Source: Companilactobacillus tucceti DSM 20183
Lineage (GTDB): Bacteria > Bacillota > Bacilli > Lactobacillales > Lactobacillaceae
Length of the DNA stretch: 63,555 nucleotides
Reading direction: 5' to 3'
NCBI RefSeq assembly: GCF_001434665.1
Contig: NZ_AZDG01000013.1
Span: forward strand, 1 to 63,555
Shown here: positions 1 through 63,555 of the stretch, in pieces
Numbering within the stretch: the first letter of the stretch is position 1
Layout: every line of letters starts with the position of its first letter
The notes under the pieces: model-generated
Told to the model about the DNA's origin: nothing
Seen by the model: only the letters and a program-made list of their open reading frames with translations
Database searches by the model: none
Position numbers and translations under genes: made by a program

Positions 1-258
1 CATGATAATGTGGTCACCGACTTTAAAGTTCTCAACATTCTTACCAACTTTTTCAACTATACCAGAACCCTCATGTCCAAGGACAACAGGGAAACTAAAG
101 GCGGCATCACCTTTTCTAAGAGCTTCATCAGAGTGGCAAATACCAGAAGCAACAACTTTAACTTGAAGACCATCATCTTGAAGGTCAGCTAGTTCAACAT
201 CATCTTTAATAACGAATGGATCATTAACTTTATCAACTACAGCAGCTTTAATTTTCAT
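1..258 (-). CDS. Zinc-dependent alcohol dehydrogenase (MDR family), 3' part missing
   Basis: The first 86 residues of a medium-chain dehydrogenase; the rest lies beyond the left edge. Residues 39-44 (GICHSD) carry the cysteine that usually binds the catalytic zinc, and GHEGSG follows at about 61-66. This GroES-like half normally precedes a Rossmann NAD(P) domain. The start is the ATG at 256-258, preceded by GTGAGGAA at normal spacing. The gene reads leftwards, next to the rhamnose regulator. Inference: it might reduce lactaldehyde made by the rhamnose pathway, but a general aldehyde or alcohol role is equally possible. Confidence 0.85.
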   Translation of the reverse strand, partial: MKIKAAVVDKVNDPFVIKDDVELADLQDDGLQVKVVASGICHSDEALRKGDAAFSFPVVLGHEGSGIVEKVGKNVENFKVGDHIIM

Positions 259-358
259 ATGTGTAAATTCCTCACTTTTACTTATTTCTAAATAACTGTG
301 AGTGTTTTCTCATCGATAAGTATTTCACAAAATATTTTAAAAAGCAATTAAATAATTT

Positions 359-1333
359 TTAATTCCGATCGTCACCAGGCATTCTTTGATAAAATTCTTT
401 GTATTTTTTGTAGAAATGAGTTTTATTTTTCATGCCAATATTTTCAATTATTTCATCTATAGGGAGGGTAGTTGAGGTGATTAAAGTGTGCGCTTGAATC
501 AATCTTTGTTTAGTTAATAAATCTTTAAAGGAATCTCCGGTCTCTTTTTTTATGACATTACTCAGATAGTTTTTATTGTATTTATATTTGGACGCTAAAG
601 ATCCTAAAGAGATATTTTGATAGTCTTTTGAGATATCTTTTAAAATACTTACTATTAATTTCTGCTTGCCACTACTGCCTTCAGGAGCACTTACGTGGTA
701 GTTTCTCACAAGTTTAGCTAATAAAATTGAGAGATATGCCTGAAGAATAGTATCTGAGAATTCTCTTTTTTCATAGTATTCCTCAATTATTTGTTCCATT
801 GTGGTTTTTATATCCTTACTATGTTCACCTCTAAAAATCAGATACTTAGGTGTTTCTTTACCGCCACCAGATACTCGATTTAATAAGAAGTTATACACTA
901 ATGAGTTACTTTTCCTCATACCACTTAAAAAATTGATATTGATAGATTGATCTCTAAATAGGAGGTTAATTAAAATATCTTCTTCGCCCAATCTAGATAT
1001 TGAGTGAGAACAACCAACATCGATCAACAAAAGATCTCCCTTATTTAAATGAATCTTTTTCCCATTAACTACTTGGTCACACTCACCATTCAACATATAA
1101 TTCATTTCTAAAAATTGATGTGTGTGTTCTGGATACTCTGCAAATCTACTATGTTTACTAATATAAATGTTTCTATTACGAAAGAAATAATTGTTTAAAA
1201 TTCTGAAGTCATCTTTAGAATTCGAGTGTTTTACCGCTCTTGTTGGAATATCATCTACATGTTTGCCAGTTTTTAGCTGACGATTTTCAATCAACTCGTG
1301 TTGCTTTAAACGTGCGATTGTACGCGGATTCAT
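359..1333 (-). CDS. AraC-family regulator, probable L-rhamnose operon activator
   Basis: A 324-residue AraC-type protein. The N-terminal half is cupin-like (sugar-sensing fold, around residues 45-150) and the last 100 residues hold two helix-turn-helix segments typical of HTH_18. The start at 1333 is chosen because AGGGGGT sits six bases upstream; an in-frame ATG 48 bases further out has no such site. It is divergent from the rhamnose operon with a 136-bp gap, the usual layout of RhaS/RhaR-type activators. Role inferred from position; the effector was not determined. Confidence 0.85.
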   Translation of the reverse strand: MNPRTIARLKQHELIENRQLKTGKHVDDIPTRAVKHSNSKDDFRILNNYFFRNRNIYISKHSRFAEYPEHTHQFLEMNYMLNGECDQVVNGKKIHLNKGDLLLIDVGCSHSISRLGEEDILINLLFRDQSININFLSGMRKSNSLVYNFLLNRVSGGGKETPKYLIFRGEHSKDIKTTMEQIIEEYYEKREFSDTILQAYLSILLAKLVRNYHVSAPEGSSGKQKLIVSILKDISKDYQNISLGSLASKYKYNKNYLSNVIKKETGDSFKDLLTKQRLIQAHTLITSTTLPIDEIIENIGMKNKTHFYKKYKEFYQRMPGDDRN

Positions 1334-1388
1334 ATAGTTACCCCCTGTAGTTTTGTCACTGATGAACTGTGTTAATGACATTTAATAA

Positions 1389-1433
1389 TGTAAGCGCTCA
1401 CTGTAAATTAGAACTTGTAACAACATGTGAGCG
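1389..1433 (+). promoter_or_regulatory. cre-like site and inverted repeat upstream of the rhamnose operon
   Basis: TGTAAGCGCTCACT at 1389-1402 matches the catabolite-responsive element consensus TGWAARCGYTWNCW at 13 of 14 positions. The same bases form an inverted repeat, CGCTCAC (1395-1401) with GTGAGCG (1427-1433), which could be the AraC-type operator. Together they suggest CcpA repression plus rhamnose activation of the genes on either side. Confidence 0.55.
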
Positions 1434-1469
1434 TTTTCTCAAAATATATTTCAGGGTGAGGTGTAGTTT

Positions 1470-2783
1470 ATGAGTGATTCAAGTGGAAAGGGATCTTTAA
1501 AGTCAACGATGGCCGTATCGTTAACTAACTTCCTAGACTCCGGTTGTATCGTTGCCGGTGCTAGTGGTTTGACTTTATGGACTCATGAGTTTGGATTAAT
1601 TAGTTTTGAAGTCGGTTTACTTGGTGCCTTGAGTGCCAATGCCTTTGGATCAGCGATTGGTGCGTTGATCGGTGGACATCTATCAGATAAGTATGGTCGT
1701 AAAGTTATTTATACTTACGATATGATTGTATATTTACTTGGTGCACTTATAGTAACATTTTCAGTTAATTTTCCAATGTTATTAGCTGGATTCATTGTAA
1801 CTGGTGTCGCAGTTGGTGCCGGTGTTCCAGCAAGTTGGACTTATATCTCAGAAACTTCTGAAGATACAGATCGTGCTAGAAATATTGGTATTTCGCAATT
1901 TGCTTGGTCAATGGGACCAGCACTTATCTTTACATTAGGTGTATTGTTTGCACCACTTGGCTTGTTAGGTAACAGAATTCTATTTGCTATCTTAGCCGTA
2001 GTTGCTTTCATTGCTTGGAGCTTACAAAGAAACTTGGACGAATCCAAGGATTGGGAAGAGCAAAAAGCTAAAGAGAAACTTAGTGGTGAAAAACCACATC
2101 CTTATAAAGAACTATTTTCAAATGCAATTAATATTAAATCATTATTATTCTTGATCGGTGTATATATGTTCTGGAACCTTGTTGCTGGTGCTATGGGATT
2201 CTTCATGCCATATGTATACGAAACAGCTGGTGGTTTAACAAACCTACAAGCTAACTTGTTACAAGCTGTACTTTGGGTATTTACAGCTCTTGCTACATAC
2301 TTTGGTTTTGCCAAGTATGGTGATAAAGCTAACCACAGAATTTTCTTCTTTGTTGGTGCAGCAATGGCCGCAGCTTCATGGATTATTTTAACATTTGCAG
2401 GTATGAATTGGACTAGTCTTTGGCTATTCGTTATCATCTGGGGTATTTCAGCTGGTATCGGTGCTCAAGCTTGGTACGCATTATGGGCCACAGAATTGTT
2501 CCCAACTAAATATCGTGCCGGTTCACAAGGTGTTATGTTCTTCGTTGTTCGTGCATCTGCTGGTGTTTGGTCAATTATTTTCCCAACTATTCTTTCAACA
2601 ATGGGATTCAAGGCCGCTGGTACATTCATGATCGTTCTACTACTAATTTCATTAGTAATTGGTACGATTTGGACTCCACATACAAGAGGAAAATCATTGG
2701 AAGAAATTTCCAAAGAAAGATATGGAACTACTGACGGATCTGAAGCAGATTCTGATGATTCTACAAGTGGACAGGAGGTTTAA
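1470..2783 (+). CDS. MFS sugar transporter, probable L-rhamnose permease
   Basis: A 437-residue major facilitator with about 12 hydrophobic segments. The loop-2 signature GGHLSDKYGRKV is present near residue 70, and the protein ends in an acidic, Ser-rich cytoplasmic tail. It is the first gene of the rhamnose operon, only three bases before rhaB, so proton-coupled uptake of L-rhamnose is the likely role. It differs from the ten-helix RhaT of enterobacteria; lactobacilli often use an MFS carrier here. Substrate inferred from context only. Confidence 0.85.
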   Translation: MSDSSGKGSLKSTMAVSLTNFLDSGCIVAGASGLTLWTHEFGLISFEVGLLGALSANAFGSAIGALIGGHLSDKYGRKVIYTYDMIVYLLGALIVTFSVNFPMLLAGFIVTGVAVGAGVPASWTYISETSEDTDRARNIGISQFAWSMGPALIFTLGVLFAPLGLLGNRILFAILAVVAFIAWSLQRNLDESKDWEEQKAKEKLSGEKPHPYKELFSNAINIKSLLFLIGVYMFWNLVAGAMGFFMPYVYETAGGLTNLQANLLQAVLWVFTALATYFGFAKYGDKANHRIFFFVGAAMAAASWIILTFAGMNWTSLWLFVIIWGISAGIGAQAWYALWATELFPTKYRAGSQGVMFFVVRASAGVWSIIFPTILSTMGFKAAGTFMIVLLLISLVIGTIWTPHTRGKSLEEISKERYGTTDGSEADSDDSTSGQEV

Positions 2784-2786
2784 TCA

Positions 2787-4259
2787 ATGAGTAAAGCTTA
2801 TGTAGCCGTTGATATTGGTGCTTCAAGTGGTCGTTTGATGCTTGGAACTTTAGATAGTGGCAAGCTTCAACTAAAAGAAATGCATCGTTTTAAGAATGGC
2901 TTTACTAAAGAAAATGGTCATGATCGTTGGAACATTGATTCAATCATTAATGAAATCTTTGTCGGCTTGGAAAAAATCAAAAAAGCTGGATATGATGATG
3001 TTCAATTAGGTATTGATACTTGGGCCGTTGACTATGTTTTGGTCGGCATGGACGGTAAGAAAGTTGAAGATCCAATTAGTTATCGTGATGCAAGAACCAA
3101 GAATGCTATGGAAGAATTAACATCTGATCTTCCAAAGAGCTATATATATAAGAAGACGGGAATTCAATTCCTAAACTTCAATACTTTATATCAACTTTAT
3201 ACAGAAAATAGAGAAGAGCTTGCTAAGACTGACAAGATCATGATGATTCCTGATTATATAGGATATATCTTGACAGGTAATGCTGTAACAGAAGTAACAA
3301 ATGCTTCTACTACACAAATGCTTAACCTTCGTGAAGGACTCTTTGATAACAATTTGTTGGACAAAGTTCATGTTCAACAAGATCAATTCCCAAGATTAGT
3401 TGAATCAGGAACAATCTTAGGTAAGATTCGTCATAAGTGGCATACCATTTATGATTTGCCTGAAACAGAAGTTATAACAGTTGCTACTCATGATACTGCG
3501 TCAGCTGTTTTAGGAACTCCTGGTGAAGGAGATCATTGGGCATTCTTAAGTTCAGGTACTTGGTCATTACTTGGTACAGAATTGAATGTCCCTGAAAATG
3601 GTGAATTGGCATTCCAAGGTAATTATACAAATGAATGGGGTGCCTATGGTACATACCGTTTTCTAAAGAACATCATGGGACTTTGGATGGTTCAAAACTT
3701 GAAACACGAATTCGATGATAAATATAGCTTTAGTGAATTAGCTTCAATGGCAGAAAAAGTAAGTCCATTTGAGCAATACATTAATGTTAATGATGATCGT
3801 TTCGCAAATCCTGAAAACATGACTAAAGAAATTCAGGACTATTGTAGAGAACATAATGAAAAAGTTCCCGAAACTCCTGGTGAGTTGACAATGGCAGTTT
3901 ATTCTAACTTAGCCTTGTATTACGCAAATGAAATACAAGAACTAAATAGAATTCTCGGTTATAAATTGGAAGCTTTAAATATTGTTGGTGGTGGATCAAA
4001 TGTTGCGCTACTTAACCAATTAACAAGTACATTGTCAGATATTACAGTTTATGCTGGACCAGGCGAAGCAACAGCCATTGGTAATTTAATGGTTCAAATG
4101 ATTACAAAGAACGACATCAACAATATTGCGGATGGTAGAAAAGTCATCAAGGATTCTTATCCTGTTAAGACTTTTAAGCCTGAAACAAATAAATATGGTA
4201 ACACGCTCCATGAGTATCAAGATTTTTTAAACACTGAAGGGAGAGATACAGTTCAATGA
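2787..4259 (+). CDS. rhaB: Rhamnulokinase
   Basis: A 490-residue FGGY-family sugar kinase that phosphorylates L-rhamnulose to L-rhamnulose 1-phosphate in the cytoplasm. The N-terminus has the phosphate-binding motif [12 protein letters not shown], and [10 protein letters not shown] near residue 235 is typical of the sugar and ATP cleft. Length matches known RhaB proteins. It follows an AGGAGG ribosome site, and its stop overlaps the rhaM start (ATGA), so translation is probably coupled. Confidence 0.95.
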
Positions 4260-4570
4260 AAAGAATGGGTCAAATAATGTATTTGCATAAAGATGCTTAT
4301 GCCGAATACGAAAAAAGACACAATAATCTATTTCCAGAAATGCGTAAGGCTTTGAAAGAAGCCGGAGCACACAACTATTCAATCTTTTTGAATAAAGAAG
4401 ATGGTATGTTGTTTACTTATCTTGAGGTCGACGATGTTGAAAAATATAATGATATTGCCAAAACAGATGCTGCCAAGAAGTGGTGGGCATACATGGAGCC
4501 TTTGATGGACACAAATCCTGATAAAAGCCCTGTAACCGTTGATTTAGACGAGCTATTTCATTTAGATTAG
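4256..4570 (+). CDS. rhaM: L-rhamnose mutarotase
   Basis: A 104-residue dimeric alpha/beta-barrel type protein that interconverts the alpha and beta anomers of L-rhamnose, speeding supply of the anomer used by the isomerase. It has the characteristic family start ([20 protein letters not shown]) and a Trp-rich stretch [14 protein letters not shown] near the C-terminus. It overlaps the rhaB stop by four bases. Confidence 0.93.
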
Positions 4571-4595
4571 TAACACAATTTAGGAGGAATTATTA

Positions 4596-5861
4596 ATGGT
4601 TAAAACTGAAGAAGTCGAAGACGCATACAAAGTTGCTAAAGAACGATACGCTGAAATTGGTGTTGATACTGAAGCAGCTATCAAACAATTAAACAAAGTT
4701 AAATTATCTGTACATTGCTGGCAAGGCGATGACATTCATGGATTCTTATTCCCAGGCCAAGAGTTAACTGGTGGTATCGGTGTAAGCGGTAACTATCCTG
4801 GTATTGCACGTACACCTGATGAATTATCTGGTGACTTAAGTGAAGCTCTTTCACTTATTCCTGGATCACACAAGGTTCAAATGCATGCTATCTATGCTGT
4901 AACTGATAAGAAGAAGGATCTTGATGAAATCGAACCAGAAGACTTCAGTTACTGGGTAGATTGGGCTAAGAAAGAAAAAATTGGATTGGATATGAACGGA
5001 ACATTCTTCTCACATCCTAAGGTAAAACATAACTTTACTTTAGCAAGTCCTGAAAAAGATATCCGTGATTTCTGGATCGAACATGGTAAGAGAACTCGTG
5101 CCATTGCTAACTACTTTGGTAAAGAATTAGGTCAACAATCAGTTAACAACTTGTGGATTCCAGATGGCTTTAAGGATAATCCTATCGACAAAGCTACACC
5201 ACGTCTTCGTCTAATTGAATCATTGGATGAAATTGACAAGAAACAATATGACGAAAAGAATACTATTGAAGCCTTTGAAGGTAAGCTATTTGGTACAGGT
5301 ATTGAATCATATACTGTTGGTTCACACTTGTTCTACAACAACTATGCTTTGACAAGAAACAAGTTATGGACAATTGACGCTGGACACTGGCACCCAACAG
5401 AAGATGTTTCTGATAAGTTCTCAGCCTTCCTACCATTTGGTAAAGGTTTGATGCTACACGTTTCACGTCCTGTACGTTGGGATAGTGATCACGTTGTTAT
5501 CTTTGATGAAGCACTTGTAAGAATTGCTCGTTCATTAGTTCGTGATAACGAATTAAGCAAGACAAATATTGGACTAGACTTCTTCGATGCCACAATCAAC
5601 CGTGTTGCTGCTTGGGTTATCGGTGCACGTGCTACACAAAAGGCCTTGTTACAAGGTATGCTTGAACCAATCGATCAATTGAAGAAAGCTGAATTAAACT
5701 ACGACTTCACAACAAGATTGGCTGAAACAGAAGAGCTTAAGTCATATCCATTTGGTGCTGTTTGGGACGAATTCTGTCTACGTAACGATGTACCAGTTGG
5801 TAACGATTGGCTAGACAACATTCATCAATATGAAAAAGACGTTCAATTCAAACGTAACTAA
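4596..5861 (+). CDS. rhaA: L-rhamnose isomerase
   Basis: A 421-residue metal-dependent isomerase converting L-rhamnose to L-rhamnulose. Family motifs are visible: VHCWQGDD near residue 40, the metal-site stretch LDMNGTFFSHP near 130, DAGHWHPTED near 262 and FFDATINRVAAW near 328. Full length compared with other RhaA proteins. The start follows AGGAGG at ideal distance. It lies between rhaM and rhaD in one operon. Confidence 0.96.
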   Translation: MVKTEEVEDAYKVAKERYAEIGVDTEAAIKQLNKVKLSVHCWQGDDIHGFLFPGQELTGGIGVSGNYPGIARTPDELSGDLSEALSLIPGSHKVQMHAIYAVTDKKKDLDEIEPEDFSYWVDWAKKEKIGLDMNGTFFSHPKVKHNFTLASPEKDIRDFWIEHGKRTRAIANYFGKELGQQSVNNLWIPDGFKDNPIDKATPRLRLIESLDEIDKKQYDEKNTIEAFEGKLFGTGIESYTVGSHLFYNNYALTRNKLWTIDAGHWHPTEDVSDKFSAFLPFGKGLMLHVSRPVRWDSDHVVIFDEALVRIARSLVRDNELSKTNIGLDFFDATINRVAAWVIGARATQKALLQGMLEPIDQLKKAELNYDFTTRLAETEELKSYPFGAVWDEFCLRNDVPVGNDWLDNIHQYEKDVQFKRN

Positions 5862-5897
5862 AATTAATTAGTTCATCTTCAGAAGGGAAGCAAAATA

Positions 5898-6728
5898 ATG
5901 GAATTTAAGAATTCAAAATATGTAGAAAAAATGTGCGAAATTACTAACGAGTTATATAAACATGGCTGGGACGAAAGAAACGGTGGTAATGTCAGTCTTC
6001 GTTTAACACAAGACGAAGTAGATCAATTTGATGACCTCAACAAGGTTATTAGAAACATTCCTATTAAATTTGATGCAACCCCTCTAGCTGGACAATATTA
6101 TTTGGTTACTGGTACAGGTCGCTATTTCAAGAATGTGCACAATTATCCAGAGAGAGATACAGGTTTGGTTAAGATCACTGATGAAGGTAACTCTGTTGAT
6201 TTACTATGGGGCTTCAACGATGGTGGACAACCAACTAGTGAATTCCCTGCACATTTGATGACACATATTGCTAGACAAAAGGTTGATTCAAATCAAAGAG
6301 TTGTTATGCACTGTCATCCAACAAACTGGGTTGCACTATCATTCACTCGTAACTTGGATGAAAAAGAAATTAGTAAGTTATTATGGAAGATGCAAGCCGA
6401 ATCATTGGTTGTCTTCCCAGAAGGTGTTGGTATCATCCCTTATATGACACCTGGTACAAACGAAATCGGACAAGCAACTGCTGATAAAATGAATGAATTT
6501 AGAGTTGTTATGTGGCCACATCATGGTATCTTCGGCTGCGGTGATAGCATGGATGAAGTTTATGGATTGATTGAAACTGTTGAAAAAGCAGCATTGATCT
6601 ACACAACTATCCAAAGCCAAGGTGGAGACATCAAACAAGAAATTACAGACGACGACTTAAGAGATTTAGCAAAATCATTTGGTGTTACACCAAATCCTAA
6701 GTTCTTGTCAATGGACAAAGTAAAGTAA
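5898..6728 (+). CDS. rhaD: Rhamnulose-1-phosphate aldolase
   Basis: A 276-residue class II aldolase that splits L-rhamnulose 1-phosphate into dihydroxyacetone phosphate and L-lactaldehyde. The zinc ligands are visible as HCHP (about residues 138-141) and a later His in MWPHHGIFG (about 205-213); the phosphate-site segment GGNVSLRL is near residue 30. It is the last gene of the operon, and a nested hairpin follows its stop within 13 bases. Confidence 0.96.
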
Positions 6729-6740
6729 GCACAAAAGAGA

Positions 6741-6850
6741 GTGCGCCAAAGTATGGTCAACTTTCGAGCATTAAAGTAGAATACCCCAACAATCCGAGAG
6801 GATTGTTGGGGTATTCTATTTTAAGCGGAAAAAGTTATGCTTTGGTGCAC
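6741..6850 (+). ncRNA. Copy A of a stop-codon-associated nested hairpin element
   Basis: The outer stem pairs 6741-6751 with 6840-6850 (11 bp, one G-U). Inside are a 6/2-nt loop (ATGGTC against AT), a second stem AACTTT/AAAGTT, conserved strands CGAGCATTAA and TTAAGCGGAA, and an inner variable hairpin (about 6775-6795 with 6800-6820) that looks like a terminator. CGTTTA follows the outer stem. Copies of the same plan occur at 13,500, 26,536 and, with a different core, 20,105. Confidence 0.7.
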
Positions 6851-6949
6851 GTTTATACAGCACATTTAAGAAAACAAGAGTTTATCATAATCACACTTCT
6901 ACCATTTACCATTATATATAATAGTAGGGAGATATTTAATATCATACAA

Positions 6950-6985
6950 AAAAGCTTATCTACTTTTAATAGTAGATAAGCTTTT
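6950..6985 (-). terminator. Terminator downstream of nagB
   Basis: A perfect 15-bp stem (6950-6964 with 6971-6985) and a 6-nt loop. It is flanked by A and T runs and so could work in both directions. It lies 27 bases beyond the nagB stop. Confidence 0.85.
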
Positions 6986-7011
6986 GTGATATTAAGCATA
7001 TATAGTAGAAA

Positions 7012-7743
7012 CTAGTTAAGTTTTTCGTCAACTGATGAATCACTTAATTCACTAGCAGCATCTTCATCAACAATAACTGTTACGTTATCTCTTGTTTGAA
7101 GAACTGATGCAGGGCAGTCGTTTGTAACTTTTTCTTCGATCATACCTTTAACAGCATCGGCTTTTTCTTTACCAAAGGCCATTAGTACGATGTTCTTACT
7201 CTTAAGAATTGAACCAATTCCCATTGAGTATGCGTAACGAGGTACATCATTTTCGTTTTCAAAGTTTCTTGAGTTTGCTTCAATAGTTGATTCTGTTAAT
7301 TGAACTTTTCTTGTTTCAACGTCAAATGGTGAACCTGGTTCGTTAAAACCAATGTGACCATTGCGACCTAATCCAAGAATTTGAAGATCAATAGGATGAT
7401 CGGCAATTACTTTATTGTAACGTTTTGTTTCTTCTTCAGGATCTTCTGCTTTACCATTTGGAACAAATGTTTCTGCAAATGGTTTCTTGTCAAACAAGTT
7501 TGATTGCATGAAGTAACGATAACTTTGTGGATCTTCTGGTGCAAGACCAACATATTCATCCAAGTTAACTGATGTCATCTTTGAAAAATCAACATCACTG
7601 GCAATCATTTCCTTATACATAGGGATTGGTGTACTACCAGTTGCTAAACCAAGAACCTTAGCACCATTATCCATAGCTGACTTAATAAGTTCGAATGCCT
7701 TCTTACCGGCAACTTCTTTATTACTTGTAACAATAACTTTCAT
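7012..7743 (-). CDS. nagB: Glucosamine-6-phosphate deaminase
   Basis: A 243-residue enzyme converting glucosamine 6-phosphate to fructose 6-phosphate and ammonia. Visible motifs: GLATGSTP near residue 33, the catalytic NLDEYVGL near 60 and [14 protein letters not shown] near 125, which contains the ring-opening histidine. Length matches the short Gram-positive NagB form. It is a single gene, divergent from mtlA, with NagR-like boxes upstream, so induction by amino sugars is likely. Confidence 0.96.
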
Positions 7744-7779
7744 TATATATGTTACTCCCTTCAGAATTATACCTCTTGT

Positions 7780-7850
7780 TTGGTATAGTCCAATTATAGT
7801 TGTCTTTTATAGTATCTGTCAAGAATTTACAGAAAAATTGTATAGACCAG
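7780..7850 (-). promoter_or_regulatory. Two NagR-type (GntR family) operator candidates
   Basis: TTTGGTATAGTCCAATT at 7779-7795 and TTGTATAGACCAG at 7838-7850 resemble the TGGTATAGACCA core bound by NagR/DasR-like GntR repressors. The two boxes are about 58 bp apart in the nagB upstream region. No nagR gene is in the window. The match is by eye. Confidence 0.5.
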
Positions 7851-7918
7851 ATTTTGTCATGAATTTTTGTGCCAAAGCTATCGTTGATGGAATTTTAGGA
7901 AACGCATACAATAATTCT

Positions 7919-7932
7919 TGTAAGCGTTTTAA
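7919..7932 (+). promoter_or_regulatory. cre-like site upstream of mtlA
   Basis: TGTAAGCGTTTTAA matches the CcpA-binding consensus TGWAARCGYTWNCW at 13 of 14 positions. It lies 25 bases before the mtlA start, where binding would block initiation. Confidence 0.55.
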
Positions 7933-7956
7933 GTGCTTGGAAGGAGTGTTAAAAAT

Positions 7957-9795
7957 ATGGAGGCAGCTTCAAAAACAGACGCAAAAAAAGAAAAAACTTC
8001 TATTAAAACGAAGGTTCAACGTCTAGGTAGTAAGCTTTCAGGAATGGTTATGCCAAACATTGGTGCATTCATAGCTTGGGGACTTATTACAGCCTTATTT
8101 ATGGATTCAGGTTGGCTACCAAATGCCCAATTGGCAAAAATGATCACGCCAATGGTTACATATTTATTGCCATTATTAATTGCTTTTACAGGTGGTAGCA
8201 TGGTTGACGATCATCGTGGTGGTGTCGTTGGTGCTATCGCAACAATGGGTGTCATTGTTGGTACTAATATTCCTATGTTTATTGGTGCTATGATTATGGG
8301 ACCTTTAGGTGGTTGGTGCATTAAGAAATTTGATGCATGGGCACAACCAAGAACTAAACAAGGATTTGAAATGCTTGTTAATAACTTCTCAGCCGGAATT
8401 TTAGGTATGTTATTAGCTATCATCGGATTCTTTGGAATTGGTCCTGTTGTTTCAGGACTTTCAGCAGCATTAGCAGTGGGTGTTGATTGGATCATCAAAC
8501 GTAATCTAATTCCACTAGCAAATATCTTCATCGAACCAGCTAAGATTTTGTTCTTAAATAATGCTATTAATCAAGGTATTCTAACACCGTTAGGTATTCA
8601 AGCATCAGCATCAGCTGGTAAATCAATTCTATTCTTGCTTGAACCAGATCCAGGTCCAGGTCTTGGAGTACTATTAGCCTTTATGTTCTTTGGTAAAGGT
8701 AGTGCTAAGAGTAGTGCTTCTGGTGCCGCAATTATCCACTTCTTTGGTGGTATTCATGAAATTTACTTCCCATATGTATTGATGAAACCTGCATTATTCC
8801 TATCAGTTATCGCTGGTGGTGTTTCAGGTACATTCATGTTCAACCTATTGGGAGCAGGTTTGAAGGCATCACCTTCACCAGGTTCTATTATTTCAATTCT
8901 TCTTATGACTCCTAAGGGATTAGGAAATTATGTTGCGGTTCTAAGTGGTGTCGCTGTTGCTACAGCAGTTTCATTCTTAGTTTCAATGGTCATTTTGAAA
9001 CGTGATAAATCAGAAGATACAGATCTTGAAGCTAGCCAAGCTAAAATGGCAAACATGAAGGGATCAGCTAAAGGTACTTCATCAGATGCAAGTGCTGCAT
9101 CAAACGAAGATGCTCGTGCAATCCTTTCAACAGCAAACGAAGTTAACCATATTATTTTTGCTTGTGATGCCGGTATGGGATCATCTGCAATGGGTGCTTC
9201 AATTCTTAGAGATAAAGTTAAGAAAGCTGGATTGGACTTATCAGTTACAAACACAGCTATTAACAATTTGAAAGATGAACCAGGATTATTAGTTGTTACA
9301 CAAGACGAATTAGCAAGTCGTGCTCTTCAAAAGACACCTACAGCTGTTCACGTCGCTGTTGAAAACTTCTTGAATTCACCTAAGTATGATGAAATCGTTA
9401 CAGGTTTGAAGACTAAGGAAGTTTCAGGCACAGTTGATAGTGCTCCTAAGAGTGATGACAAAGCTAAGAAAGAAACAACAGAAGAAAGTAATATTCAAGA
9501 TATAGATGTTTCAAAAATTAAAGTTATTGATTTCATCCATCATGATCAAAATGTTGGTTCTGCTACAATGGGACGTTCATTGTTCAAGGACAATATGAAG
9601 AAGTCCGGAGTAACAGGTATTAAAGTTCAACACTTGTCAGTTGGTGAAGTTGATGATGAAGAAGATGTTCTTGTAATTGCTAGTCGTGATACAGCAAAAC
9701 GTATCAAATTATCATTCAAGAACGTTCAGGTTCTTGTCGTTGACAATCTAATGGATGCACCTGAGTATGATAAACTAATTGCAGAACTTAAATAA
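7957..9795 (+). CDS. mtlA: PTS mannitol transporter, EIICB component with an extra degenerate EIIB domain
   Basis: A 612-residue membrane protein that imports mannitol and phosphorylates it to mannitol 1-phosphate. Residues about 15-345 are the EIIC membrane domain, including GGIHEIYFPYVLMKP. A EIIB domain follows near 400 with the phosphocysteine motif CDAGMGSSAMG. A second EIIB-like domain (about 525-612) repeats the pattern as HHDQNVGSATMG with the cysteine replaced, so it cannot carry phosphate in the usual way. The start is set by GGAAGGAG; a longer in-frame start lacks a ribosome site. Confidence 0.94.
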   Translation: MEAASKTDAKKEKTSIKTKVQRLGSKLSGMVMPNIGAFIAWGLITALFMDSGWLPNAQLAKMITPMVTYLLPLLIAFTGGSMVDDHRGGVVGAIATMGVIVGTNIPMFIGAMIMGPLGGWCIKKFDAWAQPRTKQGFEMLVNNFSAGILGMLLAIIGFFGIGPVVSGLSAALAVGVDWIIKRNLIPLANIFIEPAKILFLNNAINQGILTPLGIQASASAGKSILFLLEPDPGPGLGVLLAFMFFGKGSAKSSASGAAIIHFFGGIHEIYFPYVLMKPALFLSVIAGGVSGTFMFNLLGAGLKASPSPGSIISILLMTPKGLGNYVAVLSGVAVATAVSFLVSMVILKRDKSEDTDLEASQAKMANMKGSAKGTSSDASAASNEDARAILSTANEVNHIIFACDAGMGSSAMGASILRDKVKKAGLDLSVTNTAINNLKDEPGLLVVTQDELASRALQKTPTAVHVAVENFLNSPKYDEIVTGLKTKEVSGTVDSAPKSDDKAKKETTEESNIQDIDVSKIKVIDFIHHDQNVGSATMGRSLFKDNMKKSGVTGIKVQHLSVGEVDDEEDVLVIASRDTAKRIKLSFKNVQVLVVDNLMDAPEYDKLIAELK

Positions 9796-9815
9796 TTCTG
9801 CAAGGACGAGTAAGG

Positions 9816-11894
9816 ATGAATCTATCAAGTCGAGAGTCAGAAATATCACTATTACTATTAAAGAATCCTAATGGATTAAGTATTGCTGACTTAATGAAAA
9901 ATATTCACGTAAGTCGCCGAACGATTTATCGTGAACTATCAAGTTTAGAAATAAGCTTAGCTCATTTGGCTATTAGTCTAACTAAAGAGGATGGTAATTA
10001 TCGGTTGATTGGCAGTAAAGAGAATTTAGAAGAACTAAATTCTGTACTGATCCAACCAGATAAACAGACAACAATAACTTCGGTTGAGACGAGACAAAGT
10101 GCCTTAGCTTGTAAGTTATTGACTGTAAATGAAATAGTTACTATTGGTTCATTAGCCGAGGAGTTTGAAGTCAGCGTATCTACTATCACTCAAGATCTTA
10201 AAGTAATAGAAGGAATATTTAATGACTATCAGGTAGAGATATCTCGAATCAAGGCAAAGGGTATTGAAATAATTGGAAAAGAAAGTAATATCCGTCGAGT
10301 AATAAGTGGCATTCTTTCTAGTGAAATAAATGAGTATGAGTTCTTTGAATTTCTCAAAAAAGAATCTGAAATGGGCTCAGTTACTACGTCTCAGTATTTT
10401 ATCAATCTATTAGATTTTGATTTGGTAAAGCAGGCTAATTTAGCCATTCAAAAGCGTATCAAAACTGATTTCTCCAATTTCTCCGATAGCCAACTCAAAC
10501 AATTGATCATTATATTGTCTGTGTCCGCCAAGAGAATTGAAGATAAAAAAGTTATTACTCATTTGAATCACATAAATCAAAGTGACTTGTTTAAATATCA
10601 ACACGTTGCAATTGAGCTCTTTAATCAGTTTAATGAGAAAATCAGGGATAGAATTTCATTGATGGAATTGGAATTTATGGCACAACAAATTCAAGGAATG
10701 AGCTTTTCGATTTCCAATAATGTATTGCTTGATGATTATGATTTGCAGCTTTCGTATCAAGTTAGAAATCTGATCAAACAGGTTTCTGACAGTTTTGGAT
10801 ATGATTTTAAAACTGATGATACATTGTTTAACGATTTAATGGCGCATATTGGATCCGCCTTAAAACGTCAGATCTCCCAGTTACCAGAGATCAATAATCC
10901 CGTTTTAAAAAATGTTATCAATAATTATCCACAGCTTTACGAAAAAGTTAAGAGCAACATGAAAGACGTATTTGACGATAGATTACCCAGTAGTGAATCT
11001 GCCTACGTATTGATTCATTTTGCATCAGCTTTTGAGCAACAACGACAAGATAAAGTAATTAGTGCATTAGTCGTTTGTGCAAATGGAATTGGAACAGCTA
11101 GGGTTCTAGAAAGTCGATTAAAGAAAACTGTACCAGAGATCAGTAATTATAAAGTTTCTCGTGTTGCAGAGTTGAGTAAATTAGATTTAAAAGAATATGA
11201 TTTGATTCTTTCAACTATTTTCTTACCGGGCTTTAAGTTTCCTTATAAAGTTATTTCACCATTGCTTTTGCAAAATGAAATCAGAGAAATAAAAGATTAT
11301 TTAGGTGATCAATTTGGAGCTATAGAGGTCAAGAGGGGACTTACTATTTCAAGTGACTCAAACGATCCCATAACTAAATTGAATAATCTTTATGAAGAAT
11401 TAACAATTTCTAAAAAGTTATTAGAAAATATTGAAGTTAAAAAAATTGATAATCGTGATTACAACTTACAACAGACGTTGTTGTTGCTATCAAGAAGATT
11501 AAGACCGGATTTTGTTTTAGATGCTGATAAAGTAGCGACCGCTCTTTATCAAAGAATGCAGCGAGCTCCAGTTGGACTTCCTAATACCGGTATAGGACTA
11601 GTTCACACGACAAATGAAGCTATTATTGAGCCATTCTTTTCAATTTATGAATTATCTAATTCAATAGTTATAAAGGGAATGGATCATAAGGCAATGAATC
11701 TAAAAAGATGTTTCTTCATGTTGGCACCTAAAGAAATGAATGACTTTAGTGCTGAATTAATGGGAAATATCTCCAGTTCGATCATTGATAGTGAGAGTAA
11801 TCTTAAGACTTATCAAAATGGCAATACAAATGAATTAAAAGAATTAGTATCGAAGTTATTTTTGGACGTTATTAAACAAAAGGATTGGAAGTGA
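9816..11894 (+). CDS. mtlR: Mannitol operon transcriptional activator (PRD family)
   Basis: A 692-residue activator. Order: HTH_11-type N-terminus (MKNIHVSRRTIYRELSSLE), a second helix-turn-helix near 110-135, two PTS regulation domains (about 190-400), an EIIB-like domain with cysteine in VVCANGIGTARV near 419, and a C-terminal EIIA-like domain with LVHTTNEAI near 598. Such proteins are switched by PTS-dependent phosphorylation. It lies between mtlA and mtlF, as in many lactobacilli. Confidence 0.93.
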   Translation: MNLSSRESEISLLLLKNPNGLSIADLMKNIHVSRRTIYRELSSLEISLAHLAISLTKEDGNYRLIGSKENLEELNSVLIQPDKQTTITSVETRQSALACKLLTVNEIVTIGSLAEEFEVSVSTITQDLKVIEGIFNDYQVEISRIKAKGIEIIGKESNIRRVISGILSSEINEYEFFEFLKKESEMGSVTTSQYFINLLDFDLVKQANLAIQKRIKTDFSNFSDSQLKQLIIILSVSAKRIEDKKVITHLNHINQSDLFKYQHVAIELFNQFNEKIRDRISLMELEFMAQQIQGMSFSISNNVLLDDYDLQLSYQVRNLIKQVSDSFGYDFKTDDTLFNDLMAHIGSALKRQISQLPEINNPVLKNVINNYPQLYEKVKSNMKDVFDDRLPSSESAYVLIHFASAFEQQRQDKVISALVVCANGIGTARVLESRLKKTVPEISNYKVSRVAELSKLDLKEYDLILSTIFLPGFKFPYKVISPLLLQNEIREIKDYLGDQFGAIEVKRGLTISSDSNDPITKLNNLYEELTISKKLLENIEVKKIDNRDYNLQQTLLLLSRRLRPDFVLDADKVATALYQRMQRAPVGLPNTGIGLVHTTNEAIIEPFFSIYELSNSIVIKGMDHKAMNLKRCFFMLAPKEMNDFSAELMGNISSSIIDSESNLKTYQNGNTNELKELVSKLFLDVIKQKDWK

Positions 11895-11898
11895 AACG

Positions 11899-12342
11899 AT
11901 GAAGGCTTTAGATAAAAATCTCATCAAACTTAATCAAGAAGCTAAGACAAAAGAAGATGCCATCAAACAAGCTGGTCAACTATTAGTTGATAATGGTTAT
12001 GTTGAACCAGGATATATTGATTCAATGATCGACCGTAATAAGGATGTATCAGTTTATATGGGTAACTTTATAGCTATTCCACACGGAACTGAAGATGGTA
12101 AGCATTTCATCAAGAAGACTGGAATTTCAATTGTTCAATATCCAATGGGTGTTGATTTCAGTGAAGACCCAGCAGATGAAAAGCTGGTTACAGTTGTATT
12201 TGGTATTGCAGGATTAAACGGTGAGCACTTGCAATTGTTGTCATCGATCGCATTATTCTGTAGCGATATCGCTAATGTCGAAAAATTAGCTGATGCACAA
12301 TCACCAGAAGAAGTAATTAATCTATTAAAGGAAGTTGATTAG
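11899..12342 (+). CDS. mtlF: PTS mannitol transporter, EIIA component
   Basis: A 147-residue cytoplasmic phosphocarrier that passes phosphate from HPr to the MtlA EIIB cysteine. The active histidine is in [10 protein letters not shown] (about residues 56-65). It starts four bases after mtlR and nearly touches mtlD. Confidence 0.95.
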
Positions 12343-12343
12343 G

Positions 12344-13495
12344 ATGAACGCAGTACATTTTGGAGCAGGTAATATTGGTAGAGGATTCATTGGAGAAACT
12401 TTAGCATCTAATGGATTTGACATTCACTTTGTTGATGTTAACTCAACAATCATTGATGCCTTAAATGATAGAAAAGAATATGACATCGAATTAGCCGCAG
12501 AAGGCAAGAAGAAGATTCATGTTTCTAACGTAGATGGTATTAATAACAAAGATAATCCTGAAAAGGTTGTTTCTGCTATTGAAAATACTGACATGGTTAC
12601 AACAGCTATCGGACCTAAGATCTTACCATTTATCGCTGGTTTAATTGCTGACGGTATCAGTGCACGTAAAGCTAATGGCAACAAGAAGACATTGGATGTC
12701 ATCGCATGTGAAAACATGATCGGTGGTAGTCAATTTCTAAAGGGTGAAGTATACAAGCATTTGTCAGATGACGATAAGAAGTTTGCTGACGAATATATCG
12801 GCTTCCCTAATGCTGCTGTTGACCGTATTGTTCCTATCCAACATCATGATGATCCTTTAGCTGTTTCAGTTGAACCATTCAAGGAATGGGTCGTTGATGA
12901 ATCACAAATGAAGAATCCATCAATCAAACTTGACACAGTTGTATATGTTAAAGACTTGGAACCATACATCGAACGTAAATTGTTCTCAGTTAATACTGGA
13001 CATGCTACAGTTGCTTATACTGGTGAATATCTTGGATACAAGACAATCGGTGATGCTATTGCTGATGAAAAAGTTCTTAAACAGGTTAAAGGTGCCCTTA
13101 AAGAAACAGGTGACCTATTGATCCATAAATGGAACTTTGATCCAGCAGAACATAAAGCATATCAAGACAAGATCCTAAGTCGTTTCCAAAATAAATATAT
13201 TTCAGATGACATCTTGAGAGTTGGTCGTACACCAATCCGTAAGTTAGGCTTTGATGAAAGATTTATCCGTCCAATCCGTGAATTGAAAGAACGTTCATTA
13301 GACTACAGTGTCTTATTAGATACCGTTGGTATGATTTTGACATTTGATGAAGCTAAAGATTCAGAAAGTGTTGAATTACAAAAGATGCTTAAAGAAAACA
13401 AAGCTATTGATGTAATCAAGAAAGTAACAGGTCTTAAAGATGAAGATTTAGTTAATGAAATTCTTGCATCATATGAGGCTAAGATTAATAAGTAA
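12344..13495 (+). CDS. mtlD: Mannitol-1-phosphate 5-dehydrogenase
   Basis: A 383-residue NAD-dependent enzyme oxidising mannitol 1-phosphate to fructose 6-phosphate. The N-terminal nucleotide motif is [13 protein letters not shown], and the family signature with catalytic lysine is [14 protein letters not shown] near residue 208. The ATG at 12,344 is used because homologues begin MNAVHFGAG. Last gene of the mannitol operon; a nested hairpin starts five bases after the stop. Confidence 0.96.
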
Positions 13496-13499
13496 GAGA

Positions 13500-13606
13500 G
13501 CGTGCCAAGCATGGTCAGCTTTCGAGCATTAAGGCAAAAGTGGTAAGCAATCAACTGATTGCTTACCATTTTTGCTTTAAGCGGAAAAAGCTATGCTTGG
13601 TCACGC
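13500..13606 (+). ncRNA. Copy B of the stop-codon-associated nested hairpin element
   Basis: The outer stem pairs 13,500-13,510 with 13,595-13,606 (5 + 6 bp with one bulged T). The internal loop ATGGTC/AT and the strands CGAGCATTAA and TTAAGCGGAA match copy A, while the second stem has changed on both sides (AGCTTT/AAAGCT). The inner hairpin sequence differs completely from copy A but still pairs. CGTTTAAGCAGCATA follows. Confidence 0.7.
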
Positions 13607-13669
13607 GTTTAAGCAGCATATTTAGAAGAAATAAAAGTAGTAACTAAATCTTTGTTGAATATTAATTTA

Positions 13670-13715
13670 TTTTAAGCGGAAAAGCTATGTTTTTTGGGGC
13701 GTTTAAGCAGCATAA
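13670..13715 (+). repeat. Orphan right half of the nested hairpin element
   Basis: The sequence repeats the 3' half of copy B: TTTTAAGCGG, then AAAGCTATG, then GGCGTTTAAGCAGCATA, without a left half or inner hairpin. It lies 64 bases after copy B and looks like a decayed or partly duplicated copy. Confidence 0.55.
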
Positions 13716-13755
13716 GCTAAAAATATTTATATTACGGATTCTTTTTACTTATCAA

Positions 13756-13833
13756 TTGACAAAATTAATTAGTTAATATAATCTCAAAAAGATTAATAGG
13801 CGTGAGAAAACTTGGTTTTTTCACGCTTTATTT
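13756..13833 (+). promoter_or_regulatory. Promoter and terminator-like leader hairpin of the antiporter gene
   Basis: TTGACA (13,756-13,761) and TATAAT (13,777-13,782) form a promoter with a short 15-bp spacer. The transcript would start near 13,790 and at once meet a hairpin (13,800-13,826; GCGTGA paired with TCACGC plus an A/T-rich inner stem) followed by TTTATTTTT. The GGGGG ribosome site comes next. This looks like transcription attenuation, but no alternative antiterminator pairing is obvious. Confidence 0.5.
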
Positions 13834-13848
13834 TTGGGGGATATCATT

Positions 13849-15429
13849 TTGGAAATGTATATATCAACTATTGTCATTTTAATGGCAGTAGCATTGAGCA
13901 ACTTTATTGCGAAATTCGTTAGTTCTATTTCTAAAACATATATAAGTTTATTTGTTGGGATTATTTTTGCGGCTATTCCTCTTGTAAATGGATATATTTT
14001 AAAATTTGATTATGAATTTTTTATGGCATTTATTATTGCACCACTGCTTTTCTTAGAGGGACAAAAAACCAGAAGTATTCTTGTAAGAAGAAAACTCAAG
14101 TCAATTATAGGAACAGCAGTTGTATTAGCCTTGATCTCGGCCGTTGCAAGTTTATTTTTAGTCAGTCAATTATTTAGTTTGACGTTACCATTTGCACTTA
14201 TTTTAATTGCTATAAGTACGCCGACGGACGCTACAGCTATGGATTCTGTTAGTGAAGGGCGAAAAATGCCTCGGCGTAGTGAGATCGTATTAAAAATGGA
14301 ATCTCTTTTTAATGATGCTTCGGGAATTATTTTATTACAGGCTGGAGTAATTTGGTTTAAAACAGGTCACTTATCATATGCCAGAAATTTTGGAGCATTT
14401 ATTTTAACAGCAGTTGGTGGTGCCTTAGTAGGATTTAGTATTGCATTTGTTATTATGATATGCCGCCAGATGATTATTAGAACACGTTTTAACGTTACTC
14501 ATTCACATTTAATAGTTTATTTTGCAACACCAATATTGATTTATTTTGCAGCAGAGGAATTAAAATTATCCGGTATTATTGCGGTCGTTAGTGCGGGTTT
14601 GATTTTTAATGGTGAAATGAGTCGTAGTCGTTTTTCTATTCCACGTTATTTGAGCTTTTTTAATCAAATAGTTGATTTTATTGCTGATACGATGAATGGA
14701 TTTGTTTTTGTAATTCTAGGATTGTCATTAATGCGTATTGTGATCGAAGGTAAACCTGAATTAACTAGTACTTTAGAATGGTTGTGGATAGGTGTAGCAA
14801 TTTATTTGATTTCATTAGTGATACGATATCTTTATGCAAAGTTTGGAACTAGATATAGTCAGATAGAGGCCATAACTTTTTCTTTAGGTGGAGTACATGG
14901 GGCAGTCACGTTGGCACTGGTATTCTCACTTGTTAAACAAGGCATATCCACACACTTATTCAATTTGATTTTGTTAACAGAGACAGTAGTTATTATTTTG
15001 AGTATGTTAACTCCAACAATTGTTTTTAAATTGATTTTGAATCCAATTCAAAATCAAGAAGATATGCGAATGAATAAAAAGTTAGTTCGTGAAAAAATGG
15101 TTGAAGTAGGTATAGAGTATGTTTCCAAACTTCAAATATCTCCAGCAGTCAAGGAGAGCGTTACATTTGATTTAATGGATCAAAATAGAAATACCACTTT
15201 GAGACAGTTTCTGTCACAATGGCTGGGAGTAAATAGCAAGCGTTACGTTTTTACTGGATATCAAGCAGTAGAAGAACGTCAAATATTGATGAATGCTTTT
15301 GAAGAAGAGCGTAAATATCTTTATGATCTGGTAGATGGTGCGGCTTTAGAAAAAGCAAAGTATATTTATGATGTTTATAGTGAATTATTGATTTCTGAAT
15401 CATTAGTTCTAGATTCGTATGAGGAATAG
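13849..15429 (+). CDS. CPA1-type Na+/H+ antiporter
   Basis: A 526-residue membrane protein with about 12 helices in residues 1-400 and a charged cytoplasmic tail. The transport-site motif FNDASGII (near residue 157) and the earlier STPTDATAMDSV are typical of NhaP/CPA1 exchangers, which expel sodium or potassium in exchange for protons. The start is the TTG at 13,849, nine bases after GGGGG. The next gene begins 11 bases downstream, so the two are probably co-transcribed. Confidence 0.88.
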   Translation: MEMYISTIVILMAVALSNFIAKFVSSISKTYISLFVGIIFAAIPLVNGYILKFDYEFFMAFIIAPLLFLEGQKTRSILVRRKLKSIIGTAVVLALISAVASLFLVSQLFSLTLPFALILIAISTPTDATAMDSVSEGRKMPRRSEIVLKMESLFNDASGIILLQAGVIWFKTGHLSYARNFGAFILTAVGGALVGFSIAFVIMICRQMIIRTRFNVTHSHLIVYFATPILIYFAAEELKLSGIIAVVSAGLIFNGEMSRSRFSIPRYLSFFNQIVDFIADTMNGFVFVILGLSLMRIVIEGKPELTSTLEWLWIGVAIYLISLVIRYLYAKFGTRYSQIEAITFSLGGVHGAVTLALVFSLVKQGISTHLFNLILLTETVVIILSMLTPTIVFKLILNPIQNQEDMRMNKKLVREKMVEVGIEYVSKLQISPAVKESVTFDLMDQNRNTTLRQFLSQWLGVNSKRYVFTGYQAVEERQILMNAFEEERKYLYDLVDGAALEKAKYIYDVYSELLISESLVLDSYEE

Positions 15430-15439
15430 AGGTATTAAA

Positions 15440-17368
15440 ATGAAACATGTTGTAGCAGGAATAGTGGCTCATGTTGATGCGGGTAAAACAACACTTTCTG
15501 AAGGGTTACTTTATCGTGCCGGTAATTTACGTCAATTAGGTAGAGTCGATAATGGGGATGCTTTTTTAGATACTGATAAGTTGGAAAAACAACGTGGAAT
15601 TACCATTTTTTCTCATCAGGCAAGTTTAAAATTTAAAGATATGGAATTGACCTTATTAGATACCCCTGGACATGTGGATTTTGCATCGCAGACAGAACAA
15701 GTTTTAAGTGTTTTGGATTATGCAATCTTAGTTGTTTCGGCAACTGATGGCGTTCAAGGATATACCAGAACTCTTTGGCGCTTATTGAAGCATTACCAAG
15801 TACCTACTTTTATTTTTGTTAATAAAATGGATGCCGTTGGGGCAGATAAAGAACAAGTTTTAAAACAATTGCAGAATGAATTTTCTCAGGGATGTATTGA
15901 ATTTAGTGATGAAATGTCAGAAGAATCCTATGAAGAAATTGCTATGCAAGATGATGATGTTTTAGAAAAATTCTTGGAATCTGGATCAGTAGAAGAAAAT
16001 GATATTGTTGAATTGATCCAAAAAAAGAAAGTTATACCTTGTTATTTTGGTTCAGCATTAAAGCTAAGTGGAATTGAGGAATTCTTAGATGGCTTTGAAG
16101 AATATACTGCAGAAAAGAAGTATCCCAATGATTTTGGTGCACGTGTTTTCAAAATCTCACATGATGAAAATGGTGAACGCTTAACTTGGGTTAGGGTGAT
16201 AGGTGGAGTTTTACATAATAAAGCACTTGTTTTAGAAGATCAAAAAGCTAATCAGTTAAGAATCTATAATGGTAGTAAATTTGCTATGGTTCAAGAAGTT
16301 TCTTCTGGGGATGTATGCGCTATAACGGGATTAACTAAAACAAAGCCAGGTCAAGGTCTGGGTAACTCAATTGATGCCAAACAACCTGAAATTCAACCCG
16401 TTTTGAATTATTCATTAGATCCTAAAGGAAATGATATTCATAAATGTTTAAAAGCACTTAAAGAATTAGAAGATGAAGACCCACAATTACATGTAGCTTG
16501 GTCAGAACAGCTTCAAGAAATTAATGTTCAAATCATGGGAGAAGTTCAATTGGAAGTTTTACAGCAATTGATGTTGGACAAATTTGGTTTGGGAATTGAA
16601 TTTGGTCAGGGAAGTATCTTGTATAAGGAAACTGTTACTGATTCTGTTGAAGGAGTGGGACATTTTGAACCTTTGCGACATTATGCGGAAGTACATTTAA
16701 TGTTACAGCCAGCTCCAAAAGGTAGTGGATTGATTTTTGATAGTGATTGCAGTCTTGAAGTTTTAGGTAAGAACTGGCAACATCAAGTTTTAACTAATCT
16801 TGGTTCTAAAGAGCATCGAGGTGTATTAACAGGTTCTCCACTGACAGATATGCGTATTACTTTAGTTGGTGGAAAAGCTAGTATTGTACATTCTGTTGGT
16901 GGAGACTTTAAGGAGGCAACATGGCGTGCTGTTAGACAGGGACTGATGATGGCTAAAGTTAAAGGAAACTGTCAATTATTGGAGCCTTGGTACAAGTTCA
17001 GATTAATTGTTTCATCAGAACAAGTAGGGCATGCTATGAGTGATATTCAAAGGATGAATGGCGAATTTGATACACCAAATGGTGATTCACAAATGACTGT
17101 TTTGACGGGAAATGCACCTGTATCTGAAATGAGAGGGTATTCTCGTGAAGTGAATTCATATACTCATGGACAAGGACAATTGGAATGTTATGTTGATGGC
17201 TATCGTCCATGTCATAATGCAGAAGAAGTCGTTAAATCATTTGATTATGATCCGGTTTCTGATTTGGATAATACACCCGGATCAGTATTTTGTGCTCATG
17301 GGGCTGGGTATCCAGTGCAATGGGATGATGTTCCGCAGATGGCACATTATCCATATGTGTCTAATTAG
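15440..17368 (+). CDS. TetM/EF-G-like ribosomal protection GTPase
   Basis: A 642-residue translation-factor GTPase. G1 is AHVDAGKTTL, G3 is DTPGHVDF and G4 is NKMD, followed by EF-G-like domains II to V. Length and architecture match TetM-type tetracycline resistance proteins, which release the drug from the ribosome. Chromosomal lactobacillus relatives are often divergent, so resistance cannot be assumed. The start uses AGAGGT before ATG; an earlier ATG overlaps the preceding gene. Confidence 0.85.
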   Translation: MKHVVAGIVAHVDAGKTTLSEGLLYRAGNLRQLGRVDNGDAFLDTDKLEKQRGITIFSHQASLKFKDMELTLLDTPGHVDFASQTEQVLSVLDYAILVVSATDGVQGYTRTLWRLLKHYQVPTFIFVNKMDAVGADKEQVLKQLQNEFSQGCIEFSDEMSEESYEEIAMQDDDVLEKFLESGSVEENDIVELIQKKKVIPCYFGSALKLSGIEEFLDGFEEYTAEKKYPNDFGARVFKISHDENGERLTWVRVIGGVLHNKALVLEDQKANQLRIYNGSKFAMVQEVSSGDVCAITGLTKTKPGQGLGNSIDAKQPEIQPVLNYSLDPKGNDIHKCLKALKELEDEDPQLHVAWSEQLQEINVQIMGEVQLEVLQQLMLDKFGLGIEFGQGSILYKETVTDSVEGVGHFEPLRHYAEVHLMLQPAPKGSGLIFDSDCSLEVLGKNWQHQVLTNLGSKEHRGVLTGSPLTDMRITLVGGKASIVHSVGGDFKEATWRAVRQGLMMAKVKGNCQLLEPWYKFRLIVSSEQVGHAMSDIQRMNGEFDTPNGDSQMTVLTGNAPVSEMRGYSREVNSYTHGQGQLECYVDGYRPCHNAEEVVKSFDYDPVSDLDNTPGSVFCAHGAGYPVQWDDVPQMAHYPYVSN

Positions 17369-17400
17369 TGAAAATATATTTATGATTTAAGTGTTAAAAC

Positions 17401-17442
17401 AAATGACCCTATCAATCCAAAGTCGGATTGATAGGGTCATTT
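17401..17442. terminator. Bidirectional terminator between convergent genes, with remnant D of the nested element
   Basis: An 18-bp stem (17,401-17,418 with 17,425-17,442) serves the GTPase gene and the converging adenosine deaminase gene. On the minus strand it is preceded by TTCGAGCATTAA, the left core of the nested element, which here is also the last four codons of the deaminase gene (Phe-Glu-His-stop). The right half of the element is missing. Confidence 0.8.
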
Positions 17443-17445
17443 TAC

Positions 17446-18474
17446 TTAATGCTCGAAATAATTTTCAACGTAATTATAAATCTCTTCTAAGTACATTTCC
17501 TTTTGAACTGGACTTATCCAAGAAGTTTCAAATGAATTTTTAGCAAAATCTACAATATCTTCAACTGATAAATCATAATTATCAGCTAAGGCCAGATAAT
17601 TATCACTTATATAACCACCAAAGTAAGCAGGATCATCTGAATGTATGGAAATTTTCACACCTTGATCTAGTAATTCTAAAATTTCGTTTCCTTTGAATTC
17701 ATCGGAAATAAATTTATTAGAAAGTGGACAGGCAGTCAAACCTAAGTGAATCTTCTGAACCCAATTCGTTAAATCCTTATCTTCTAGGATATTTGTTCCG
17801 TGGTCTAAACGTTCAACATTTATAATTTCAAGTGCTTGTTTAATATGATCGATTGAATCCACTTGATCAATATCTGCGTGCATTGTCGTACGATATCCTT
17901 GAGCAATAGCGTTGGTAAAAGGACAAATAAATTTCAAAGGAGGATTATGATGTTCATCTGAATCTAAACCTACACCAAGTATTTTTTCACGATGATTTTG
18001 TGCCATAACTAAAACCTCGCTGGCAGATTGAGCTGACATATCTCTCAAGAAACACATAATCAATTGTGCATCTACATTGAGTGCTTTAGCATCTTGGCAA
18101 GCTCGATAATAACCGTTTATAAACGTATCAAAATTAATTCCTCTGGCCAAGTGTGCTTGTGGATCAAAGAATGCTTCCACATGTCTAATATTATTTTCTT
18201 TAGCACGTTTGAAATATTCCATGGCTAAAGTGTAAAAATCACTTTCAGTTTGAAGGACAGACATCCCTGAATAATAAACATCCAAAAAAGAAGCAAGTGA
18301 GTCATAATTATAAGTTGCCTTGATATCTTCAATAGTTTCTTGGCCAATGTTAATATGATTTTTTTTGGCAAGAGCTAGTTTTAACTCGGGCTCTAAAGTT
18401 CCTTCTAAATGAACATGCAATTCCGCCTTAGGTAATCCATAGACAAAATTTGGTGTGATTTTTTTTGAAATCAA
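17446..18474 (-). CDS. add: Adenosine deaminase
   Basis: A 342-residue zinc hydrolase that turns adenosine into inosine. Metal and catalytic residues lie in KAELHVHLEGTL near the N-terminus, TMHADID (about residue 200), and HSDDPAYFG near 280. The TTG at 18,474 follows AAAGGAG by seven bases and is preferred to an upstream in-frame start. It is divergent from a purine permease, consistent with purine salvage. Confidence 0.9.
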   Translation of the reverse strand: MISKKITPNFVYGLPKAELHVHLEGTLEPELKLALAKKNHINIGQETIEDIKATYNYDSLASFLDVYYSGMSVLQTESDFYTLAMEYFKRAKENNIRHVEAFFDPQAHLARGINFDTFINGYYRACQDAKALNVDAQLIMCFLRDMSAQSASEVLVMAQNHREKILGVGLDSDEHHNPPLKFICPFTNAIAQGYRTTMHADIDQVDSIDHIKQALEIINVERLDHGTNILEDKDLTNWVQKIHLGLTACPLSNKFISDEFKGNEILELLDQGVKISIHSDDPAYFGGYISDNYLALADNYDLSVEDIVDFAKNSFETSWISPVQKEMYLEEIYNYVENYFEH

Positions 18475-18560
18475 TTGGGTAACTCCTTTTACATCATTTA
18501 ATGTTAAGGATAATATGAAATGAAGCCTCAATCAATAAAATAATCTAACTTAATTATTAT

Positions 18561-18638
18561 AAAATACGAACAATACACTTATAATGGTTTAAAAATAATC
18601 GTATTTTACTTGACCTTTGCTAATTTATTTGCGATACT
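18561..18638 (+). promoter_or_regulatory. Purine permease promoter with PurR-like inverted repeat
   Basis: TTGACC (18,610-18,615), a 17-bp spacer and GATACT (18,633-18,638) form a good promoter. Just upstream, AAAATACGA (18,561-18,569) and TCGTATTTT (18,599-18,607) are a perfect inverted repeat. AAATACGAACAAT differs from the PurBox AWWWCCGAACWWT at one position. Regulation by PurR is likely but unproven. Confidence 0.55.
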
Positions 18639-18675
18639 TCGAGTATAGAAATATGTTTAAAAGGAGATTAATACA

Positions 18676-20013
18676 TTGGAATCTACAACAAGGGATTTAA
18701 GCTTCATTGAACGTTTGTTTCATTTGAAAGAAGCAAATACCACTGTTAGACGTGAGATACTAGCAGGTTTAACAACATTTGTTTCGATGGCTTACATTTT
18801 GTTTGTTAATCCACAAGTTTTAGGCGATGCGGGGATGGATAAAGGAGCTGTCTTTACGGCAACGGCTCTTTCAGCAATTTTAGGTTCATTACTTATGGCA
18901 ATTTTAGCTAACTATCCAATAGCAATTGCACCAGGACTTGGAGATAATGCATTTTTTACATATTCAGTTGTTTTGGCAATGGGTATTCCTTGGCAAACTG
19001 CTATGGCAGGAGTATTTATTTCCAGTATTCTTTTTCTATTATTATCTGTAGTTAAATTACGTGAGATCGTTATTAATTCGATACCTCATGATTTGAAACT
19101 CGCTATTGCTGCGGGTATTGGTATCTTTATTGCATTTGTTGGTTTAAAAGGTGGGGGACTGATAGTTGCAAGTAAATCAACACTTGTAGCGATGGGATCG
19201 TTTACTGTTCCTACAACTTGGTTAACAATTTTTGGTTTGATCGTAACTGGGGTATTGATGGCTAGAAAGGTACCTGGATCAATCTTTATTGGAATGGTTT
19301 TGACCACTATTTTAGGACTTATAACAGGTCTAATTAAATTACCAACACATATTATTTCAACAATTCCTAGTATGAAACCAACTTTTGGTGTCGGAATTGC
19401 TCACTTAGGTGATATTAGTCAGCCACAATTATGGGCGGTCGTGCTTATATTCTTATTGGTTGCATTCTTTGATACTGCAGGTACTTTGATTGGTTTAGCT
19501 GAACAAGCTGGATTTATGAAAGACAATAAAATGCCTAGAATAGGGCAGGCTTTGATGGCAGATTCAATATCTATGCTTGGTGGTTCAGTAATGGGTACAA
19601 CACCAACGGCAGCATATGTTGAATCAAGTGCGGGTATTGCAATTGGTGGAAGAACTGGACTTACTTCTTTAGTGGTTGGTGTATTATTTGCACTATCAAT
19701 GTTCTTTTCACCGTTACTTACAGTTGTTACATCTAATGTAACTGCACCTGTTTTGATTATTGTAGGAATTCTTATGGCACAATCTATGAAGCAAATCCAT
19801 TGGGAAAAATTTGAAATTGCCATGCCAGCATTTTTGACAATAGTTGGTATGCCACTAACATATAATATTTCTTATGGTATAGCTTTTGGTTTTCTAGCAT
19901 ATCCATTAACAATGATTGCTGCAGGAAGAAGAAAAGAAATTAATCCAATTATGTACATTCTCTTCTTCGTCTTTATTGGATTGATTTATATTATCAATAT
20001 TCTTCCTAGCTAG
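18676..20013 (+). CDS. NCS2-family purine (hypoxanthine/guanine-type) permease
   Basis: A 445-residue membrane protein with about 13 hydrophobic segments. The signature APGLGDNAFFTY near residue 80 and the stretch FFDTAGTLIGLAEQAG near 265 place it with AzgA-like NCS2 permeases such as PbuG and PbuO. It starts with TTG after AAAGGAG. A PurR-like operator and the divergent adenosine deaminase support purine uptake. Confidence 0.88.
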   Translation: MESTTRDLSFIERLFHLKEANTTVRREILAGLTTFVSMAYILFVNPQVLGDAGMDKGAVFTATALSAILGSLLMAILANYPIAIAPGLGDNAFFTYSVVLAMGIPWQTAMAGVFISSILFLLLSVVKLREIVINSIPHDLKLAIAAGIGIFIAFVGLKGGGLIVASKSTLVAMGSFTVPTTWLTIFGLIVTGVLMARKVPGSIFIGMVLTTILGLITGLIKLPTHIISTIPSMKPTFGVGIAHLGDISQPQLWAVVLIFLLVAFFDTAGTLIGLAEQAGFMKDNKMPRIGQALMADSISMLGGSVMGTTPTAAYVESSAGIAIGGRTGLTSLVVGVLFALSMFFSPLLTVVTSNVTAPVLIIVGILMAQSMKQIHWEKFEIAMPAFLTIVGMPLTYNISYGIAFGFLAYPLTMIAAGRRKEINPIMYILFFVFIGLIYIINILPS

Positions 20014-20036
20014 TATTTCAAACATTGAACAAATAA

Positions 20037-20068
20037 GGGGGCTGTGACATATATCACAGCTCCCTTTT
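20037..20068 (+). terminator. Terminator of the purine permease gene
   Basis: GGGGGCTGTGA (20,037-20,047) pairs with TCACAGCTCCC (20,054-20,064) and is followed by a T run, 23 bases after the stop. Confidence 0.85.
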
Positions 20069-20104
20069 ACATTTCTAATTTTTCCAAACTTTTATAGACT
20101 AAAC

Positions 20105-20215
20105 GTGCAACAAAGAGCTGCAACCTCCACATAGCTACGAACCACGAATGATTGATACTATCAATCATTCGTGTCTCTAGGCTATGCTCCGGTGGCAAAT
20201 CGCTCTTTGTCGCAC
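20105..20215 (-). ncRNA. Copy F: nested hairpin element, second core type
   Basis: On the minus strand the outer stem (20,202-20,215 with 20,105-20,118, 14 bp) has the same GTGCG...TGCAC end and G-U position as copy A and the same CGTTTA downstream. The interior is different: CCACCGGAGCATAGCC on one side and GTAGCTATGTGGAGG on the other, around a 13-bp inner hairpin (CACGAATGATTGA). It begins ten bases after the phosphodiesterase stop. Confidence 0.6.
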
Positions 20216-20224
20216 TCTTTGAAT

Positions 20225-21076
20225 TTATTTCCACTTCTTTATTAAATGCAAAGTCTCCTTAGTATTATTGGTAAATAAGCTATCCACTTTGTATTTATTC
20301 AAGGCATTGTAATTATTGTTATAGGTATTCATAACCCAAGTATTGATTTTAAAACCATTCTTATGTGCTGCTTTTATTAATTTAGGTGTTAGTTGATCCA
20401 AATCAACTGAGACGAATTTTATATATTTAGGAGCATTGTTGATTTTCTCTAAATATTGTCTTTGAGTTACAGCATCCATTAGCCAAAGAATAGGGACTTT
20501 CTTTTGAGATTTTTTACTGTGAAATTCTTTGATGCCTGGTATGCTTGAATCTTGCATAATTATATTATTGTTCATTTTATAGGTATTAAGTTCTTTTGCT
20601 AAAGCTTTTTCAGTGTCAGTATTATCACCAGCACCTTTTTTAGTTTCGATAATATAATGAACTTTCTTTTTGTATTTATCGAATACATCACTTAATTTAT
20701 GAAGAGGTTCCCCGTTTCTAAGTTTTACATTTGAAAGTTCTGAAGATGTTGAATCAGAAATATTAATATTTTTTCCGGTTGTTTTTTCCAAATTTTTATC
20801 GTGTGAAACGTAGAGTACGTTATCTTTACTTAGCCAGACATCTTGTTCGATATATTGAGTACCGTCTTTTATAGCCTGATTATATCCACTAAATGAGTGA
20901 TCAGGATTATTGTATGGACTTCCACGGTGTGAAAAAACTAGTGGTTCATCAGCAGAGGCGTGATTGACATCATGTTCGATAGAACTTAGATTAGTTTTGG
21001 CGAATGTGGTAGTAGTCATAAATGATAAGCCAATAAGACTTATAAATACTACGATTAGGTATTTAATTCTTTTCAT
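20225..21076 (-). CDS. Secreted glycerophosphodiester phosphodiesterase
   Basis: A 283-residue protein with a signal peptide (KRIKYLIVVFISLIGLSF, cleavage probably after TFA) and a GDPD TIM barrel. The catalytic histidines lie in FSHRGSPYNNPDHS and VSHD, with acidic metal ligands in EQDVW. It would cleave glycerophosphodiesters outside the membrane, releasing glycerol 3-phosphate. It could also act on teichoic-acid or lipid head groups. Confidence 0.92.
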   Translation of the reverse strand: MKRIKYLIVVFISLIGLSFMTTTTFAKTNLSSIEHDVNHASADEPLVFSHRGSPYNNPDHSFSGYNQAIKDGTQYIEQDVWLSKDNVLYVSHDKNLEKTTGKNINISDSTSSELSNVKLRNGEPLHKLSDVFDKYKKKVHYIIETKKGAGDNTDTEKALAKELNTYKMNNNIIMQDSSIPGIKEFHSKKSQKKVPILWLMDAVTQRQYLEKINNAPKYIKFVSVDLDQLTPKLIKAAHKNGFKINTWVMNTYNNNYNALNKYKVDSLFTNNTKETLHLIKKWK

Positions 21077-21119
21077 ATTCTATTCCTTATTTATTAGTTG
21101 ATAAAATTAATTTTACCAC

Positions 21120-21440
21120 TTAATTATTAGTTGTAAGTTTTATACCAATAATACTGATCAAAAGTAAGGTGATAAAGATCCATGTTATTGGTGAAATCTT
21201 GTCCCCAAAAAGGGTAACTCCAACAATTATTGATCCAACGGCACCTATTCCCGTCCAAATAGGATAAGCAATACTTAATGGCAATAATTTAGTTGCTTTA
21301 GCTAAGAATAGAAAACTAGCAATCATTCCTATAATCGTTAAGATAGTAAAATTCAATTTACTAAATCCATGACTCAATTTCATAGTAGTTGCCCAAACTA
21401 TTTCAAATATTCCTGCGGTAATTAGATATATCCAGTTCAT
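21120..21440 (-). CDS. Small multidrug resistance (SMR) family transporter
   Basis: A 106-residue protein with four hydrophobic helices. The conserved Glu of helix 1 is in AGIFEIVWATTMK, and the signature YPIWTGIGAVGSI is in helix 3, as in SugE/EmrE proteins. These work as dimers exchanging protons for quaternary ammonium or guanidinium compounds. The start at 21,440 follows GGAGG. Confidence 0.92.
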   Translation of the reverse strand: MNWIYLITAGIFEIVWATTMKLSHGFSKLNFTILTIIGMIASFLFLAKATKLLPLSIAYPIWTGIGAVGSIIVGVTLFGDKISPITWIFITLLLISIIGIKLTTNN

Positions 21441-21462
21441 AATATTTTCCTCCAAAAAAAAT

Positions 21463-21522
21463 AGAGTGCCCCTAACAATTCCTTCATAGGCCTAATGGAA
21501 TTGTTAAGAGTACTCTTTTTTA
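21463..21522 (-). terminator. Terminator downstream of the aldo/keto reductase gene
   Basis: An imperfect 20-bp stem (21,463-21,482 with 21,498-21,517), flanked by an A run on one side and a T run on the other. It separates the reductase gene from the SMR gene on the minus strand. Confidence 0.8.
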
Positions 21523-21568
21523 ATACACCCGGCGGTGGTTTTGATTTCAAATAAGGATAGCAAATCTA

Positions 21569-22414
21569 CTAAATAATTTCAAGTTGTGTTTTTTTATTTG
21601 GTTTTGGATACTCTGAATCGATCAATTCTAATTCATCAGAAGTGAACTCGATGTCAACTGCGGCTAAGTTATCCTTTAAATGTTCGACAGTACTTGATTT
21701 TGGAATACTTAAAATATCATGATTTCTAAGTACCCAGGCTAGTAACAGTTGGTGAACTGAGACGTGTTTTTGTTTTGCTAAATCTTTTAAGACAGGTTTG
21801 ATAGTTAAATAATCGCCACCATCAGAGCCAAATGGGGAATATCCGATAAATGACATTTGGTGTTCTTTTTGCCAAGGTAAAATCGAATATTCAACACCAC
21901 GACTACCAACGTTATATAGATCTTCGTTAACACGACAATCTTCTCCACCTGGTAGACTGTTTAATTCTTTTAAATCTGCAATATCGAAATTAGAGACTCC
22001 CCAATTTTTAATATATCCAGCTTTTTGGACTTCTTGAAGGCCACGTATTGTTTCTTCAAGAGGTGTAGCACCACGCCAATGTAGTAAATATAAATCTAAA
22101 TAATCTGTTTGTAGTCTTTTAAGACTATTTTCCAAACTATTTTTAATTAATTCAGGAGTAGCATGATTAGGATAGAATTTAGAAATAAGTTGAAAATCAG
22201 AACGGTTATAACCCTTTATAGCTTTTCCAATAAGAGTCTCGGATTTACCATCTCCATACATTTCGGCAGTATCAAGAACGGTAACCCCGTGGTCTAAGGC
22301 GTATTGAACGGATTTTATTTCTTCCTTACTTTTGGAATCATTACCTTCACCCATACGCCATGTTCCTAATCCTATTTCTGAAGAGTTTTGTTTATTAAAC
22401 GTGATTTGTCTCAT
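21569..22414 (-). CDS. Aldo/keto reductase
   Basis: A 281-residue NADPH-type oxidoreductase with the usual TIM-barrel tetrad: Asp and Tyr in DTAEMYGDG, Lys in SKFYP, His in YLLHWRG. The C-terminal cofactor loop is IPKSSTVEHLKDN. The substrate is not predictable. The start follows GGAGGATC. Confidence 0.92.
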   Translation of the reverse strand: MRQITFNKQNSSEIGLGTWRMGEGNDSKSKEEIKSVQYALDHGVTVLDTAEMYGDGKSETLIGKAIKGYNRSDFQLISKFYPNHATPELIKNSLENSLKRLQTDYLDLYLLHWRGATPLEETIRGLQEVQKAGYIKNWGVSNFDIADLKELNSLPGGEDCRVNEDLYNVGSRGVEYSILPWQKEHQMSFIGYSPFGSDGGDYLTIKPVLKDLAKQKHVSVHQLLLAWVLRNHDILSIPKSSTVEHLKDNLAAVDIEFTSDELELIDSEYPKPNKKTQLEII

Positions 22415-22529
22415 GAATGATCCTCCTTGTAATCGTATGCATCTTTGTACAGCTTATCACAGAGCTTAATTTACTTAAATTTTTTGCTGTGCTAGATTGT
22501 TATTAAATAAGTTTTTAAGAAGGTATTCT

Positions 22530-23654
22530 ATGACGAATGTTTTAATTGCAGCGGATTCATTTAAAGGTAGTGCCACTTCATTAGAGGTTGGTGAATATTT
22601 AGAAAAAGGTATCAAAAAGGCTGATCCAAATATTGAAGTTCATAAATATGGAGTTGCCGATGGTGGCGAAGGTACCGTATCAAGTGTTGTAAATACTTTG
22701 AATGGGAAATTTATAAAATCCACTGTTACAGGACCACTTGGAGAAGAAGTCAATGCTACTTGGGGATTGTTAGATAATAAAACAGCTGTAATTGAAGTAG
22801 CTGAATCCAGCGGAATAACTTTGATAAATAATAGATTAGACCCATTAAAAACGACGACTTATGGTGTTGGGGAACTGATTAAATTAGCTTTAGATGTAGG
22901 TGTAAAAAAGATATATGTTGGATTGGGTGGCAGTGCTACTAATGACGGTGGAGCAGGTATGGCACAAGCCTTAGGAGCTAGATTCTTAGATAAGTCGAAT
23001 GATGAACTTCCATTTGGTGGTGGAAATTTAGATAAATTGGTTAAAGTTGATCTTTCCAAATTGGATTCTAGATTAAATAATGTCGAGATAATTGCTTTAT
23101 CAGATGTGAAAAATCCTTTAACAGGTAGAAATGGAGCTAGTGCAATATTTGGACCACAAAAAGGTGCTACTCAAGATCAAGTTACCCAATTGGATAAAAA
23201 TTTAGAAAATTTGGCTGAAAAGACCTATAAAGCAATTGGTAAAGATTTCTCTACTCGTTATGGTGCAGGTGCTGCCGGCGGAGTGGGATTTGGGTTAATG
23301 GCATTTTGTGATTCTAAAATAGAATCAGGTATTGATTCGATAATGAACTTAATACACTTAGATCAAGAAATGAAACAAGCTGATTTAGTAATAACAGGTG
23401 AAGGACAAATTGATGGTCAATCACTAATGGGGAAAGTTCCTATTGGGGTAGCTAAGTTAGCAAAAAAATTCAATCTGCCAGTTATTGTGGTTGCTGGAAG
23501 TATTGGAGAAGACATAGAAAAAGTATATGAAAGTGGAGTAGATCTAGTATTATCTTCAACTAATAAACCAATGTCTTTATCAGAAGCAATGAAAGAAACG
23601 CCAAAATTATTAGAAAAGGCCGGATATATGGCTTACAAAGCGTTTATTTTATAG
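22530..23654 (+). CDS. Glycerate kinase
   Basis: A 374-residue GlxK-type kinase (PF02595) that phosphorylates D-glycerate. Visible motifs: AADSFKGSATS at the N-terminus, GVADGGEGT near 50, GLGGSATNDGG near 135 and VITGEGQIDGQS near 290. The start at 22,530 follows AAGAAGGT. Its end overlaps the converging metal transporter gene by 11 bases. Confidence 0.94.
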   Translation: MTNVLIAADSFKGSATSLEVGEYLEKGIKKADPNIEVHKYGVADGGEGTVSSVVNTLNGKFIKSTVTGPLGEEVNATWGLLDNKTAVIEVAESSGITLINNRLDPLKTTTYGVGELIKLALDVGVKKIYVGLGGSATNDGGAGMAQALGARFLDKSNDELPFGGGNLDKLVKVDLSKLDSRLNNVEIIALSDVKNPLTGRNGASAIFGPQKGATQDQVTQLDKNLENLAEKTYKAIGKDFSTRYGAGAAGGVGFGLMAFCDSKIESGIDSIMNLIHLDQEMKQADLVITGEGQIDGQSLMGKVPIGVAKLAKKFNLPVIVVAGSIGEDIEKVYESGVDLVLSSTNKPMSLSEAMKETPKLLEKAGYMAYKAFIL

Positions 23655-24663
23655 ATTCTTGAGCTAATAATTCCAAATCAGGAGTATTTGAGTCTGGAAC
23701 AATCGTGATGGTAGTGTCAAAGACATTAAATTCTTTTCTCAATTTACCTTCAATTTTTTCATCTAAGTTATATATTTCCGTAGCCGTTTTATTAGGATCA
23801 ACAAGAATAAACATATCTACTATAAAGATATTACCGTTATAACGACTTCTTAGCTCTAAAACTTTATGAACACCATTTACTTTGTTAACAGTCTCTTCAA
23901 TTTTGTGTTCTAGTTTTGGATCCACATAATCTGCAAGATTCAAAGTGCATTCTTGGAATATTTTTAAACCAGACCAAAGGATAAATAATCCAATTACGAT
24001 ACTGACAACACTATCGATCCAAGGTAATTTTAGAAAGTATGATAGTAGAACTGTAACCATGGTACCTAAACTAGTTATGACATCTCCGAGGCTATCTTTT
24101 GCTGCCGCTAGAAGGGATGTACTGTTAAATTTTTTGCCATTGTATCGATTCAGATACCAAACAAATAGCATCATTAAAGTAGCAATAGCTGCTCCAACAG
24201 CGGACATTAAATTTGGACTTCCTTTACCACTTAGGTGGAATAAACTGATACCACTTTGAAAAATAATTTGTAAAGCAATCAAAACGATAACGAAACTAGT
24301 TATTAAAGTGAAGATAGTTTCTAATCTAAAACGGGATAACTGTAAAGCATCTCTGCTACGACCATATTTTTTTGAAAGTGGTTTACCAACAAAGTCGTCA
24401 TCGTCGATATTTGTTGCTTCGAATAGACCGACAATTAAAATGGAAGTTGAAATAACTCCAGATAGGTTATTAAAAGCATCGGCGCGCAAAGCTTGAGAAT
24501 TTCCAATAATCGATAACCAATATTCGACAAGTGTGATAATGATGTATATCATGACATTTAACCAAAGTGAATTTTTAGCATTTTTAAGATTTTTTATCTC
24601 ATTTTGTCGAATAACTCTTTGCTGTTGTAATTCCTTTAAAAAGTGTTTAGTAATTGTATTCAT
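23644..24663 (-). CDS. Cation diffusion facilitator (CDF) family transporter
   Basis: A 339-residue membrane protein with about six helices and a C-terminal cytoplasmic domain. Metal-site acidic residues are in QALRADAFNNLSG and AAAKDSLGDVITS. Members export Zn2+, Mn2+ or related ions by proton exchange; the metal is not resolved here. Confidence 0.9.
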   Translation of the reverse strand: MNTITKHFLKELQQQRVIRQNEIKNLKNAKNSLWLNVMIYIIITLVEYWLSIIGNSQALRADAFNNLSGVISTSILIVGLFEATNIDDDDFVGKPLSKKYGRSRDALQLSRFRLETIFTLITSFVIVLIALQIIFQSGISLFHLSGKGSPNLMSAVGAAIATLMMLFVWYLNRYNGKKFNSTSLLAAAKDSLGDVITSLGTMVTVLLSYFLKLPWIDSVVSIVIGLFILWSGLKIFQECTLNLADYVDPKLEHKIEETVNKVNGVHKVLELRSRYNGNIFIVDMFILVDPNKTATEIYNLDEKIEGKLRKEFNVFDTTITIVPDSNTPDLELLAQESIK

Positions 24664-24767
24664 TCAATCAGCATCCTTATATTTGTTTCCAAGTACCTAA
24701 TTATAGTTTTAATTATTAAAAATTAAAGAGGCTGGATAGTTATTAGTAATTGTTAGGAGAATGGTTA

Positions 24768-25328
24768 ATGGCAACTTACAGTCAAATTGAAATTGATATT
24801 ATTGATTCTTTTAAAAAATTAATGAGTGATCATGAGTTTTCAAATATTTCTATTTCGGAGATTGCTTCTGGAGCAAATATTACAAGACGTGGCTTTTATA
24901 ATCACTTTAAAGATAAATATGATTTAGTTAATACTATTTTTGATAATGACGTTTTTCCTAAAGTTATCAAATTAACTGATGTCGATAATTGGTACAAAGG
25001 TTCAATTTATATTTGTAATTATTTAAAAGAAAATCATGAATATTATAAAAAATTAGTCGGGTACAATGGTCAAAATTGTCTTCAAAAAGAATTTCATCAT
25101 CTCACTGAAATGCAACTATCCAAACTTATTCCAGAGATTTTAGATGGTCGTCAAATATCTAATGAAGACAGATCCTTTTTAATTGAATATTATTATAATG
25201 CCTATATGGGAATAATGACAGAATGGGTACTGCAAAAATCTGATTTCACGTCTGAGGAAATCGTTATGCGGTGGAAAATTTTATTGGAGAACTCTTTGCA
25301 TAATTATTTAAATTCTTTTGCAAAGTAA
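24768..25328 (+). CDS. TetR/AcrR-family transcriptional regulator
   Basis: A 186-residue protein with an N-terminal helix-turn-helix (ISEIASGANITRRGFYNHFKD, about residues 29-49) and an all-helical C-terminal domain with many aromatic residues (TetR_C-type). The start at 24,768 is eight bases after AGGAG. It precedes a dehydrogenase gene with a palindrome in the gap, so it may regulate that gene. Confidence 0.88.
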   Translation: MATYSQIEIDIIDSFKKLMSDHEFSNISISEIASGANITRRGFYNHFKDKYDLVNTIFDNDVFPKVIKLTDVDNWYKGSIYICNYLKENHEYYKKLVGYNGQNCLQKEFHHLTEMQLSKLIPEILDGRQISNEDRSFLIEYYYNAYMGIMTEWVLQKSDFTSEEIVMRWKILLENSLHNYLNSFAK

Positions 25329-25363
25329 AATTACATTTTTATGTTACTGTGCAAACTTATACA

Positions 25364-25389
25364 TTTATCAATAAATGTGAATTGATAAA
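25364..25389 (+). promoter_or_regulatory. Inverted repeat upstream of the DapB-like dehydrogenase, operator candidate
   Basis: TTTATCAAT (25,364-25,372) and ATTGATAAA (25,381-25,389) form a perfect 9-bp inverted repeat with an 8-nt spacer. It lies between the TetR gene and the dehydrogenase gene, and the symmetry suits a dimeric TetR repressor. Confidence 0.45.
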
Positions 25390-25451
25390 CTCATAGTAAG
25401 GAATTATTCTTTAGTCAAATTTTGGTATTTGATTGAAAGGAGACTTCTTTT

Positions 25452-26510
25452 ATGAACAAATATAAAGTTATCGTGTGGGGATTAGGAAATGTTGGGCGTT
25501 CTGCAATTAGAATGATCTCTGAACGTAAAAATATTTTGGAATTAGTTGCTGCAGTTGATGTTGATCCTAAAAAGGTTGGTAAAGATGCAGGTGAGGTCTT
25601 TGATTTTGATCCGATCGGAGTGAAAGTGACAAGTGATATTGACGCAGCATTAAAAATGGATGCAGATATCGTTTTAGATTTTTGCCCAACTGAAATGGAT
25701 AAAAAAGGAACATTTATGCCATCAGCAATCAGACTGTCTAAGTCTTTAGATGCAGGTAAAAATGTAATTACTACAATACCTGTATATCACTGTCAAGATA
25801 GTCAACCAGAAGTTTATGAATTCCTAGACGAGCATGCAAAAGCACATAATGTAGCATTTGTTCCATTTGGACTTTTGCCAGGGGATTATGCTTCATATAT
25901 TCCATTGGTTTTAGCCGGTGCTATGGGCCATGTTGACAAAATAGTTGTTCAATCTGGTGAAGATGATTGGCATAATACTTCAGGATGGGTAGATGTATTC
26001 TCATATGGAGCTGATATAGATAAGTATCCCAAATTGGATTCAGATGAAGATTTATTGGCTAAGTTTATTTATGCTTATTATTCATCCGGTGTATATGAAA
26101 TGGCAGATAGAATTGGCTTGAAGTATGACGAGTTTAAACCAAAACATGAAGTATTTACAGCTCCAGAAGATCTTGAAACGGTAAAAGGTATTGTTAAGAA
26201 AGGCACGATTTATGGTCATAGATTTACTATGGCTCTATATAATAAAGGATCAGAAGTGGCTGCTTTGCGTTATGTTCATAAAGTCTGTCATAAGAAGACT
26301 CCAGAATTAGCAATTAATAACTCGATCCACATAGAGGGACTACCATCAGTCGTTGATGCGACAATTGATGGCTTTATACCTGAAAGAGAAGGCTATGTAA
26401 CATCTGCTGCACCAGCAGTAAATCTAATATCAGGAGTTTTAAAGGCAAAAAAAACAGGCTATGTTGAAGCCTGTGATTTACCAGTTGTAATTCCAATTAA
26501 ATTGGATTAG
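25452..26510 (+). CDS. DapB-like NAD(P)H-dependent dehydrogenase
   Basis: A 352-residue protein with an N-terminal Rossmann motif VWGLGNVGRSAI and a DapB-type nucleotide domain. The rest resembles 2,4-diaminopentanoate dehydrogenase (amine dehydrogenase) proteins. It is longer than true dihydrodipicolinate reductase (about 260 residues), so a lysine-pathway role is unlikely. Substrate unknown. It follows a TetR gene and appears to be a single-gene unit. Confidence 0.8.
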   Translation: MNKYKVIVWGLGNVGRSAIRMISERKNILELVAAVDVDPKKVGKDAGEVFDFDPIGVKVTSDIDAALKMDADIVLDFCPTEMDKKGTFMPSAIRLSKSLDAGKNVITTIPVYHCQDSQPEVYEFLDEHAKAHNVAFVPFGLLPGDYASYIPLVLAGAMGHVDKIVVQSGEDDWHNTSGWVDVFSYGADIDKYPKLDSDEDLLAKFIYAYYSSGVYEMADRIGLKYDEFKPKHEVFTAPEDLETVKGIVKKGTIYGHRFTMALYNKGSEVAALRYVHKVCHKKTPELAINNSIHIEGLPSVVDATIDGFIPEREGYVTSAAPAVNLISGVLKAKKTGYVEACDLPVVIPIKLD

Positions 26511-26535
26511 ATGTAATAATTGATTCAGCGTAAAC

Positions 26536-26647
26536 GTGCAATGATACACGGATTTTTCCGCTTAATACAAACGACCCTATCAATCCAAAATCGGATTAAT
26601 AGGGTCGTTTGCCTTAATGCTCAAAAGCTGAACGTGTATCATTACAC
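26536..26647 (-). ncRNA. Copy C of the stop-codon-associated nested hairpin element
   Basis: On the minus strand the outer stem pairs 26,633-26,647 with 26,536-26,550 (15 bp, one G-U pair), unrelated in sequence to copies A and B. Inside are the same TGAGCATTAA and TTAAGCGGAAAAA strands and a terminator-like inner hairpin. The second stem is reduced to three pairs. The stem includes the stop codon of the MFS gene. CGTTTA follows the outer stem. Confidence 0.68.
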
Positions 26648-27826
26648 TTTTCGAATAATTGGGAATCTTTTTACTACCAAAGTAAAGAGATAAGAAATAG
26701 CTAAAATAATTGCAGCTACGATGTATGGATAGTGTGTATTCCAGTCCATCAATGCACCGGACATCAAAGGTCCAATGATGTTACCGACACTTGTTAATGA
26801 CATATTCATACCATTGATGAGTCCTTGGTTACTATCACTTGATTTAGTTAACAATGTAGTGATTGCGGGTCTCAATAAGTCGAATGCTGAGAAGATTATC
26901 AATGTTGCTACAATAACCTCGATTTTTGTATGTGCTTGTGTTATCCAAAAAACACATACAGCACTTAGTAAGAAACACCAACTGATCAAGTTCATTTCAC
27001 GTATTTTAACGATTATCCAGTTAAAGGCCGCTACTTGTAAAATAAGGGAAATAATTCCATTTAATGTAAGTACCAAAGCAATTGTTCCTAAACCAAAATT
27101 GAAGACTTGGTTGACGTAAATACTATAAATACTTTCGAATCCTTGTAATCCAAAAGATGCAACCAGAATCATTGCAAATAACATAACCATTGGTGCAGTT
27201 AAAATTGCTCTGATAGAAGAGATACCTTTTGCTTTTTCTCGAGCTTCTTCTTCTTTTTCAATTTCTCTGGTTTTACTATTTTCTTTAAGGAAGAGCTGTG
27301 TGAATATGGCACTTATTAATCCCATAACTCCAGCTACCCAAAATGGTGTTTTATAGTCAATATTGGCTAACATACCACCAAGACCAGGTCCTAAAATAAG
27401 TCCACCACTAAAAGCAGCCGATAGCCAGCCAATAACTTTAGCACGATGCTTTAAGTCAGTTAAGTCGGCACCAAGTGCCATAGAAGTTGGAATTACCATG
27501 GCGGCAGAAATACCACCGATAATTCTTGATAAGTTGAAAATTGGTAGTGAAGTGGCAATAGCAAAGATAAACTCAGAAATCATGTATACTCCTAAACCAA
27601 TTGCTATAACGGGTTTACGACCAACTTTATCTGATAATTTACCAACGATAGGTGAGGCGACGAATTGTGCGAATGCAAATAACGACGTCATCAATCCCAT
27701 GTCAGAGGTTGTATAATGAAATTCGTTTTTGATAAACGGTGTGACAGGTATTACTAAACCAATTCCTAAACAGATTAAAAAGTTACTAAATACTAAGATA
27801 TAAATGGATCTTTTATTTTCTCCCAT
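26642..27826 (-). CDS. MFS transporter, drug-efflux (DHA1) type
   Basis: A 394-residue protein with 12 predicted helices. Motif A is GKLSDKVGRKP near residue 61, and the helix-5 motif GPGLGGML near 145 is typical of proton antiporters exporting drugs. It is monocistronic and ends inside copy C of the nested element. Substrate unknown. Confidence 0.9.
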   Translation of the reverse strand: MGENKRSIYILVFSNFLICLGIGLVIPVTPFIKNEFHYTTSDMGLMTSLFAFAQFVASPIVGKLSDKVGRKPVIAIGLGVYMISEFIFAIATSLPIFNLSRIIGGISAAMVIPTSMALGADLTDLKHRAKVIGWLSAAFSGGLILGPGLGGMLANIDYKTPFWVAGVMGLISAIFTQLFLKENSKTREIEKEEEAREKAKGISSIRAILTAPMVMLFAMILVASFGLQGFESIYSIYVNQVFNFGLGTIALVLTLNGIISLILQVAAFNWIIVKIREMNLISWCFLLSAVCVFWITQAHTKIEVIVATLIIFSAFDLLRPAITTLLTKSSDSNQGLINGMNMSLTSVGNIIGPLMSGALMDWNTHYPYIVAAIILAISYLFTLVVKRFPIIRKV

Positions 27827-27867
27827 ATTTTACCTCCCTCATAAATTATTAAAATTCAGAATAAAAA

Positions 27868-27907
27868 CCGATAATTCGAGTTGAAAACTCGATTATCGGC
27901 TTTTTTA
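27868..27907. terminator. Hairpin in the MFS leader, terminator or attenuator
   Basis: CCGATAATTCGAGTT (27,868-27,882) pairs with AACTCGATTATCGG (27,886-27,899), with T runs on both sides. On the minus strand it lies about 45 bases before the MFS start, so it could attenuate that gene. Confidence 0.6.
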
Positions 27908-28159
27908 TTAAAAACATTAAGGTAAACAATACACTTAAATTCATATGATGTCCATTAATATATTCCGTGTATTTATAATCTGTATACTATAGTAGAAAGA
28001 TTTTAAAATACGAATGAACGGTTTCTTGTATTGAAAATGTGGATTGCTATAGTATATGGATATTCAAAAACATCTTATCTAGTTGACAGTTATGAATGGC
28101 GTTGCTACAATCAGATTGTAATTAATTGATTTAGAATAATTGAAGTACAATAAAAAAGA

Positions 28160-28268
28160 GGGGTGCTATAGCATCCCCCAGATAGCCCGTTTAAGACGAT
28201 GGCTACTTAGATTAATTTAATGGGTTCTTAAATAACCGTTGCTGGCCAAAGCAAGACGGTTATTTTTT
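28160..28268 (+). ncRNA. Antisense RNA of type I toxin locus 1
   Basis: A TACAAT box near 28,145 precedes a short transcript holding a small GC hairpin (GGGGTGC/GCATCCCC), the motif TAGCCCGTTTAAGACG, and a terminator (AATAACCGT paired with ACGGTTATT, T run). The terminator overlaps the end of the toxin gene on the other strand. Locus 2 at 44,480 has the same plan and shares the motif TAGCCCGTTwAAGACG. Confidence 0.6.
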
Positions 28269-28272
28269 TTGT

Positions 28273-28362
28273 TTATTTCCTATCACTATGAATATATGTT
28301 AACAGGGAAATTAAAAAAATTCCGAATGTTAGCATTAAATTCAAATCATCTGAAATAGACAA
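28273..28362 (-). CDS. Putative holin-like type I toxin, locus 1
   Basis: A 29-residue peptide, MSISDDLNLMLTFGIFLISL plus LTYIHSDRK: a short N-terminus, one membrane helix and a charged tail. The pattern fits the putative holin-like toxin family (Hol_Tox, PF16935). It starts with TTG eight bases after AGAGAGGAG. The antisense RNA on the opposite strand and the shared terminator support a type I toxin-antitoxin locus. It is outside the prophage end. Confidence 0.7.
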   Translation of the reverse strand: MSISDDLNLMLTFGIFLISLLTYIHSDRK

Positions 28363-28618
28363 AAATACTACTCCTCTCTTAGGATATGAATAACTTACAG
28401 TAAGACCATAAGCATCACCACTTTCAAGTTGTAGCCACCGTCATAACTTGCTATCACAGTAATTATCCACTAAGTAACCATCAATTAATAGACATTTATA
28501 CAATTTTTAAAATTAATGTATAGTGATGACTAACGTCTGTCCAGCAAACTTTTTGACTATCAAATTGGCTACCATAAAAATAGTTTTAGACAGATTCTAA
28601 AATCATTACTAAAAATAA

Positions 28619-28667
28619 AAAACCAGTTATATCAAGACCTGGAGCACTTGATATAACTGGTTTTTTT
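28619..28667. terminator. Terminator next to the attachment site, probably the original ssrA terminator
   Basis: A 16-bp stem (28,621-28,636 with 28,647-28,662) with A and T runs on either side. It lies seven bases from the tmRNA 3'-end remnant, in the position expected for the native tmRNA terminator. Confidence 0.8.
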
Positions 28668-28673
28668 AATTAA

Positions 28674-28693
28674 TGGAGATGAGGGGAATCGGA
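28674..28693 (-). other. Prophage attachment site (attL-type), copy of tmRNA 3' end
   Basis: TGGAGATGAGGGGAATCGGA is the reverse complement of the 3' acceptor and T-arm region of Lactobacillaceae tmRNA (ssrA), which usually ends TTCGATTCCCCTCATCTCCA. Only 20 bases are present, no tmRNA body is nearby, and the integrase gene starts 88 bases away. This marks the left prophage boundary; the intact ssrA should lie beyond the right end. Confidence 0.8.
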
Positions 28694-28780
28694 TACTAAT
28701 TTTAATAACTCCCGATACATCAGTAGTTACAAGGCTTCTCAAGGGCTGTTTTTTCGCTTAGGTACCATTTTGAGTACCAT

Positions 28781-29941
28781 TTAGAAGTTCAGGAACTTAA
28801 CCAGTTTTTCCGTTGCTTCTTTGTTTTGATCTGCTGTTACGTGAGTGTATATGTTTAATGTTGTTTGAGCGTCCTCATGTCCTAACAATGTTTGAGCCTC
28901 TTTAATAGTTGCTCCTGAGGCAAACAATGCACTTGCGTAGGAATGTCTAAAACCATGTATGGTTATTGGGTGTAATAAAGTTTGTTCACTGTTCAAACGT
29001 TTCATTATTAAATCTAACCATTTCTTTGGAGTATTTAATGATTTAAAGTGATTAGTATTACTATGAAAAATTAACTGTGAACCTTTACCAATATTAAAAC
29101 CCATTTTCAACAATTCCTTGCGATCCTGAATTCTCCAGAGGTTTAAATATTTAATTGTGGTTGTATCTAGGGGAATGGTACGAGTTCCCTTAATTGTCTT
29201 TGTGTCTTGAATTATTTGCTTTCCTCCAATACCTTGCGTCAGTGTTTTGTTGATTTGCAAAATGTTTTCGGTGTTGTTAAAGTCATTCCACGTTAATGCT
29301 AAACATTCACCACGTCTAATACCAGTGAATGCAAGTATTCTAAACAATGTGTAACGTTCTAACTCTTTTTTTGAATCAATAAAATCGAAAAAGGTTTTCA
29401 ACTCATCTTTATTCCAAAAGTTTGGTTCTTTTTCAATATGTTCAGTTTTTCGTGGCATGATAACTCTTTTAGCTGGGTTGTCAGTAATGTACTGTTGCTG
29501 AATAGCATATTTGAAAATAGCACTGGTGTAATAAAACCAAGGTTTGAAATTGTTGGTAGTCGACTTAAACCATTTGTTTAGCTCACTTTGTATTTGAGCA
29601 GTAGTGATTGATCTAATTCGATATTTGCCAAATGCCGGTAATATGTGATTTTCAAAAATCTTTTTCTTTTTGTACCACGTACTTTCACGAACGGTATTAA
29701 CATACCCCTCAAACCATTCATTATAAACTTCATTAAAGGTCAAATTAGGTTCTTTATGTTCTATAATTCCTTGTGTCGCTTGATACTCTAGTTTTTTTAA
29801 TTCAACTTTTGCTTCTTTGAGAGTTGCAAAATGTCGATTTGTTCTTTTGCTCTTTCCGGTTTTCGGATCAATACCTAAATAAATATTAAATTTGTAGGCG
29901 GTTGATCCGTCTTTTTTTGTGTATTTTTTTATTTTCGTCAT
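28781..29941 (-). CDS. int: Tyrosine-type phage integrase
   Basis: A 386-residue recombinase with an N-terminal arm-binding domain (YKFNIYLGIDPKTGKSKR), a SAM-like core-binding domain (about 65-160) and a catalytic domain. Active-site residues are visible: Arg in TGIRRGECL, His-x-x-Arg in HGFRHSYA, His in LLGHEDAQTT and Tyr in NIYTHV. It inserts the prophage at ssrA, judging by the adjacent site. It reads towards attL, as in most temperate phages of lactobacilli. Confidence 0.96.
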   Translation of the reverse strand: MTKIKKYTKKDGSTAYKFNIYLGIDPKTGKSKRTNRHFATLKEAKVELKKLEYQATQGIIEHKEPNLTFNEVYNEWFEGYVNTVRESTWYKKKKIFENHILPAFGKYRIRSITTAQIQSELNKWFKSTTNNFKPWFYYTSAIFKYAIQQQYITDNPAKRVIMPRKTEHIEKEPNFWNKDELKTFFDFIDSKKELERYTLFRILAFTGIRRGECLALTWNDFNNTENILQINKTLTQGIGGKQIIQDTKTIKGTRTIPLDTTTIKYLNLWRIQDRKELLKMGFNIGKGSQLIFHSNTNHFKSLNTPKKWLDLIMKRLNSEQTLLHPITIHGFRHSYASALFASGATIKEAQTLLGHEDAQTTLNIYTHVTADQNKEATEKLVKFLNF

Positions 29942-29994
29942 ATTTTAATCTCCCGCCGTGGGAACAGGGAAGAAACGACATGAATAATTAAATG

Positions 29995-30567
29995 CTATTG
30001 AACACTATAAGTTTTTGATCCAATATTCTTGAAATCAGAATTAGAAAATTTAACTGTTACTTTATTTGTGTTTTCTAATTCAAATAATACAACTCCTTGT
30101 GTCGTTTTCTTTGGTAGCAATTTATCATTCATTGCGTCCTCTTGTGTTTGAAGAGGGCTATTTGCGTTTTCGTCTAACGCAACAATTCCGGGATCAAGTT
30201 GTTTGTTTGCCGTATCAGTTTTTTGGTAGGCGTGAACAACCATATAGATATTTGAGGGGTCTTGTTCTTTTTTAGAGTTGTTTGTCACATCAGTATAAAG
30301 AACGAGTACTTGTTTGCCGTCCGTTACGGAGTCCATAATTTCAGACTTGGTAAACTTATATGTAAGGTTTCCAGCGTCAAAGACATCATTTTTGTAGCTC
30401 CACTTATTATTGGATACATCTTTGTTTTTGGCCTTTGTCACTTTTTCGGTCTTTTCATTATTTTTACTCGATGAGTCCTTACTGTCGTTGTTACTAGAAC
30501 AACCAGTTGCAAATAATGCGATTGCTGCTAGTGAAGCCGTTGCGTATAGTACACCTCTTGTTTTCAT
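29995..30567 (-). CDS. Prophage lipoprotein, DUF5067-like; possible superinfection exclusion
   Basis: A 190-residue protein with a lipoprotein signal (lipobox ATGC, Cys about 23), a charged linker and an all-beta domain resembling DUF5067. It lies between integrase and repressor genes. In Streptococcus phage TP-J34 a lipoprotein in this position (Ltp) blocks DNA entry by related phages. The same role here is inference from position and type. Confidence 0.8.
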   Translation of the reverse strand: MKTRGVLYATASLAAIALFATGCSSNNDSKDSSSKNNEKTEKVTKAKNKDVSNNKWSYKNDVFDAGNLTYKFTKSEIMDSVTDGKQVLVLYTDVTNNSKKEQDPSNIYMVVHAYQKTDTANKQLDPGIVALDENANSPLQTQEDAMNDKLLPKKTTQGVVLFELENTNKVTVKFSNSDFKNIGSKTYSVQ

Positions 30568-30619
30568 TTATAATCCGCAATAGTCAGCTTTTATAGTCGA
30601 TCAGTGTTTGGACTTAAAA

Positions 30620-31024
30620 TTAATAATTCTTGTAAAATTCTTCATTAACAACTGATTCTAAATACTGTGGTATTTTAAATGCTCTCATAAAATCAATACT
30701 GTTAAATTCTTCTATCCGTTTTTCATACGTATAATAGGGCAACAATAATTTGATTGCCTGTACATTTGCTCGTCCTTCAATTCCGTATTTAGAAGGAGAG
30801 AAGTACAAACAATTGGAATCATCTTTATTTATAAGATGCCCCATCTCATGTGCCAATTGAAATGGCAATTGTTCTGGGTCGTGCCAACTTCCGTTAACTA
30901 CGATTGTTTTTGTATACGGATTAACAGCAGATGGTGTACGGCTAGAAAATCTATTATCGACTATGACACTATAGCCAAAGTCCATGGCTTTATTCATTAA
31001 AGAAGCCATTATGTCATTAATCAT
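30620..31024 (-). CDS. ImmA/IrrE-family metallopeptidase
   Basis: A 134-residue zinc protease with the HExxH motif in QLAHEMGHLIN (about residue 75). In temperate phages and ICEs such proteins cleave or inactivate the neighbouring repressor. The start at 31,024 follows GGAGGGG and overlaps the repressor gene end by eight bases, so the two are coupled. Confidence 0.9.
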   Translation of the reverse strand: MINDIMASLMNKAMDFGYSVIVDNRFSSRTPSAVNPYTKTIVVNGSWHDPEQLPFQLAHEMGHLINKDDSNCLYFSPSKYGIEGRANVQAIKLLLPYYTYEKRIEEFNSIDFMRAFKIPQYLESVVNEEFYKNY

Positions 31025-31343
31025 TCTTTTCCCCTCCACGCAATAAGCGTTTCATTAATTCAATATCTTCAGGTGGTATTGGACGTCCTTCAAACGTCAT
31101 AATCACATCATTATCGGCAAGGTCAACTTGTTTTTTCTTATCGGTATCAGATGTCTCACCAGTAAGATATTCAACGGTCACACCTAAAGTATTTGCGATT
31201 GCTCTCAATGAATCGTACTTAGGATTTACTCCTTGATTGTACCTATAAATAGCGTTGGTACTCATTCCAGATTTTTCAGCGACTTGTTTTAAAGTAAGTC
31301 CTCTTTCTTTAGAAACTTTTTTAATTCTTTCAAACGTTGTCAT
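31017..31343 (-). CDS. CI-like phage repressor (XRE family)
   Basis: A 108-residue protein with an N-terminal XRE helix-turn-helix (LKQVAEKSGMSTNAIYRY) and a short C-terminal segment without the LexA-type self-cleavage domain. That fits control by the downstream ImmA/IrrE protease instead. The start at 31,343 follows GGAGA. It is divergent from the Cro-like gene across the operators. Confidence 0.9.
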   Translation of the reverse strand: MTTFERIKKVSKERGLTLKQVAEKSGMSTNAIYRYNQGVNPKYDSLRAIANTLGVTVEYLTGETSDTDKKKQVDLADNDVIMTFEGRPIPPEDIELMKRLLRGGEKND

Positions 31344-31388
31344 ATCGGTCATTCTCCACGTTTGATGAAAAAACAATACAGTAAAATT

Positions 31389-31547
31389 ACACAAAAGTAT
31401 TTACAAATTACACAACTGTGTTATTATTAATTCATCAAGTAATTGAGCAACAAAAACACAAGCGGTTGTTGATAAGCTTTGGCGAGCAGGAATCAACAAA
31501 CGTTAATAAGGGTTTATTTGCTATGCCTTTATAGTACACAACTGTGT
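31389..31547. promoter_or_regulatory. Lysogeny control region with repeated operators
   Basis: The interrupted palindrome ACACAACTGTGT occurs twice, at 31,410-31,421 and 31,536-31,547, 126 bp apart. A weaker match, ACACAAAAGTAT, is at 31,389-31,400. They lie between the repressor and Cro genes and flank both promoter areas, so they are probable repressor and Cro sites. The spacing would allow looping. Confidence 0.65.
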
Positions 31548-31595
31548 GATTACTGTCAACAACTTGATAAATAAATAACAGAAAGGAGTATTTAA

Positions 31596-31799
31596 ATGAC
31601 AGAAGAAAAATATGCGGAGGCTGCTTATGAAGTTGAGAGCTCTATCAAGATTGCACTTCTTAAGAATCATATGACCCAACGCGAATTAGCAGATGAAATT
31701 GACGCTAATCCACAACAACTTAATCGTGCGATCAAAGGCGACATGACACCCAAGTCACGTGAATTACGTGAACAAGTTGCACGAGTTTTAAACCTATAG
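31596..31799 (+). CDS. Cro-like XRE regulator
   Basis: A 67-residue helix-turn-helix protein (MTQRELADEIDANPQQLNRA), the first rightward gene after the operators. It starts after GAAAGGAG. Size and place fit a Cro repressor that switches the phage to lytic growth. Confidence 0.85.
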   Translation: MTEEKYAEAAYEVESSIKIALLKNHMTQRELADEIDANPQQLNRAIKGDMTPKSRELREQVARVLNL

Positions 31800-31820
31800 G
31801 AAAGAAGGGAAAAATAAAAA

Positions 31821-32555
31821 ATGAACAACTTAGTAATTATGAAGGACCAACAAGCAGTAACTAGTAGTCTGCAAGTTGCAGAGAATTTTGGGAAAAGTCA
31901 TAGACATGTTTTAGAAGCAATCAATAAGAAAATTGACTCAGCCGAAAATTCGGCTCAGTACAAGACTATGTTTGTGGAAGGCACTTACAAAGACAAAAGC
32001 GGTAAACAAAACAAAATGTACTACATGAACAGAGATGGTTTCACTTTTATCGCAATGGGATTTACCGGAGCTAAAGCTGATGGTTTCAAATTAAAATACA
32101 TTGAAGCTTTTAACAAGATGGAAGAACAAATCAAAACAGGTGGTTTCAAAATTCCATCGACAATGGCTGAAGCTTTACGTTTGGCGGCAGACCAACAGGA
32201 ACAGTTAGAAGTGATGAAACCTAAGGCAATATTTGCAGATTCGGTAGCAACATCACATACCACTATCTTAGTTGGTGATCTTGCCAAAATCATCAAAGGT
32301 AATGGTGTTGATACTGGTGCAAGACGTTTATTCCAGTGGATGAGAGACAACGGGTACTTAATCAAACGCAAAGGCGCAGATTATAATTCTCCAACTCAAA
32401 AATCGATGGACTTAGGCTTATTCAAGATTAAAGAGTCAAGCCATGTTAATTCAGACGGAGTCACGGTAGTAACAAAAACTCCAAAAGTTACTGGTAAGGG
32501 CCAACAATATTTTATTAATAAGTTTCTGGAAAATAACTCAGTTATTTCTAGATAG
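31821..32555 (+). CDS. Phage antirepressor (Rha plus ANT/KilA-C domains)
   Basis: A 244-residue protein. Residues about 1-100 match the Rha family (SLQVAENFGKSHRHVLEAI) and about 115-240 the ANT/KilA-C DNA-binding domain (TILVGDLAKIIKGNGVDTGA). Such proteins act against the repressor or in early regulation. It follows the Cro gene by 21 bases. Confidence 0.88.
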   Translation: MNNLVIMKDQQAVTSSLQVAENFGKSHRHVLEAINKKIDSAENSAQYKTMFVEGTYKDKSGKQNKMYYMNRDGFTFIAMGFTGAKADGFKLKYIEAFNKMEEQIKTGGFKIPSTMAEALRLAADQQEQLEVMKPKAIFADSVATSHTTILVGDLAKIIKGNGVDTGARRLFQWMRDNGYLIKRKGADYNSPTQKSMDLGLFKIKESSHVNSDGVTVVTKTPKVTGKGQQYFINKFLENNSVISR

Positions 32556-32566
32556 GAGGAATGATT

Positions 32567-32764
32567 ATGAAGGTGACGTACGAGAATTTTTCGACAGCAC
32601 AGGAGATTGTAGGCGAGAACATAGATGCACTATTTAAAGGTTTACCAATCTTTAATCTCAATCGCAAACGAGAATCAACCAATGTCGAGTTAATCGACGA
32701 ATCAATAGCAGCACTAGAAGTAATGAAGAAATACTACAAACAAGAAGGTGAAAAACGTGATTAA
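32567..32764 (+). CDS. Small phage early protein, unknown function
   Basis: A 65-residue charged protein that I do not recognise. The start at 32,567 has GGAGG seven bases upstream. It overlaps the following small gene by eight bases, so both belong to the early operon. Confidence 0.6.
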   Translation: MKVTYENFSTAQEIVGENIDALFKGLPIFNLNRKRESTNVELIDESIAALEVMKKYYKQEGEKRD

Positions 32765-32894
32765 AGAAACAATACAAATTGATGCGTCAGAAACAGAAGC
32801 TACATTAGATAGATTATGTAAAAAAGTAGATAAATTGATTGAAAAATTAGAAAAAGCCAACTCATTGGTAGATGAGCTGGCTCAAAAAATCTAG
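32757..32894 (+). CDS. Small coiled-coil phage early protein
   Basis: A 45-residue protein starting with GTG at 32,757 after GAAGGTG. Its middle (LDRLCKKVDKLIEKLEKANS) has a heptad pattern of leucines, so a coiled-coil dimer is likely. Function unknown. It overlaps the gene before it, and its stop overlaps the stop of the minus-strand gene by four bases. Confidence 0.6.
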   Translation: MIKETIQIDASETEATLDRLCKKVDKLIEKLEKANSLVDELAQKI

Positions 32895-33103
32895 TTCTTC
32901 TTGATCTTATAGTCATAAGTGGTGTGGCACTGAGGACATTCAAATTGTGGAGAATGAACTTCAAACTTTTTGCCACAATTAACACATTCAAATTCATTAT
33001 GTGCCCTCTTTAAACCATCAAGAAAAACTTGTTCTGTGTCTAAGTTTTTTATAGATTTTTCAAATTTTTTCAGACCAGAAAAGTTTATACCAGATTTACT
33101 CAT
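32891..33103 (-). CDS. Zinc-ribbon protein on the minus strand within the early region
   Basis: A 70-residue protein with two Cys pairs, CVNCGKKF and CPQCHTT, forming a zinc ribbon. The start at 33,103 follows AAGGAAGTG. It runs against the rightward early genes, so it may be expressed separately, for example in the lysogen. Function unknown. Confidence 0.65.
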   Translation of the reverse strand: MSKSGINFSGLKKFEKSIKNLDTEQVFLDGLKRAHNEFECVNCGKKFEVHSPQFECPQCHTTYDYKIKKN

Positions 33104-33152
33104 TATCAACACTTCCTTTCTAAGGAGAGTATATCAAACAGGAGGCCGAATG

Positions 33153-33416
33153 ATGGAAATAACTTTGACCGAACAGCAAGAACACGAATTGATGAAATCA
33201 GTTTATGGAGTGGTTGGAAAAGCTGTTGACGACTTTAAAAAAGATAACGGACTGATTGCCAAACCATATATGAAGAAATACGAGGCAGTAAAGTACCTAA
33301 ACGTTTAAAATAACACTTTTGATAAGTTCATTTTGGAAGGTTTGCCAAAACATACTATCAAAGGAATAACGCTTTATTACAAACCAGAATTAGACGAATT
33401 CATTTTACAAAATTAA
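33153..33416 (+). pseudogene. Excisionase-like HTH protein interrupted by a stop codon
   Basis: An open frame of 88 codons is interrupted by one TAA at 33,306-33,308, after KKYEAVKYLNV. The frame continues with NNTFDKFILEGLPKHTIKG and ends at 33,416. The joined sequence has the form of a MerR/excisionase-type helix-turn-helix (YLNVs-NNTFDKFI). A TCA to TAA change would explain it. The start follows GGAGG. As it stands, a 51-residue product would lose half of the DNA-binding fold. Confidence 0.65.
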
Positions 33417-33455
33417 TTTAAAAGACCGTGGGAACAGTAAAAATTGGAGGGAATC

Positions 33456-33656
33456 ATGAAATTAGCAATTGAAACAATTATTTTTGACGCAATGTTCACA
33501 GCAATATTTTCAAGCGTTGCGACATATCTATTTATTAAATTTAAAACGTTAAAGGGAATATTGAAAAACACGACTGATTTTTATGGATTTGAAAAAGAAG
33601 ACACAGCAGGAAACGAGAATTTCAGAACAAATATTTACTCGAAGACAAAAAAATAA
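33456..33656 (+). CDS. Small membrane protein of the early region
   Basis: A 66-residue protein with one N-terminal membrane helix (TIIFDAMFTAIFSSVATYLF) and a charged tail. The start follows GGAGGG. Function unknown. Confidence 0.6.
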   Translation: MKLAIETIIFDAMFTAIFSSVATYLFIKFKTLKGILKNTTDFYGFEKEDTAGNENFRTNIYSKTKK

Positions 33657-33671
33657 ACACCCGGAGGTGTT
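33647..33671 (+). repeat. 25-bp Shine-Dalgarno hairpin repeat, copy 1
   Basis: A run of A, then TAAACACCCGGAGGTGTT. AACACC pairs with GGTGTT, placing GGAGG in a short hairpin just before a gene. The same 25 bases occur at 34,129-34,153, and a partial form (CCGGAGGTGTT) at 33,840-33,850 precedes another small gene. Confidence 0.65.
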
Positions 33672-33676
33672 ATGGG

Positions 33677-33820
33677 ATGGAGTTATTAGTTTCGCTAGTT
33701 GTTTCAATAGTAATTGTCTCAGTAATTGCAATGGTTGCTTTCTTTTTTAATTTATCATTACCAATTATTGCATTGATCATCTCAACCATATCTTTATTGA
33801 CTGCAATGTGGGCCAACTAA
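33677..33820 (+). CDS. Small hydrophobic protein (two membrane helices)
   Basis: A 47-residue protein, almost entirely hydrophobic, starting at the ATG at 33,677 after GGAGGTG. An ATG five bases earlier opens a frame of only five codons. Probably a membrane peptide; function unknown. Confidence 0.5.
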   Translation: MELLVSLVVSIVIVSVIAMVAFFFNLSLPIIALIISTISLLTAMWAN

Positions 33821-33854
33821 ATATCTTGTCAGAAAAAAACCGGAGGTGTTAATT

Positions 33855-33998
33855 ATGAAGGAAATTGATTTTGAAATAACCAATCTTGAGGAATTGAAAA
33901 ATGAAATAGAAAAAGCCCGAAAGTTAAATGAACAACTTAACCAGTCATTGTGTAAAATTCAAAATTTTAAACCTGACGTAAAGTTTAAGGGGGCGTGA
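33855..33998 (+). CDS. Small coiled-coil phage protein
   Basis: A 47-residue, mostly helical, charged protein (NLEELKNEIEKARKLNEQLN). It starts after CCGGAGGTGTT. Function unknown. Confidence 0.5.
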   Translation: MKEIDFEITNLEELKNEIEKARKLNEQLNQSLCKIQNFKPDVKFKGA

Positions 33999-34002
33999 TC
34001 GA

Positions 34003-34089
34003 ATGAGTAAGAAAGAAAAGATTTTCACACTGCTATTTTGGTTTGTTATGGGAATGATAGTTTCTGAATTTTTCATCTTAATGAAATAA
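34003..34089 (+). CDS. Tiny membrane peptide
   Basis: A 28-residue peptide with a basic start (SKKEK) and one membrane helix (FTLLFWFVMGMIVSEFFILM). GGGGG lies just upstream, in the end of the preceding gene. Function unknown. Confidence 0.4.
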   Translation: MSKKEKIFTLLFWFVMGMIVSEFFILMK

Positions 34090-34128
34090 AAAAGGAGTGA
34101 CAGCAATGAACGGCTTTTATTGAAAGCT

Positions 34129-34153
34129 AAAAAAATAAACACCCGGAGGTGTT
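34129..34153 (+). repeat. 25-bp Shine-Dalgarno hairpin repeat, copy 2
   Basis: Identical to copy 1 at 33,647-33,671 and extended to a 7-bp stem (AAACACC with GGTGTTT). No gene starts after it; instead the inverted fragment begins here. It may be a recombination junction. Confidence 0.65.
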
Positions 34154-34154
34154 T

Positions 34155-34389
34155 AACGGATTTTTACCTGATAATTCTTTGCTCAATGATGTACCAACTT
34201 TCAAATTATTTGTTACGTTTGCAATTGCTTTTGTTTGGTTGGTAATCGCGTCAGTCACTTCTGAAGAAAGTGGACTAATCTTAACAGTTGGTGCGTTGAA
34301 ACCAGTTAAAGCTTTTGTAAGATTTGAATTAATACCGATTGTGCTTTGTAATGCTTTGGCAGTCAATTTGTTATCACTAAGTTTTTTAT
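34155..34389 (-). pseudogene. Inverted gene fragment, possible 3' exon of the intron
   Basis: On the minus strand this reads as an open frame of about 78 codons (DKKLSDNKLTAKALQSTIG and onwards, rich in Asn, Thr and Ser), entering directly from the 3' end of the intron core and leaving into the 25-bp repeat. It has no start or ribosome site of its own. The composition suggests part of a larger structural protein, but I do not recognise the parent gene. Confidence 0.5.
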
Positions 34390-34620
34390 CTTATTTTCTA
34401 TATATTTCTATATAGTTCAGCATACATCTTCATCTACGTGAGATGCTGGGCGCTCGTGGACAGGTTATTGCTACCAACTCACTGTCTATGCGTTGCACCT
34501 TCCGAAATTAGTCAGGTTATTTCGGCTTGGCTCAGGATTGCCCTATCTTCATGACTTAGGTTTCCCCTGAATTCACCCAGTTACGATCACATGTCACCAT
34601 ATGATGAGGCAATATCCATT
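34390..34620 (-). ncRNA. Group I intron core (minus strand)
   Basis: The minus strand at 34,527-34,543 reads GGGCAATCCTGAGCCAA, identical to the conserved Q segment of group I introns (the plant trnL intron has the same 17 bases). Its partner TTCAGGGGAAACC (34,559-34,571) gives P4 (TCAGG/CCTGA) and a P5 (CCTA/TAGG). A 7-bp P6-type hairpin (CCGAAAT/ATTTCGG, 34,502-34,525) and a P9-type hairpin (34,431-34,445) follow in order. The last G may be at 34,390. The 5' border is uncertain, and no intron-encoded endonuclease is present. Confidence 0.75.
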
Positions 34621-34675
34621 AACAATTTTACTACATGATGATGTAGACGACAACAGAAAGGACACAATATGTTGT

Positions 34676-34867
34676 ATGAAAGAATTAAAAAAAATTTTGA
34701 ATGAAAAGAACATTTCAATACGAAAATTATCCAGGATAACCAGCATTCCTGAATCAACATTACACGCAATGATTAATGAACAAATCAAACAGCCAAGTTT
34801 CAATACAATTGTAAAAATTTCAGAAGTGTTGAATGTTCCTTTGGAATCATTTAAGGAAAAGGAGTGA
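34676..34867 (+). CDS. XRE-family regulator with a possible start-proximal frameshift
   Basis: A 63-residue helix-turn-helix protein (SIRKLSRITSIPESTLHAMI). The best ribosome site (GAAAGGA) is six bases before an ATG at 34,669 that opens a different frame (MLYERIKK, stopping after 11 codons). The two frames would join if the run of eight A at 34,687-34,694 were seven. Translation may start at 34,676, or slippage on the A run may restore the longer form. Confidence 0.7.
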   Translation: MKELKKILNEKNISIRKLSRITSIPESTLHAMINEQIKQPSFNTIVKISEVLNVPLESFKEKE

Positions 34868-34872
34868 CAGCA

Positions 34873-34965
34873 ATGGACGGTTTTGATGAATGGTTACAGA
34901 ACGAATCTGCATATGGATCATTAACCCAAACAAAAGAAACAAACGAGCAAGAAAATAGGTGGTAA
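34873..34965 (+). CDS. Tiny phage protein, unknown
   Basis: A 30-residue polar peptide (MDGFDEWLQNESAYGSLTQT...) after AAAGGAGTG, just before the HNH gene. Function unknown; it may mainly couple translation. Confidence 0.4.
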   Translation: MDGFDEWLQNESAYGSLTQTKETNEQENRW

Positions 34966-34968
34966 TCG

Positions 34969-35607
34969 ATGGAACATTGGAAACAAGTTCCGGAGTTTGA
35001 ACGCTATGAAGTTTCAAATTTTGGACGTGTACGGAACTCTGAAACAGGAAGAATCAGAAAGTTATCGAAACCCGGTCCAAGAACGTTGTATTTAAAAACG
35101 ACATTTAAAGATGGAAAAGGCAGGATAAAGACGTATGACGTCCATCGACTAGTTGCAGAGTTATTTTGCCACAAGCCAAAGTCGAATATTTCTCTAGTTG
35201 TGGATCACTTGAATGGAAATGAATTTGATAACAGAGCAACAAATTTAGAATGGATAACAATTGGAGAGAATTCCAGACGTCGCAAACCGTATCAACTTGA
35301 TTATTCAGTAAAAGATACTTCAATAGTATGGTTTGACGAGAACGGAACTATACAAGGTATTTTTTATAATTGTACGGACGCTGCCGCAAAGACCGGTCTT
35401 GCATACGGAGGAATTACAAAATGCTGTTCAAATAAATACCCTCGAGTTGTCAAAGTCGGTCGATGGGGTTTCATACGAGTTCCGACAAAAGATATAAACG
35501 AATTATATGAAGAACAAAAAAAGTCCCTTGCCACGGCAATGGCAAAGGACCAGAATACTTCAAAAAAATCATATATACATTTTAACACAATAAGAAAAAG
35601 GGGATAA
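34969..35607 (+). CDS. NUMOD4/HNH free-standing homing endonuclease
   Basis: A 212-residue protein. NUMOD4 (WKQVPEFERYEVSNFGRVRN) is followed by an HNH core (VDHLNGNEFDNRATNLEWIT, about residues 82-101) and a C-terminal DNA-recognition region. Such genes are selfish mobile endonucleases in phages. It lies about 350 bp from the group I intron core, with no intron around itself. Confidence 0.9.
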   Translation: MEHWKQVPEFERYEVSNFGRVRNSETGRIRKLSKPGPRTLYLKTTFKDGKGRIKTYDVHRLVAELFCHKPKSNISLVVDHLNGNEFDNRATNLEWITIGENSRRRKPYQLDYSVKDTSIVWFDENGTIQGIFYNCTDAAAKTGLAYGGITKCCSNKYPRVVKVGRWGFIRVPTKDINELYEEQKKSLATAMAKDQNTSKKSYIHFNTIRKRG

Positions 35608-35611
35608 AAAA

Positions 35612-36424
35612 ATGGTAAACAATTTAGCAAAATTACCAATCCAGACATTAGTAAAAGAACCAAAAATCGTTGAAAAATTTGAATCTGTTTTAGGTAACAA
35701 ATCAGCTCAATTTGTTACATCGCTTATTAATGTTGTGAATAGTAATCAATCTTTGAAGAATGTTGATCAAATGAGCGTTGTTGCCTCCGCTATGGTGGCA
35801 GCCAGTTTAGATTTGCCAATTAATCAAGACTTAGGATACATGTGGTTAGTTCCATATGGCGGTAAGGCACAACCTCAGATGGGTTACAAAGGATATATCC
35901 AATTGGCACAGCGAACCGGACAGTACAAACATTTGAACGCCGTCGCAGTTTATGAAGACGAGTTTCAAAGTTACAACCCGTTAACCGAGCAATTGGATTA
36001 TGAACCTCATTTTAAGGATCGTGATTCCTCTGAAAAACCCGTTGGATACGTTGGTTACTTTGAGTTAACTAGTGGCTTTGAAAAAACTGTGTATTGGACA
36101 CGTAAACAAATTGATGACCACAGACAAAATTTTTCAAAAATGAGTGGAAAGTCAAAACCGAGTGGTGTTTGGGCAACTAATTTCGACGCAATGGCGCTCA
36201 AAACGGTTCTAAGAAACTTAATCAGTAAATGGGGACCAATGAGCGTGGAAATGCAAAAAGCATACGAAAGCGACGAGCAGGCAACAACAATCAGCACAAA
36301 CGACATCAAAGATATTGAAGCACAAGAAAAAGAGCCCGCAACTGATGTTAGTCAGCTGATCAATGGAAATGCAACGGAGGTAAATGTCAATGACTCGACC
36401 ACCAATTCAAAAGACTCTGAATAA
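35612..36424 (+). CDS. recT: RecT-family single-strand annealing protein
   Basis: A 270-residue recombinase. The RecT signature runs through YMWLVPYGGKAQPQMGYKG and the aromatic core near WTRKQIDDHRQNFSK. It anneals homologous single strands during phage recombination. It is paired with the next gene, a nuclease overlapping its end. Confidence 0.95.
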   Translation: MVNNLAKLPIQTLVKEPKIVEKFESVLGNKSAQFVTSLINVVNSNQSLKNVDQMSVVASAMVAASLDLPINQDLGYMWLVPYGGKAQPQMGYKGYIQLAQRTGQYKHLNAVAVYEDEFQSYNPLTEQLDYEPHFKDRDSSEKPVGYVGYFELTSGFEKTVYWTRKQIDDHRQNFSKMSGKSKPSGVWATNFDAMALKTVLRNLISKWGPMSVEMQKAYESDEQATTISTNDIKDIEAQEKEPATDVSQLINGNATEVNVNDSTTNSKDSE

Positions 36425-37202
36425 AGAAACATATTATTCAATTGAATCAGATAGGTATTATCAATCGACAACTTTTTTCAAGAACTTTGAAAAATGTGAG
36501 ACCGCAACCGTGGCACAGCTAAATGATATATACAAACCAGATATAAACCAAAAAGCTCTATTGGTTGGCAATTACTTGCATTCTTACTTTGAAAGTCATA
36601 CGGCTCACGAGAATTTCATTAAACAACACGAAAGTGACATGTTCACAAAGCGGGGCACACTGTTAAAAGACTATCAGATTGCTGACTCAATGATTGCAAC
36701 GCTTGCTGATGATCCAATGTTCAATAATCTTTATCAGGGTAAGAAAGAGGCAATCGTTAAAGGCCAAATTGAAGGCGTTAATTGGAAAGGCAAAATTGAT
36801 TGTTTGAACCTAGACCGCAAAATATTTCTTGATTTAAAAACAACTAGGGAAATAGACCGTAAATATTGGAACGAAGAAAAACATATGTGGCAATCATTTA
36901 TGGACGAATATAATTATCCGTTGCAAATGTATGTATACCAGCAATTAATTTATCAACAATATGGAGTCATGTGTACACCTTATATTATTGCAGTAAGTAA
37001 ACAAGAAATACCCGCAAAGGCTGTTATCTCGATTCCTAAGAAGCGACTAGCAGAGGCCCAAGAAGAGATTGAAACACTTCAACCAAGATTTGAAAAAGTA
37101 AAGAGCGGATTTGAAGTACCAATACGTTGTGGTAAATGTGCTTATTGTCGAAAAACTGCAACACTAGGGGAAATTACAAGCATGGAAAACCTTATTAGTT
37201 AG
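36390..37202 (+). CDS. PD-(D/E)XK exonuclease with Cas4-like cysteine pattern
   Basis: A 270-residue nuclease. The active site is WKGKIDCLN and FLDLKTTRE (about 131-148). Cys36 and the C-terminal trio Cys247, Cys250 and Cys253 (CGKCAYC) match the four-cysteine [4Fe-4S] arrangement of Cas4 and AddB-type nucleases. It probably resects ends for RecT, as in RecE/RecT pairs (DUF3799-type). The start at 36,390 is nine bases after GGAGG and overlaps recT. Confidence 0.85.
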   Translation: MTRPPIQKTLNKETYYSIESDRYYQSTTFFKNFEKCETATVAQLNDIYKPDINQKALLVGNYLHSYFESHTAHENFIKQHESDMFTKRGTLLKDYQIADSMIATLADDPMFNNLYQGKKEAIVKGQIEGVNWKGKIDCLNLDRKIFLDLKTTREIDRKYWNEEKHMWQSFMDEYNYPLQMYVYQQLIYQQYGVMCTPYIIAVSKQEIPAKAVISIPKKRLAEAQEEIETLQPRFEKVKSGFEVPIRCGKCAYCRKTATLGEITSMENLIS

Positions 37203-37211
37203 GAGGGCGAG

Positions 37212-38102
37212 ATGGCAAGACCAATTAAGAAAGGGCTTGATTACTTCCCATTAGATGTCAGTTTTCTTCAGGATATAAAAATTAGAAAAGTAATTCGAGC
37301 TTGTGGAAGTGCCGCACCAACGGTAATCATTTGTATTCTCGGATATGTTTATCAAGATGAGGGATATTTTTTATATTTTGATGATGATACGCGTTTTCTA
37401 ATTGCTGAAGACATCGATACAACTGAAGAACTAGTTGATAAGGTAGTTCAAAAAGCATTAGAGATAAAATTTTTTGATCAACTACTATTTACCAAATACA
37501 AAATACTGACTTCGACTGGAATTCAAAACAGATATAAGCAAGCCAGTTACAAAAAAACAAACAATACGATTCGAAAAGATTTCGATTTATTAAACCCTAG
37601 TAAAAATGACAACGGGGTTTCCGGTGTCGATAACCCTGTTTCCGACACCGGAAACCCAGACGCTGTTGAATTATCGACGTCAGTAACCCCAGTTTCCGAC
37701 GTCGGAAGTACACAAAGTAAAGTAAAGGAAAGTAAAGAAAAGGAAAGTAAAGAAAAGCAGAGTAAAGAAATAGAGTCACCTGCTGTTACTTTTCAAAAAA
37801 CTCTTACAGTGTATCAACAAAACATTGGGGTACTAAATCCATTAGTGCAGCAAAACATAGAATATCGAATCAATGACTTCGTTAATCAAGGAACTAATGA
37901 AATTGAAGCCAATGAGATTGTTCGACTCGCAATTGAAAAGGCAGCCCTTAGCAATAAGCTGTCTTGGAATTATGCAGATGGGATTTTAAAGAACTGGTTG
38001 GATCACAGCTTGTTCACATTAAGCAATGTAAAGGCAGAACAAAAACCGAAGACCAAGAATGAACCATACTCTGTTGATGAATCGGACAAATTACCATACT
38101 AG
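37212..38102 (+). CDS. Phage replication initiator, DUF4373 plus DnaD-like
   Basis: A 296-residue protein. The N-terminus (LDYFPLDVSFLQDIKIRKVI) matches the Lin1244/Lin1753-like domain (DUF4373). A Lys/Glu/Ser repeat linker (KESKEKESKEKQSKE) follows, and residues about 195-265 resemble the DnaD/DnaB_2 domain. It likely binds the origin inside its own gene and recruits the loader encoded next. Confidence 0.85.
   Translation: MARPIKKGLDYFPLDVSFLQDIKIRKVIRACGSAAPTVIICILGYVYQDEGYFLYFDDDTRFLIAEDIDTTEELVDKVVQKALEIKFFDQLLFTKYKILTSTGIQNRYKQASYKKTNNTIRKDFDLLNPSKNDNGVSGVDNPVSDTGNPDAVELSTSVTPVSDVGSTQSKVKESKEKESKEKQSKEIESPAVTFQKTLTVYQQNIGVLNPLVQQNIEYRINDFVNQGTNEIEANEIVRLAIEKAALSNKLSWNYADGILKNWLDHSLFTLSNVKAEQKPKTKNEPYSVDESDKLPY
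37615..37707. other. Candidate phage replication origin in the initiator gene
   Basis: A perfect 15-bp inverted repeat, GGGTTTCCGGTGTCG (37,615-37,629) with its complement at 37,643-37,657, is followed by a related 14-bp palindrome TTCCGACGTCGGAA (37,694-37,707). Such repeats within an initiator gene often mark the origin. Confidence 0.5.
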
Positions 38103-38111
38103 GAGGGCGAA

Positions 38112-38879
38112 ATGGAAAACTTAGGAACAATCATGAGTGAACTGTTGGCAGACCTCAAAAAAAAAGACATCAACGTTGATTGGGGTAACTTGAAGAATAT
38201 CGACATGGACGAACGGCGAAAACAAGACGAGATTAACATAACCAAAAGATATAAGGCACAAGAAAAGTATCGAATGTTTAACAGTTCGCTTGTTAGTGAT
38301 ATTGATGATCTGAAAAGCGTTTTTGATGACTTTGATACAGATACACCGGAGCAAGAACAAGAACTCTTACAGGCTCGAAATATCGCAAATGAAATATATA
38401 AAGGCAATACATCGAACTACCTATTCACTGGTAAAGCCGGAAGAGGTAAAACCATGTTGGCAGTTAGCATTTTGAACGGATTAAAGTCGCTTGATACCGA
38501 CATTACTTGTTTGTTTGTCAGCGCTGAAATGTTAATCAATTTAGAACGCCAAGCCGTTACAGATAAGTTCAACATTGAAAAACATGACGTTTACCGAATC
38601 GAAAAATGTATTCAAAAATGCGATGTGTTAGTGCTTGATGATTTAGGCAGTGAAACAAGTTTCGCATCGGGTAAGGATATACAACCTGCAACGAGATTTA
38701 CACAAGAAGTATTATTTCGGATTGCTGATTACCGCAAAAACAAAGCGAATATCATTACCACCAATAACACTGGTGAAGAATTATTAAGAATGTACAACGG
38801 AAAGATCGCTAGTCGATTACTTACTAAAAAAAGAGAAAATGCCATCGTGTTTGATGGTCAAGATATGAGAGATATTTAA
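38112..38879 (+). CDS. DnaC-like helicase loader (AAA+ ATPase)
   Basis: A 255-residue ATPase with Walker A TGKAGRGKTMLA (about 108-119), Walker B VLVLDDLGSE (about 174-183) and sensor-type motif NIITTNN. It loads the replicative helicase at the origin marked by the DnaD-like initiator encoded just upstream. No phage helicase is in the window, so it probably recruits the host enzyme. Confidence 0.93.
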   Translation: MENLGTIMSELLADLKKKDINVDWGNLKNIDMDERRKQDEINITKRYKAQEKYRMFNSSLVSDIDDLKSVFDDFDTDTPEQEQELLQARNIANEIYKGNTSNYLFTGKAGRGKTMLAVSILNGLKSLDTDITCLFVSAEMLINLERQAVTDKFNIEKHDVYRIEKCIQKCDVLVLDDLGSETSFASGKDIQPATRFTQEVLFRIADYRKNKANIITTNNTGEELLRMYNGKIASRLLTKKRENAIVFDGQDMRDI

Positions 38880-38891
38880 GGAGTGAACAAC

Positions 38892-39188
38892 ATGAATCTA
38901 AAAGAAATGAAAACAATTGAACTTAATAGATACCCCGAATTTGAAGAAAATACACCAGTGTACGCAATTAGAGAATTGCAGGCAGCAAGGAATAGGGCAA
39001 TCACGATTGCCACATATTCAATGTTGCAGTATCAAACAATTAAACAATTACCAAAAGACACGATGAGTTATTACCGTGATGAATCGCTTGAACAAGATTT
39101 ACAAGAATTGATGGAATTATCAAAATCAGTTAGTGAAACATTAAGTACAAAACTAGAAATAGCAAATAGAAAAATGGGGGCTTATTAG
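38892..39188 (+). CDS. Phage replication-region protein, unknown
   Basis: A 98-residue helical protein that I do not recognise. The start at 38,892 is eight bases after AAGGAG. Its end overlaps the upstream region of the RusA gene. Confidence 0.65.
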   Translation: MNLKEMKTIELNRYPEFEENTPVYAIRELQAARNRAITIATYSMLQYQTIKQLPKDTMSYYRDESLEQDLQELMELSKSVSETLSTKLEIANRKMGAY

Positions 39189-39189
39189 A

Positions 39190-39609
39190 ATCAAAAAGAT
39201 CAAATTAACGATTAACACCGAGCCAGTACCCGCAAGCCGTCCGAGGTTCACCAGAAATGGCAAAACCTACAATGAGGCTAAATATGCTAAGTACAAAAAA
39301 AGCATTGAAGAACTTTATCGAAAGAATTTTGACAACAAACAAATTTTCGATCGTGGCGAACCGTTAAAAGTGGAATTGCATTTTTACCGTGGAATACAAA
39401 AATCGATTTCCAAAAAGGAACATGGAAGAAGAGCAATGCAAATAGTTAAACCTGCACTTAAACCCGATATCGATAATTACACAAAGGCGGTTTTAGACGG
39501 TTTAAAAAAAGCATGGTTTGATGACGGGCAAATTGTTGAGATCCACGCAACAAAGGATTATGACGAACAACCAAGGGTGGAGGTAACAATTGAAAAAATT
39601 AACAGTTGA
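39190..39609 (+). CDS. rusA: RusA-family Holliday junction resolvase, unusual start codon
   Basis: The family motif KPDIDNYTKAVLDGL and the following DDG carry the catalytic aspartates. The reading frame has a complete RusA N-terminus (KLTINTEPVPASRPRFTRNG) back to about 39,190, but no ATG, GTG or TTG there. ATC at 39,190, nine bases after GGGGG, is the likely start (ATT at 39,184 is the alternative). Starting at the GTG at 39,370 would remove 60 conserved residues. It resolves recombination junctions before packaging. Confidence 0.75.
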   Translation: MKKIKLTINTEPVPASRPRFTRNGKTYNEAKYAKYKKSIEELYRKNFDNKQIFDRGEPLKVELHFYRGIQKSISKKEHGRRAMQIVKPALKPDIDNYTKAVLDGLKKAWFDDGQIVEIHATKDYDEQPRVEVTIEKINS

Positions 39610-39748
39610 TGAAAGCCAACGTTTTATTGAAGAAGTTTACGACAGTGCGTTTTTTCTACACACTGGGAAACCGATAACACTTGATGAATTAGCTTTGATT
39701 GTAAAAACAGCCAACCAAATACAAAAAGGACGTGATTCAGATGATTAA
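39590..39748 (+). CDS. Small phage protein, unknown
   Basis: A 52-residue protein starting with TTG at 39,590, six bases after GGAGG. It overlaps both rusA and the SSB gene, which supports real translation. Function unknown. Confidence 0.6.
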   Translation: MKKLTVDESQRFIEEVYDSAFFLHTGKPITLDELALIVKTANQIQKGRDSDD

Positions 39749-40196
39749 TAGAGCAGTGATTACAGGACGTTTAACAAAAAGACCAGATCTTAAATACACA
39801 CAAAGTGGTATCGCAGTTACACAATTCACGGTGGCGGTAAATCGTGCATTTAAAGATTCAAATGGAGAACGGCAAGCCGATTTTATTAATTGCGTTATGT
39901 GGCGCAAGGCAGCAGAGAATTTCACTAGATACGTTGATAAGGGTTCATTGGTCGGGATTGATGGACGGATTCAAACACGGACATATAAGAATAAGGAAGG
40001 TACAACCGTATATGTTACAGAAGTGGTTGCTGATCAATTCACGTTCCTAGAATCAAAAAAAGATAGCACTAGCGGTCAAAGTGGTTCTAATTGGGGTAAT
40101 AGTGCAAACAACAGCCAAAACGGCGCACAAGGGCAAAATGACCCATTCCAAGCATCTGCACAAAGCGAAGTGAAAGATGATGATTTACCTTTTTAG
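39741..40196 (+). CDS. ssb: Single-stranded DNA-binding protein
   Basis: A 151-residue protein. The OB fold starts INRAVITGRLTKRPDL, has the internal motif DFINCVMWRKAAENF and ends in the acidic tip DDDLPF that binds partner proteins. The linker is rich in Gly, Ser, Asn and Gln. The ATG at 39,741 matches the family start. It coats single strands in phage replication. Confidence 0.96.
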   Translation: MINRAVITGRLTKRPDLKYTQSGIAVTQFTVAVNRAFKDSNGERQADFINCVMWRKAAENFTRYVDKGSLVGIDGRIQTRTYKNKEGTTVYVTEVVADQFTFLESKKDSTSGQSGSNWGNSANNSQNGAQGQNDPFQASAQSEVKDDDLPF

Positions 40197-40205
40197 GTGA
40201 ACGAC

Positions 40206-40385
40206 ATGAAGAAAGATAAAGAAAGAAAAATCGAGTTGCCCCAAAAAATAACGGTTGTTGATGGACAAATATTTTTTGATGAAACAGACAACATCTTAAA
40301 AACAGATACAGGTATTCCAATTGTTGAAATTGAGAATGTAATGCAACCATTGACACCGCCACACAAAGGAAAACCGACCGCATGA
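40206..40385 (+). CDS. Small phage protein, unknown
   Basis: A 59-residue protein after AGGTG at 40,206. A basic N-terminus precedes a probable beta-rich segment (KITVVDGQIFFDETDNI). Its stop overlaps the next start (ATGA). Confidence 0.55.
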   Translation: MKKDKERKIELPQKITVVDGQIFFDETDNILKTDTGIPIVEIENVMQPLTPPHKGKPTA

Positions 40386-40546
40386 AAAACATTCCCTTGG
40401 CAATTTACCAAATGAAATTGAATGAATACACAAATATTGAAATTGCCGATGCATTACGGATCAGCGATGAAGAATTATGCAAGCAAATGGAACGTATCAA
40501 CAGAGATAAACAAGCCTTTGAAAGGAGAAACCAACTTGAACTTTAA
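40382..40546 (+). CDS. Small phage protein with possible helix-turn-helix
   Basis: A 54-residue protein overlapping the previous gene by four bases. YTNIEIADALRISDEELCKQ resembles a helix-turn-helix; function unknown. Confidence 0.55.
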   Translation: MKNIPLAIYQMKLNEYTNIEIADALRISDEELCKQMERINRDKQAFERRNQLEL

Positions 40547-40727
40547 AAGTATTTACAAAGAACATATGTCTAGGATTTTTGAAGATCAACAACACAGCAT
40601 AGAAAAAACTATTGCATATGTAATCAAGCATGAGATGCAATTACCAAATGAATTAGCATTAGCAAGACGACACTTGACGGAAAGGGAAAAGAACGAATTA
40701 TTAATTGATATTAGTTTGCCGTTCTAG
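40536..40727 (+). CDS. Small phage protein, unknown
   Basis: A 63-residue protein starting with TTG at 40,536 after AAAGGAG and overlapping the preceding gene. Mostly helical and charged. Not recognised. Confidence 0.55.
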   Translation: MNFKSIYKEHMSRIFEDQQHSIEKTIAYVIKHEMQLPNELALARRHLTEREKNELLIDISLPF

Positions 40728-40734
40728 TTAATTC

Positions 40735-41115
40735 ATGAACAAAATTGTTGAATGGGTAATCGAATTAGAAGAAGAATTTGGAAATATGCGAAACGTGCCA
40801 GACACGCACCCAACATTGATGAAGATTAGGGCGGAAGATCGCATTGGAAATGAAATGAGTGAACGAGCAAAAAATTTCAGATGGGATTACATACAAAAAG
40901 AATTAGACAGTGGCACGCCAAAACGTACAATCATTGATTTGTATGAAATCAACAAAACTGAATTTGATAAGGCTATGCGATTTAAATTGATCAATGATAT
41001 TGCTTGGAAACGTGTACGGCGGGCAAAGACCTATCAAAAATCAGTCGATAAAAAGCGGAGATTGAAACAAGAAAAAATTGAACAATTAAGAAGGGAACGA
41101 ATCAATGGAAAATAG
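40735..41115 (+). CDS. Phage protein, basic C-terminus, unknown
   Basis: A 126-residue protein. The middle (KRTIIDLYEINKTEFDKAMR) looks like a helix-turn-helix, and the last 35 residues are strongly basic, suggesting DNA or RNA binding. No clear ribosome site before the ATG. Its end overlaps the next gene. Confidence 0.6.
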   Translation: MNKIVEWVIELEEEFGNMRNVPDTHPTLMKIRAEDRIGNEMSERAKNFRWDYIQKELDSGTPKRTIIDLYEINKTEFDKAMRFKLINDIAWKRVRRAKTYQKSVDKKRRLKQEKIEQLRRERINGK

Positions 41116-41440
41116 TGCAGTTGAATCAATGCAAATTGCCCGTGAAGTTATATCAAAGAATCTTTTGAAGACTAGCGGTGAATATAAAAGAGGTATGGAA
41201 GCTTGTGATGAGGCTATTGCGGAATTGCAACTAGAAACATGTGAGTATTGTGACCCAATGAACTCAAAGCCTTTTGGTATTGTTTCTGATGATTCATCTG
41301 ACATTAATTACACTTCAGTGGTTATAGATGAAAATATAATCACTGATCGGGTTGAAAATGAGTGCATGAATTGGGAACGCTTTACAACTCCTATTAATTA
41401 CTGTCCTATGTGTGGCAGAAAGTTGGAGGTGGAAGAATGA
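41105..41440 (+). CDS. Phage zinc-ribbon protein
   Basis: A 111-residue protein. CEYC near residue 48 and CPMCGRKL near the C-terminus form a split zinc ribbon around a variable segment. Such proteins are common in phages of lactic acid bacteria; function unknown. It overlaps its neighbours on both sides. Confidence 0.7.
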   Translation: MENSAVESMQIAREVISKNLLKTSGEYKRGMEACDEAIAELQLETCEYCDPMNSKPFGIVSDDSSDINYTSVVIDENIITDRVENECMNWERFTTPINYCPMCGRKLEVEE

Positions 41441-41673
41441 TTAAACCGCAAGAATACAGATTAAAACTAACTGATGAAGATATAGATGACTTGTATTGGC
41501 TAGACAAATCAGACCCGTATTTTCATGACGGATATATTTACGGCTACTTACTGCCATATACAACGGGTTATGCATTAGTTGGTAGACCGATTGAATTATC
41601 CGAGGACTGTATACGTCCAGAATTTTGGTTGCATATCCTGACACTAGATGGATTGGAGGAAGTAGAAGAATAA
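41437..41673 (+). CDS. Small phage protein, unknown
   Basis: A 78-residue protein rich in Tyr and Asp. The start at 41,437 is seven bases after GGAGG and overlaps the previous stop by four bases. Not recognised. Confidence 0.6.
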   Translation: MIKPQEYRLKLTDEDIDDLYWLDKSDPYFHDGYIYGYLLPYTTGYALVGRPIELSEDCIRPEFWLHILTLDGLEEVEE

Positions 41674-41707
41674 AAAAAGTGAACGCAATCAATTGCTAAT
41701 TTTAGAA

Positions 41708-41857
41708 ATGAAACAAGCAATTGAAATTTTAGAAGGTAAAGATCACGGCGCTAACTTGCATAATTTACTCTTGTCAATTCGCAAAAATTCTATTCAAGTT
41801 GATAAGAATACCAATCAAGGATATTGGAATAGATGGGGAAAGGGTGAAGAAGAATGA
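41708..41857 (+). CDS. Small phage protein, unknown
   Basis: A 49-residue protein from the ATG at 41,708; the frame is open upstream to about 41,670 without a clear start, so the true start may be earlier. Its stop overlaps the next ATG (ATGA), which supports translation. Confidence 0.45.
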   Translation: MKQAIEILEGKDHGANLHNLLLSIRKNSIQVDKNTNQGYWNRWGKGEEE

Positions 41858-42267
41858 AAAATAAATTAAACATAGACTATACGAAAAACGAATTAAACGA
41901 ATTAAAACAAATAAGTAAGGAGGGCGCCCGCAAAGCATCACCAATGCATGTGATTAGTGCAATTGTTCAACAAAAATATTATTATCTTAACCTCATGTCT
42001 GAAAACTTAGATCGTGATGAAGAATATGCGTTCATTTCGGATATCAACAATGTGGTGATGGGAACTGCTAAACTTCCTGAGAAAAAATACTATATATATA
42101 ATGACATAACTCACCAGTATCTAGGTAAATATGAACCGTCTGATAATATGACCGTGGTATATGGTTGGTTTGCACCATTTAACAAATCGGCATTATTTTT
42201 AACCATGGAAGAGATCAAAAAAATTGATGGGCGCTTGATCCCATATGCTGTGGAGGTAAAAAGATGA
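41854..42267 (+). CDS. DUF1642-like phage protein, paralogue 1
   Basis: A 137-residue protein. The end (TMEEIKKIDGRLIPYAVEV) resembles DUF1642 proteins. It shares DYT, SK, DINNVVMGTA and PEK.Y in the same order with the gene at 42,869, so the two are paralogues. Function unknown. Confidence 0.6.
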   Translation: MKNKLNIDYTKNELNELKQISKEGARKASPMHVISAIVQQKYYYLNLMSENLDRDEEYAFISDINNVVMGTAKLPEKKYYIYNDITHQYLGKYEPSDNMTVVYGWFAPFNKSALFLTMEEIKKIDGRLIPYAVEVKR

Positions 42268-42695
42268 GAACTATTACAGGGTGGACCGAAGAAGAGATTG
42301 AAGAACTTGAATGGCAAAAAAATCAAAAAAATGATTTTGATGATGTTTTAGATGTTTTATATGATCAAGAGAACCAAACGTATTTGAAAGATAAATATAT
42401 GAAATCACAGATACCAGAACAGATGATTTTTGATATGGTTGATTACTGGAGAGGTGACGGTGTTTTTTTTAATCCACGGTACCTCTGGAAATTAAAACCA
42501 ACTCTCACTCAAGAAACAGGGAAAGATATATATTTATTTAAGGACGGTATTGATGGTGTTCCCGTTCTTGGAACAAATTGCAATGATGTTTCCATTCCGA
42601 AAGAGAATAAATTTTTAACTTTAAAACAAGTTAGAAATCTACTCAAAGACACTTACTTCTGCCTTGATATGTTTGAAGGGAAAGAGGTTGGATAG
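42264..42695 (+). CDS. Phage protein, unknown
   Basis: A 143-residue acidic protein starting within the stop of the preceding gene (ATGA). It has an N-terminal helical segment (WTEEEIEELEWQKNQKNDF) and a more beta-like C-terminal half. Not recognised. Confidence 0.6.
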   Translation: MRTITGWTEEEIEELEWQKNQKNDFDDVLDVLYDQENQTYLKDKYMKSQIPEQMIFDMVDYWRGDGVFFNPRYLWKLKPTLTQETGKDIYLFKDGIDGVPVLGTNCNDVSIPKENKFLTLKQVRNLLKDTYFCLDMFEGKEVG

Positions 42696-42702
42696 GTAAC
42701 AT

Positions 42703-42879
42703 ATGGAAAAGTTAAGGAAAGCAACATTAAAATATTTAGAGCAACAGTTAGAGGATTACCAAACTATTGATGATGAAATAGCTCGAATGAGAATTAGAGT
42801 TACAGCTATTGATCCAAAATTTGTGCCATTTATGGAAGAGGTAGAAGACGATAAATTGGAGGGTAATAATGAAATATAA
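42703..42879 (+). CDS. Small coiled-coil phage protein
   Basis: A 58-residue protein (KATLKYLEQQLEDYQTIDDE) with helical heptads and an acidic end. It overlaps the following gene by 11 bases. It resembles the N-terminal helical part of some late activators, but this is weak. Confidence 0.55.
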   Translation: MEKLRKATLKYLEQQLEDYQTIDDEIARMRIRVTAIDPKFVPFMEEVEDDKLEGNNEI

Positions 42880-43285
42880 ATTAAAATTAGATTACACGGC
42901 AGACGAATTAAAGGAATTAAAAGAACTTAGCAAAGTTTGTGCTAGTCCAATGACCGCAGTATGGCTAGTGGTAGACTCGGAAAATGACGATGATATGTTC
43001 ATAAAATTGCAGGCAAAATATAATGCAATTGAGCATGAAGACGAATTTAATTTCATGGCAGATATTAATAATGTGGTAATGGGAACTGCTATTTTTCCAG
43101 AGAAAGAGTATGTTGTTCATGATAAAGTTACAGACCAGTATATCTATTACAGTATAAAAAGGATTGGTTTATTCTGGGGGCAATCTGGAGCAAAGATACC
43201 TTATAAAAATACCAAAAAGTGGTGGTTATCGATTAACCCAGCATACGAACCAATGCTAGTGGAGGCAGACAATGAAGAATATTGA
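42869..43285 (+). CDS. DUF1642-like phage protein, paralogue 2
   Basis: A 138-residue paralogue of the gene at 41,854, sharing an N-terminal LDYTADELKELKELSK and the core FMADINNVVMGTAIFPEKEY. The C-terminal parts have diverged. GGAGG precedes the start. Function unknown. Confidence 0.6.
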   Translation: MKYKLKLDYTADELKELKELSKVCASPMTAVWLVVDSENDDDMFIKLQAKYNAIEHEDEFNFMADINNVVMGTAIFPEKEYVVHDKVTDQYIYYSIKRIGLFWGQSGAKIPYKNTKKWWLSINPAYEPMLVEADNEEY

Positions 43286-43430
43286 TAAAAAAAAGACCAA
43301 TTCAATTAAGAATTGGCAGAATATAGTGATTGTAAATAATGATTCAGAGCCAATTGCCATAATTTCAGACAATCAGATAATATTGAAAAATGGCTATAAA
43401 TATGAGATTGATGTTGGATTAGACAATTAG
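43272..43430 (+). CDS. Small phage protein, unknown
   Basis: A 52-residue protein starting after GGAGG and overlapping its upstream neighbour. It has a basic N-terminus and a beta-like C-terminal half. Not recognised. Confidence 0.55.
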   Translation: MKNIDKKKTNSIKNWQNIVIVNNDSEPIAIISDNQIILKNGYKYEIDVGLDN

Positions 43431-43515
43431 CTCAGCATATGGACTAATGCTAGAAAAAAAGTAGAAGACTAATGAATGGAAGCAAAATAGATTAAGTGAA
43501 ATTCGAGCGTTAATA

Positions 43516-43974
43516 ATGGGAAGGGTGAGCATCATTAGATCAGACATAAAGATTAGGACTGATATTCGTATTAGAGTAGAGGCAATCTTAAGAGATTATC
43601 CAGACTTAGAAGCTTATATTAAGAACCGCAAACGGGAGTTAATGATTCCACATCGTGAGGAAGATGGAAATGTAGGTGGTGGTAAGTCATCTAAGATTTC
43701 TAAGCCACAAGAACAAATGATGATTACGATTGACGCTGATCGTCGTCTTAAAAGTCTTGAACGTGAAAAATCAGCAATCGAAAAATGTTTTTTTGAGTCA
43801 GATACTGATACACAAATAATTATTAAAGAGTTGTATTTCAAGAAATATCGTGAGTATACAGTTGAAGGATTGGCATTCAATCATATTGTTAATTGCTCAG
43901 TTAGAACCGTTAAACGTTTAAAGAGTGATTTTCTATTGAAACTTGCTCATGAACTAGATATTTATGAACCTTAG
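43516..43974 (+). CDS. RinA/ArpU-like late transcription activator
   Basis: A 152-residue protein. The C-terminal part (YTVEGLAFNHIVNCSVRTVK) is a sigma-factor-like helix-turn-helix; an Arg-rich N-terminus precedes a helical middle. Such proteins switch on packaging and structural genes in phages of Gram-positive bacteria. It is the last early gene, and repeated TTGGCAC sites begin only five bases after its stop. Confidence 0.82.
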   Translation: MGRVSIIRSDIKIRTDIRIRVEAILRDYPDLEAYIKNRKRELMIPHREEDGNVGGGKSSKISKPQEQMMITIDADRRLKSLEREKSAIEKCFFESDTDTQIIIKELYFKKYREYTVEGLAFNHIVNCSVRTVKRLKSDFLLKLAHELDIYEP

Positions 43975-43978
43975 AAAT

Positions 43979-44036
43979 TTGGCACGATCTTGGCACTTTT
44001 TAGGGTTTTAAAAGTGGTAAATTAGTAGTATAGCCA
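43979..44036 (+). promoter_or_regulatory. Candidate late promoter with TTGGCAC direct repeats
   Basis: TTGGCAC occurs at 43,979-43,985 and 43,990-43,996, 11 bp apart (one helix turn). An AT-rich tract and possible -10 boxes (TAAATT, TATAGC) follow. This is where a late activator would be expected to bind. No strong -35 box is present, as is usual for activator-dependent promoters. Confidence 0.5.
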
Positions 44037-44202
44037 AAGGCTAAAGGATAGCTAATACTGGCTAAATAAAATATATTAATTTAACACAAAGACAGCCTGT
44101 CTCTAACTGCAGAACGATCTTTAAAAAAACGACAACGTGAGTAAACACGTTAAAATCTAGCTCAACGCTATTAATGCCTGCTTATGATAACGGCATGGCA
44201 TT

Positions 44203-44250
44203 GTGGGGATACTGGCGTACGACAGTGGTTCGATTCCACTGATCCTCATT
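44203..44250 (+). tRNA. tRNA-like minihelix (acceptor and T arm only)
   Basis: An 8-bp acceptor-type stem (GTGGGGAT with ATCCTCAT) and a perfect T arm (CAGTG-GTTCGATTC-CACTG) are joined by only 10-12 bases where the D and anticodon arms should be. No anticodon is possible, so this is not a working decoder. A hairpin (GGATATAC/GTATATCC, 44,251-44,274) follows directly. Confidence 0.5.
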
Positions 44251-44302
44251 GGATATACATACCGGGAGTATATCCATCCCTTATTCATAGAATCCTCCTC
44301 GG

Positions 44303-44371
44303 TGGGATGTATCCAGTGGTGTGGATATACTATACGCTAGCAAGTATGCAGGTTCGATTCCTGCCATCCCA
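44303..44371 (+). tRNA. tRNA-like structure with an abnormal anticodon arm
   Basis: A 7-bp acceptor stem (TGGGATG/CATCCCA), a 4-bp D stem (TCCA/TGGA), a perfect T arm (GCAGG-TTCGATT-CCTGC) and TA at positions 8-9. The anticodon stem can form only as ATACT/AGTAT with an 11-nt loop and no variable loop; the normal 7-nt loop does not pair. 69 nt, no encoded CCA. It may be a decayed tRNA or a tRNA mimic. Confidence 0.5.
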
Positions 44372-44381
44372 GTATTAACTA

Positions 44382-44412
44382 AGTCACTCTAAACAGGGTG
44401 GCTTTTTATTTA
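44382..44412 (+). terminator. Terminator after the tRNA-like structures
   Basis: AGTCACTCT (44,382-44,390) pairs with AGGGTGGCT (44,395-44,403), allowing G-U, followed by a T-rich run. Confidence 0.7.
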
Positions 44413-44479
44413 CCCTATGATATTAATACCCAAATTACTTGATTAATTTATTGCTTTACTACATAATAATGTTGTAAAT

Positions 44480-44596
44480 AAAAAGTCAACACCTAGTGGA
44501 ATAGGTATTGGCTGGTAGCCCGTTAAAGACGGTGACTTAGGTATAACTAAAAATAACTGTTTAACCTGTCAAAGTTAAGAGACGGTTATTTTTTTT
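44480..44596 (+). ncRNA. Antisense RNA of type I toxin locus 2
   Basis: A TTGCTT/TGTAAA promoter lies at about 44,450-44,477. The RNA carries GTAGCCCGTTAAAGACGG, the same motif as locus 1, folding as CCGT/ACGG, and ends in a terminator (AATAACTGT with ACGGTTATT, 44,552-44,590) that overlaps the toxin gene end. Confidence 0.6.
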
Positions 44597-44669
44597 GATT
44601 AAATTTTAGTATGATAACTGTTAATGTTGAAAATGAAATCATCAACATTAAAGCTTGATACACGCTCAT
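44586..44669 (-). CDS. Putative holin-like type I toxin, locus 2
   Basis: A 27-residue peptide, MSVYQALMLMISFSTLTVII plus LKFNQKK: a short polar start, a membrane helix and a basic tail. This is the typical pattern of putative holin-like toxins (PF16935). It starts at an ATG after GAGAAAGG. The antisense RNA on the other strand shares the 3' end and terminator. It lies inside the prophage, between early and late genes. Confidence 0.75.
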   Translation of the reverse strand: MSVYQALMLMISFSTLTVIILKFNQKK

Positions 44670-44708
44670 ATTAACCTTTCTCAAGGTAACACTCACTATT
44701 AATCATAG

Positions 44709-44770
44709 AGCATTACCTTAACCGGTAGTGCTTTTTATTTTGCATCGCTAATTATAGCGGTGCTTTTTTA
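44709..44770 (+). terminator. Two tandem terminators before the packaging genes
   Basis: AGCATTACC/GGTAGTGCT (44,709-44,732) and GCATCGCT/AGCGGTGC (44,742-44,763) each end in a T run. They would insulate the small membrane gene and packaging operon unless the late activator or antitermination overrides them. Confidence 0.7.
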
Positions 44771-44784
44771 TTGGAGGAAAACAA

Positions 44785-44976
44785 ATGAACAATAACAATA
44801 AAACTAAATCAACAGGCTTAGGTTTTCTAGAACTACTCACTCTCATCTTTGTGGTTGCTAAGCTGCTATCATTCATCACGTGGTCATGGTGGTTAGTCTT
44901 CTTACCAATCATACTTAAAGTAGTGTTAAGTCTTATTGTTGGTGTCATCGATGGTATTGCCAATGTTGGTGAGTAG
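44785..44976 (+). CDS. Small membrane protein upstream of HNH
   Basis: A 63-residue protein with a polar start (NNNNKTKSTG) and two hydrophobic stretches. The start follows TTGGAGG. It overlaps the HNH gene by 14 bases. Function unknown. Confidence 0.6.
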   Translation: MNNNNKTKSTGLGFLELLTLIFVVAKLLSFITWSWWLVFLPIILKVVLSLIVGVIDGIANVGE

Positions 44977-45472
44977 ATGTAAACATCTTGGTTGCCATAC
45001 ATTAGTACCACGTGAACAAGTATTCTGTGATGCCCATAAGAGCGATATACAACTCTATGAGCAACGTAAGGAAGAACAACGTAAACATATCAAGAGACAT
45101 ACCAAGTCTTATAACAAGCAAGTACGTAGTCAATCAGAAGAACGAAGACAACGTGAGTCGTTCTATCATTCAAAGCAATGGAAGAAGATACGTGAGTATG
45201 TATTAACGAGGGACAATTACTTATGCCAGTATTGCCTAAGGTTCGGCATCATTAGACCCAGCAAGACGGTAGATCACATTGTGCCAGGTCAAGTTGCTCC
45301 AGATTTGATAACTGATGTAGATAATCTGTCAACGATTTGTTATTCATGCCATAGACGAAAGACGGAATGGGAACAAGGATTTTATAAGACTGGTTATAGA
45401 AATGATAACCAAAAAGTTAAGACAGATATTTTATTAAAAAATATTTATGATTTGCCTAATTTTTCAAAATAG
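44963..45472 (+). CDS. HNH endonuclease of the packaging module
   Basis: A 169-residue protein. CKHLGCHTLV with CDAH form an N-terminal zinc site, and the HNH core is CQYC...VDHIVPGQ...NLSTICYSCHRRK. HNH proteins next to terminase genes assist cos cleavage in many siphophages. The start is uncertain; ATG 44,963 gives the usual N-terminus. Confidence 0.9.
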   Translation: MLVSRCKHLGCHTLVPREQVFCDAHKSDIQLYEQRKEEQRKHIKRHTKSYNKQVRSQSEERRQRESFYHSKQWKKIREYVLTRDNYLCQYCLRFGIIRPSKTVDHIVPGQVAPDLITDVDNLSTICYSCHRRKTEWEQGFYKTGYRNDNQKVKTDILLKNIYDLPNFSK

Positions 45473-45568
45473 CCCCCGCCTACTGTCGCATGGGAGACAG
45501 CTCGCACAGTGGGCATGAGCTAAAAAAATAACCCCAAAATCAAAAGTTTTTACCTAGGAGGTGATGAT
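45473..45568 (+). other. Gap between HNH and terminase, candidate cos region
   Basis: This 96-base gap is richer in G and C than its surroundings. It holds TACTGTCGCATGGGAGACAG followed by GCTCGCACAGTGGGC, with dispersed complementary pieces (CTGTC/GACAG and ACTGT/ACAGT). Phages with HNH-terS-terL order usually have cos here. No overhang can be assigned by eye. Confidence 0.35.
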
Positions 45569-46051
45569 ATGAAGCAACCAAATGCAGGGCGGAAGCGCAA
45601 TTTAGCAGTAGTAGATCCAAAGCATCCAGAGCAGAACAAGAATAAAGAGGCCCTAATAGAGGAAAATAAGAAATTAAATGAGCTTGATGAAAAACCACCT
45701 GCACACTTGCCGAAATATGCAAAACAATTATGGAAAGAGTTGGCTCCTGAATTAAATAAGGTAGGTATGGTTACATCCTTAGACAGTACTAACTTTGAAT
45801 TGTTTTGTATGCAATATCAAGAACATCGTGATGCAGTTAATGCTATAAAGAAATATGGAAGTGTATATGAGGATTCAAATGGGAATTTGAAAAAGAATCC
45901 AGCCGTTAACGTTGCTGATACAGCTACAAAAAATTTAAGATCACTAGGCATGATTTTAGGTATCGATTATAATTCACGTTCACAGAACGCTAATACGGAA
46001 TCGGATAACAATATAGATATTAATGAAGCGATGAAGACGTTTGGTGGTTAA
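45569..46051 (+). CDS. terS: Terminase small subunit (P27 family)
   Basis: A 160-residue protein that recognises phage DNA for packaging. PPAHLPKYAKQLWKELAPEL and the segment NPAVNVADTATKNLRSLGM are typical of P27/Terminase_4 proteins. The start follows TAGGAGGTG. It partners the large subunit encoded next. Confidence 0.92.
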   Translation: MKQPNAGRKRNLAVVDPKHPEQNKNKEALIEENKKLNELDEKPPAHLPKYAKQLWKELAPELNKVGMVTSLDSTNFELFCMQYQEHRDAVNAIKKYGSVYEDSNGNLKKNPAVNVADTATKNLRSLGMILGIDYNSRSQNANTESDNNIDINEAMKTFGG

Positions 46052-46055
46052 TGTT

Positions 46056-47924
46056 ATGGACTTAACAAAATTAAGACAGAGCGACAAAGAAAAACAATTA
46101 TTGAAGCAGTACTCCAATGAGGACTTCACAGATATACAGAAGAAATATCAAGATGAAGGAACAAAATACTGTTTCGAAGTTTTAAACGGTAAGAGGACTA
46201 CTGGTTATAATATTAAATTAGCTTGTTACAGACATTTAAGGGATCTCAAACGTGTTGAAAATAATGCGAATAATTTCCCTTTTTATTATGATTTAACAAA
46301 GTGTAAGCAGGTAATGAACTTTGCAAAAATTTGTCCCAATGTCGATACAGGTAAGCCTGTCGCATTAATGGCTTGGCAGAATTTTATCTTATGTCAAATA
46401 TTTGGTTGGAGAGATAGTAATAAGAACAAGCGATACAGTTCAGTCATAGTGTCTGTTGCTAGAGCACAAGGAAAAACCTATCTTTGTGCGATAATTGCTT
46501 GTTATGCATATTTAATCGAGGCCAGCGGAAAGAATAACCAAGACCTAATGGTTACAAGTAACATTACCGAGCAAGCCAAAAAAATCTACGGTTATATTTC
46601 AACCATGATGAATCAATTGACCACTACTAATCCAGTATTTAAAGAATATAAGAAGAAAACTGACATGGACGTACAGTTTAATCGGGTTATTCAAAGAAAT
46701 ACGAATAATCGATTATTACAATTGTCTGCTGAGTCAGGCAAGTTTGATAGTTATCACTTCTTATCAGCTATATTCGATGAGGCTGGCGAAACTAATCATA
46801 GCGTGGTAACCGACAAAATTACTTCTGGTCAAATTAACACACCTAATTCTCAATTTATTCAAATTTCTACTGCTTACCCCGACTCGACTGTTCCCTTCAA
46901 ACAAGAAGAAGACGTTGTTATTCGTGCTATGGAACAGGATGATAAGCGAGAAGGCGACCATCAATTGGCCCTTATTTGGTCTCAGGATAGTGAAGATGAA
47001 ATCAATAAACCTGAAACCTGGGTAAAGAGTAATCCATTGCTGGATTTACCAGATAAACATGATGGGCTTATTTCTGGTTTGCAGCGAGAATTAGACATTA
47101 AACGTATCAACTCGCAAGAATTTAGTTTTGCAAACAAAAATTTAAATATTTGGCTGGATCATAAGGTTAATTCATACATTGATAATGAAGATTGGGATTC
47201 AACTACTATTGATGATTTTGATATTAATGGTAGAGATGTATATATTGGATTTGATGCCAGTTTAACTTCAGATAACACAGCTCTTGCCTTTATATATCCA
47301 TATCGGTCGAATGGACAAAACCTATTTCACATTGAACAACATTCCTTTGTTCCTTGGAAATTACTTGGTTCCATTGAGGCTAAAGAAAAATCTGATGGCA
47401 TTGAATATCGAAAGTTTGCAGATTTAGGGTTCGCTACAATCACTAATAATGAGCGTGGACTAATTAATCTTGATCAAGTATACAATTGGTTACTTAATTA
47501 CGTTCAAGAGAGGGATTTAAATGTTAAGTTCTTTGGTTATGATGCATTGAGAACTAATAATTTTATTCAAACACTAAATGATGAGACTGATTGGCCGATT
47601 GAACCTTTGAGACAAACTAGTTATAACCTTTCTGAATCTATCAAATATATTCAAGATAGTTTTTTCCACAGAAATGTGACACATTTAGATGATGAGATCA
47701 TGAAAAAGGCCCTTCTGAATGCGGAAGTTGGTGAAAATAAGGCTGGTATGGAGATTGGTAAATCAAAACAATCAATGAAAATTGATGTGGTTGATGCTTT
47801 GATCGACGCAATGTATCAGGCAATGTATTACTTTAATGATATGCGTGACCGTGATGATCCACTTAGCAAATATAGTGACCAAGCAATCCAGGATTATTTG
47901 GAATCGGATGATTTTGGTTTTTAG
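46056..47924 (+). CDS. terL: Terminase large subunit
   Basis: A 622-residue packaging motor. The ATPase has a Walker A-like ARAQGKTYL (near 140) and Walker B-like AIFDEAGE (near 240). The nuclease domain has an early acidic residue in IGFDASLTSDN (near 405) and a late one in KIDVVDALIDAM. The start at 46,056 overlaps no neighbour and follows GGTGG. The gene is intact, with no intron. Confidence 0.95.
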   Translation: MDLTKLRQSDKEKQLLKQYSNEDFTDIQKKYQDEGTKYCFEVLNGKRTTGYNIKLACYRHLRDLKRVENNANNFPFYYDLTKCKQVMNFAKICPNVDTGKPVALMAWQNFILCQIFGWRDSNKNKRYSSVIVSVARAQGKTYLCAIIACYAYLIEASGKNNQDLMVTSNITEQAKKIYGYISTMMNQLTTTNPVFKEYKKKTDMDVQFNRVIQRNTNNRLLQLSAESGKFDSYHFLSAIFDEAGETNHSVVTDKITSGQINTPNSQFIQISTAYPDSTVPFKQEEDVVIRAMEQDDKREGDHQLALIWSQDSEDEINKPETWVKSNPLLDLPDKHDGLISGLQRELDIKRINSQEFSFANKNLNIWLDHKVNSYIDNEDWDSTTIDDFDINGRDVYIGFDASLTSDNTALAFIYPYRSNGQNLFHIEQHSFVPWKLLGSIEAKEKSDGIEYRKFADLGFATITNNERGLINLDQVYNWLLNYVQERDLNVKFFGYDALRTNNFIQTLNDETDWPIEPLRQTSYNLSESIKYIQDSFFHRNVTHLDDEIMKKALLNAEVGENKAGMEIGKSKQSMKIDVVDALIDAMYQAMYYFNDMRDRDDPLSKYSDQAIQDYLESDDFGF

Positions 47925-47933
47925 GAGAACAAC

Positions 47934-48116
47934 ATGAAGAAAATATTAAATAATTTGAAGCATTGGTTTCTATCAAACATAGACACCGTGCTTTTTTTAT
48001 TGGCTTTAGTGATTATCGATGTAAATTCTTATCATTTTGGAAGTCTAATTGGTAATTATGTTGTGGCTGGTAGCTTGTTCGTAGTCACTTACATATTAAA
48101 TAAACCCCAAAAATGA
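47934..48116 (+). CDS. Small membrane protein between terminase and portal (DUF1056-like)
   Basis: A 60-residue protein with two hydrophobic helices. Small proteins of this kind (DUF1056) sit at this point in many siphophages of lactic acid bacteria. Role unknown. Confidence 0.7.
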   Translation: MKKILNNLKHWFLSNIDTVLFLLALVIIDVNSYHFGSLIGNYVVAGSLFVVTYILNKPQK

Positions 48117-48146
48117 TTTTAATAACGGTAGAAAGGAAGTGAGCAC

Positions 48147-49346
48147 ATGTTATTCAGATCATTAAGACCCACAAGTAAGCCTTACCAGATGTTGGGGAGT
48201 GGAGATTATGAATTAGGTTATTCATTGAGAAATGGTCAGCTAGTATTTAACTCTGGTTATGTGTCAGCTACTAAAGCATTGAAATACTCAGATGTATTTG
48301 CGGTTGTAAATAAGCTTTCTGAAGATATGGCGAGTGTACATTTTCAAACGGATAATAGCTTTACTAAAAAAGTATTAACTAATCCCAGTCATTTAACTAA
48401 TAGCTTTGCTTTTTGGCGATCAATGTATGCACAAATGCTTCTAACAGGAAATTCTTATGCCTACATTTGGGGTGATAAATCTAACAGAAGTGACCATCTA
48501 GAGTATCTGAAACCATCTCAAGTTAATATTTACAAGTCGGGTGATGGTGAGAACTTAACTTATGATTTAACATTTCCTGATACTCAAGAACCAGATATGA
48601 ATAATGTTCCCAGTTCACAGATCATTCATTTGAAGACCATGAGTATTGACGGGGGATTAGTTGGAATCTCCCCCTTGAGTGCTTTATCTAAGGAACTTCA
48701 ATTACAAGATGCTAATAAGGGACTAGCTTTAGACGCGATGAAAAATGGTCTTAATATATCGGGTATTTTGAAACTAAACCGTGGAGATTTAAGCAACCCT
48801 AAAATTAGAAATAGTGTAAGGAATAAATTTGAAGAGACATCTAAAAACGGACATACAATCGTTTTAGATGCTTTGGAAGATTACCAATCTTTAGAAATTA
48901 ATAAGGATATATCTAAGCTTCTTTCTTCTACAGATTGGACTGGTGATCAGATTGCCAAAGTATATGGAGTTCCCCAAGATTATTTAGGTACAGAAAGTGA
49001 ACATTCAAATATTGAACAAGTTGCTATTCAGTACTCACAAACTATCGGTAGATATATAAGGGGTGTTCAATCTGAGCTCAGTTTAAAACTTAACGGAAAT
49101 ATTGATTACGATATTAACCAAGTATCTGACATTGATGGCCAACAAGTGGAAAATAGAGTATCCAATCTTGTAAAGAACGGTGTTATAAGTTCGGAACTCG
49201 CTCAAAATATTTTACTTAAGAGCAATTCAGATTTATTGACGGTAGAGGCAATGAATGAAACTGATAATCCTTTACCACCCGTTGTGACAAAGACAACGGT
49301 AACGGAGAAGGGTGGTGATGATAGTGAACAAAATCAAGGAAATTAG
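48147..49346 (+). CDS. Portal protein (HK97 family)
   Basis: A 399-residue protein forming the ring through which DNA enters the head. Recognisable pieces: FAVVNKLSEDMASV, LLTGNSYAYIWGD, IIHLKTMSIDGGLVGISPL and KVYGVPQDYLG. The C-terminus overlaps the protease gene. Confidence 0.94.
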   Translation: MLFRSLRPTSKPYQMLGSGDYELGYSLRNGQLVFNSGYVSATKALKYSDVFAVVNKLSEDMASVHFQTDNSFTKKVLTNPSHLTNSFAFWRSMYAQMLLTGNSYAYIWGDKSNRSDHLEYLKPSQVNIYKSGDGENLTYDLTFPDTQEPDMNNVPSSQIIHLKTMSIDGGLVGISPLSALSKELQLQDANKGLALDAMKNGLNISGILKLNRGDLSNPKIRNSVRNKFEETSKNGHTIVLDALEDYQSLEINKDISKLLSSTDWTGDQIAKVYGVPQDYLGTESEHSNIEQVAIQYSQTIGRYIRGVQSELSLKLNGNIDYDINQVSDIDGQQVENRVSNLVKNGVISSELAQNILLKSNSDLLTVEAMNETDNPLPPVVTKTTVTEKGGDDSEQNQGN

Positions 49347-49911
49347 AGTAGCCAATAATAGTGATTTTAAGCTTGAAAAGCGTGCCGAGAGTAATGGTAA
49401 TAATTTATCAGGTTATGCAATTATATTTGACCAACCAAGTGAAGACTTAGGCGGATTTATTGAATATGTTGATAGGTCAGCATTAGATGGTGTTGATTTA
49501 AGTAAGGTTCAATTACTTTATAACCACAATTGGGACAACATTTTAGCAAGAACGGATAGCAGCACTTTATCACTTCAAGTAGATGATAGAGGGCTGTTTT
49601 TTAATGCCCAAATTCCTGATACGACGCTTGGTAATGATGTTTCAGAAAATGTTAGAAACGGTAATTTAAAAGGTTGCTCATTTGGATTCACCATTAGAAA
49701 TGACAGCTGGCAAAATACTACTTCTGACACCGCTATTAGACACATTACTGAGATTGATGATCTATTTGAATTGTCTATTACACCAATGCCTGCCTATCAA
49801 GAAACTACTGTATCAAAACGTTCTTTAGATAAATTTAAGCAACAAGAAATTAAATCATTGGGTTCTGAATTAGAACTCATCAAATTAAGGAGTAAATTAT
49901 ATGGATATTAA
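49318..49911 (+). CDS. Prohead protease (HK97/S78 family)
   Basis: A 197-residue maturation protease. LSGYAIIFDQPSEDLGGF and the catalytic His in LLYNHNWDNILAR are typical; a Ser follows in LKGCSFGFTI. It cleaves the capsid N-terminal scaffold. The start is ATG 49,318 or GTG 49,324. It overlaps genes on both sides. Confidence 0.92.
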   Translation: MIVNKIKEIRVANNSDFKLEKRAESNGNNLSGYAIIFDQPSEDLGGFIEYVDRSALDGVDLSKVQLLYNHNWDNILARTDSSTLSLQVDDRGLFFNAQIPDTTLGNDVSENVRNGNLKGCSFGFTIRNDSWQNTTSDTAIRHITEIDDLFELSITPMPAYQETTVSKRSLDKFKQQEIKSLGSELELIKLRSKLYGY

Positions 49912-51094
49912 AGAAATTCAAACAAAAATTGATGAAGCAGAAAAATTCATCAGAAGCGATGCACCACAAGAAGAAAAAGATAAAAAAATGGAAGAGATCA
50001 GAAGCCTTACTAAAGATTTTGAAAATTCCAAAGAAATCGAACGTGCTAAGAGCATGATTACTAAGAATAACGATGATGATAAGAAAGATTCAGAGGATGA
50101 AGATAAATCATCTGATGAAGGTGATAAAAAGAAAGAGGATAAAAGATCAATGCCAGAAAAGACATTTCAAAATAAAGAAGTAAGAAACAAGATCACTGTT
50201 AAGCCACAAGAAGAAGTACGTTCAGCACTAAACGCCTATGTTCATTCACGTGGTGAAAAACGTGATGGTGTCAAGGAAGTCGGTAATGAAGTTATTGTTC
50301 CAAAGGATATTGTTTATGATCCTAAACAACCAGTGCAAACTCAATATGATTTGAGACAATTTGTACAAAATACCTCAGTAACAACTGCTTCTGGAACATA
50401 TCCAGTACAGGATAAAGTTGATGCCGTATTCCATACTGTTGAAGAATTGGAACAAAATCCAACACTAGCCAATCCAACTTTCAAGTCAATCGATTATAAG
50501 GTAGCTACATATCGTGGACAATTGCCAATCTCTCAAGAAATGATTGATGATACAGACTTTGATGTTGCTGGTCTTATTGGTCAATATATCCAAAAACAAA
50601 TCTTGAATACTACTAATCAAGCAATTGCTGAAAAGATGAAGACAGCTACACCTGTTTCACTTTCATCAAAAGATGACATTACAGACTCAATTAAAGAAAT
50701 TCTCAATGTAAAGCTCGACCCAGCTTATATGCCTAAGATTGTCGCTACTTCAAGCTTTATTCAAGCCGTTGATACATTAAAAGACAAGCAAGGTCATTAC
50801 TTACTACAAGATAATATTGCTCAAGGAACAGGCAAAATGTTATTAGGATTAGACCTAGTTCGTATTCCTGATACATTGCTTGGAAAATCTGGTGATGCCA
50901 TTGCTTGGATTGGTGACCCACGTGCAATTACATTCTTTGACAGAAATCAAAATACTATTCGTTGGCAAGATAATCCAACATACGGCCAAATTCTTGCCGG
51001 TAATATTCGTTTTGATACGGAAGTTACTGATTCAGAAGGTGCTTTCTTATTAACTTTGGCTGGAACAACAACTCCAACACCCAGTAAAGCCTAG
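49901..51094 (+). CDS. Major capsid protein (HK97 fold)
   Basis: A 397-residue protein. Residues 1 to about 105 are a charged helical scaffold (delta) domain. The HK97 core starts near RSALNAYVHSRG, with PISQEMIDDTDFDVAGLIGQY typical of the P-domain spine helix. The protein ends TTPTPSKA at a TAG; an alternative frame continues (next entry). Confidence 0.94.
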   Translation: MDIKEIQTKIDEAEKFIRSDAPQEEKDKKMEEIRSLTKDFENSKEIERAKSMITKNNDDDKKDSEDEDKSSDEGDKKKEDKRSMPEKTFQNKEVRNKITVKPQEEVRSALNAYVHSRGEKRDGVKEVGNEVIVPKDIVYDPKQPVQTQYDLRQFVQNTSVTTASGTYPVQDKVDAVFHTVEELEQNPTLANPTFKSIDYKVATYRGQLPISQEMIDDTDFDVAGLIGQYIQKQILNTTNQAIAEKMKTATPVSLSSKDDITDSIKEILNVKLDPAYMPKIVATSSFIQAVDTLKDKQGHYLLQDNIAQGTGKMLLGLDLVRIPDTLLGKSGDAIAWIGDPRAITFFDRNQNTIRWQDNPTYGQILAGNIRFDTEVTDSEGAFLLTLAGTTTPTPSKA

Positions 51095-51146
51095 TGAGAT
51101 TTCTTTAACATCAAATGATAAAGAAACAACTATTAAGGCTGAATAG
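51093..51146 (+). other. Capsid +1-frame C-terminal extension candidate
   Basis: Directly over the capsid stop, the +1 frame reads SEISLTSNDKETTIKAE before a stop. The wording resembles the end of an Ig-like (Big_2) domain. It could be reached by a +1 frameshift at GCC-TAG-T, as capsid and tail proteins of Listeria phage PSA use +1 shifts, or be a remnant. Confidence 0.35.
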
Positions 51147-51157
51147 GAGGTCACTTC

Positions 51158-51505
51158 ATGAATGACGATAAGTTATTACAAACGCTTAAGCTCAGTTTAC
51201 GTGTTGATGGAGACGAAGATGACGAAATTTTAAAGAGAAATATTTCCGCTGCCAAATCTTATGTGATTGGTGCTATCGGTTATGATGATGGCATTATGAC
51301 AGGATTTTATGAGCTTGCCGACATTAAAGATCAATTTGAAATGGTAGTTATTGCAATTGCAAGCTCTTATTATACTTATCGTTCGGCAATTGTAGGAAAC
51401 GCAGTCAGTGAAGTCGACTTGGTCAGTTATTCGATCATTGGACAACTTAGAGGCAAGTATATTGATTTAGAGCAACGAGGTGGCGTAAATGGTTCAAAGA
51501 ATTAA
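51158..51505 (+). CDS. Head-tail connector (gp6-like)
   Basis: A 115-residue helical protein (LKLSLRVDGDEDDEILKRNI, SAKSYVIGAIGY) of the phage head-tail connector family (PF05135-type). It forms a ring under the portal. The start follows GGAGG. Confidence 0.88.
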   Translation: MNDDKLLQTLKLSLRVDGDEDDEILKRNISAAKSYVIGAIGYDDGIMTGFYELADIKDQFEMVVIAIASSYYTYRSAIVGNAVSEVDLVSYSIIGQLRGKYIDLEQRGGVNGSKN

Positions 51506-51842
51506 TTTCAGCCGTCTTAATAAACGTCTTTCCTTATGTGGTGTAGGAAATAAAGAAACTGCACAGCATACAAACAAACCAGTATTAACCCCTATCAACA
51601 CCATTTGGTGTGGTCTATATACACTTACTATGAATCAAAAAGTCACATTGCTTGGAACCCCTGATAGTTTCGATGTAATAGTAATCGTACGTCACCAAGC
51701 AAAGGGATTAAATAGTGCTAAGTACGCAGTATTAGACCATCAGAGTTATCAAATAACAGACTATAACCCAGATTCTGAAAATATTGCTGATGCGTATGAC
51801 CTTATCAGTCTGAAAAGAGATGACAAAATTGGATTTAGTTGA
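51489..51842 (+). CDS. Head-tail adaptor (head closure) protein
   Basis: A 117-residue beta-rich protein in the position and size of SPP1 gp16/HK97 head-closure proteins. It ends near YDLISLKRDD. It overlaps genes on both sides. Confidence 0.8.
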   Translation: MVQRINFSRLNKRLSLCGVGNKETAQHTNKPVLTPINTIWCGLYTLTMNQKVTLLGTPDSFDVIVIVRHQAKGLNSAKYAVLDHQSYQITDYNPDSENIADAYDLISLKRDDKIGFS

Positions 51843-52263
51843 AGGCTTAGAACAGTTAGACAACGAGCTAGGTAAATTAATTCCAACTGAAACTCAAAAG
51901 AAAGCAATGACAAAGGCGGGTGCAGAAGTTTATAAACAACTGCTTACAAAAAATATGAACAATTCTCTTCATAAGGGAAAACATTCAAGAGATACCAAGA
52001 TAGATTTGTCTAAATCGATTTCAATGAGATATAAATCTGAAGATGGTGCCACTTTTGTTGGATTTAAGAATGATAAAGAAAATCCTGGCTATATAGCACG
52101 ATTTTTAAATGATGGCTATATGGCTCATGGTGGGAAAGGTAAAAATTCTCATAGTACTAAGTACATTCCAGGACTTCATTTTCAAGAACATTCAATTGAA
52201 GAGAGTAAGCATGATGTTTTAGAAGCTGAGGCGAAAGTCTATAGACAATTAAATGGAGATTAA
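51820..52263 (+). CDS. HK97 gp10-like tail component
   Basis: A 147-residue protein (LVEGLEQLDNELGKLIPTET, KDNPGYIARF-like FLNDGYMAHGGKGK) of the HK97-gp10 family, involved in tail completion or joining. Gene order supports the call. Confidence 0.85.
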   Translation: MTKLDLVEGLEQLDNELGKLIPTETQKKAMTKAGAEVYKQLLTKNMNNSLHKGKHSRDTKIDLSKSISMRYKSEDGATFVGFKNDKENPGYIARFLNDGYMAHGGKGKNSHSTKYIPGLHFQEHSIEESKHDVLEAEAKVYRQLNGD

Positions 52264-52264
52264 C

Positions 52265-52630
52265 ATGGTCTCAAATGTGATTTTAGATATATTAAAAGAA
52301 AACTCGGATGAATTAAAAATTGATTCATCCAATTTTTTTGCTCAAAACATTCCGCAACAATATGTGGATGTTGAAAACACAGTCGTCCTAGTATCTGAAA
52401 TACATGATATCTTTACAAATCGTGCAAGTGATATCAGTACAGCTAAAGATCAAATGATAGAAATACAAATTTTTTATCGTGGTGATACGGATGACGAAAA
52501 TACACAAAACAAAATTAATCAAATATTGGAAAAACAGTACTTCTACCAAATAGACTCTTATCCAGATATTGATCCGGTGACGGGAGCTTTTAGTAGAACT
52601 ATGAAATACGAACATACGGAGGAAATTTAA
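52265..52630 (+). CDS. Tail terminator or completion protein (DUF806-like)
   Basis: A 121-residue protein located between gp10 and the tail tube, the usual place of DUF806 in phages of lactobacilli. The start at 52,265 follows GGAG by seven bases. It probably caps the tail tube. Confidence 0.75.
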   Translation: MVSNVILDILKENSDELKIDSSNFFAQNIPQQYVDVENTVVLVSEIHDIFTNRASDISTAKDQMIEIQIFYRGDTDDENTQNKINQILEKQYFYQIDSYPDIDPVTGAFSRTMKYEHTEEI

Positions 52631-52631
52631 T

Positions 52632-53285
52632 ATGGCATTATCAGGTTTTGAAAGAGTAAGAATTGGTATTTATAACGCGATTGATGATGAAACAATCAAA
52701 CCAGAAAATATTTTTGATATCGGACCAGATAGCAAAACTTTTGGTTCAACGGTTAGTGCATCTATCACAAACATTGCACCTACTACAACTCCAATCAATG
52801 GATCGGACCAAGTTTGGAAGACTCCAGGAAAAGGTACAGGAAATATCTCAGTTGCCTTTGTAGCAAATACAATGGATAAAATTGTTCGTGCAAAAATTCT
52901 TGGAATGGATACAAAAGATGGATATCAAACAATTTCATCAGACACAGAAGCACCTTATTGTGTATTTGAACTGATTTCACATGATGCACAAAATGAAAAA
53001 GCCAAGGCTAGAATCGCACTTCTCAAAGGAAGATTTAGTTTAGGTAACGTTGATCCAAAGACAAACACAAATACAACTGTTTATTCGCAAGACCATTTAA
53101 CATTTACTGCAGTAGACAGAAACGATGGCAAAACATATGTTGAAGCTATTGAAGATGATGATTTTGATATTGATAAGTATGAAATGGATGTATTTGGCCA
53201 AAAGGTAACTAACCCTGATGGTGGTGCTACAAGTTCACCAAAGACATTACCAAGTACTGATTCAAATACCCCAACAAATAAATAG
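52632..53285 (+). CDS. Major tail (tube) protein
   Basis: A 217-residue protein of the phi13-type major tail family: ALSGFERVRIGIYN at the start, GNISVAFVANTMDKIVRAKI in the core and a Thr/Ser/Pro-rich C-terminus. It polymerises into the tail tube. Confidence 0.9.
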   Translation: MALSGFERVRIGIYNAIDDETIKPENIFDIGPDSKTFGSTVSASITNIAPTTTPINGSDQVWKTPGKGTGNISVAFVANTMDKIVRAKILGMDTKDGYQTISSDTEAPYCVFELISHDAQNEKAKARIALLKGRFSLGNVDPKTNTNTTVYSQDHLTFTAVDRNDGKTYVEAIEDDDFDIDKYEMDVFGQKVTNPDGGATSSPKTLPSTDSNTPTNK

Positions 53286-53338
53286 TGATTAACTAAAAAA
53301 AGACAGAGACGATAGACGTGAGACGATAAGGAGAGAAT

Positions 53339-53728
53339 ATGTCAAAGACACAAGCAACAATTACATTTTTAGGAAAGAAACGCATTATTAAGAAGTCAGT
53401 CAAGAATTTCAGACTAGCATTGGAATTTCAAAAGAAAGACGTACTTACACAAAAACAGTCACATGTAAAAATGAATGAATACAAAGAATTAGCAGATTCA
53501 GATCTTGGCAATGAAGATAACTATTCAGCAATTGTTGATGCGACTGCAAGTCTAACAGATATTTCTATTGATCAAATAAATGCAAGTTTAGAGTTCATTC
53601 AAGAAACTTTGAATTTAAGTGATGCTGAATTCACAAAGTTAGAAGAATTATCAAATGAAGAAGTAGCTTCGACTACTGCTAAGATTTCAAATCTAATTAC
53701 TAATGATGATACAGACCCAAAAAAGTAG
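53339..53728 (+). CDS. Tail assembly chaperone, short form (gpG-like)
   Basis: A 129-residue mostly helical protein directly before the tape measure region. It coats the tape measure during assembly. The stop follows a slippery run (next entry), so a longer form is made by frameshifting. Confidence 0.88.
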   Translation: MSKTQATITFLGKKRIIKKSVKNFRLALEFQKKDVLTQKQSHVKMNEYKELADSDLGNEDNYSAIVDATASLTDISIDQINASLEFIQETLNLSDAEFTKLEELSNEEVASTTAKISNLITNDDTDPKK

Positions 53729-53973
53729 AAGAGTCAGATTATGTGGCTCCTTCAGAGGTTTTAAATGAATTCTTAGATTTTGAACGAGGCTTAATGGAAA
53801 ACATGGGTTGGGATATCGAAACTGTCGAATCCCAGCCTTATTTTTTGCTTGTAGAAGTTATGAGTGAAAAAAGAAAAAATGAAAATCCAAATAATGACGT
53901 TGGACAAATGAATTTAGGCGATTTCATTCGAACGGGTGGGATTGCATCAATTTTTCAGAAGGGAGGAAAATAA
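53719..53973 (+). CDS. Tail assembly chaperone extension (gpT-like), by -1 frameshift
   Basis: A AAA AAG at 53,719-53,725 is a classic slippery heptamer right before the short-form stop. A -1 shift continues as VEESDYVAPSEVLNEFLDFE to 53,973, giving a 211-residue fusion. No ribosome site precedes the second frame, which begins at best with a GTG. The lambda G/GT system uses the same logic. The tape measure gene follows immediately. Confidence 0.85.
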   Translation, partial: KKVEESDYVAPSEVLNEFLDFERGLMENMGWDIETVESQPYFLLVEVMSEKRKNENPNNDVGQMNLGDFIRTGGIASIFQKGGK

Positions 53974-56900
53974 ATGGCAAAAGATATGCAATTAAACACT
54001 GGTATTCATATTGATACCATTCAGTCAGAAGGCTCAATCAAGTCATTGAAAAACCAAGTCCGTGCTCTCACTTCAGAGTGGAAAGCAAATGAAGCGGTCT
54101 TGAGAGCCAATGGCGACTACCAAAATGCATATAAGTCAAAGGTTGACGGGCTTAATCGTTCCATTGAAGGCCAGAAGAATTATATCAATAGACTTAAAGA
54201 TGAAATGAAGCTTTTGGACACCTCCACATCTGAAGGGTCTAAAAAGTATTCCGATTTGGCCAGTAAAATTAACAATGCGACTCGACAAATGAGCAACATG
54301 TCTCAGCAACAAGAACGCGCTAAGAACGTTTTAGACTTATACAATCAAGGAATAATGAAACAAAAAGATGCTCTTGAACGTACTAAATCTGTCACTGATA
54401 GTCTAATCGAAAAGTACAAAGCTGAAGGCCAAAGTATCAAAGCCAATTCAACTGAAAGAGAAGCTCTCAAGAAACGAATTACTGAATTAAATTCGTTATA
54501 TGAAAAAGAATCCAAACAACTTCAAAACGTTAAGAAGTATAGTGGATCAACGTCAAAAGAATTTTCACAGCAACAGACTCGTGTCAATGAGCTTAGTACT
54601 GAAATAGGCAGGAGTAATTCAAGATATCGTGAGTTAGGCACTCAATTGGGAATTGCTGGCACACACTTTGTTGGTTTCAGAGAGAATGTTGGTAAAAGTA
54701 AGCAAGTTCTATCAATGACTCGGGACTCCATTAAAAAAACAGCTTCTCATTTGAAGAATCTTGCCTTAACTGCAACACTTGCGGGTACGGCTTTGGGTGC
54801 CGCATTAGCAAGCGGAGCACGAAACGCTACTGAACTACAAAATACCACTAAGGTTACTAGCAATTTACTTGTAACTGGTGGAGAAAAAGTTAGTGAAGTT
54901 ACAAGAAACGTTGCTGAGATGCAAAAAGATGGTCAGCAATATGCGCTGAAATACGGTAAATCTCAAAATGAAATTGCTTTAGGATATCAAGATCTTGTAA
55001 AACGTGGTTATGACTCAAAACAAGCACTAGGAGCAATGCGCTCTGAACTACAAGCTTCTGTTGCATCCGGTGATGATTTTGCTGACGTTGTAAAAGTATC
55101 TTCGCAAACTTTAGAAGCATTTGGTATGAGAACTGGTTCCACAAAAGGGATGATTAAGAATACCAAGACAGCGGTTAATGATCTTGCATATGCCGCTGAT
55201 ATGACAGCTACCAATTTCTCTGATTTAGGAATTGGAATGTCTTATGTGGGATCAACAGCTCATCAAGCAGGATTTAGTTTAAGTGAAACTTCTAGTGCGA
55301 TGGGTATCTTAAGTAATAATGGTCTTGAAGCAGATAAGGCCGGTACCGGATTAAGAAAAGCAATTAATAGTCTTATTTCTCCAACTAAGGGTGCTTCTGA
55401 TGCTTTAGGTCAGATGGGATTGAGTACCAAGGATTTCGTTGGACAAGATGGAAAGCTCAAGTCAATGACTGACATTTTCGGTCTGCTCAATGAACATACA
55501 CGAGGAATGAGTAAACAAAGTAAAGTTGATTTATTTCACAGTATTTTTGGTACAACAGGACAACAAGCTGGATTGATTTTAGCTGATAATGCCAAGCAGC
55601 TAGGTGAGTTGAATAAAAAAGTCGAAGAGTCATCAAAAAATAACTATGTAGCTAAGTTGGCTGAAAAGAATAGTAAGACTGGTAAAGTCGCATTAGATAG
55701 ATTAAAGCAAGCATTTGATTCTATTACTATGACAATCGCCTCTAACGCTCTTCCTGCGATCACTCAAATTGGCGATAAACTCGCTAAAGGTGCTGGTTCA
55801 AAAGAATTTGAAAAAGATATTCAAGGAATTGGAAAAACTGTCGGTCATTTGACTGATAATGTTGCAGCCTTTTTCGGTTATTTAGGTCAACATCATGAAG
55901 ATGTTCAAGGAATCGTAACTAGTACAGGGAAAATCGTTGGATATTTGGCTAAAGGTGCTTGGAATACTTTTGCTGGAACATTAAAAGTAATTGGTGGTGC
56001 TTTTGGCCTTGTCTCTTCTAATGGGGAAAAAGCCAAAGATCCTTTACATGTTATGAATGAATTTGTTACTAATCTGGCAAAGCATAAGAATGCTGTTGAG
56101 GTAATTGGCGGGTCGATTGCAGCTATATGGGCCGTAAATAAAATGTCCAACTTTGCATTAAAACTAAACGAAATAACTGGATTGTTCAGTAAACTGTCTG
56201 GATCTTTGAAAAAAAATGACTTACCAATTGAAGCAAGCAATTTAGCGGATAATACCGCAACAAGTTTCAACAACAAACTTTCTACAAAACTTTCTTCAAG
56301 TCAAATGGGTTCTAATATCATGGCTATGGGAAAATCTACTATGGGTAAGTTTGCTTTAGGTATGAGCGCCGTGGAAGTAGGATTTGATGTTGTTAAAGCA
56401 ATAAATACCAAGAATCCTAAGGAACGCATTCAATCAACCGGTGGTGCAATTGGTACAGCCCTTGGAACCGGGATAGGAGCTGTTCTGGGTGGACCTGTAG
56501 GAGCAATGATTGGTTCACAACTTGGAGACCAGATTGGTAAGTTTGCAGCACCTAGCATTAATAATTTGCTTAAAAATGGAACCTTTTACGACAGTAAATC
56601 CTTAAAATACATGAAACAGAAACGTGAGAACGCCAAAGAAAACATGGACAACACCAATAAAAAAGCGGACTTTGGTAATTTACTTGAAAATCACTTTGAT
56701 CAAAAGAAGGCAGATGCAGACGCTGCCAAGAATTTTGAGAAGCAAAAAGCAATTTTTGATAAATGGGATAAGAAGATTAAGGATTATAAGCGTGAAAAAT
56801 CTAAATCTTCCAAAATTTCTACAAAAGATGCTATTCAAAAAGTTGCAACCACACATGTATCTAAAAAAGATATTAAGAATGTTAAAGATATGGTTCCTGC

Positions 56901-58989
56901 TATCAAGAAATATGAGACGGCATTAAGTGGTCTCAAGAAATTCTTGAAGAAAAATAACCCCAACAAAGAGTTGACGGCTATTAGCAAGAACATTAAAGGG
57001 TCGACGAAAAATTGGGATAAGTTAGCTAAACCAATCAACAAGATTGGCAAAGCATTCAAGACGCTCGCTTCATTTAGTAAGTCAATGAACAAAAAAGATG
57101 CCTTTGCTGCTCTTAATAAGGATTTACCAAAACTTGAAAGTACAGTTAAGAAAAGTAAATTAGATGATTACTTGAATAAAATGAGTAAGAATCTCAAGAA
57201 AAATAAATTAGCTGAGCAGATTAAGGATTTGGACAAGAGTATCAAGAAGAGTACTCCAAATTGGACTAAATTCGAAAAACCAATTAATAAGGTTGGTAAA
57301 GCATTCGACACTCTCAATAAATTTCTTAAAAGCTATGGTAAATCAAATCCCTTTGGAAAATTAGAAAAGGATTTTACTTCATTAACAAAAACTCTTAATA
57401 AAACAAATATTGGAACTGTACTAAAGAAGCAAATTGATACAGCAAACAAGGCCACCAAGAGCAACACATTTGCTTCTAATTTCAACAAGTCAACTAAGAG
57501 TATTGAGAAGAGTCTTAAATCTTTTGATAGAACATTCCAAAAGAGTTGGAATAATGTTTGGAAGAATGCAAATAGTAATTTAAAGAATCATATGTCTACT
57601 ATTGTTAAAACGTTTAACAGTGATACAAACAAATTGAAGTCAAGAGAGAAGAACTTTACAAATTCGTTTATGAGCGAGTGGAAGAGTTGGTTGAATAAAG
57701 TCGTTAATTCATTTAAGGGTGGATTTAATCAGCTACCTGGTATTGCTTCAAAACAAATGTCTAAAGTCATTGATCAAATTAACAAGGGTATTGGTGGAGT
57801 CAATACTGTAATTAAGGACTTCGGTGGAAAATCATTGTCATTGGCAAAATATGCAACAGGTACTTCAGGAACTCCTGGTGGACTTGCTGTTGTTGGTGAA
57901 GAAGGATTTGAATTAGCGCACGACAAAGAACACGGTATTTATCCTGTTGGGTTAGGTGGAGAAGAAGTAAGATATTTGAGTCCTGATACTTCAATCATGC
58001 CACATGGTATGTCTCAGCAATTTCTTAACATGGTTGATTTACTTCCACATCATGCCAATGGTAAAGGTGATGCAACCGGGGATATGATGTCGTACCTATT
58101 GGATCATTTAGATGAAATCAAAAAGGATCCAATGCCACTACTAAAGAAGAGCTTCTTTGATAAAGCTAAGTTCTCAGGAAGTCAATTTAATGTAAACTTC
58201 GGTAATGCGTTATCAAATGGATTCCTGAAATCAATTTCTGGACCTTTTAAAAAGCAACTAGAGAACCTAGATTTCTCAATGGGTGGTAATTATGATCCTA
58301 AAATGATTATGGCGGCAGCAGCAATGATGAAAGTTAGCCCGAGTGCTTCGTTCATTAAGATGTTGCAAGCAGTTATCCAGTCAGAGTCTGGTGGTCGTAA
58401 TATCGTTCAACAAATTCATGATGTTAACTCTGGAGGTAATGAAGCCCGCGGTATTTTGCAATATACTCCACCAACATTCGGTTATTACGCCATGCCTGGA
58501 CACAAAAACATTATGAATCCATTTGATCAATTATTGGCATTCTTTAATAACAGTGATTGGCAGAGTTCTATTGGACCTACTAGTATTTGGGGTGTATCTA
58601 AAATTGATTGGTTGCATTCTGGACCTCAAGGTCACAGGCGTATGGCAAATGGTGGTTTCGTTTCCTCAGAAACCAAAGCAATCGTTGGCGAGGCTGGGCC
58701 TGAAGTAGTTATCCCACTGAATAGAAAGCAAAGAGCTTTAGATTTAATGGTTAAAGCAAATCAATATATGAATGGAGGTCAGTCAACACCCAACACTGAA
58801 AATCAAAACAATGAGTTAAATGACACGATGCAGTCCCAATTAATGGCTACACAAGAACAGAATTCATTATTGAAAAACATTCTTTCTGCAATCGGTTCTA
58901 GCAATGGTAACGGTGGTTCAGGAATGGACAGCTTTTTACAACAAATGGCAGGTTCAAAAAGAATGCATGACTTTCAGGCGGGCTATTAA
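53974..58989 (+). CDS. Tape measure protein with C-terminal lytic transglycosylase domain
   Basis: A 1671-residue protein that sets tail length. Residues 1-240 are coiled coil. Hydrophobic or Gly-rich stretches lie near 262-282, 715-730 and 825-860. Two Lys-rich tandem repeats of about 86 residues begin near 994 and 1079 (WDKLAKPINKIGKAF and WTKFEKPINKVGKAF). GGLAVVGEEGFEL near 1308 and VGEAGPEVVIPL near 1572 are typical. An SLT-like domain (QAVIQSESGG, NEARGILQYTPPTFG) near 1466-1540 would open peptidoglycan on entry. Confidence 0.93.
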   Translation: MAKDMQLNTGIHIDTIQSEGSIKSLKNQVRALTSEWKANEAVLRANGDYQNAYKSKVDGLNRSIEGQKNYINRLKDEMKLLDTSTSEGSKKYSDLASKINNATRQMSNMSQQQERAKNVLDLYNQGIMKQKDALERTKSVTDSLIEKYKAEGQSIKANSTEREALKKRITELNSLYEKESKQLQNVKKYSGSTSKEFSQQQTRVNELSTEIGRSNSRYRELGTQLGIAGTHFVGFRENVGKSKQVLSMTRDSIKKTASHLKNLALTATLAGTALGAALASGARNATELQNTTKVTSNLLVTGGEKVSEVTRNVAEMQKDGQQYALKYGKSQNEIALGYQDLVKRGYDSKQALGAMRSELQASVASGDDFADVVKVSSQTLEAFGMRTGSTKGMIKNTKTAVNDLAYAADMTATNFSDLGIGMSYVGSTAHQAGFSLSETSSAMGILSNNGLEADKAGTGLRKAINSLISPTKGASDALGQMGLSTKDFVGQDGKLKSMTDIFGLLNEHTRGMSKQSKVDLFHSIFGTTGQQAGLILADNAKQLGELNKKVEESSKNNYVAKLAEKNSKTGKVALDRLKQAFDSITMTIASNALPAITQIGDKLAKGAGSKEFEKDIQGIGKTVGHLTDNVAAFFGYLGQHHEDVQGIVTSTGKIVGYLAKGAWNTFAGTLKVIGGAFGLVSSNGEKAKDPLHVMNEFVTNLAKHKNAVEVIGGSIAAIWAVNKMSNFALKLNEITGLFSKLSGSLKKNDLPIEASNLADNTATSFNNKLSTKLSSSQMGSNIMAMGKSTMGKFALGMSAVEVGFDVVKAINTKNPKERIQSTGGAIGTALGTGIGAVLGGPVGAMIGSQLGDQIGKFAAPSINNLLKNGTFYDSKSLKYMKQKRENAKENMDNTNKKADFGNLLENHFDQKKADADAAKNFEKQKAIFDKWDKKIKDYKREKSKSSKISTKDAIQKVATTHVSKKDIKNVKDMVPAIKKYETALSGLKKFLKKNNPNKELTAISKNIKGSTKNWDKLAKPINKIGKAFKTLASFSKSMNKKDAFAALNKDLPKLESTVKKSKLDDYLNKMSKNLKKNKLAEQIKDLDKSIKKSTPNWTKFEKPINKVGKAFDTLNKFLKSYGKSNPFGKLEKDFTSLTKTLNKTNIGTVLKKQIDTANKATKSNTFASNFNKSTKSIEKSLKSFDRTFQKSWNNVWKNANSNLKNHMSTIVKTFNSDTNKLKSREKNFTNSFMSEWKSWLNKVVNSFKGGFNQLPGIASKQMSKVIDQINKGIGGVNTVIKDFGGKSLSLAKYATGTSGTPGGLAVVGEEGFELAHDKEHGIYPVGLGGEEVRYLSPDTSIMPHGMSQQFLNMVDLLPHHANGKGDATGDMMSYLLDHLDEIKKDPMPLLKKSFFDKAKFSGSQFNVNFGNALSNGFLKSISGPFKKQLENLDFSMGGNYDPKMIMAAAAMMKVSPSASFIKMLQAVIQSESGGRNIVQQIHDVNSGGNEARGILQYTPPTFGYYAMPGHKNIMNPFDQLLAFFNNSDWQSSIGPTSIWGVSKIDWLHSGPQGHRRMANGGFVSSETKAIVGEAGPEVVIPLNRKQRALDLMVKANQYMNGGQSTPNTENQNNELNDTMQSQLMATQEQNSLLKNILSAIGSSNGNGGSGMDSFLQQMAGSKRMHDFQAGY

Positions 58990-58991
58990 TT

Positions 58992-59831
58992 ATGCAAGTA
59001 TCTAATATGCAGACATTATACATAAAAAAACAAGGCGAACCGGAGATAGCTATTACTGCTAATCATCAGTTTGCCTTTTTAAATCTGGTTAATGGCACTC
59101 CTAAGCCCAAGATGAATACATATACTCCAACAGGTATTGATGGTCAGATACAACAAGGTGCCATTACTTACGATGCCACAACTGTTCAAGCTGATTTTTT
59201 AATAAATGCTCGAAATGCATATGAACTCGATCTTTTAGAACATAAAATTTATGATCTATTTTCAAGCCGTACAGTAATGAGATTACGTAGTTCGGTAAGT
59301 CCTGCTTTGGTGGTTTATTGCTATCCACAACCGTTTACGATGACTAGAGTGGACTATGCAGAAAAAAGTTTTTCAGTCACATTTAATAATTTGTCAGGTT
59401 TTAGACAATCAATTGTTAATTCAGATGAGATATTTAAATTCAATGGAAATTACCAAATAGGGTTAAATCTTCCAAGAGACAAAGATTACTCATATCATTT
59501 TAAATCTAATGATTTTAATGTTTACAACCCAAGCGATGTTGATATTCAACCATTAGAACAACGACATGATTTAGTGATTAAAATTACCGGTACAGGAAAT
59601 AATATGGTTTTAACCAATACTACTTCGAATGAAACTTTTACTTATAAGAAAGGATTAACGGAGGGCCAAACGCTGACTATTAATGGTATCAATCCATTTT
59701 TAGATGATACTTCTTGTGGCATTGACACTGACCACGGAACAATCAGTCTGGTCAAGGGAAATAATCATTTCACTGTATCTGGGTTAGACAATCCAGATAT
59801 AACATTTAGTTTTCCGTTTTTATATTTCTAA
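58992..59831 (+). CDS. Distal tail protein (Dit)
   Basis: A 279-residue Sipho_tail protein: an N-terminal ring domain (TPTGIDGQIQQGAITYDATT) and a C-terminal galectin-like beta domain. It forms the hub between tail tube and baseplate. It starts two bases after the tape measure gene and abuts the Tal gene. Confidence 0.9.
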   Translation: MQVSNMQTLYIKKQGEPEIAITANHQFAFLNLVNGTPKPKMNTYTPTGIDGQIQQGAITYDATTVQADFLINARNAYELDLLEHKIYDLFSSRTVMRLRSSVSPALVVYCYPQPFTMTRVDYAEKSFSVTFNNLSGFRQSIVNSDEIFKFNGNYQIGLNLPRDKDYSYHFKSNDFNVYNPSDVDIQPLEQRHDLVIKITGTGNNMVLTNTTSNETFTYKKGLTEGQTLTINGINPFLDDTSCGIDTDHGTISLVKGNNHFTVSGLDNPDITFSFPFLYF

Positions 59832-61039
59832 TGACTGAAAAAATAATAGTTAAAGAACGTACCGGTAAGTATGAAGAATTACTGAATAATTGTATCGAAC
59901 CTGAAACTTTTATCATTGATTGGGAAAAAAATAGCAACTATGAATTGTCATTTACAGCTTTTGATGATCATTCGCTAGCTTTTAACCTACTTACTAACGA
60001 GAATCATATAATCGCAGATGGTCAAGAATTCGTGATTAAAACATCTGAACCAACACTATCAGGTTCAACACATACTATAGATGTTAAAGCTACACATATT
60101 GGTTATGAATGCACCTATGTTCGAACCAATGAAAGCATGGACGGTTCATTTGGATTTACACCTAAAGGATTATTTGATTATGTCACTAAGAATGGTCAAA
60201 AGACCGGTGGATTCACCTATGAAATTCATGGAGATTTTCAGCCAGTTCAATTTGACAATATGGGTAAATGTTCCTTAAAAGATGTGCTGAGTAAAATTAC
60301 TGATTCATGGAAAGGGTCGGTTTATACATTTGATAATCGGCATATTGATATATGGTCTGAATCTGAATTTAAAAAGGATAACGGTAGAGTAATTCATTAC
60401 TATCACGATACATCAGATGTTAAATTATCTGCGGATACTACGGAGTTACAAAACATTGCAATGGTATATCCAAGTCAAAAAGAAGCCACTAAAACTGACA
60501 CTTCAGATAATAGTTCGGATGACTCAACAACTAAATCTGATGACACAAAGAAAAACGATTCTGATACTACAGAAAGTAAACCAGAGTATATTTTCCCACC
60601 ATTTGAAGTGCGAGATGAGGATTCTATTGCTCGTTTCGGAGAAAAAGCTGGAGAAGATATCAATGATGACAAATCACAGAACGCTGATGATGCTAAGAAA
60701 TCAGCATTATCGCAGATGAAATCTGAACCAGCGATCACATTAACTTCTACCTATTATGGAGACGATGATTTTTTTAAAGGTGAAAGTGTTCTGTTAAAAG
60801 TTCAACCTTTGAACTTAGATACTAATGTTACAGTTGTGGGAATAAAAAAGGCCTTACTCAACTTTGAGCAGGTCAAGCAAATTACTTTTAACAATACGGT
60901 TCAGACTTACTTTGATCTTGAAAATAGTACCAAAAACACAATTACTAATTTAATTGATTCTAAGATTAGTAACATTACGAATAATTCAAATGGAAATAAT
61001 CAAAGTAATAAGTTATGGGAAGTAGGTGAGGTAAAATGA
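59831..61039 (+). CDS. Tail-associated (Tal-like) baseplate hub protein
   Basis: A 402-residue protein of the Prophage_tail (PF06605) type, with the gp27-like hub in residues 1-200 and 250-380. An acidic Ser/Thr/Asp/Lys-rich insert (about 212-250) is probably disordered. Unlike many Tal proteins it has no peptidase domain; wall cutting may be left to the tape measure. Confidence 0.88.
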   Translation: MTEKIIVKERTGKYEELLNNCIEPETFIIDWEKNSNYELSFTAFDDHSLAFNLLTNENHIIADGQEFVIKTSEPTLSGSTHTIDVKATHIGYECTYVRTNESMDGSFGFTPKGLFDYVTKNGQKTGGFTYEIHGDFQPVQFDNMGKCSLKDVLSKITDSWKGSVYTFDNRHIDIWSESEFKKDNGRVIHYYHDTSDVKLSADTTELQNIAMVYPSQKEATKTDTSDNSSDDSTTKSDDTKKNDSDTTESKPEYIFPPFEVRDEDSIARFGEKAGEDINDDKSQNADDAKKSALSQMKSEPAITLTSTYYGDDDFFKGESVLLKVQPLNLDTNVTVVGIKKALLNFEQVKQITFNNTVQTYFDLENSTKNTITNLIDSKISNITNNSNGNNQSNKLWEVGEVK

Positions 61040-61989
61040 CAAAAATAATGCAGCTCTCTGATTTCGAAGGAAATCGAGCCTATGCAAAAACTCACGCTGA
61101 TGATGACTCTGTTGAAGGATTGACAGAGTTTATAAATAGTCTGATTAAAAACACTAGTAATAATGTCGATCTCACTGATTATTTTACTAAGGAAGAGATT
61201 AAACAATTGCTTTCCGATTCAATCAAGGATTCCTTAAAAGATTATTATACGAAGGAGGAAGTTATGGCTTTAATAGATAACGGTAGTAGCGTCGACCTGA
61301 CGGATTACTACGACAAAGAGCAAGTTGATGAATTGATTGCCAAAATCCCTAAAGTTGACCTTTCGGCATATTACACGAAGACTGACGTTGATAAACTCAT
61401 TGAGTCAATTTCAAAAGTTGATTTTAGTGACTATCCAACCAAGAAAGATATGACAACGGCAATCACCCAAGCCATTTCTAATGTAAAGCCTGATTTAACC
61501 AGTTACTACACCAAAGATGAGACAGATAAAAAGATTTCAGGGATGGGCATTCCTGATGTTTCCCAGTTTATGAAACGCGATGATGTTATTGACGCAATTA
61601 ACAACGCCATAGATAAAAAGATTTCAGACTATTCAACAACCAAAGAAATGAATACGGCAATCGAAAATGCAACAACACACACCGACGTTTATACGTTCAA
61701 CCCTAAATCCCCGTTTAGCGGACATGGTTCTCTTATCCGTCAAGGCAAAGTTGTAACTTTTCAGTTCACAGGTCAAACCTCTGACACAGACAAAGGGATG
61801 GATATGGGGCCTTTGCCAGCATGGGCTCGTCCATTTGAAAAGGTATCATTCCCAGTTCAAGAAATGGATAATGCTTATCTCCACGAAATGGTAGGAATAG
61901 GTACGATTGGTACAGACGGAGTAGTATGGGCTGCTACTAATAACACGAGTGGATTTATCAATTTCACCATTTCGTATATTGGTTCATAG
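61036..61989 (+). CDS. Fibre-like baseplate protein with YYTK repeats
   Basis: A 317-residue protein overlapping the Tal gene (ATGA). Residues about 45-225 hold eight repeats of roughly 20-25 residues with the core (D/A)YYTKxEVDxLI, which form trimeric helical stalks in tail fibres. The last 95 residues form a compact head (VYTFNPKSPFSGHGSLIRQG) that may bind host saccharide. Confidence 0.8.
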   Translation: MTKIMQLSDFEGNRAYAKTHADDDSVEGLTEFINSLIKNTSNNVDLTDYFTKEEIKQLLSDSIKDSLKDYYTKEEVMALIDNGSSVDLTDYYDKEQVDELIAKIPKVDLSAYYTKTDVDKLIESISKVDFSDYPTKKDMTTAITQAISNVKPDLTSYYTKDETDKKISGMGIPDVSQFMKRDDVIDAINNAIDKKISDYSTTKEMNTAIENATTHTDVYTFNPKSPFSGHGSLIRQGKVVTFQFTGQTSDTDKGMDMGPLPAWARPFEKVSFPVQEMDNAYLHEMVGIGTIGTDGVVWAATNNTSGFINFTISYIGS

Positions 61990-61999
61990 GAGATCCTTT

Positions 62000-62431
62000 A
62001 TGAAAACAATTCAAACTGGCACAAAATACATTGATTTCTTAAAAACGAATGATGACAATTTTAGCGAGATCTTCAATCGAATCAGTGAAGTATATAAGCT
62101 ATTACAAAGCTTATATATGACTGATAGAAGTTATACTCTTGGATTTAAAAAGCTCTTTGGAAGTAAAGATGACGTCGAACTGTACTGCATTACATATGAT
62201 GATTATCAATTATTAAATGAAGTGTTGAATAATACAGTAGACATGCTAAATGAAGCTGGAATTGTGAATCTTGTAATACATGATGAGTTCAAACATATTT
62301 ATCTAGAAATACCTAAGCAATTAGAGTTAAACGAAACATATATAGAAATATTTAATAAGGACTGGCAAGCCGTTGATGATTTTATTAACGAACTTGATAC
62401 CAGTCTTTTTATTTACAAGGAGGAAAAATAA
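62000..62431 (+). CDS. Tail-region protein, unknown
   Basis: A 143-residue protein with predicted mixed helix and strand. The start at 62,000 follows TAGGAGATC; an earlier start would lie inside the preceding gene. Located among baseplate genes and probably structural. Not recognised. Confidence 0.65.
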   Translation: MKTIQTGTKYIDFLKTNDDNFSEIFNRISEVYKLLQSLYMTDRSYTLGFKKLFGSKDDVELYCITYDDYQLLNEVLNNTVDMLNEAGIVNLVIHDEFKHIYLEIPKQLELNETYIEIFNKDWQAVDDFINELDTSLFIYKEEK

Positions 62432-63555
62432 ATGGACGAAAATATTAAAGATATCTTGGATCAAGATACTTGGTTGCCAGCTACTCCTGATATCACTAAA
62501 GATGGATATATCAAAATTGATTTAAATAAAGTAGATCTAGTTACATATTCATTCAATAAGCGGTTTAGACAGGGTGAAAATGGTCCACAATTGAAATTAT
62601 GGTTTTATGATGGTAACCAACCTCATCAGTTAGATAAGGATAACTCATCTGTAACATTATATGGCTTAGATGCTGGAGATAAGATCAAAGTAATTTCTGC
62701 AGACCAAAGCGACACGTGGCAAGCAGGAAGAGTTGTGATTGCATTATCTTCACAGGCGATGGCAACCGCAGGACAATACAAACGCTGTGTAATCGAAGTT
62801 AAGAATAAGGATCAAGTTATTGCGACAATCAATTTTAATTTAGACGTTTTACCGAATGATTTTTATAATTTGAATATTGGCAGCGATCCTTTTAGTTCTC
62901 AAGTCGATGAAAAAGTAAAAAATACAATCAATTACTTTAATGATATTTCAAAAGAAGCAACTGATAAATATGATGGATTAAAACAAGCAATTGATAATAT
63001 TACTGATCAGATTGCTAAGAATAACATAGTAACTAAAGATCAATTATTAAATTATTATACTAGAGATGAAATCGATGCAATGCTAAAGAAGTTGAACGGC
63101 GATGGAGAAGTTACTAATAAACAGTCATTACCATCAGGTTCTTTCGTTGGTATACCAAGTACAGTAACTGCATACCTTGGAAATGGGACCGTTTCACGTA
63201 CTTTAGATAGTGGAGAAAATTTTGCAACAGATATCTCAGCTATTTTAAACAATAAAACTGTCTATCGTGTATCCACAAACGAATGGGTGTATTCAAATGA
63301 GGTGACGTATGTAACACCAAAGATTATTACAGTTACACCTTCTTCGACATCACCACGTCTTTATAATAGCTGTGGCAAGGATGTATCTAGATCTCTAACT
63401 GTGGTCCCATATCCTGCTGATATGGTTATGACTTATGGAGATATTACAGCATATAGAATTTCTACAAATGAATATATTGATAGTCGTGATACGACAACTG
63501 GAAATACTGGAGGAAATACTGGTACAACTGGAAATACTGGAGGAAATACTGGTAC
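62432..63555 (+). CDS. Baseplate upper protein (BppU-like) with SLAP-like segments, right end missing
   Basis: 374 codons are open to the window edge. Residues about 1-150 resemble the BppU N-terminal domain (LVTYSFNKRFRQGENGPQLK). A helical linker with one YYTRDEIDAML repeat follows. Residues about 235-350 contain YRVSTNEWVYSNEV and YRISTNEYIDS, the pattern of bacterial S-layer-associated (SLAP) domains. The edge falls in a Thr/Gly/Asn repeat (TTGNTGGNTG twice). It probably binds the host surface. Confidence 0.8.
   Translation, partial: MDENIKDILDQDTWLPATPDITKDGYIKIDLNKVDLVTYSFNKRFRQGENGPQLKLWFYDGNQPHQLDKDNSSVTLYGLDAGDKIKVISADQSDTWQAGRVVIALSSQAMATAGQYKRCVIEVKNKDQVIATINFNLDVLPNDFYNLNIGSDPFSSQVDEKVKNTINYFNDISKEATDKYDGLKQAIDNITDQIAKNNIVTKDQLLNYYTRDEIDAMLKKLNGDGEVTNKQSLPSGSFVGIPSTVTAYLGNGTVSRTLDSGENFATDISAILNNKTVYRVSTNEWVYSNEVTYVTPKIITVTPSSTSPRLYNSCGKDVSRSLTVVPYPADMVMTYGDITAYRISTNEYIDSRDTTTGNTGGNTGTTGNTGGNTG

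Follow-up and report, generated by a model that had tools for sequence, protein, structure and literature searches.

The three related sequences A, B and C in the window, that is, the whole 63,555-nt stretch of Companilactobacillus tucceti DSM 20183 DNA analyzed here, are members of an interspersed Companilactobacillus family of about 155 nt, and they probably represent a mobile element lodged at intrinsic terminators just past stop codons, where it forms the 3′-UTR of the preceding gene. The likeness of these three copies, already noticed in a preliminary description made from the window alone, is genuine, and the family reaches far beyond them. In the 2.17-Mb genome, the core motif occurs 71 times exactly (a count that includes at least one occurrence, L025, inside a gene without an element) and 101 times when up to one mismatch is allowed, against 16 for a reversed control. 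A model of the family has 82 matches in this genome and finds matches in 34 of 36 Companilactobacillus genomes, and relatives with the same plan are present in other Lactobacillaceae, Enterococcus and Aerococcus. The carriers of the element are fermented-food bacteria.

Within the window, the motifs shared by the three copies lie where they had been placed. YGAGCATTAA is found at 6765-6774 (A), 13523-13532 (B) and 26623-26614 on the minus strand (C), TTAAGCGGAAAA is found at 6821-6832 (A), 13577-13588 (B) and 26565-26554 on the minus strand (C), and a downstream CGTTTA follows in each case. With up to one mismatch, TTAAGCGGAAAA has four matches in the window, all of them exact, where 0.62 are expected and none of 100 shuffles reaches four. 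Taken singly, neither YGAGCATTAA (13 matches, one mismatch being tolerated, versus 12.2 expected) nor the tail motif is significant in the window; the arrangement of the motifs is. All three copies fold far better than shuffled sequences, with z-scores of −12.6 (A), −10.0 (B) and −9.0 (C). Rather than the nested hairpins first proposed, the fold is a single rod composed of three helices (P1, P2 and P3) separated by fixed internal loops.

Copy A, on the plus strand, is matched over the 155 positions of model R1 at 6732-6884 (E value 1.6e-39, A being among the sequences used to build that model). From the computed fold and pair counts, the 5′ arm of P1 (6741-6754) pairs with 6837-6850, the P2 strand AACTTT (6759-6764) pairs with AAAGTT (6831-6836), and P3 is a hairpin with a variable stem bounded by TTAA at both ends (6771-6824). 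The fixed internal loop CGAGCA (6765-6770) faces GCGGAA (6825-6830), and the 3′ arm of P1 runs into the fixed CGTTTA (6850-6855). Copy B (13498-13619, plus strand) has the same parts: P1 (13500-13512 with 13593-13606), P2 (13517-13522 with 13587-13592), P3 (13529-13580) and CGTTTA (13606-13611). A second 3′ half-copy (TTAAGCGGAAAA...CGTTTAAGCAGCAT) lies 95 nt beyond the first at 13672-13713, also on the plus strand; this fourth copy consists of the 3′ half only, and by itself it folds no better than shuffles (z-score 0.74). A second 3′ half placed in this way is seen in several copies in the genome. Copy C (26523-26650, minus strand) has P1 at 26647-26634 with 26549-26536, P3 at 26617-26562 and CGTTTA at 26536-26531. 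The reported change on both sides of the second stem is borne out between A and B; in C, P2 is broken (AGCTTT versus AAATCC) and the computed fold deviates there.

Each copy follows a gene on its own strand: A follows 5898-6728 (plus), which we take to encode a RhaD-like aldolase, B follows 12335-13495 (plus), presumably a mannitol-1-phosphate dehydrogenase-like (mtlD-like) gene, and C follows 26642-27826 (minus), assumed to encode an MFS transporter-like protein. The distance of 0 to 13 bases after the stop, given earlier for all three, needs correction: GAGYG starts 10 nt past the stop in A and 2 nt past it in B, where the copy itself also begins, and in C the stop codon (26644-26642) lies within the outer stem P1. 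Across the family, placement relative to stop codons is not random. In 52 of the genome's own 63 copies and in 35 of the 62 named copies, P1 has a sense gene end no more than 16 nt away; an antisense gene end is that close in 7 of 63 and 5 of 62. By a crude ORF rule, nine of the 63 own copies lack a sense gene end within 20 nt. At that distance, one is present for 12 of 19 copies from other Companilactobacillus, 10 of 18 from other Lactobacillaceae and 5 of 11 from other families.

The stems of the element vary widely and remain paired. In alignment A2, which contains 60 of the 63 own full copies (L040, L053 and L058 were excluded as irregular), 96.3% of 2750 cells are paired, as compared with 35-46% in slid controls; 28 of 46 pairs show change on both sides, and 401 cells are changed on both sides versus 106.6 in shuffles, all of these cell counts being inflated by kinship among copies. 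In 20 rows from other Lactobacillaceae genera, 110 of 114 P2 cells are paired and 38 are changed on both sides, in an alignment that was fitted to the model and kept 87 of 128 rows after removal of weaker overlapping matches, mostly on the opposite strand. The internal loops are nearly invariant, their mismatches being retained in nearly all A2 copies, and the ends of P1 (GAGYG, AYG and CRCGTTTA) are conserved at nearly all sites. Among model matches, the first loop pair is C-A in 30 (two of these rows being A and B themselves), U-G in 11, U-A in four, C-G in two and C-C in one; the named copies were collected by an exact pattern that fixes TTTCGAGCATTAA and are thus uninformative on that loop position. 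A K-turn reading of the GAGC/GCGGA loop, tried by hand, did not fit. The proposal of fixed loops with stems kept for pairing is supported by many changes on both sides of pairs, and the homologues are not near-identical copies. Departures from Watson-Crick pairing, counted without helices below 70% Watson-Crick and without P3 positions 5 and 6, favor G-U over A-C by 87 to 26 and 144 to 21, an excess that shrinks to 23 to 15 and 20 to 15 when each position and state is counted once. Since such an excess points to the sense strand, structure seems to matter on that strand.

Orthologous stops in three close relatives are mostly free of the element. We considered 25 sites, 22 of them further sites picked randomly among 48 eligible own copies; three had no usable orthologue, and the remaining 22 gave 59 comparisons. 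Six were set aside by hand as element-bearing at the stop (four full, one decayed and one short form), and the other 53 have no element at the stop, a set that includes P3-like remnants (L297, L318, L321 and L327), an element in sense orientation some 90 nt downstream (B in G018) and opposite-strand elements (A, L021 and L062 in G018). A strict terminator hairpin is present in 27 of these 53, as compared with 0.1 in shuffles. At L001, the element lies exactly at the place of the terminator stem-loop of two relatives, with the T-run retained. The direction of change, from terminator to element, is read from three relatives, and at L001 C. nantensis also carries an element (L116) with different stems, so that loss of an old element in the three relatives, or repeated insertion, is possible there. 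The same alternative applies to L036 and L064, which among the matches listed are paired in like manner with C. hulinensis L121 and C. kedongensis L119, and to four of the 59 comparisons. Not every copy is young, since C. kimchii and C. paralimentarius have a near-identical copy at a common stop. Among the three possibilities named in the preliminary description (a 3′-UTR regulator, a processed RNA or a stop-adjacent mobile repeat), the last fits best, given the absence at relatives' stops and the replacement at L001.

As for termination, a terminator scan made no sense-strand call inside A, B or C. Beyond the element it did call terminators on the same strand, at 13798-13828 after B and at 26474-26454 after C, which leaves a takeover of termination by the element a conjecture. 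A T5 run lies 40-120 nt past the core in 29 of 63 copies versus 6 of 63 in a coding control. With respect to mobility, a MITE would have terminal inverted repeats and a target-site duplication; P1 is an inverted repeat, and no duplication was seen in filled/empty pairs, among which a single site has clean ends. No autonomous copy with a gene between half-sites was seen by eye among 84 rows of copies, and two queries for phage carriage gave no match. The transposase test covered Y1 (PF01797) alone, which is encoded in 18 of 36 genomes of the genus; it was rejected as the present driver because it is absent from G000, G002, G006 and G009, each of which has 74-83 model matches.

The same element could be purely parasitic MITE-like DNA, its hairpin needed only as folded single-stranded DNA in transposition and its placement due to targeting of terminator hairpins plus selection against other insertions, with no RNA role. 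Such a reading is possible, although we doubt it. It accommodates the few sites common to the three close relatives, the 95-nt half duplications, the short forms without P3 and one uncompensated P1 difference in the copy common to C. kimchii and C. paralimentarius, and Croucher et al. judge the pneumococcal repeats BOX, RUP and SPRITE to be parasitic (PMC3049150). Those repeats merely mirror coding bias in their orientation (60.8-63.3% on the leading strand; PMC3049150), whereas our element follows the upstream gene in an almost fixed sense orientation. The G-U/A-C asymmetry and the C-A/U-G loop exchange also speak for RNA, although a folded single strand of DNA could favor these too. They also weigh against mutational upkeep, in which one arm is copied onto the other by quasi-palindrome correction or template switching in place of selection, since such copying is strand-symmetric and yields Watson-Crick pairs. 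We think it unlikely as the general explanation: mismatched internal loops persist, and where a copy has two 3′ arms, each of them matches the 5′ arm, while several such copies show drift in the second half of P3. By eye, it has left plausible traces in L194, with a perfect palindrome in place of the loops, in L086, where the P1/P2 bulge has turned complementary, and in L058, where the 3′ flank has done so. Stem diversity may come partly from arm-to-arm conversion, a point absent from the preliminary description.

Copies with two 3′ arms also raise the prospect of a conformational switch, in which the 5′ arm would pair with either the near or the second, distal 3′ arm and so regulate 3′-end formation. 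A distal stretch scores at least 30 against its own 5′ arm in 13 of 63 own copies, 11 of these at 88-103 nt from the core, and overall, distal regions score higher against their own arm than against permuted arms (mean 22.0 versus 18.4, sd 0.43). In most copies, on the other hand, no distal arm co-varies (the own arm has a mean rank of 0.61 and comes first in 10 of 63), and the near arm is the earlier to form and usually no weaker (mean 32.6), which makes a switch quite unlikely; as a general partner, the distal arm was rejected, being one in a minority of copies only. Finally, P1 itself could stem from the target if the core had been inserted in a terminator loop whose arms became P1, creating false covariation. 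The precedent is EFAR, compared here by general description, whose targets are unrelated stem-loops largely deleted on insertion, with target stems partly retained at the element ends. The terminator hairpins at the relatives' stops and the L001 replacement would suit an EFAR-type target, although the direction of change is read from three relatives and C. nantensis carries an element at L001 as well. Retained target stems do not fit: by eye, the relatives' stem is unlike P1 at all of L001, A, L032, L068 and L086, and the P1 ends are conserved nearly everywhere, so that this origin is highly improbable.

Rfam 15 covariance models gave no match at A, B or C when the window was scanned at gathering scores, and at 12 family loci the overlapping matches with E values up to 0.5 were to microRNA and plastid families far below their gathering scores. 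Rfam thus has no credible match to the element, we found no paper on it in the open-access literature searched, and the family is apparently unnamed, as first supposed, although EFAR, BOX and SPRITE-type repeats belong to the same kind. REP/BIME palindromes of enterobacteria also lie close behind stops, in mRNA 3′ regions, and are partnered by a RAYT/Y1 transposase; they are shorter than the element, which is about 155 nt long, has variable stems and is found without a Y1 transposase in four of the genomes richest in it. Group IIC introns target terminator stem-loops in sense orientation and insert behind them, bringing along an intron RNA and, in most cases, a reverse transcriptase, whereas the element stands in place of the stem-loop. 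EFAR and Efa-1 of Enterococcus faecalis resemble our element in being intergenic palindromic repeats that number in the dozens in one Lactobacillales genome. Efa-1 is described as a pair of adjacent stem-loops with a model length of 163 and 65 members, and the available part of its description mentions neither covariation nor fixed internal loops nor a stop-codon rule (PMC2267715). BOX is built of boxA, boxB and boxC modules. In Streptococcus pneumoniae, BOX, RUP and SPRITE are small, interspersed, highly folded and enriched between convergent genes, with SPRITE resembling a terminator and lying close to the 3′ ends of genes, and about half of the insertions are core in the species; the accessible part of that text contains no word built on “covar” (PMC3049150), and we set these repeats apart from the element by description. 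Our best reading is that the element is a previously undescribed version of the EFAR/BOX kind of repeat.

In the explanation that we favor, a small mobile element would settle at an intrinsic terminator directly behind a stop codon, moving in as the old terminator is removed, and would form the new 3′ untranslated region of the gene ahead. Its strong P3 hairpin, together in many copies with the distal T-run, may have taken over 3′-end formation, and a protein or the mobility machinery may recognize the fixed loops at the RNA level. More speculatively, and with considerable doubt on our part, it might be a Lactobacillales-wide class of mobile RNA with a conserved 3D internal-loop motif, using its sense transcript or single strand in folded form to enter terminators behind stops and rewiring many mRNA 3′ ends in one genome as a dispersed regulon of shared structure, some copies using two alternative 3′ arms as a switch. 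With tens of diverse sequences in each genome, the family lends itself to working out an RNA fold from covariation. It also offers a handle on the old question of how small repeats in bacteria locate terminators and take control of them, and whether the host then benefits. If our explanation is true, one and the same folded RNA closes dozens of genes across many lactic acid bacteria, and a gene that ends in a plain terminator in one species and in the element in another would constitute a natural experiment.

The repeat proposed in the preliminary description is real, and its three copies were all found in the window with their motifs, that is, A (6741-6850, plus strand), B (13,500-13,606, plus strand) and C (26,536-26,647, minus strand). 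The motif TTAAGCGGAAAA has four matches there, all exact in a search allowing up to one mismatch, against 0.62 expected, and none of 100 shuffles reaches four; neither YGAGCATTAA alone nor the tail motif alone is unusual in the window. A fourth copy recognized by motif match, at 13672-13713, consists of the 3' half only and shows nothing unusual when folded alone. By folding energy, A, B and C are 9.0 to 12.6 standard deviations more stable than shuffles. The structure is one rod of three helices (P1, P2 and P3) with internal loops, not a set of nested hairpins. Two further proposals, a second stem that changes between copies and a start 0 to 13 bases past the stop codon, do not extend to C, where P2 is broken and the host gene, whose final codons are unlike those of its relatives, has its stop inside P1.

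This element belongs to a large family. The 2.17-Mb genome holding the window contains 71 exact TTAAGCGGAAAA matches and, with one mismatch, 101 (16 for the reversed pattern), at least one of which, the exact match L025, lies inside a gene and is not an element copy; from fetched loci, a motif rule gathered 63 full copies in this genome. A two-half-site pattern matched 23 of 60 genomes, all 23 among the 36 of the genus and none among the 24 outside it, where its reversed control gave one match each in two. Named hosts are Companilactobacillus nantensis, baiquanensis, kedongensis, hulinensis, insicii, halodurans, paralimentarius, suantsaicola and kimchii, plus one MAG. The covariance-model search across Lactobacillaceae that had been suggested, performed with our model R1, finds the same plan in other genera. 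Within the genus, R1 matched 34 of 36 genomes, from at least 1 to at least 83 times each with 84 candidates scored per genome, G031 and G034 being without a match. Of 295 genomes sampled across the order, 35 match at E ≤0.001, spanning 20 of 74 genera (own genus counted). The strongest matches outside the genus (best ~1e-25) come from other Lactobacillaceae genera; some of the weakest cover the P3 hairpin only and may be chance matches. Since the element is a quasi-palindrome, many copies also receive weak R1 scores on the opposite strand. Plasmids carry matches in Lactiplantibacillus, Pediococcus and Leuconostoc (9 records), Enterococcus faecium (3) and Aerococcus (1); another plasmid query returned 55 records, 51 from Enterococcus, 3 from Klebsiella (putative) and 1 from Lactococcus. 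One Enterococcus query found no match among plasmids, and neither did two queries among phages.

After its repeat nature, the best-supported property of the element is its kept pairing. We scored a 60-row alignment of copies from the window's genome, pair by pair, against the rod structure. Standard pairs fill 96.3% of 2750 cells (82.1% when shuffled), both sides change at 28 of 46 pairs (shuffles, 20.9) and in 401 cells (shuffles, 106.6), figures that are not probabilities because relatedness enters the cell counts; with the partner shifted by 1 to 3 columns, only 35-46% remain paired. The claim of fixed loops with stems that change while remaining paired is thereby supported. P1 (14 pairs) and P3 (26 pairs) are the most variable helices, while P2 (6 pairs) varies little within this genome. 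Outside the genus the plan is the same with P2 swapped on both sides, for example AGCTGG/CCAGCT or AGGTCC/GGACCT. In an alignment fitted to R1, the 20 rows of other Lactobacillaceae have P2 paired in 110 of 114 cells (38 of them with both sides changed), and the 11 rows of other families have it paired in all 65 cells (11 with both sides changed); P1 pairing is less complete in these two groups, at 85.7% and 87.2%, respectively.

Departures from Watson-Crick pairing bear on which strand matters. Read on the sense strand, G-U outnumbers A-C 87 to 26 in the window's genome and 144 to 21 in copies from named species, an excess that shrinks to 23 vs 15 and 20 vs 15 when each position and state is counted once. 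Since G-U reads as C-A on the other strand, this favors the sense strand, as RNA or as single-stranded DNA, with strand-biased mutation as a possible confounder. In the internal loop between P2 and P3, the first position is C-A in 30 model matches (29 on recount, two being A and B themselves), U-G in 11, U-A in 4, C-G in 2 and C-C in 1, the U-G rows being loci from six genomes, of which three lie outside the genus judging by their handles. Copies from the window's genome and named species together show C-A 99 and U-A 2, the named-species set being uninformative at this position, as it was found by an exact pattern fixing a motif. In RNA, C-A and U-G wobbles have a similar shape, and the exchange thus hints at a conserved three-dimensional loop.

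Copies sit mostly just behind stop codons. By a crude ORF rule (≥60 codons, no gene caller), a sense ORF ends ≤16 nt from P1 in 52 of 63 copies of the window's genome and within -30 to +120 in 57, and an antisense ORF ends ≤16 nt from the 3' arm in 7; for named-species copies the sense and antisense figures at ≤16 nt are 35/62 and 5/62. A sense stop within 20 nt was seen in 12/19 matches from other Companilactobacillus, 10/18 from other Lactobacillaceae and 5/11 from other families. On an annotated plasmid the match begins 6 nt past the scrK stop; an Enterococcus match lies 81 nt downstream of asnS, so that the rule looks looser there.

What do relatives have at the same stops? We took A, B, C and a random 22 of the 48 other eligible copies and compared their orthologous gene ends with G018 (C. 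baiquanensis), G005 (C. kedongensis) and G023, whose gene ends are on average 83.8-85.9% identical, and obtained 59 comparisons from 22 of the 25 sites. The element is absent from the stop in 53, of which 27 have a strict terminator-like hairpin within the first 150 nt (0.1 expected in shuffles), at least one of these hairpins (L318) being a possible P3 remnant; several of the remainder show, by eye, imperfect terminators or other palindromic elements. A full element with different stems follows the same stop in four comparisons (L054, L063 and L069 in G018, L064 in G005), and the other element-bearing ones are a decayed copy and a short form. At site L001, G018 and G023 can be aligned on either side (the 5' flank by eye); they have a stem-loop of ~26 nt before a T-run, and in the window's genome that T-run is preceded by the element instead. 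G005 has a hairpin there and a downstream flank that is not alignable. Two observations speak against simple gain: behind the L001 gene C. nantensis also has an element (L116), with different stems, and a near-identical copy is common to C. kimchii and C. paralimentarius at another stop.

Other arrangements were seen at such stops. At a convergent pair in the window (6951-6983, with a gene at 7012-7743, minus strand), one gene is followed by the element and the other by a plain hairpin, seen by eye without a call from the terminator scan, an arrangement reversed at L190 in G018. Directly past the mtlD stop, where the window has copy B, L183 and L185 (G005 and G023) carry, by eye, another long palindromic element, CTGAGAATATT...AATATTCTCAG-like, and L193, L202 and L315 have, likewise by eye, other large palindromes at orthologous stops.

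The element is also modular. Some copies in the window's genome have a second 3' half downstream: the distal stretch scores ≥30 against the copy's own 5' arm in 13 of 63, lying 88-103 nt from the core in 11 of these, and over all 63 the distal region scores on average 22.0 with its own arm against 18.4 with permuted arms (sd 0.43), with a mean rank of only 0.61. Several copies with a distal arm show drift in the second P3 half, and L194, L086 and L058 look like products of arm-to-arm conversion. Variants lack P3 (L002, L077) or have a different 5' half (L019, L060, L088). In L019:2252, L060:2020 and L088, the replacement is GGTTGCAGCC...CACGTTTAGTCTATAAAAGTTCGGAAA-like and represents a further type of repeat, which several copies also have downstream of them in the opposite orientation. 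G018 has a GAGACC/GGTCTC subfamily (L184, L330, and L325 in a short P3-less form).

Elsewhere in the window, an rli28 match (a Listeria sRNA in Rfam) above the gathering score (28294-28477, minus strand), a RatA-like match below threshold (28137-28222, plus strand) and a 29-aa hydrophobic ORF (28273-28362, minus strand) may form a type I toxin-antitoxin module. A group I intron match (34398-34616, minus strand) is surrounded by larger ORFs mostly on the plus strand, in a putative phage-like layout, including one (34969-35607, plus strand) that we take to be HNH-endonuclease-like.

No Rfam family fits the element, in agreement with the preliminary description, which knew of no named family with such a plan. 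Nearest in behavior, likened by description and not by sequence, are presumably EFAR and Efa-1 of E. faecalis. For Efa-1, the likeness follows a published description (PMC2267715). The pneumococcal BOX, RUP and SPRITE are similar in kind but, unlike the element, have an orientation mirroring coding bias (PMC3049150). Compared by descriptions, the element is set apart by its kept pairing, fixed internal loops and strict place behind stops.

Three things suggest that the element would take over 3'-end formation: the terminators of relatives, the strength of the P3 hairpin, which averages -35.2 kcal/mol, and the presence of T-runs in 29 of 63 copies, against 6 of 63 for a coding control. Counting against this, conventional terminators are called further downstream of B and C, and the scan finds no sense terminator inside A, B or C. 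A Y1 transposase is now unnecessary for the element. In the simplest account, a mobile element would replace the terminator of a gene and would then serve as its 3' UTR.
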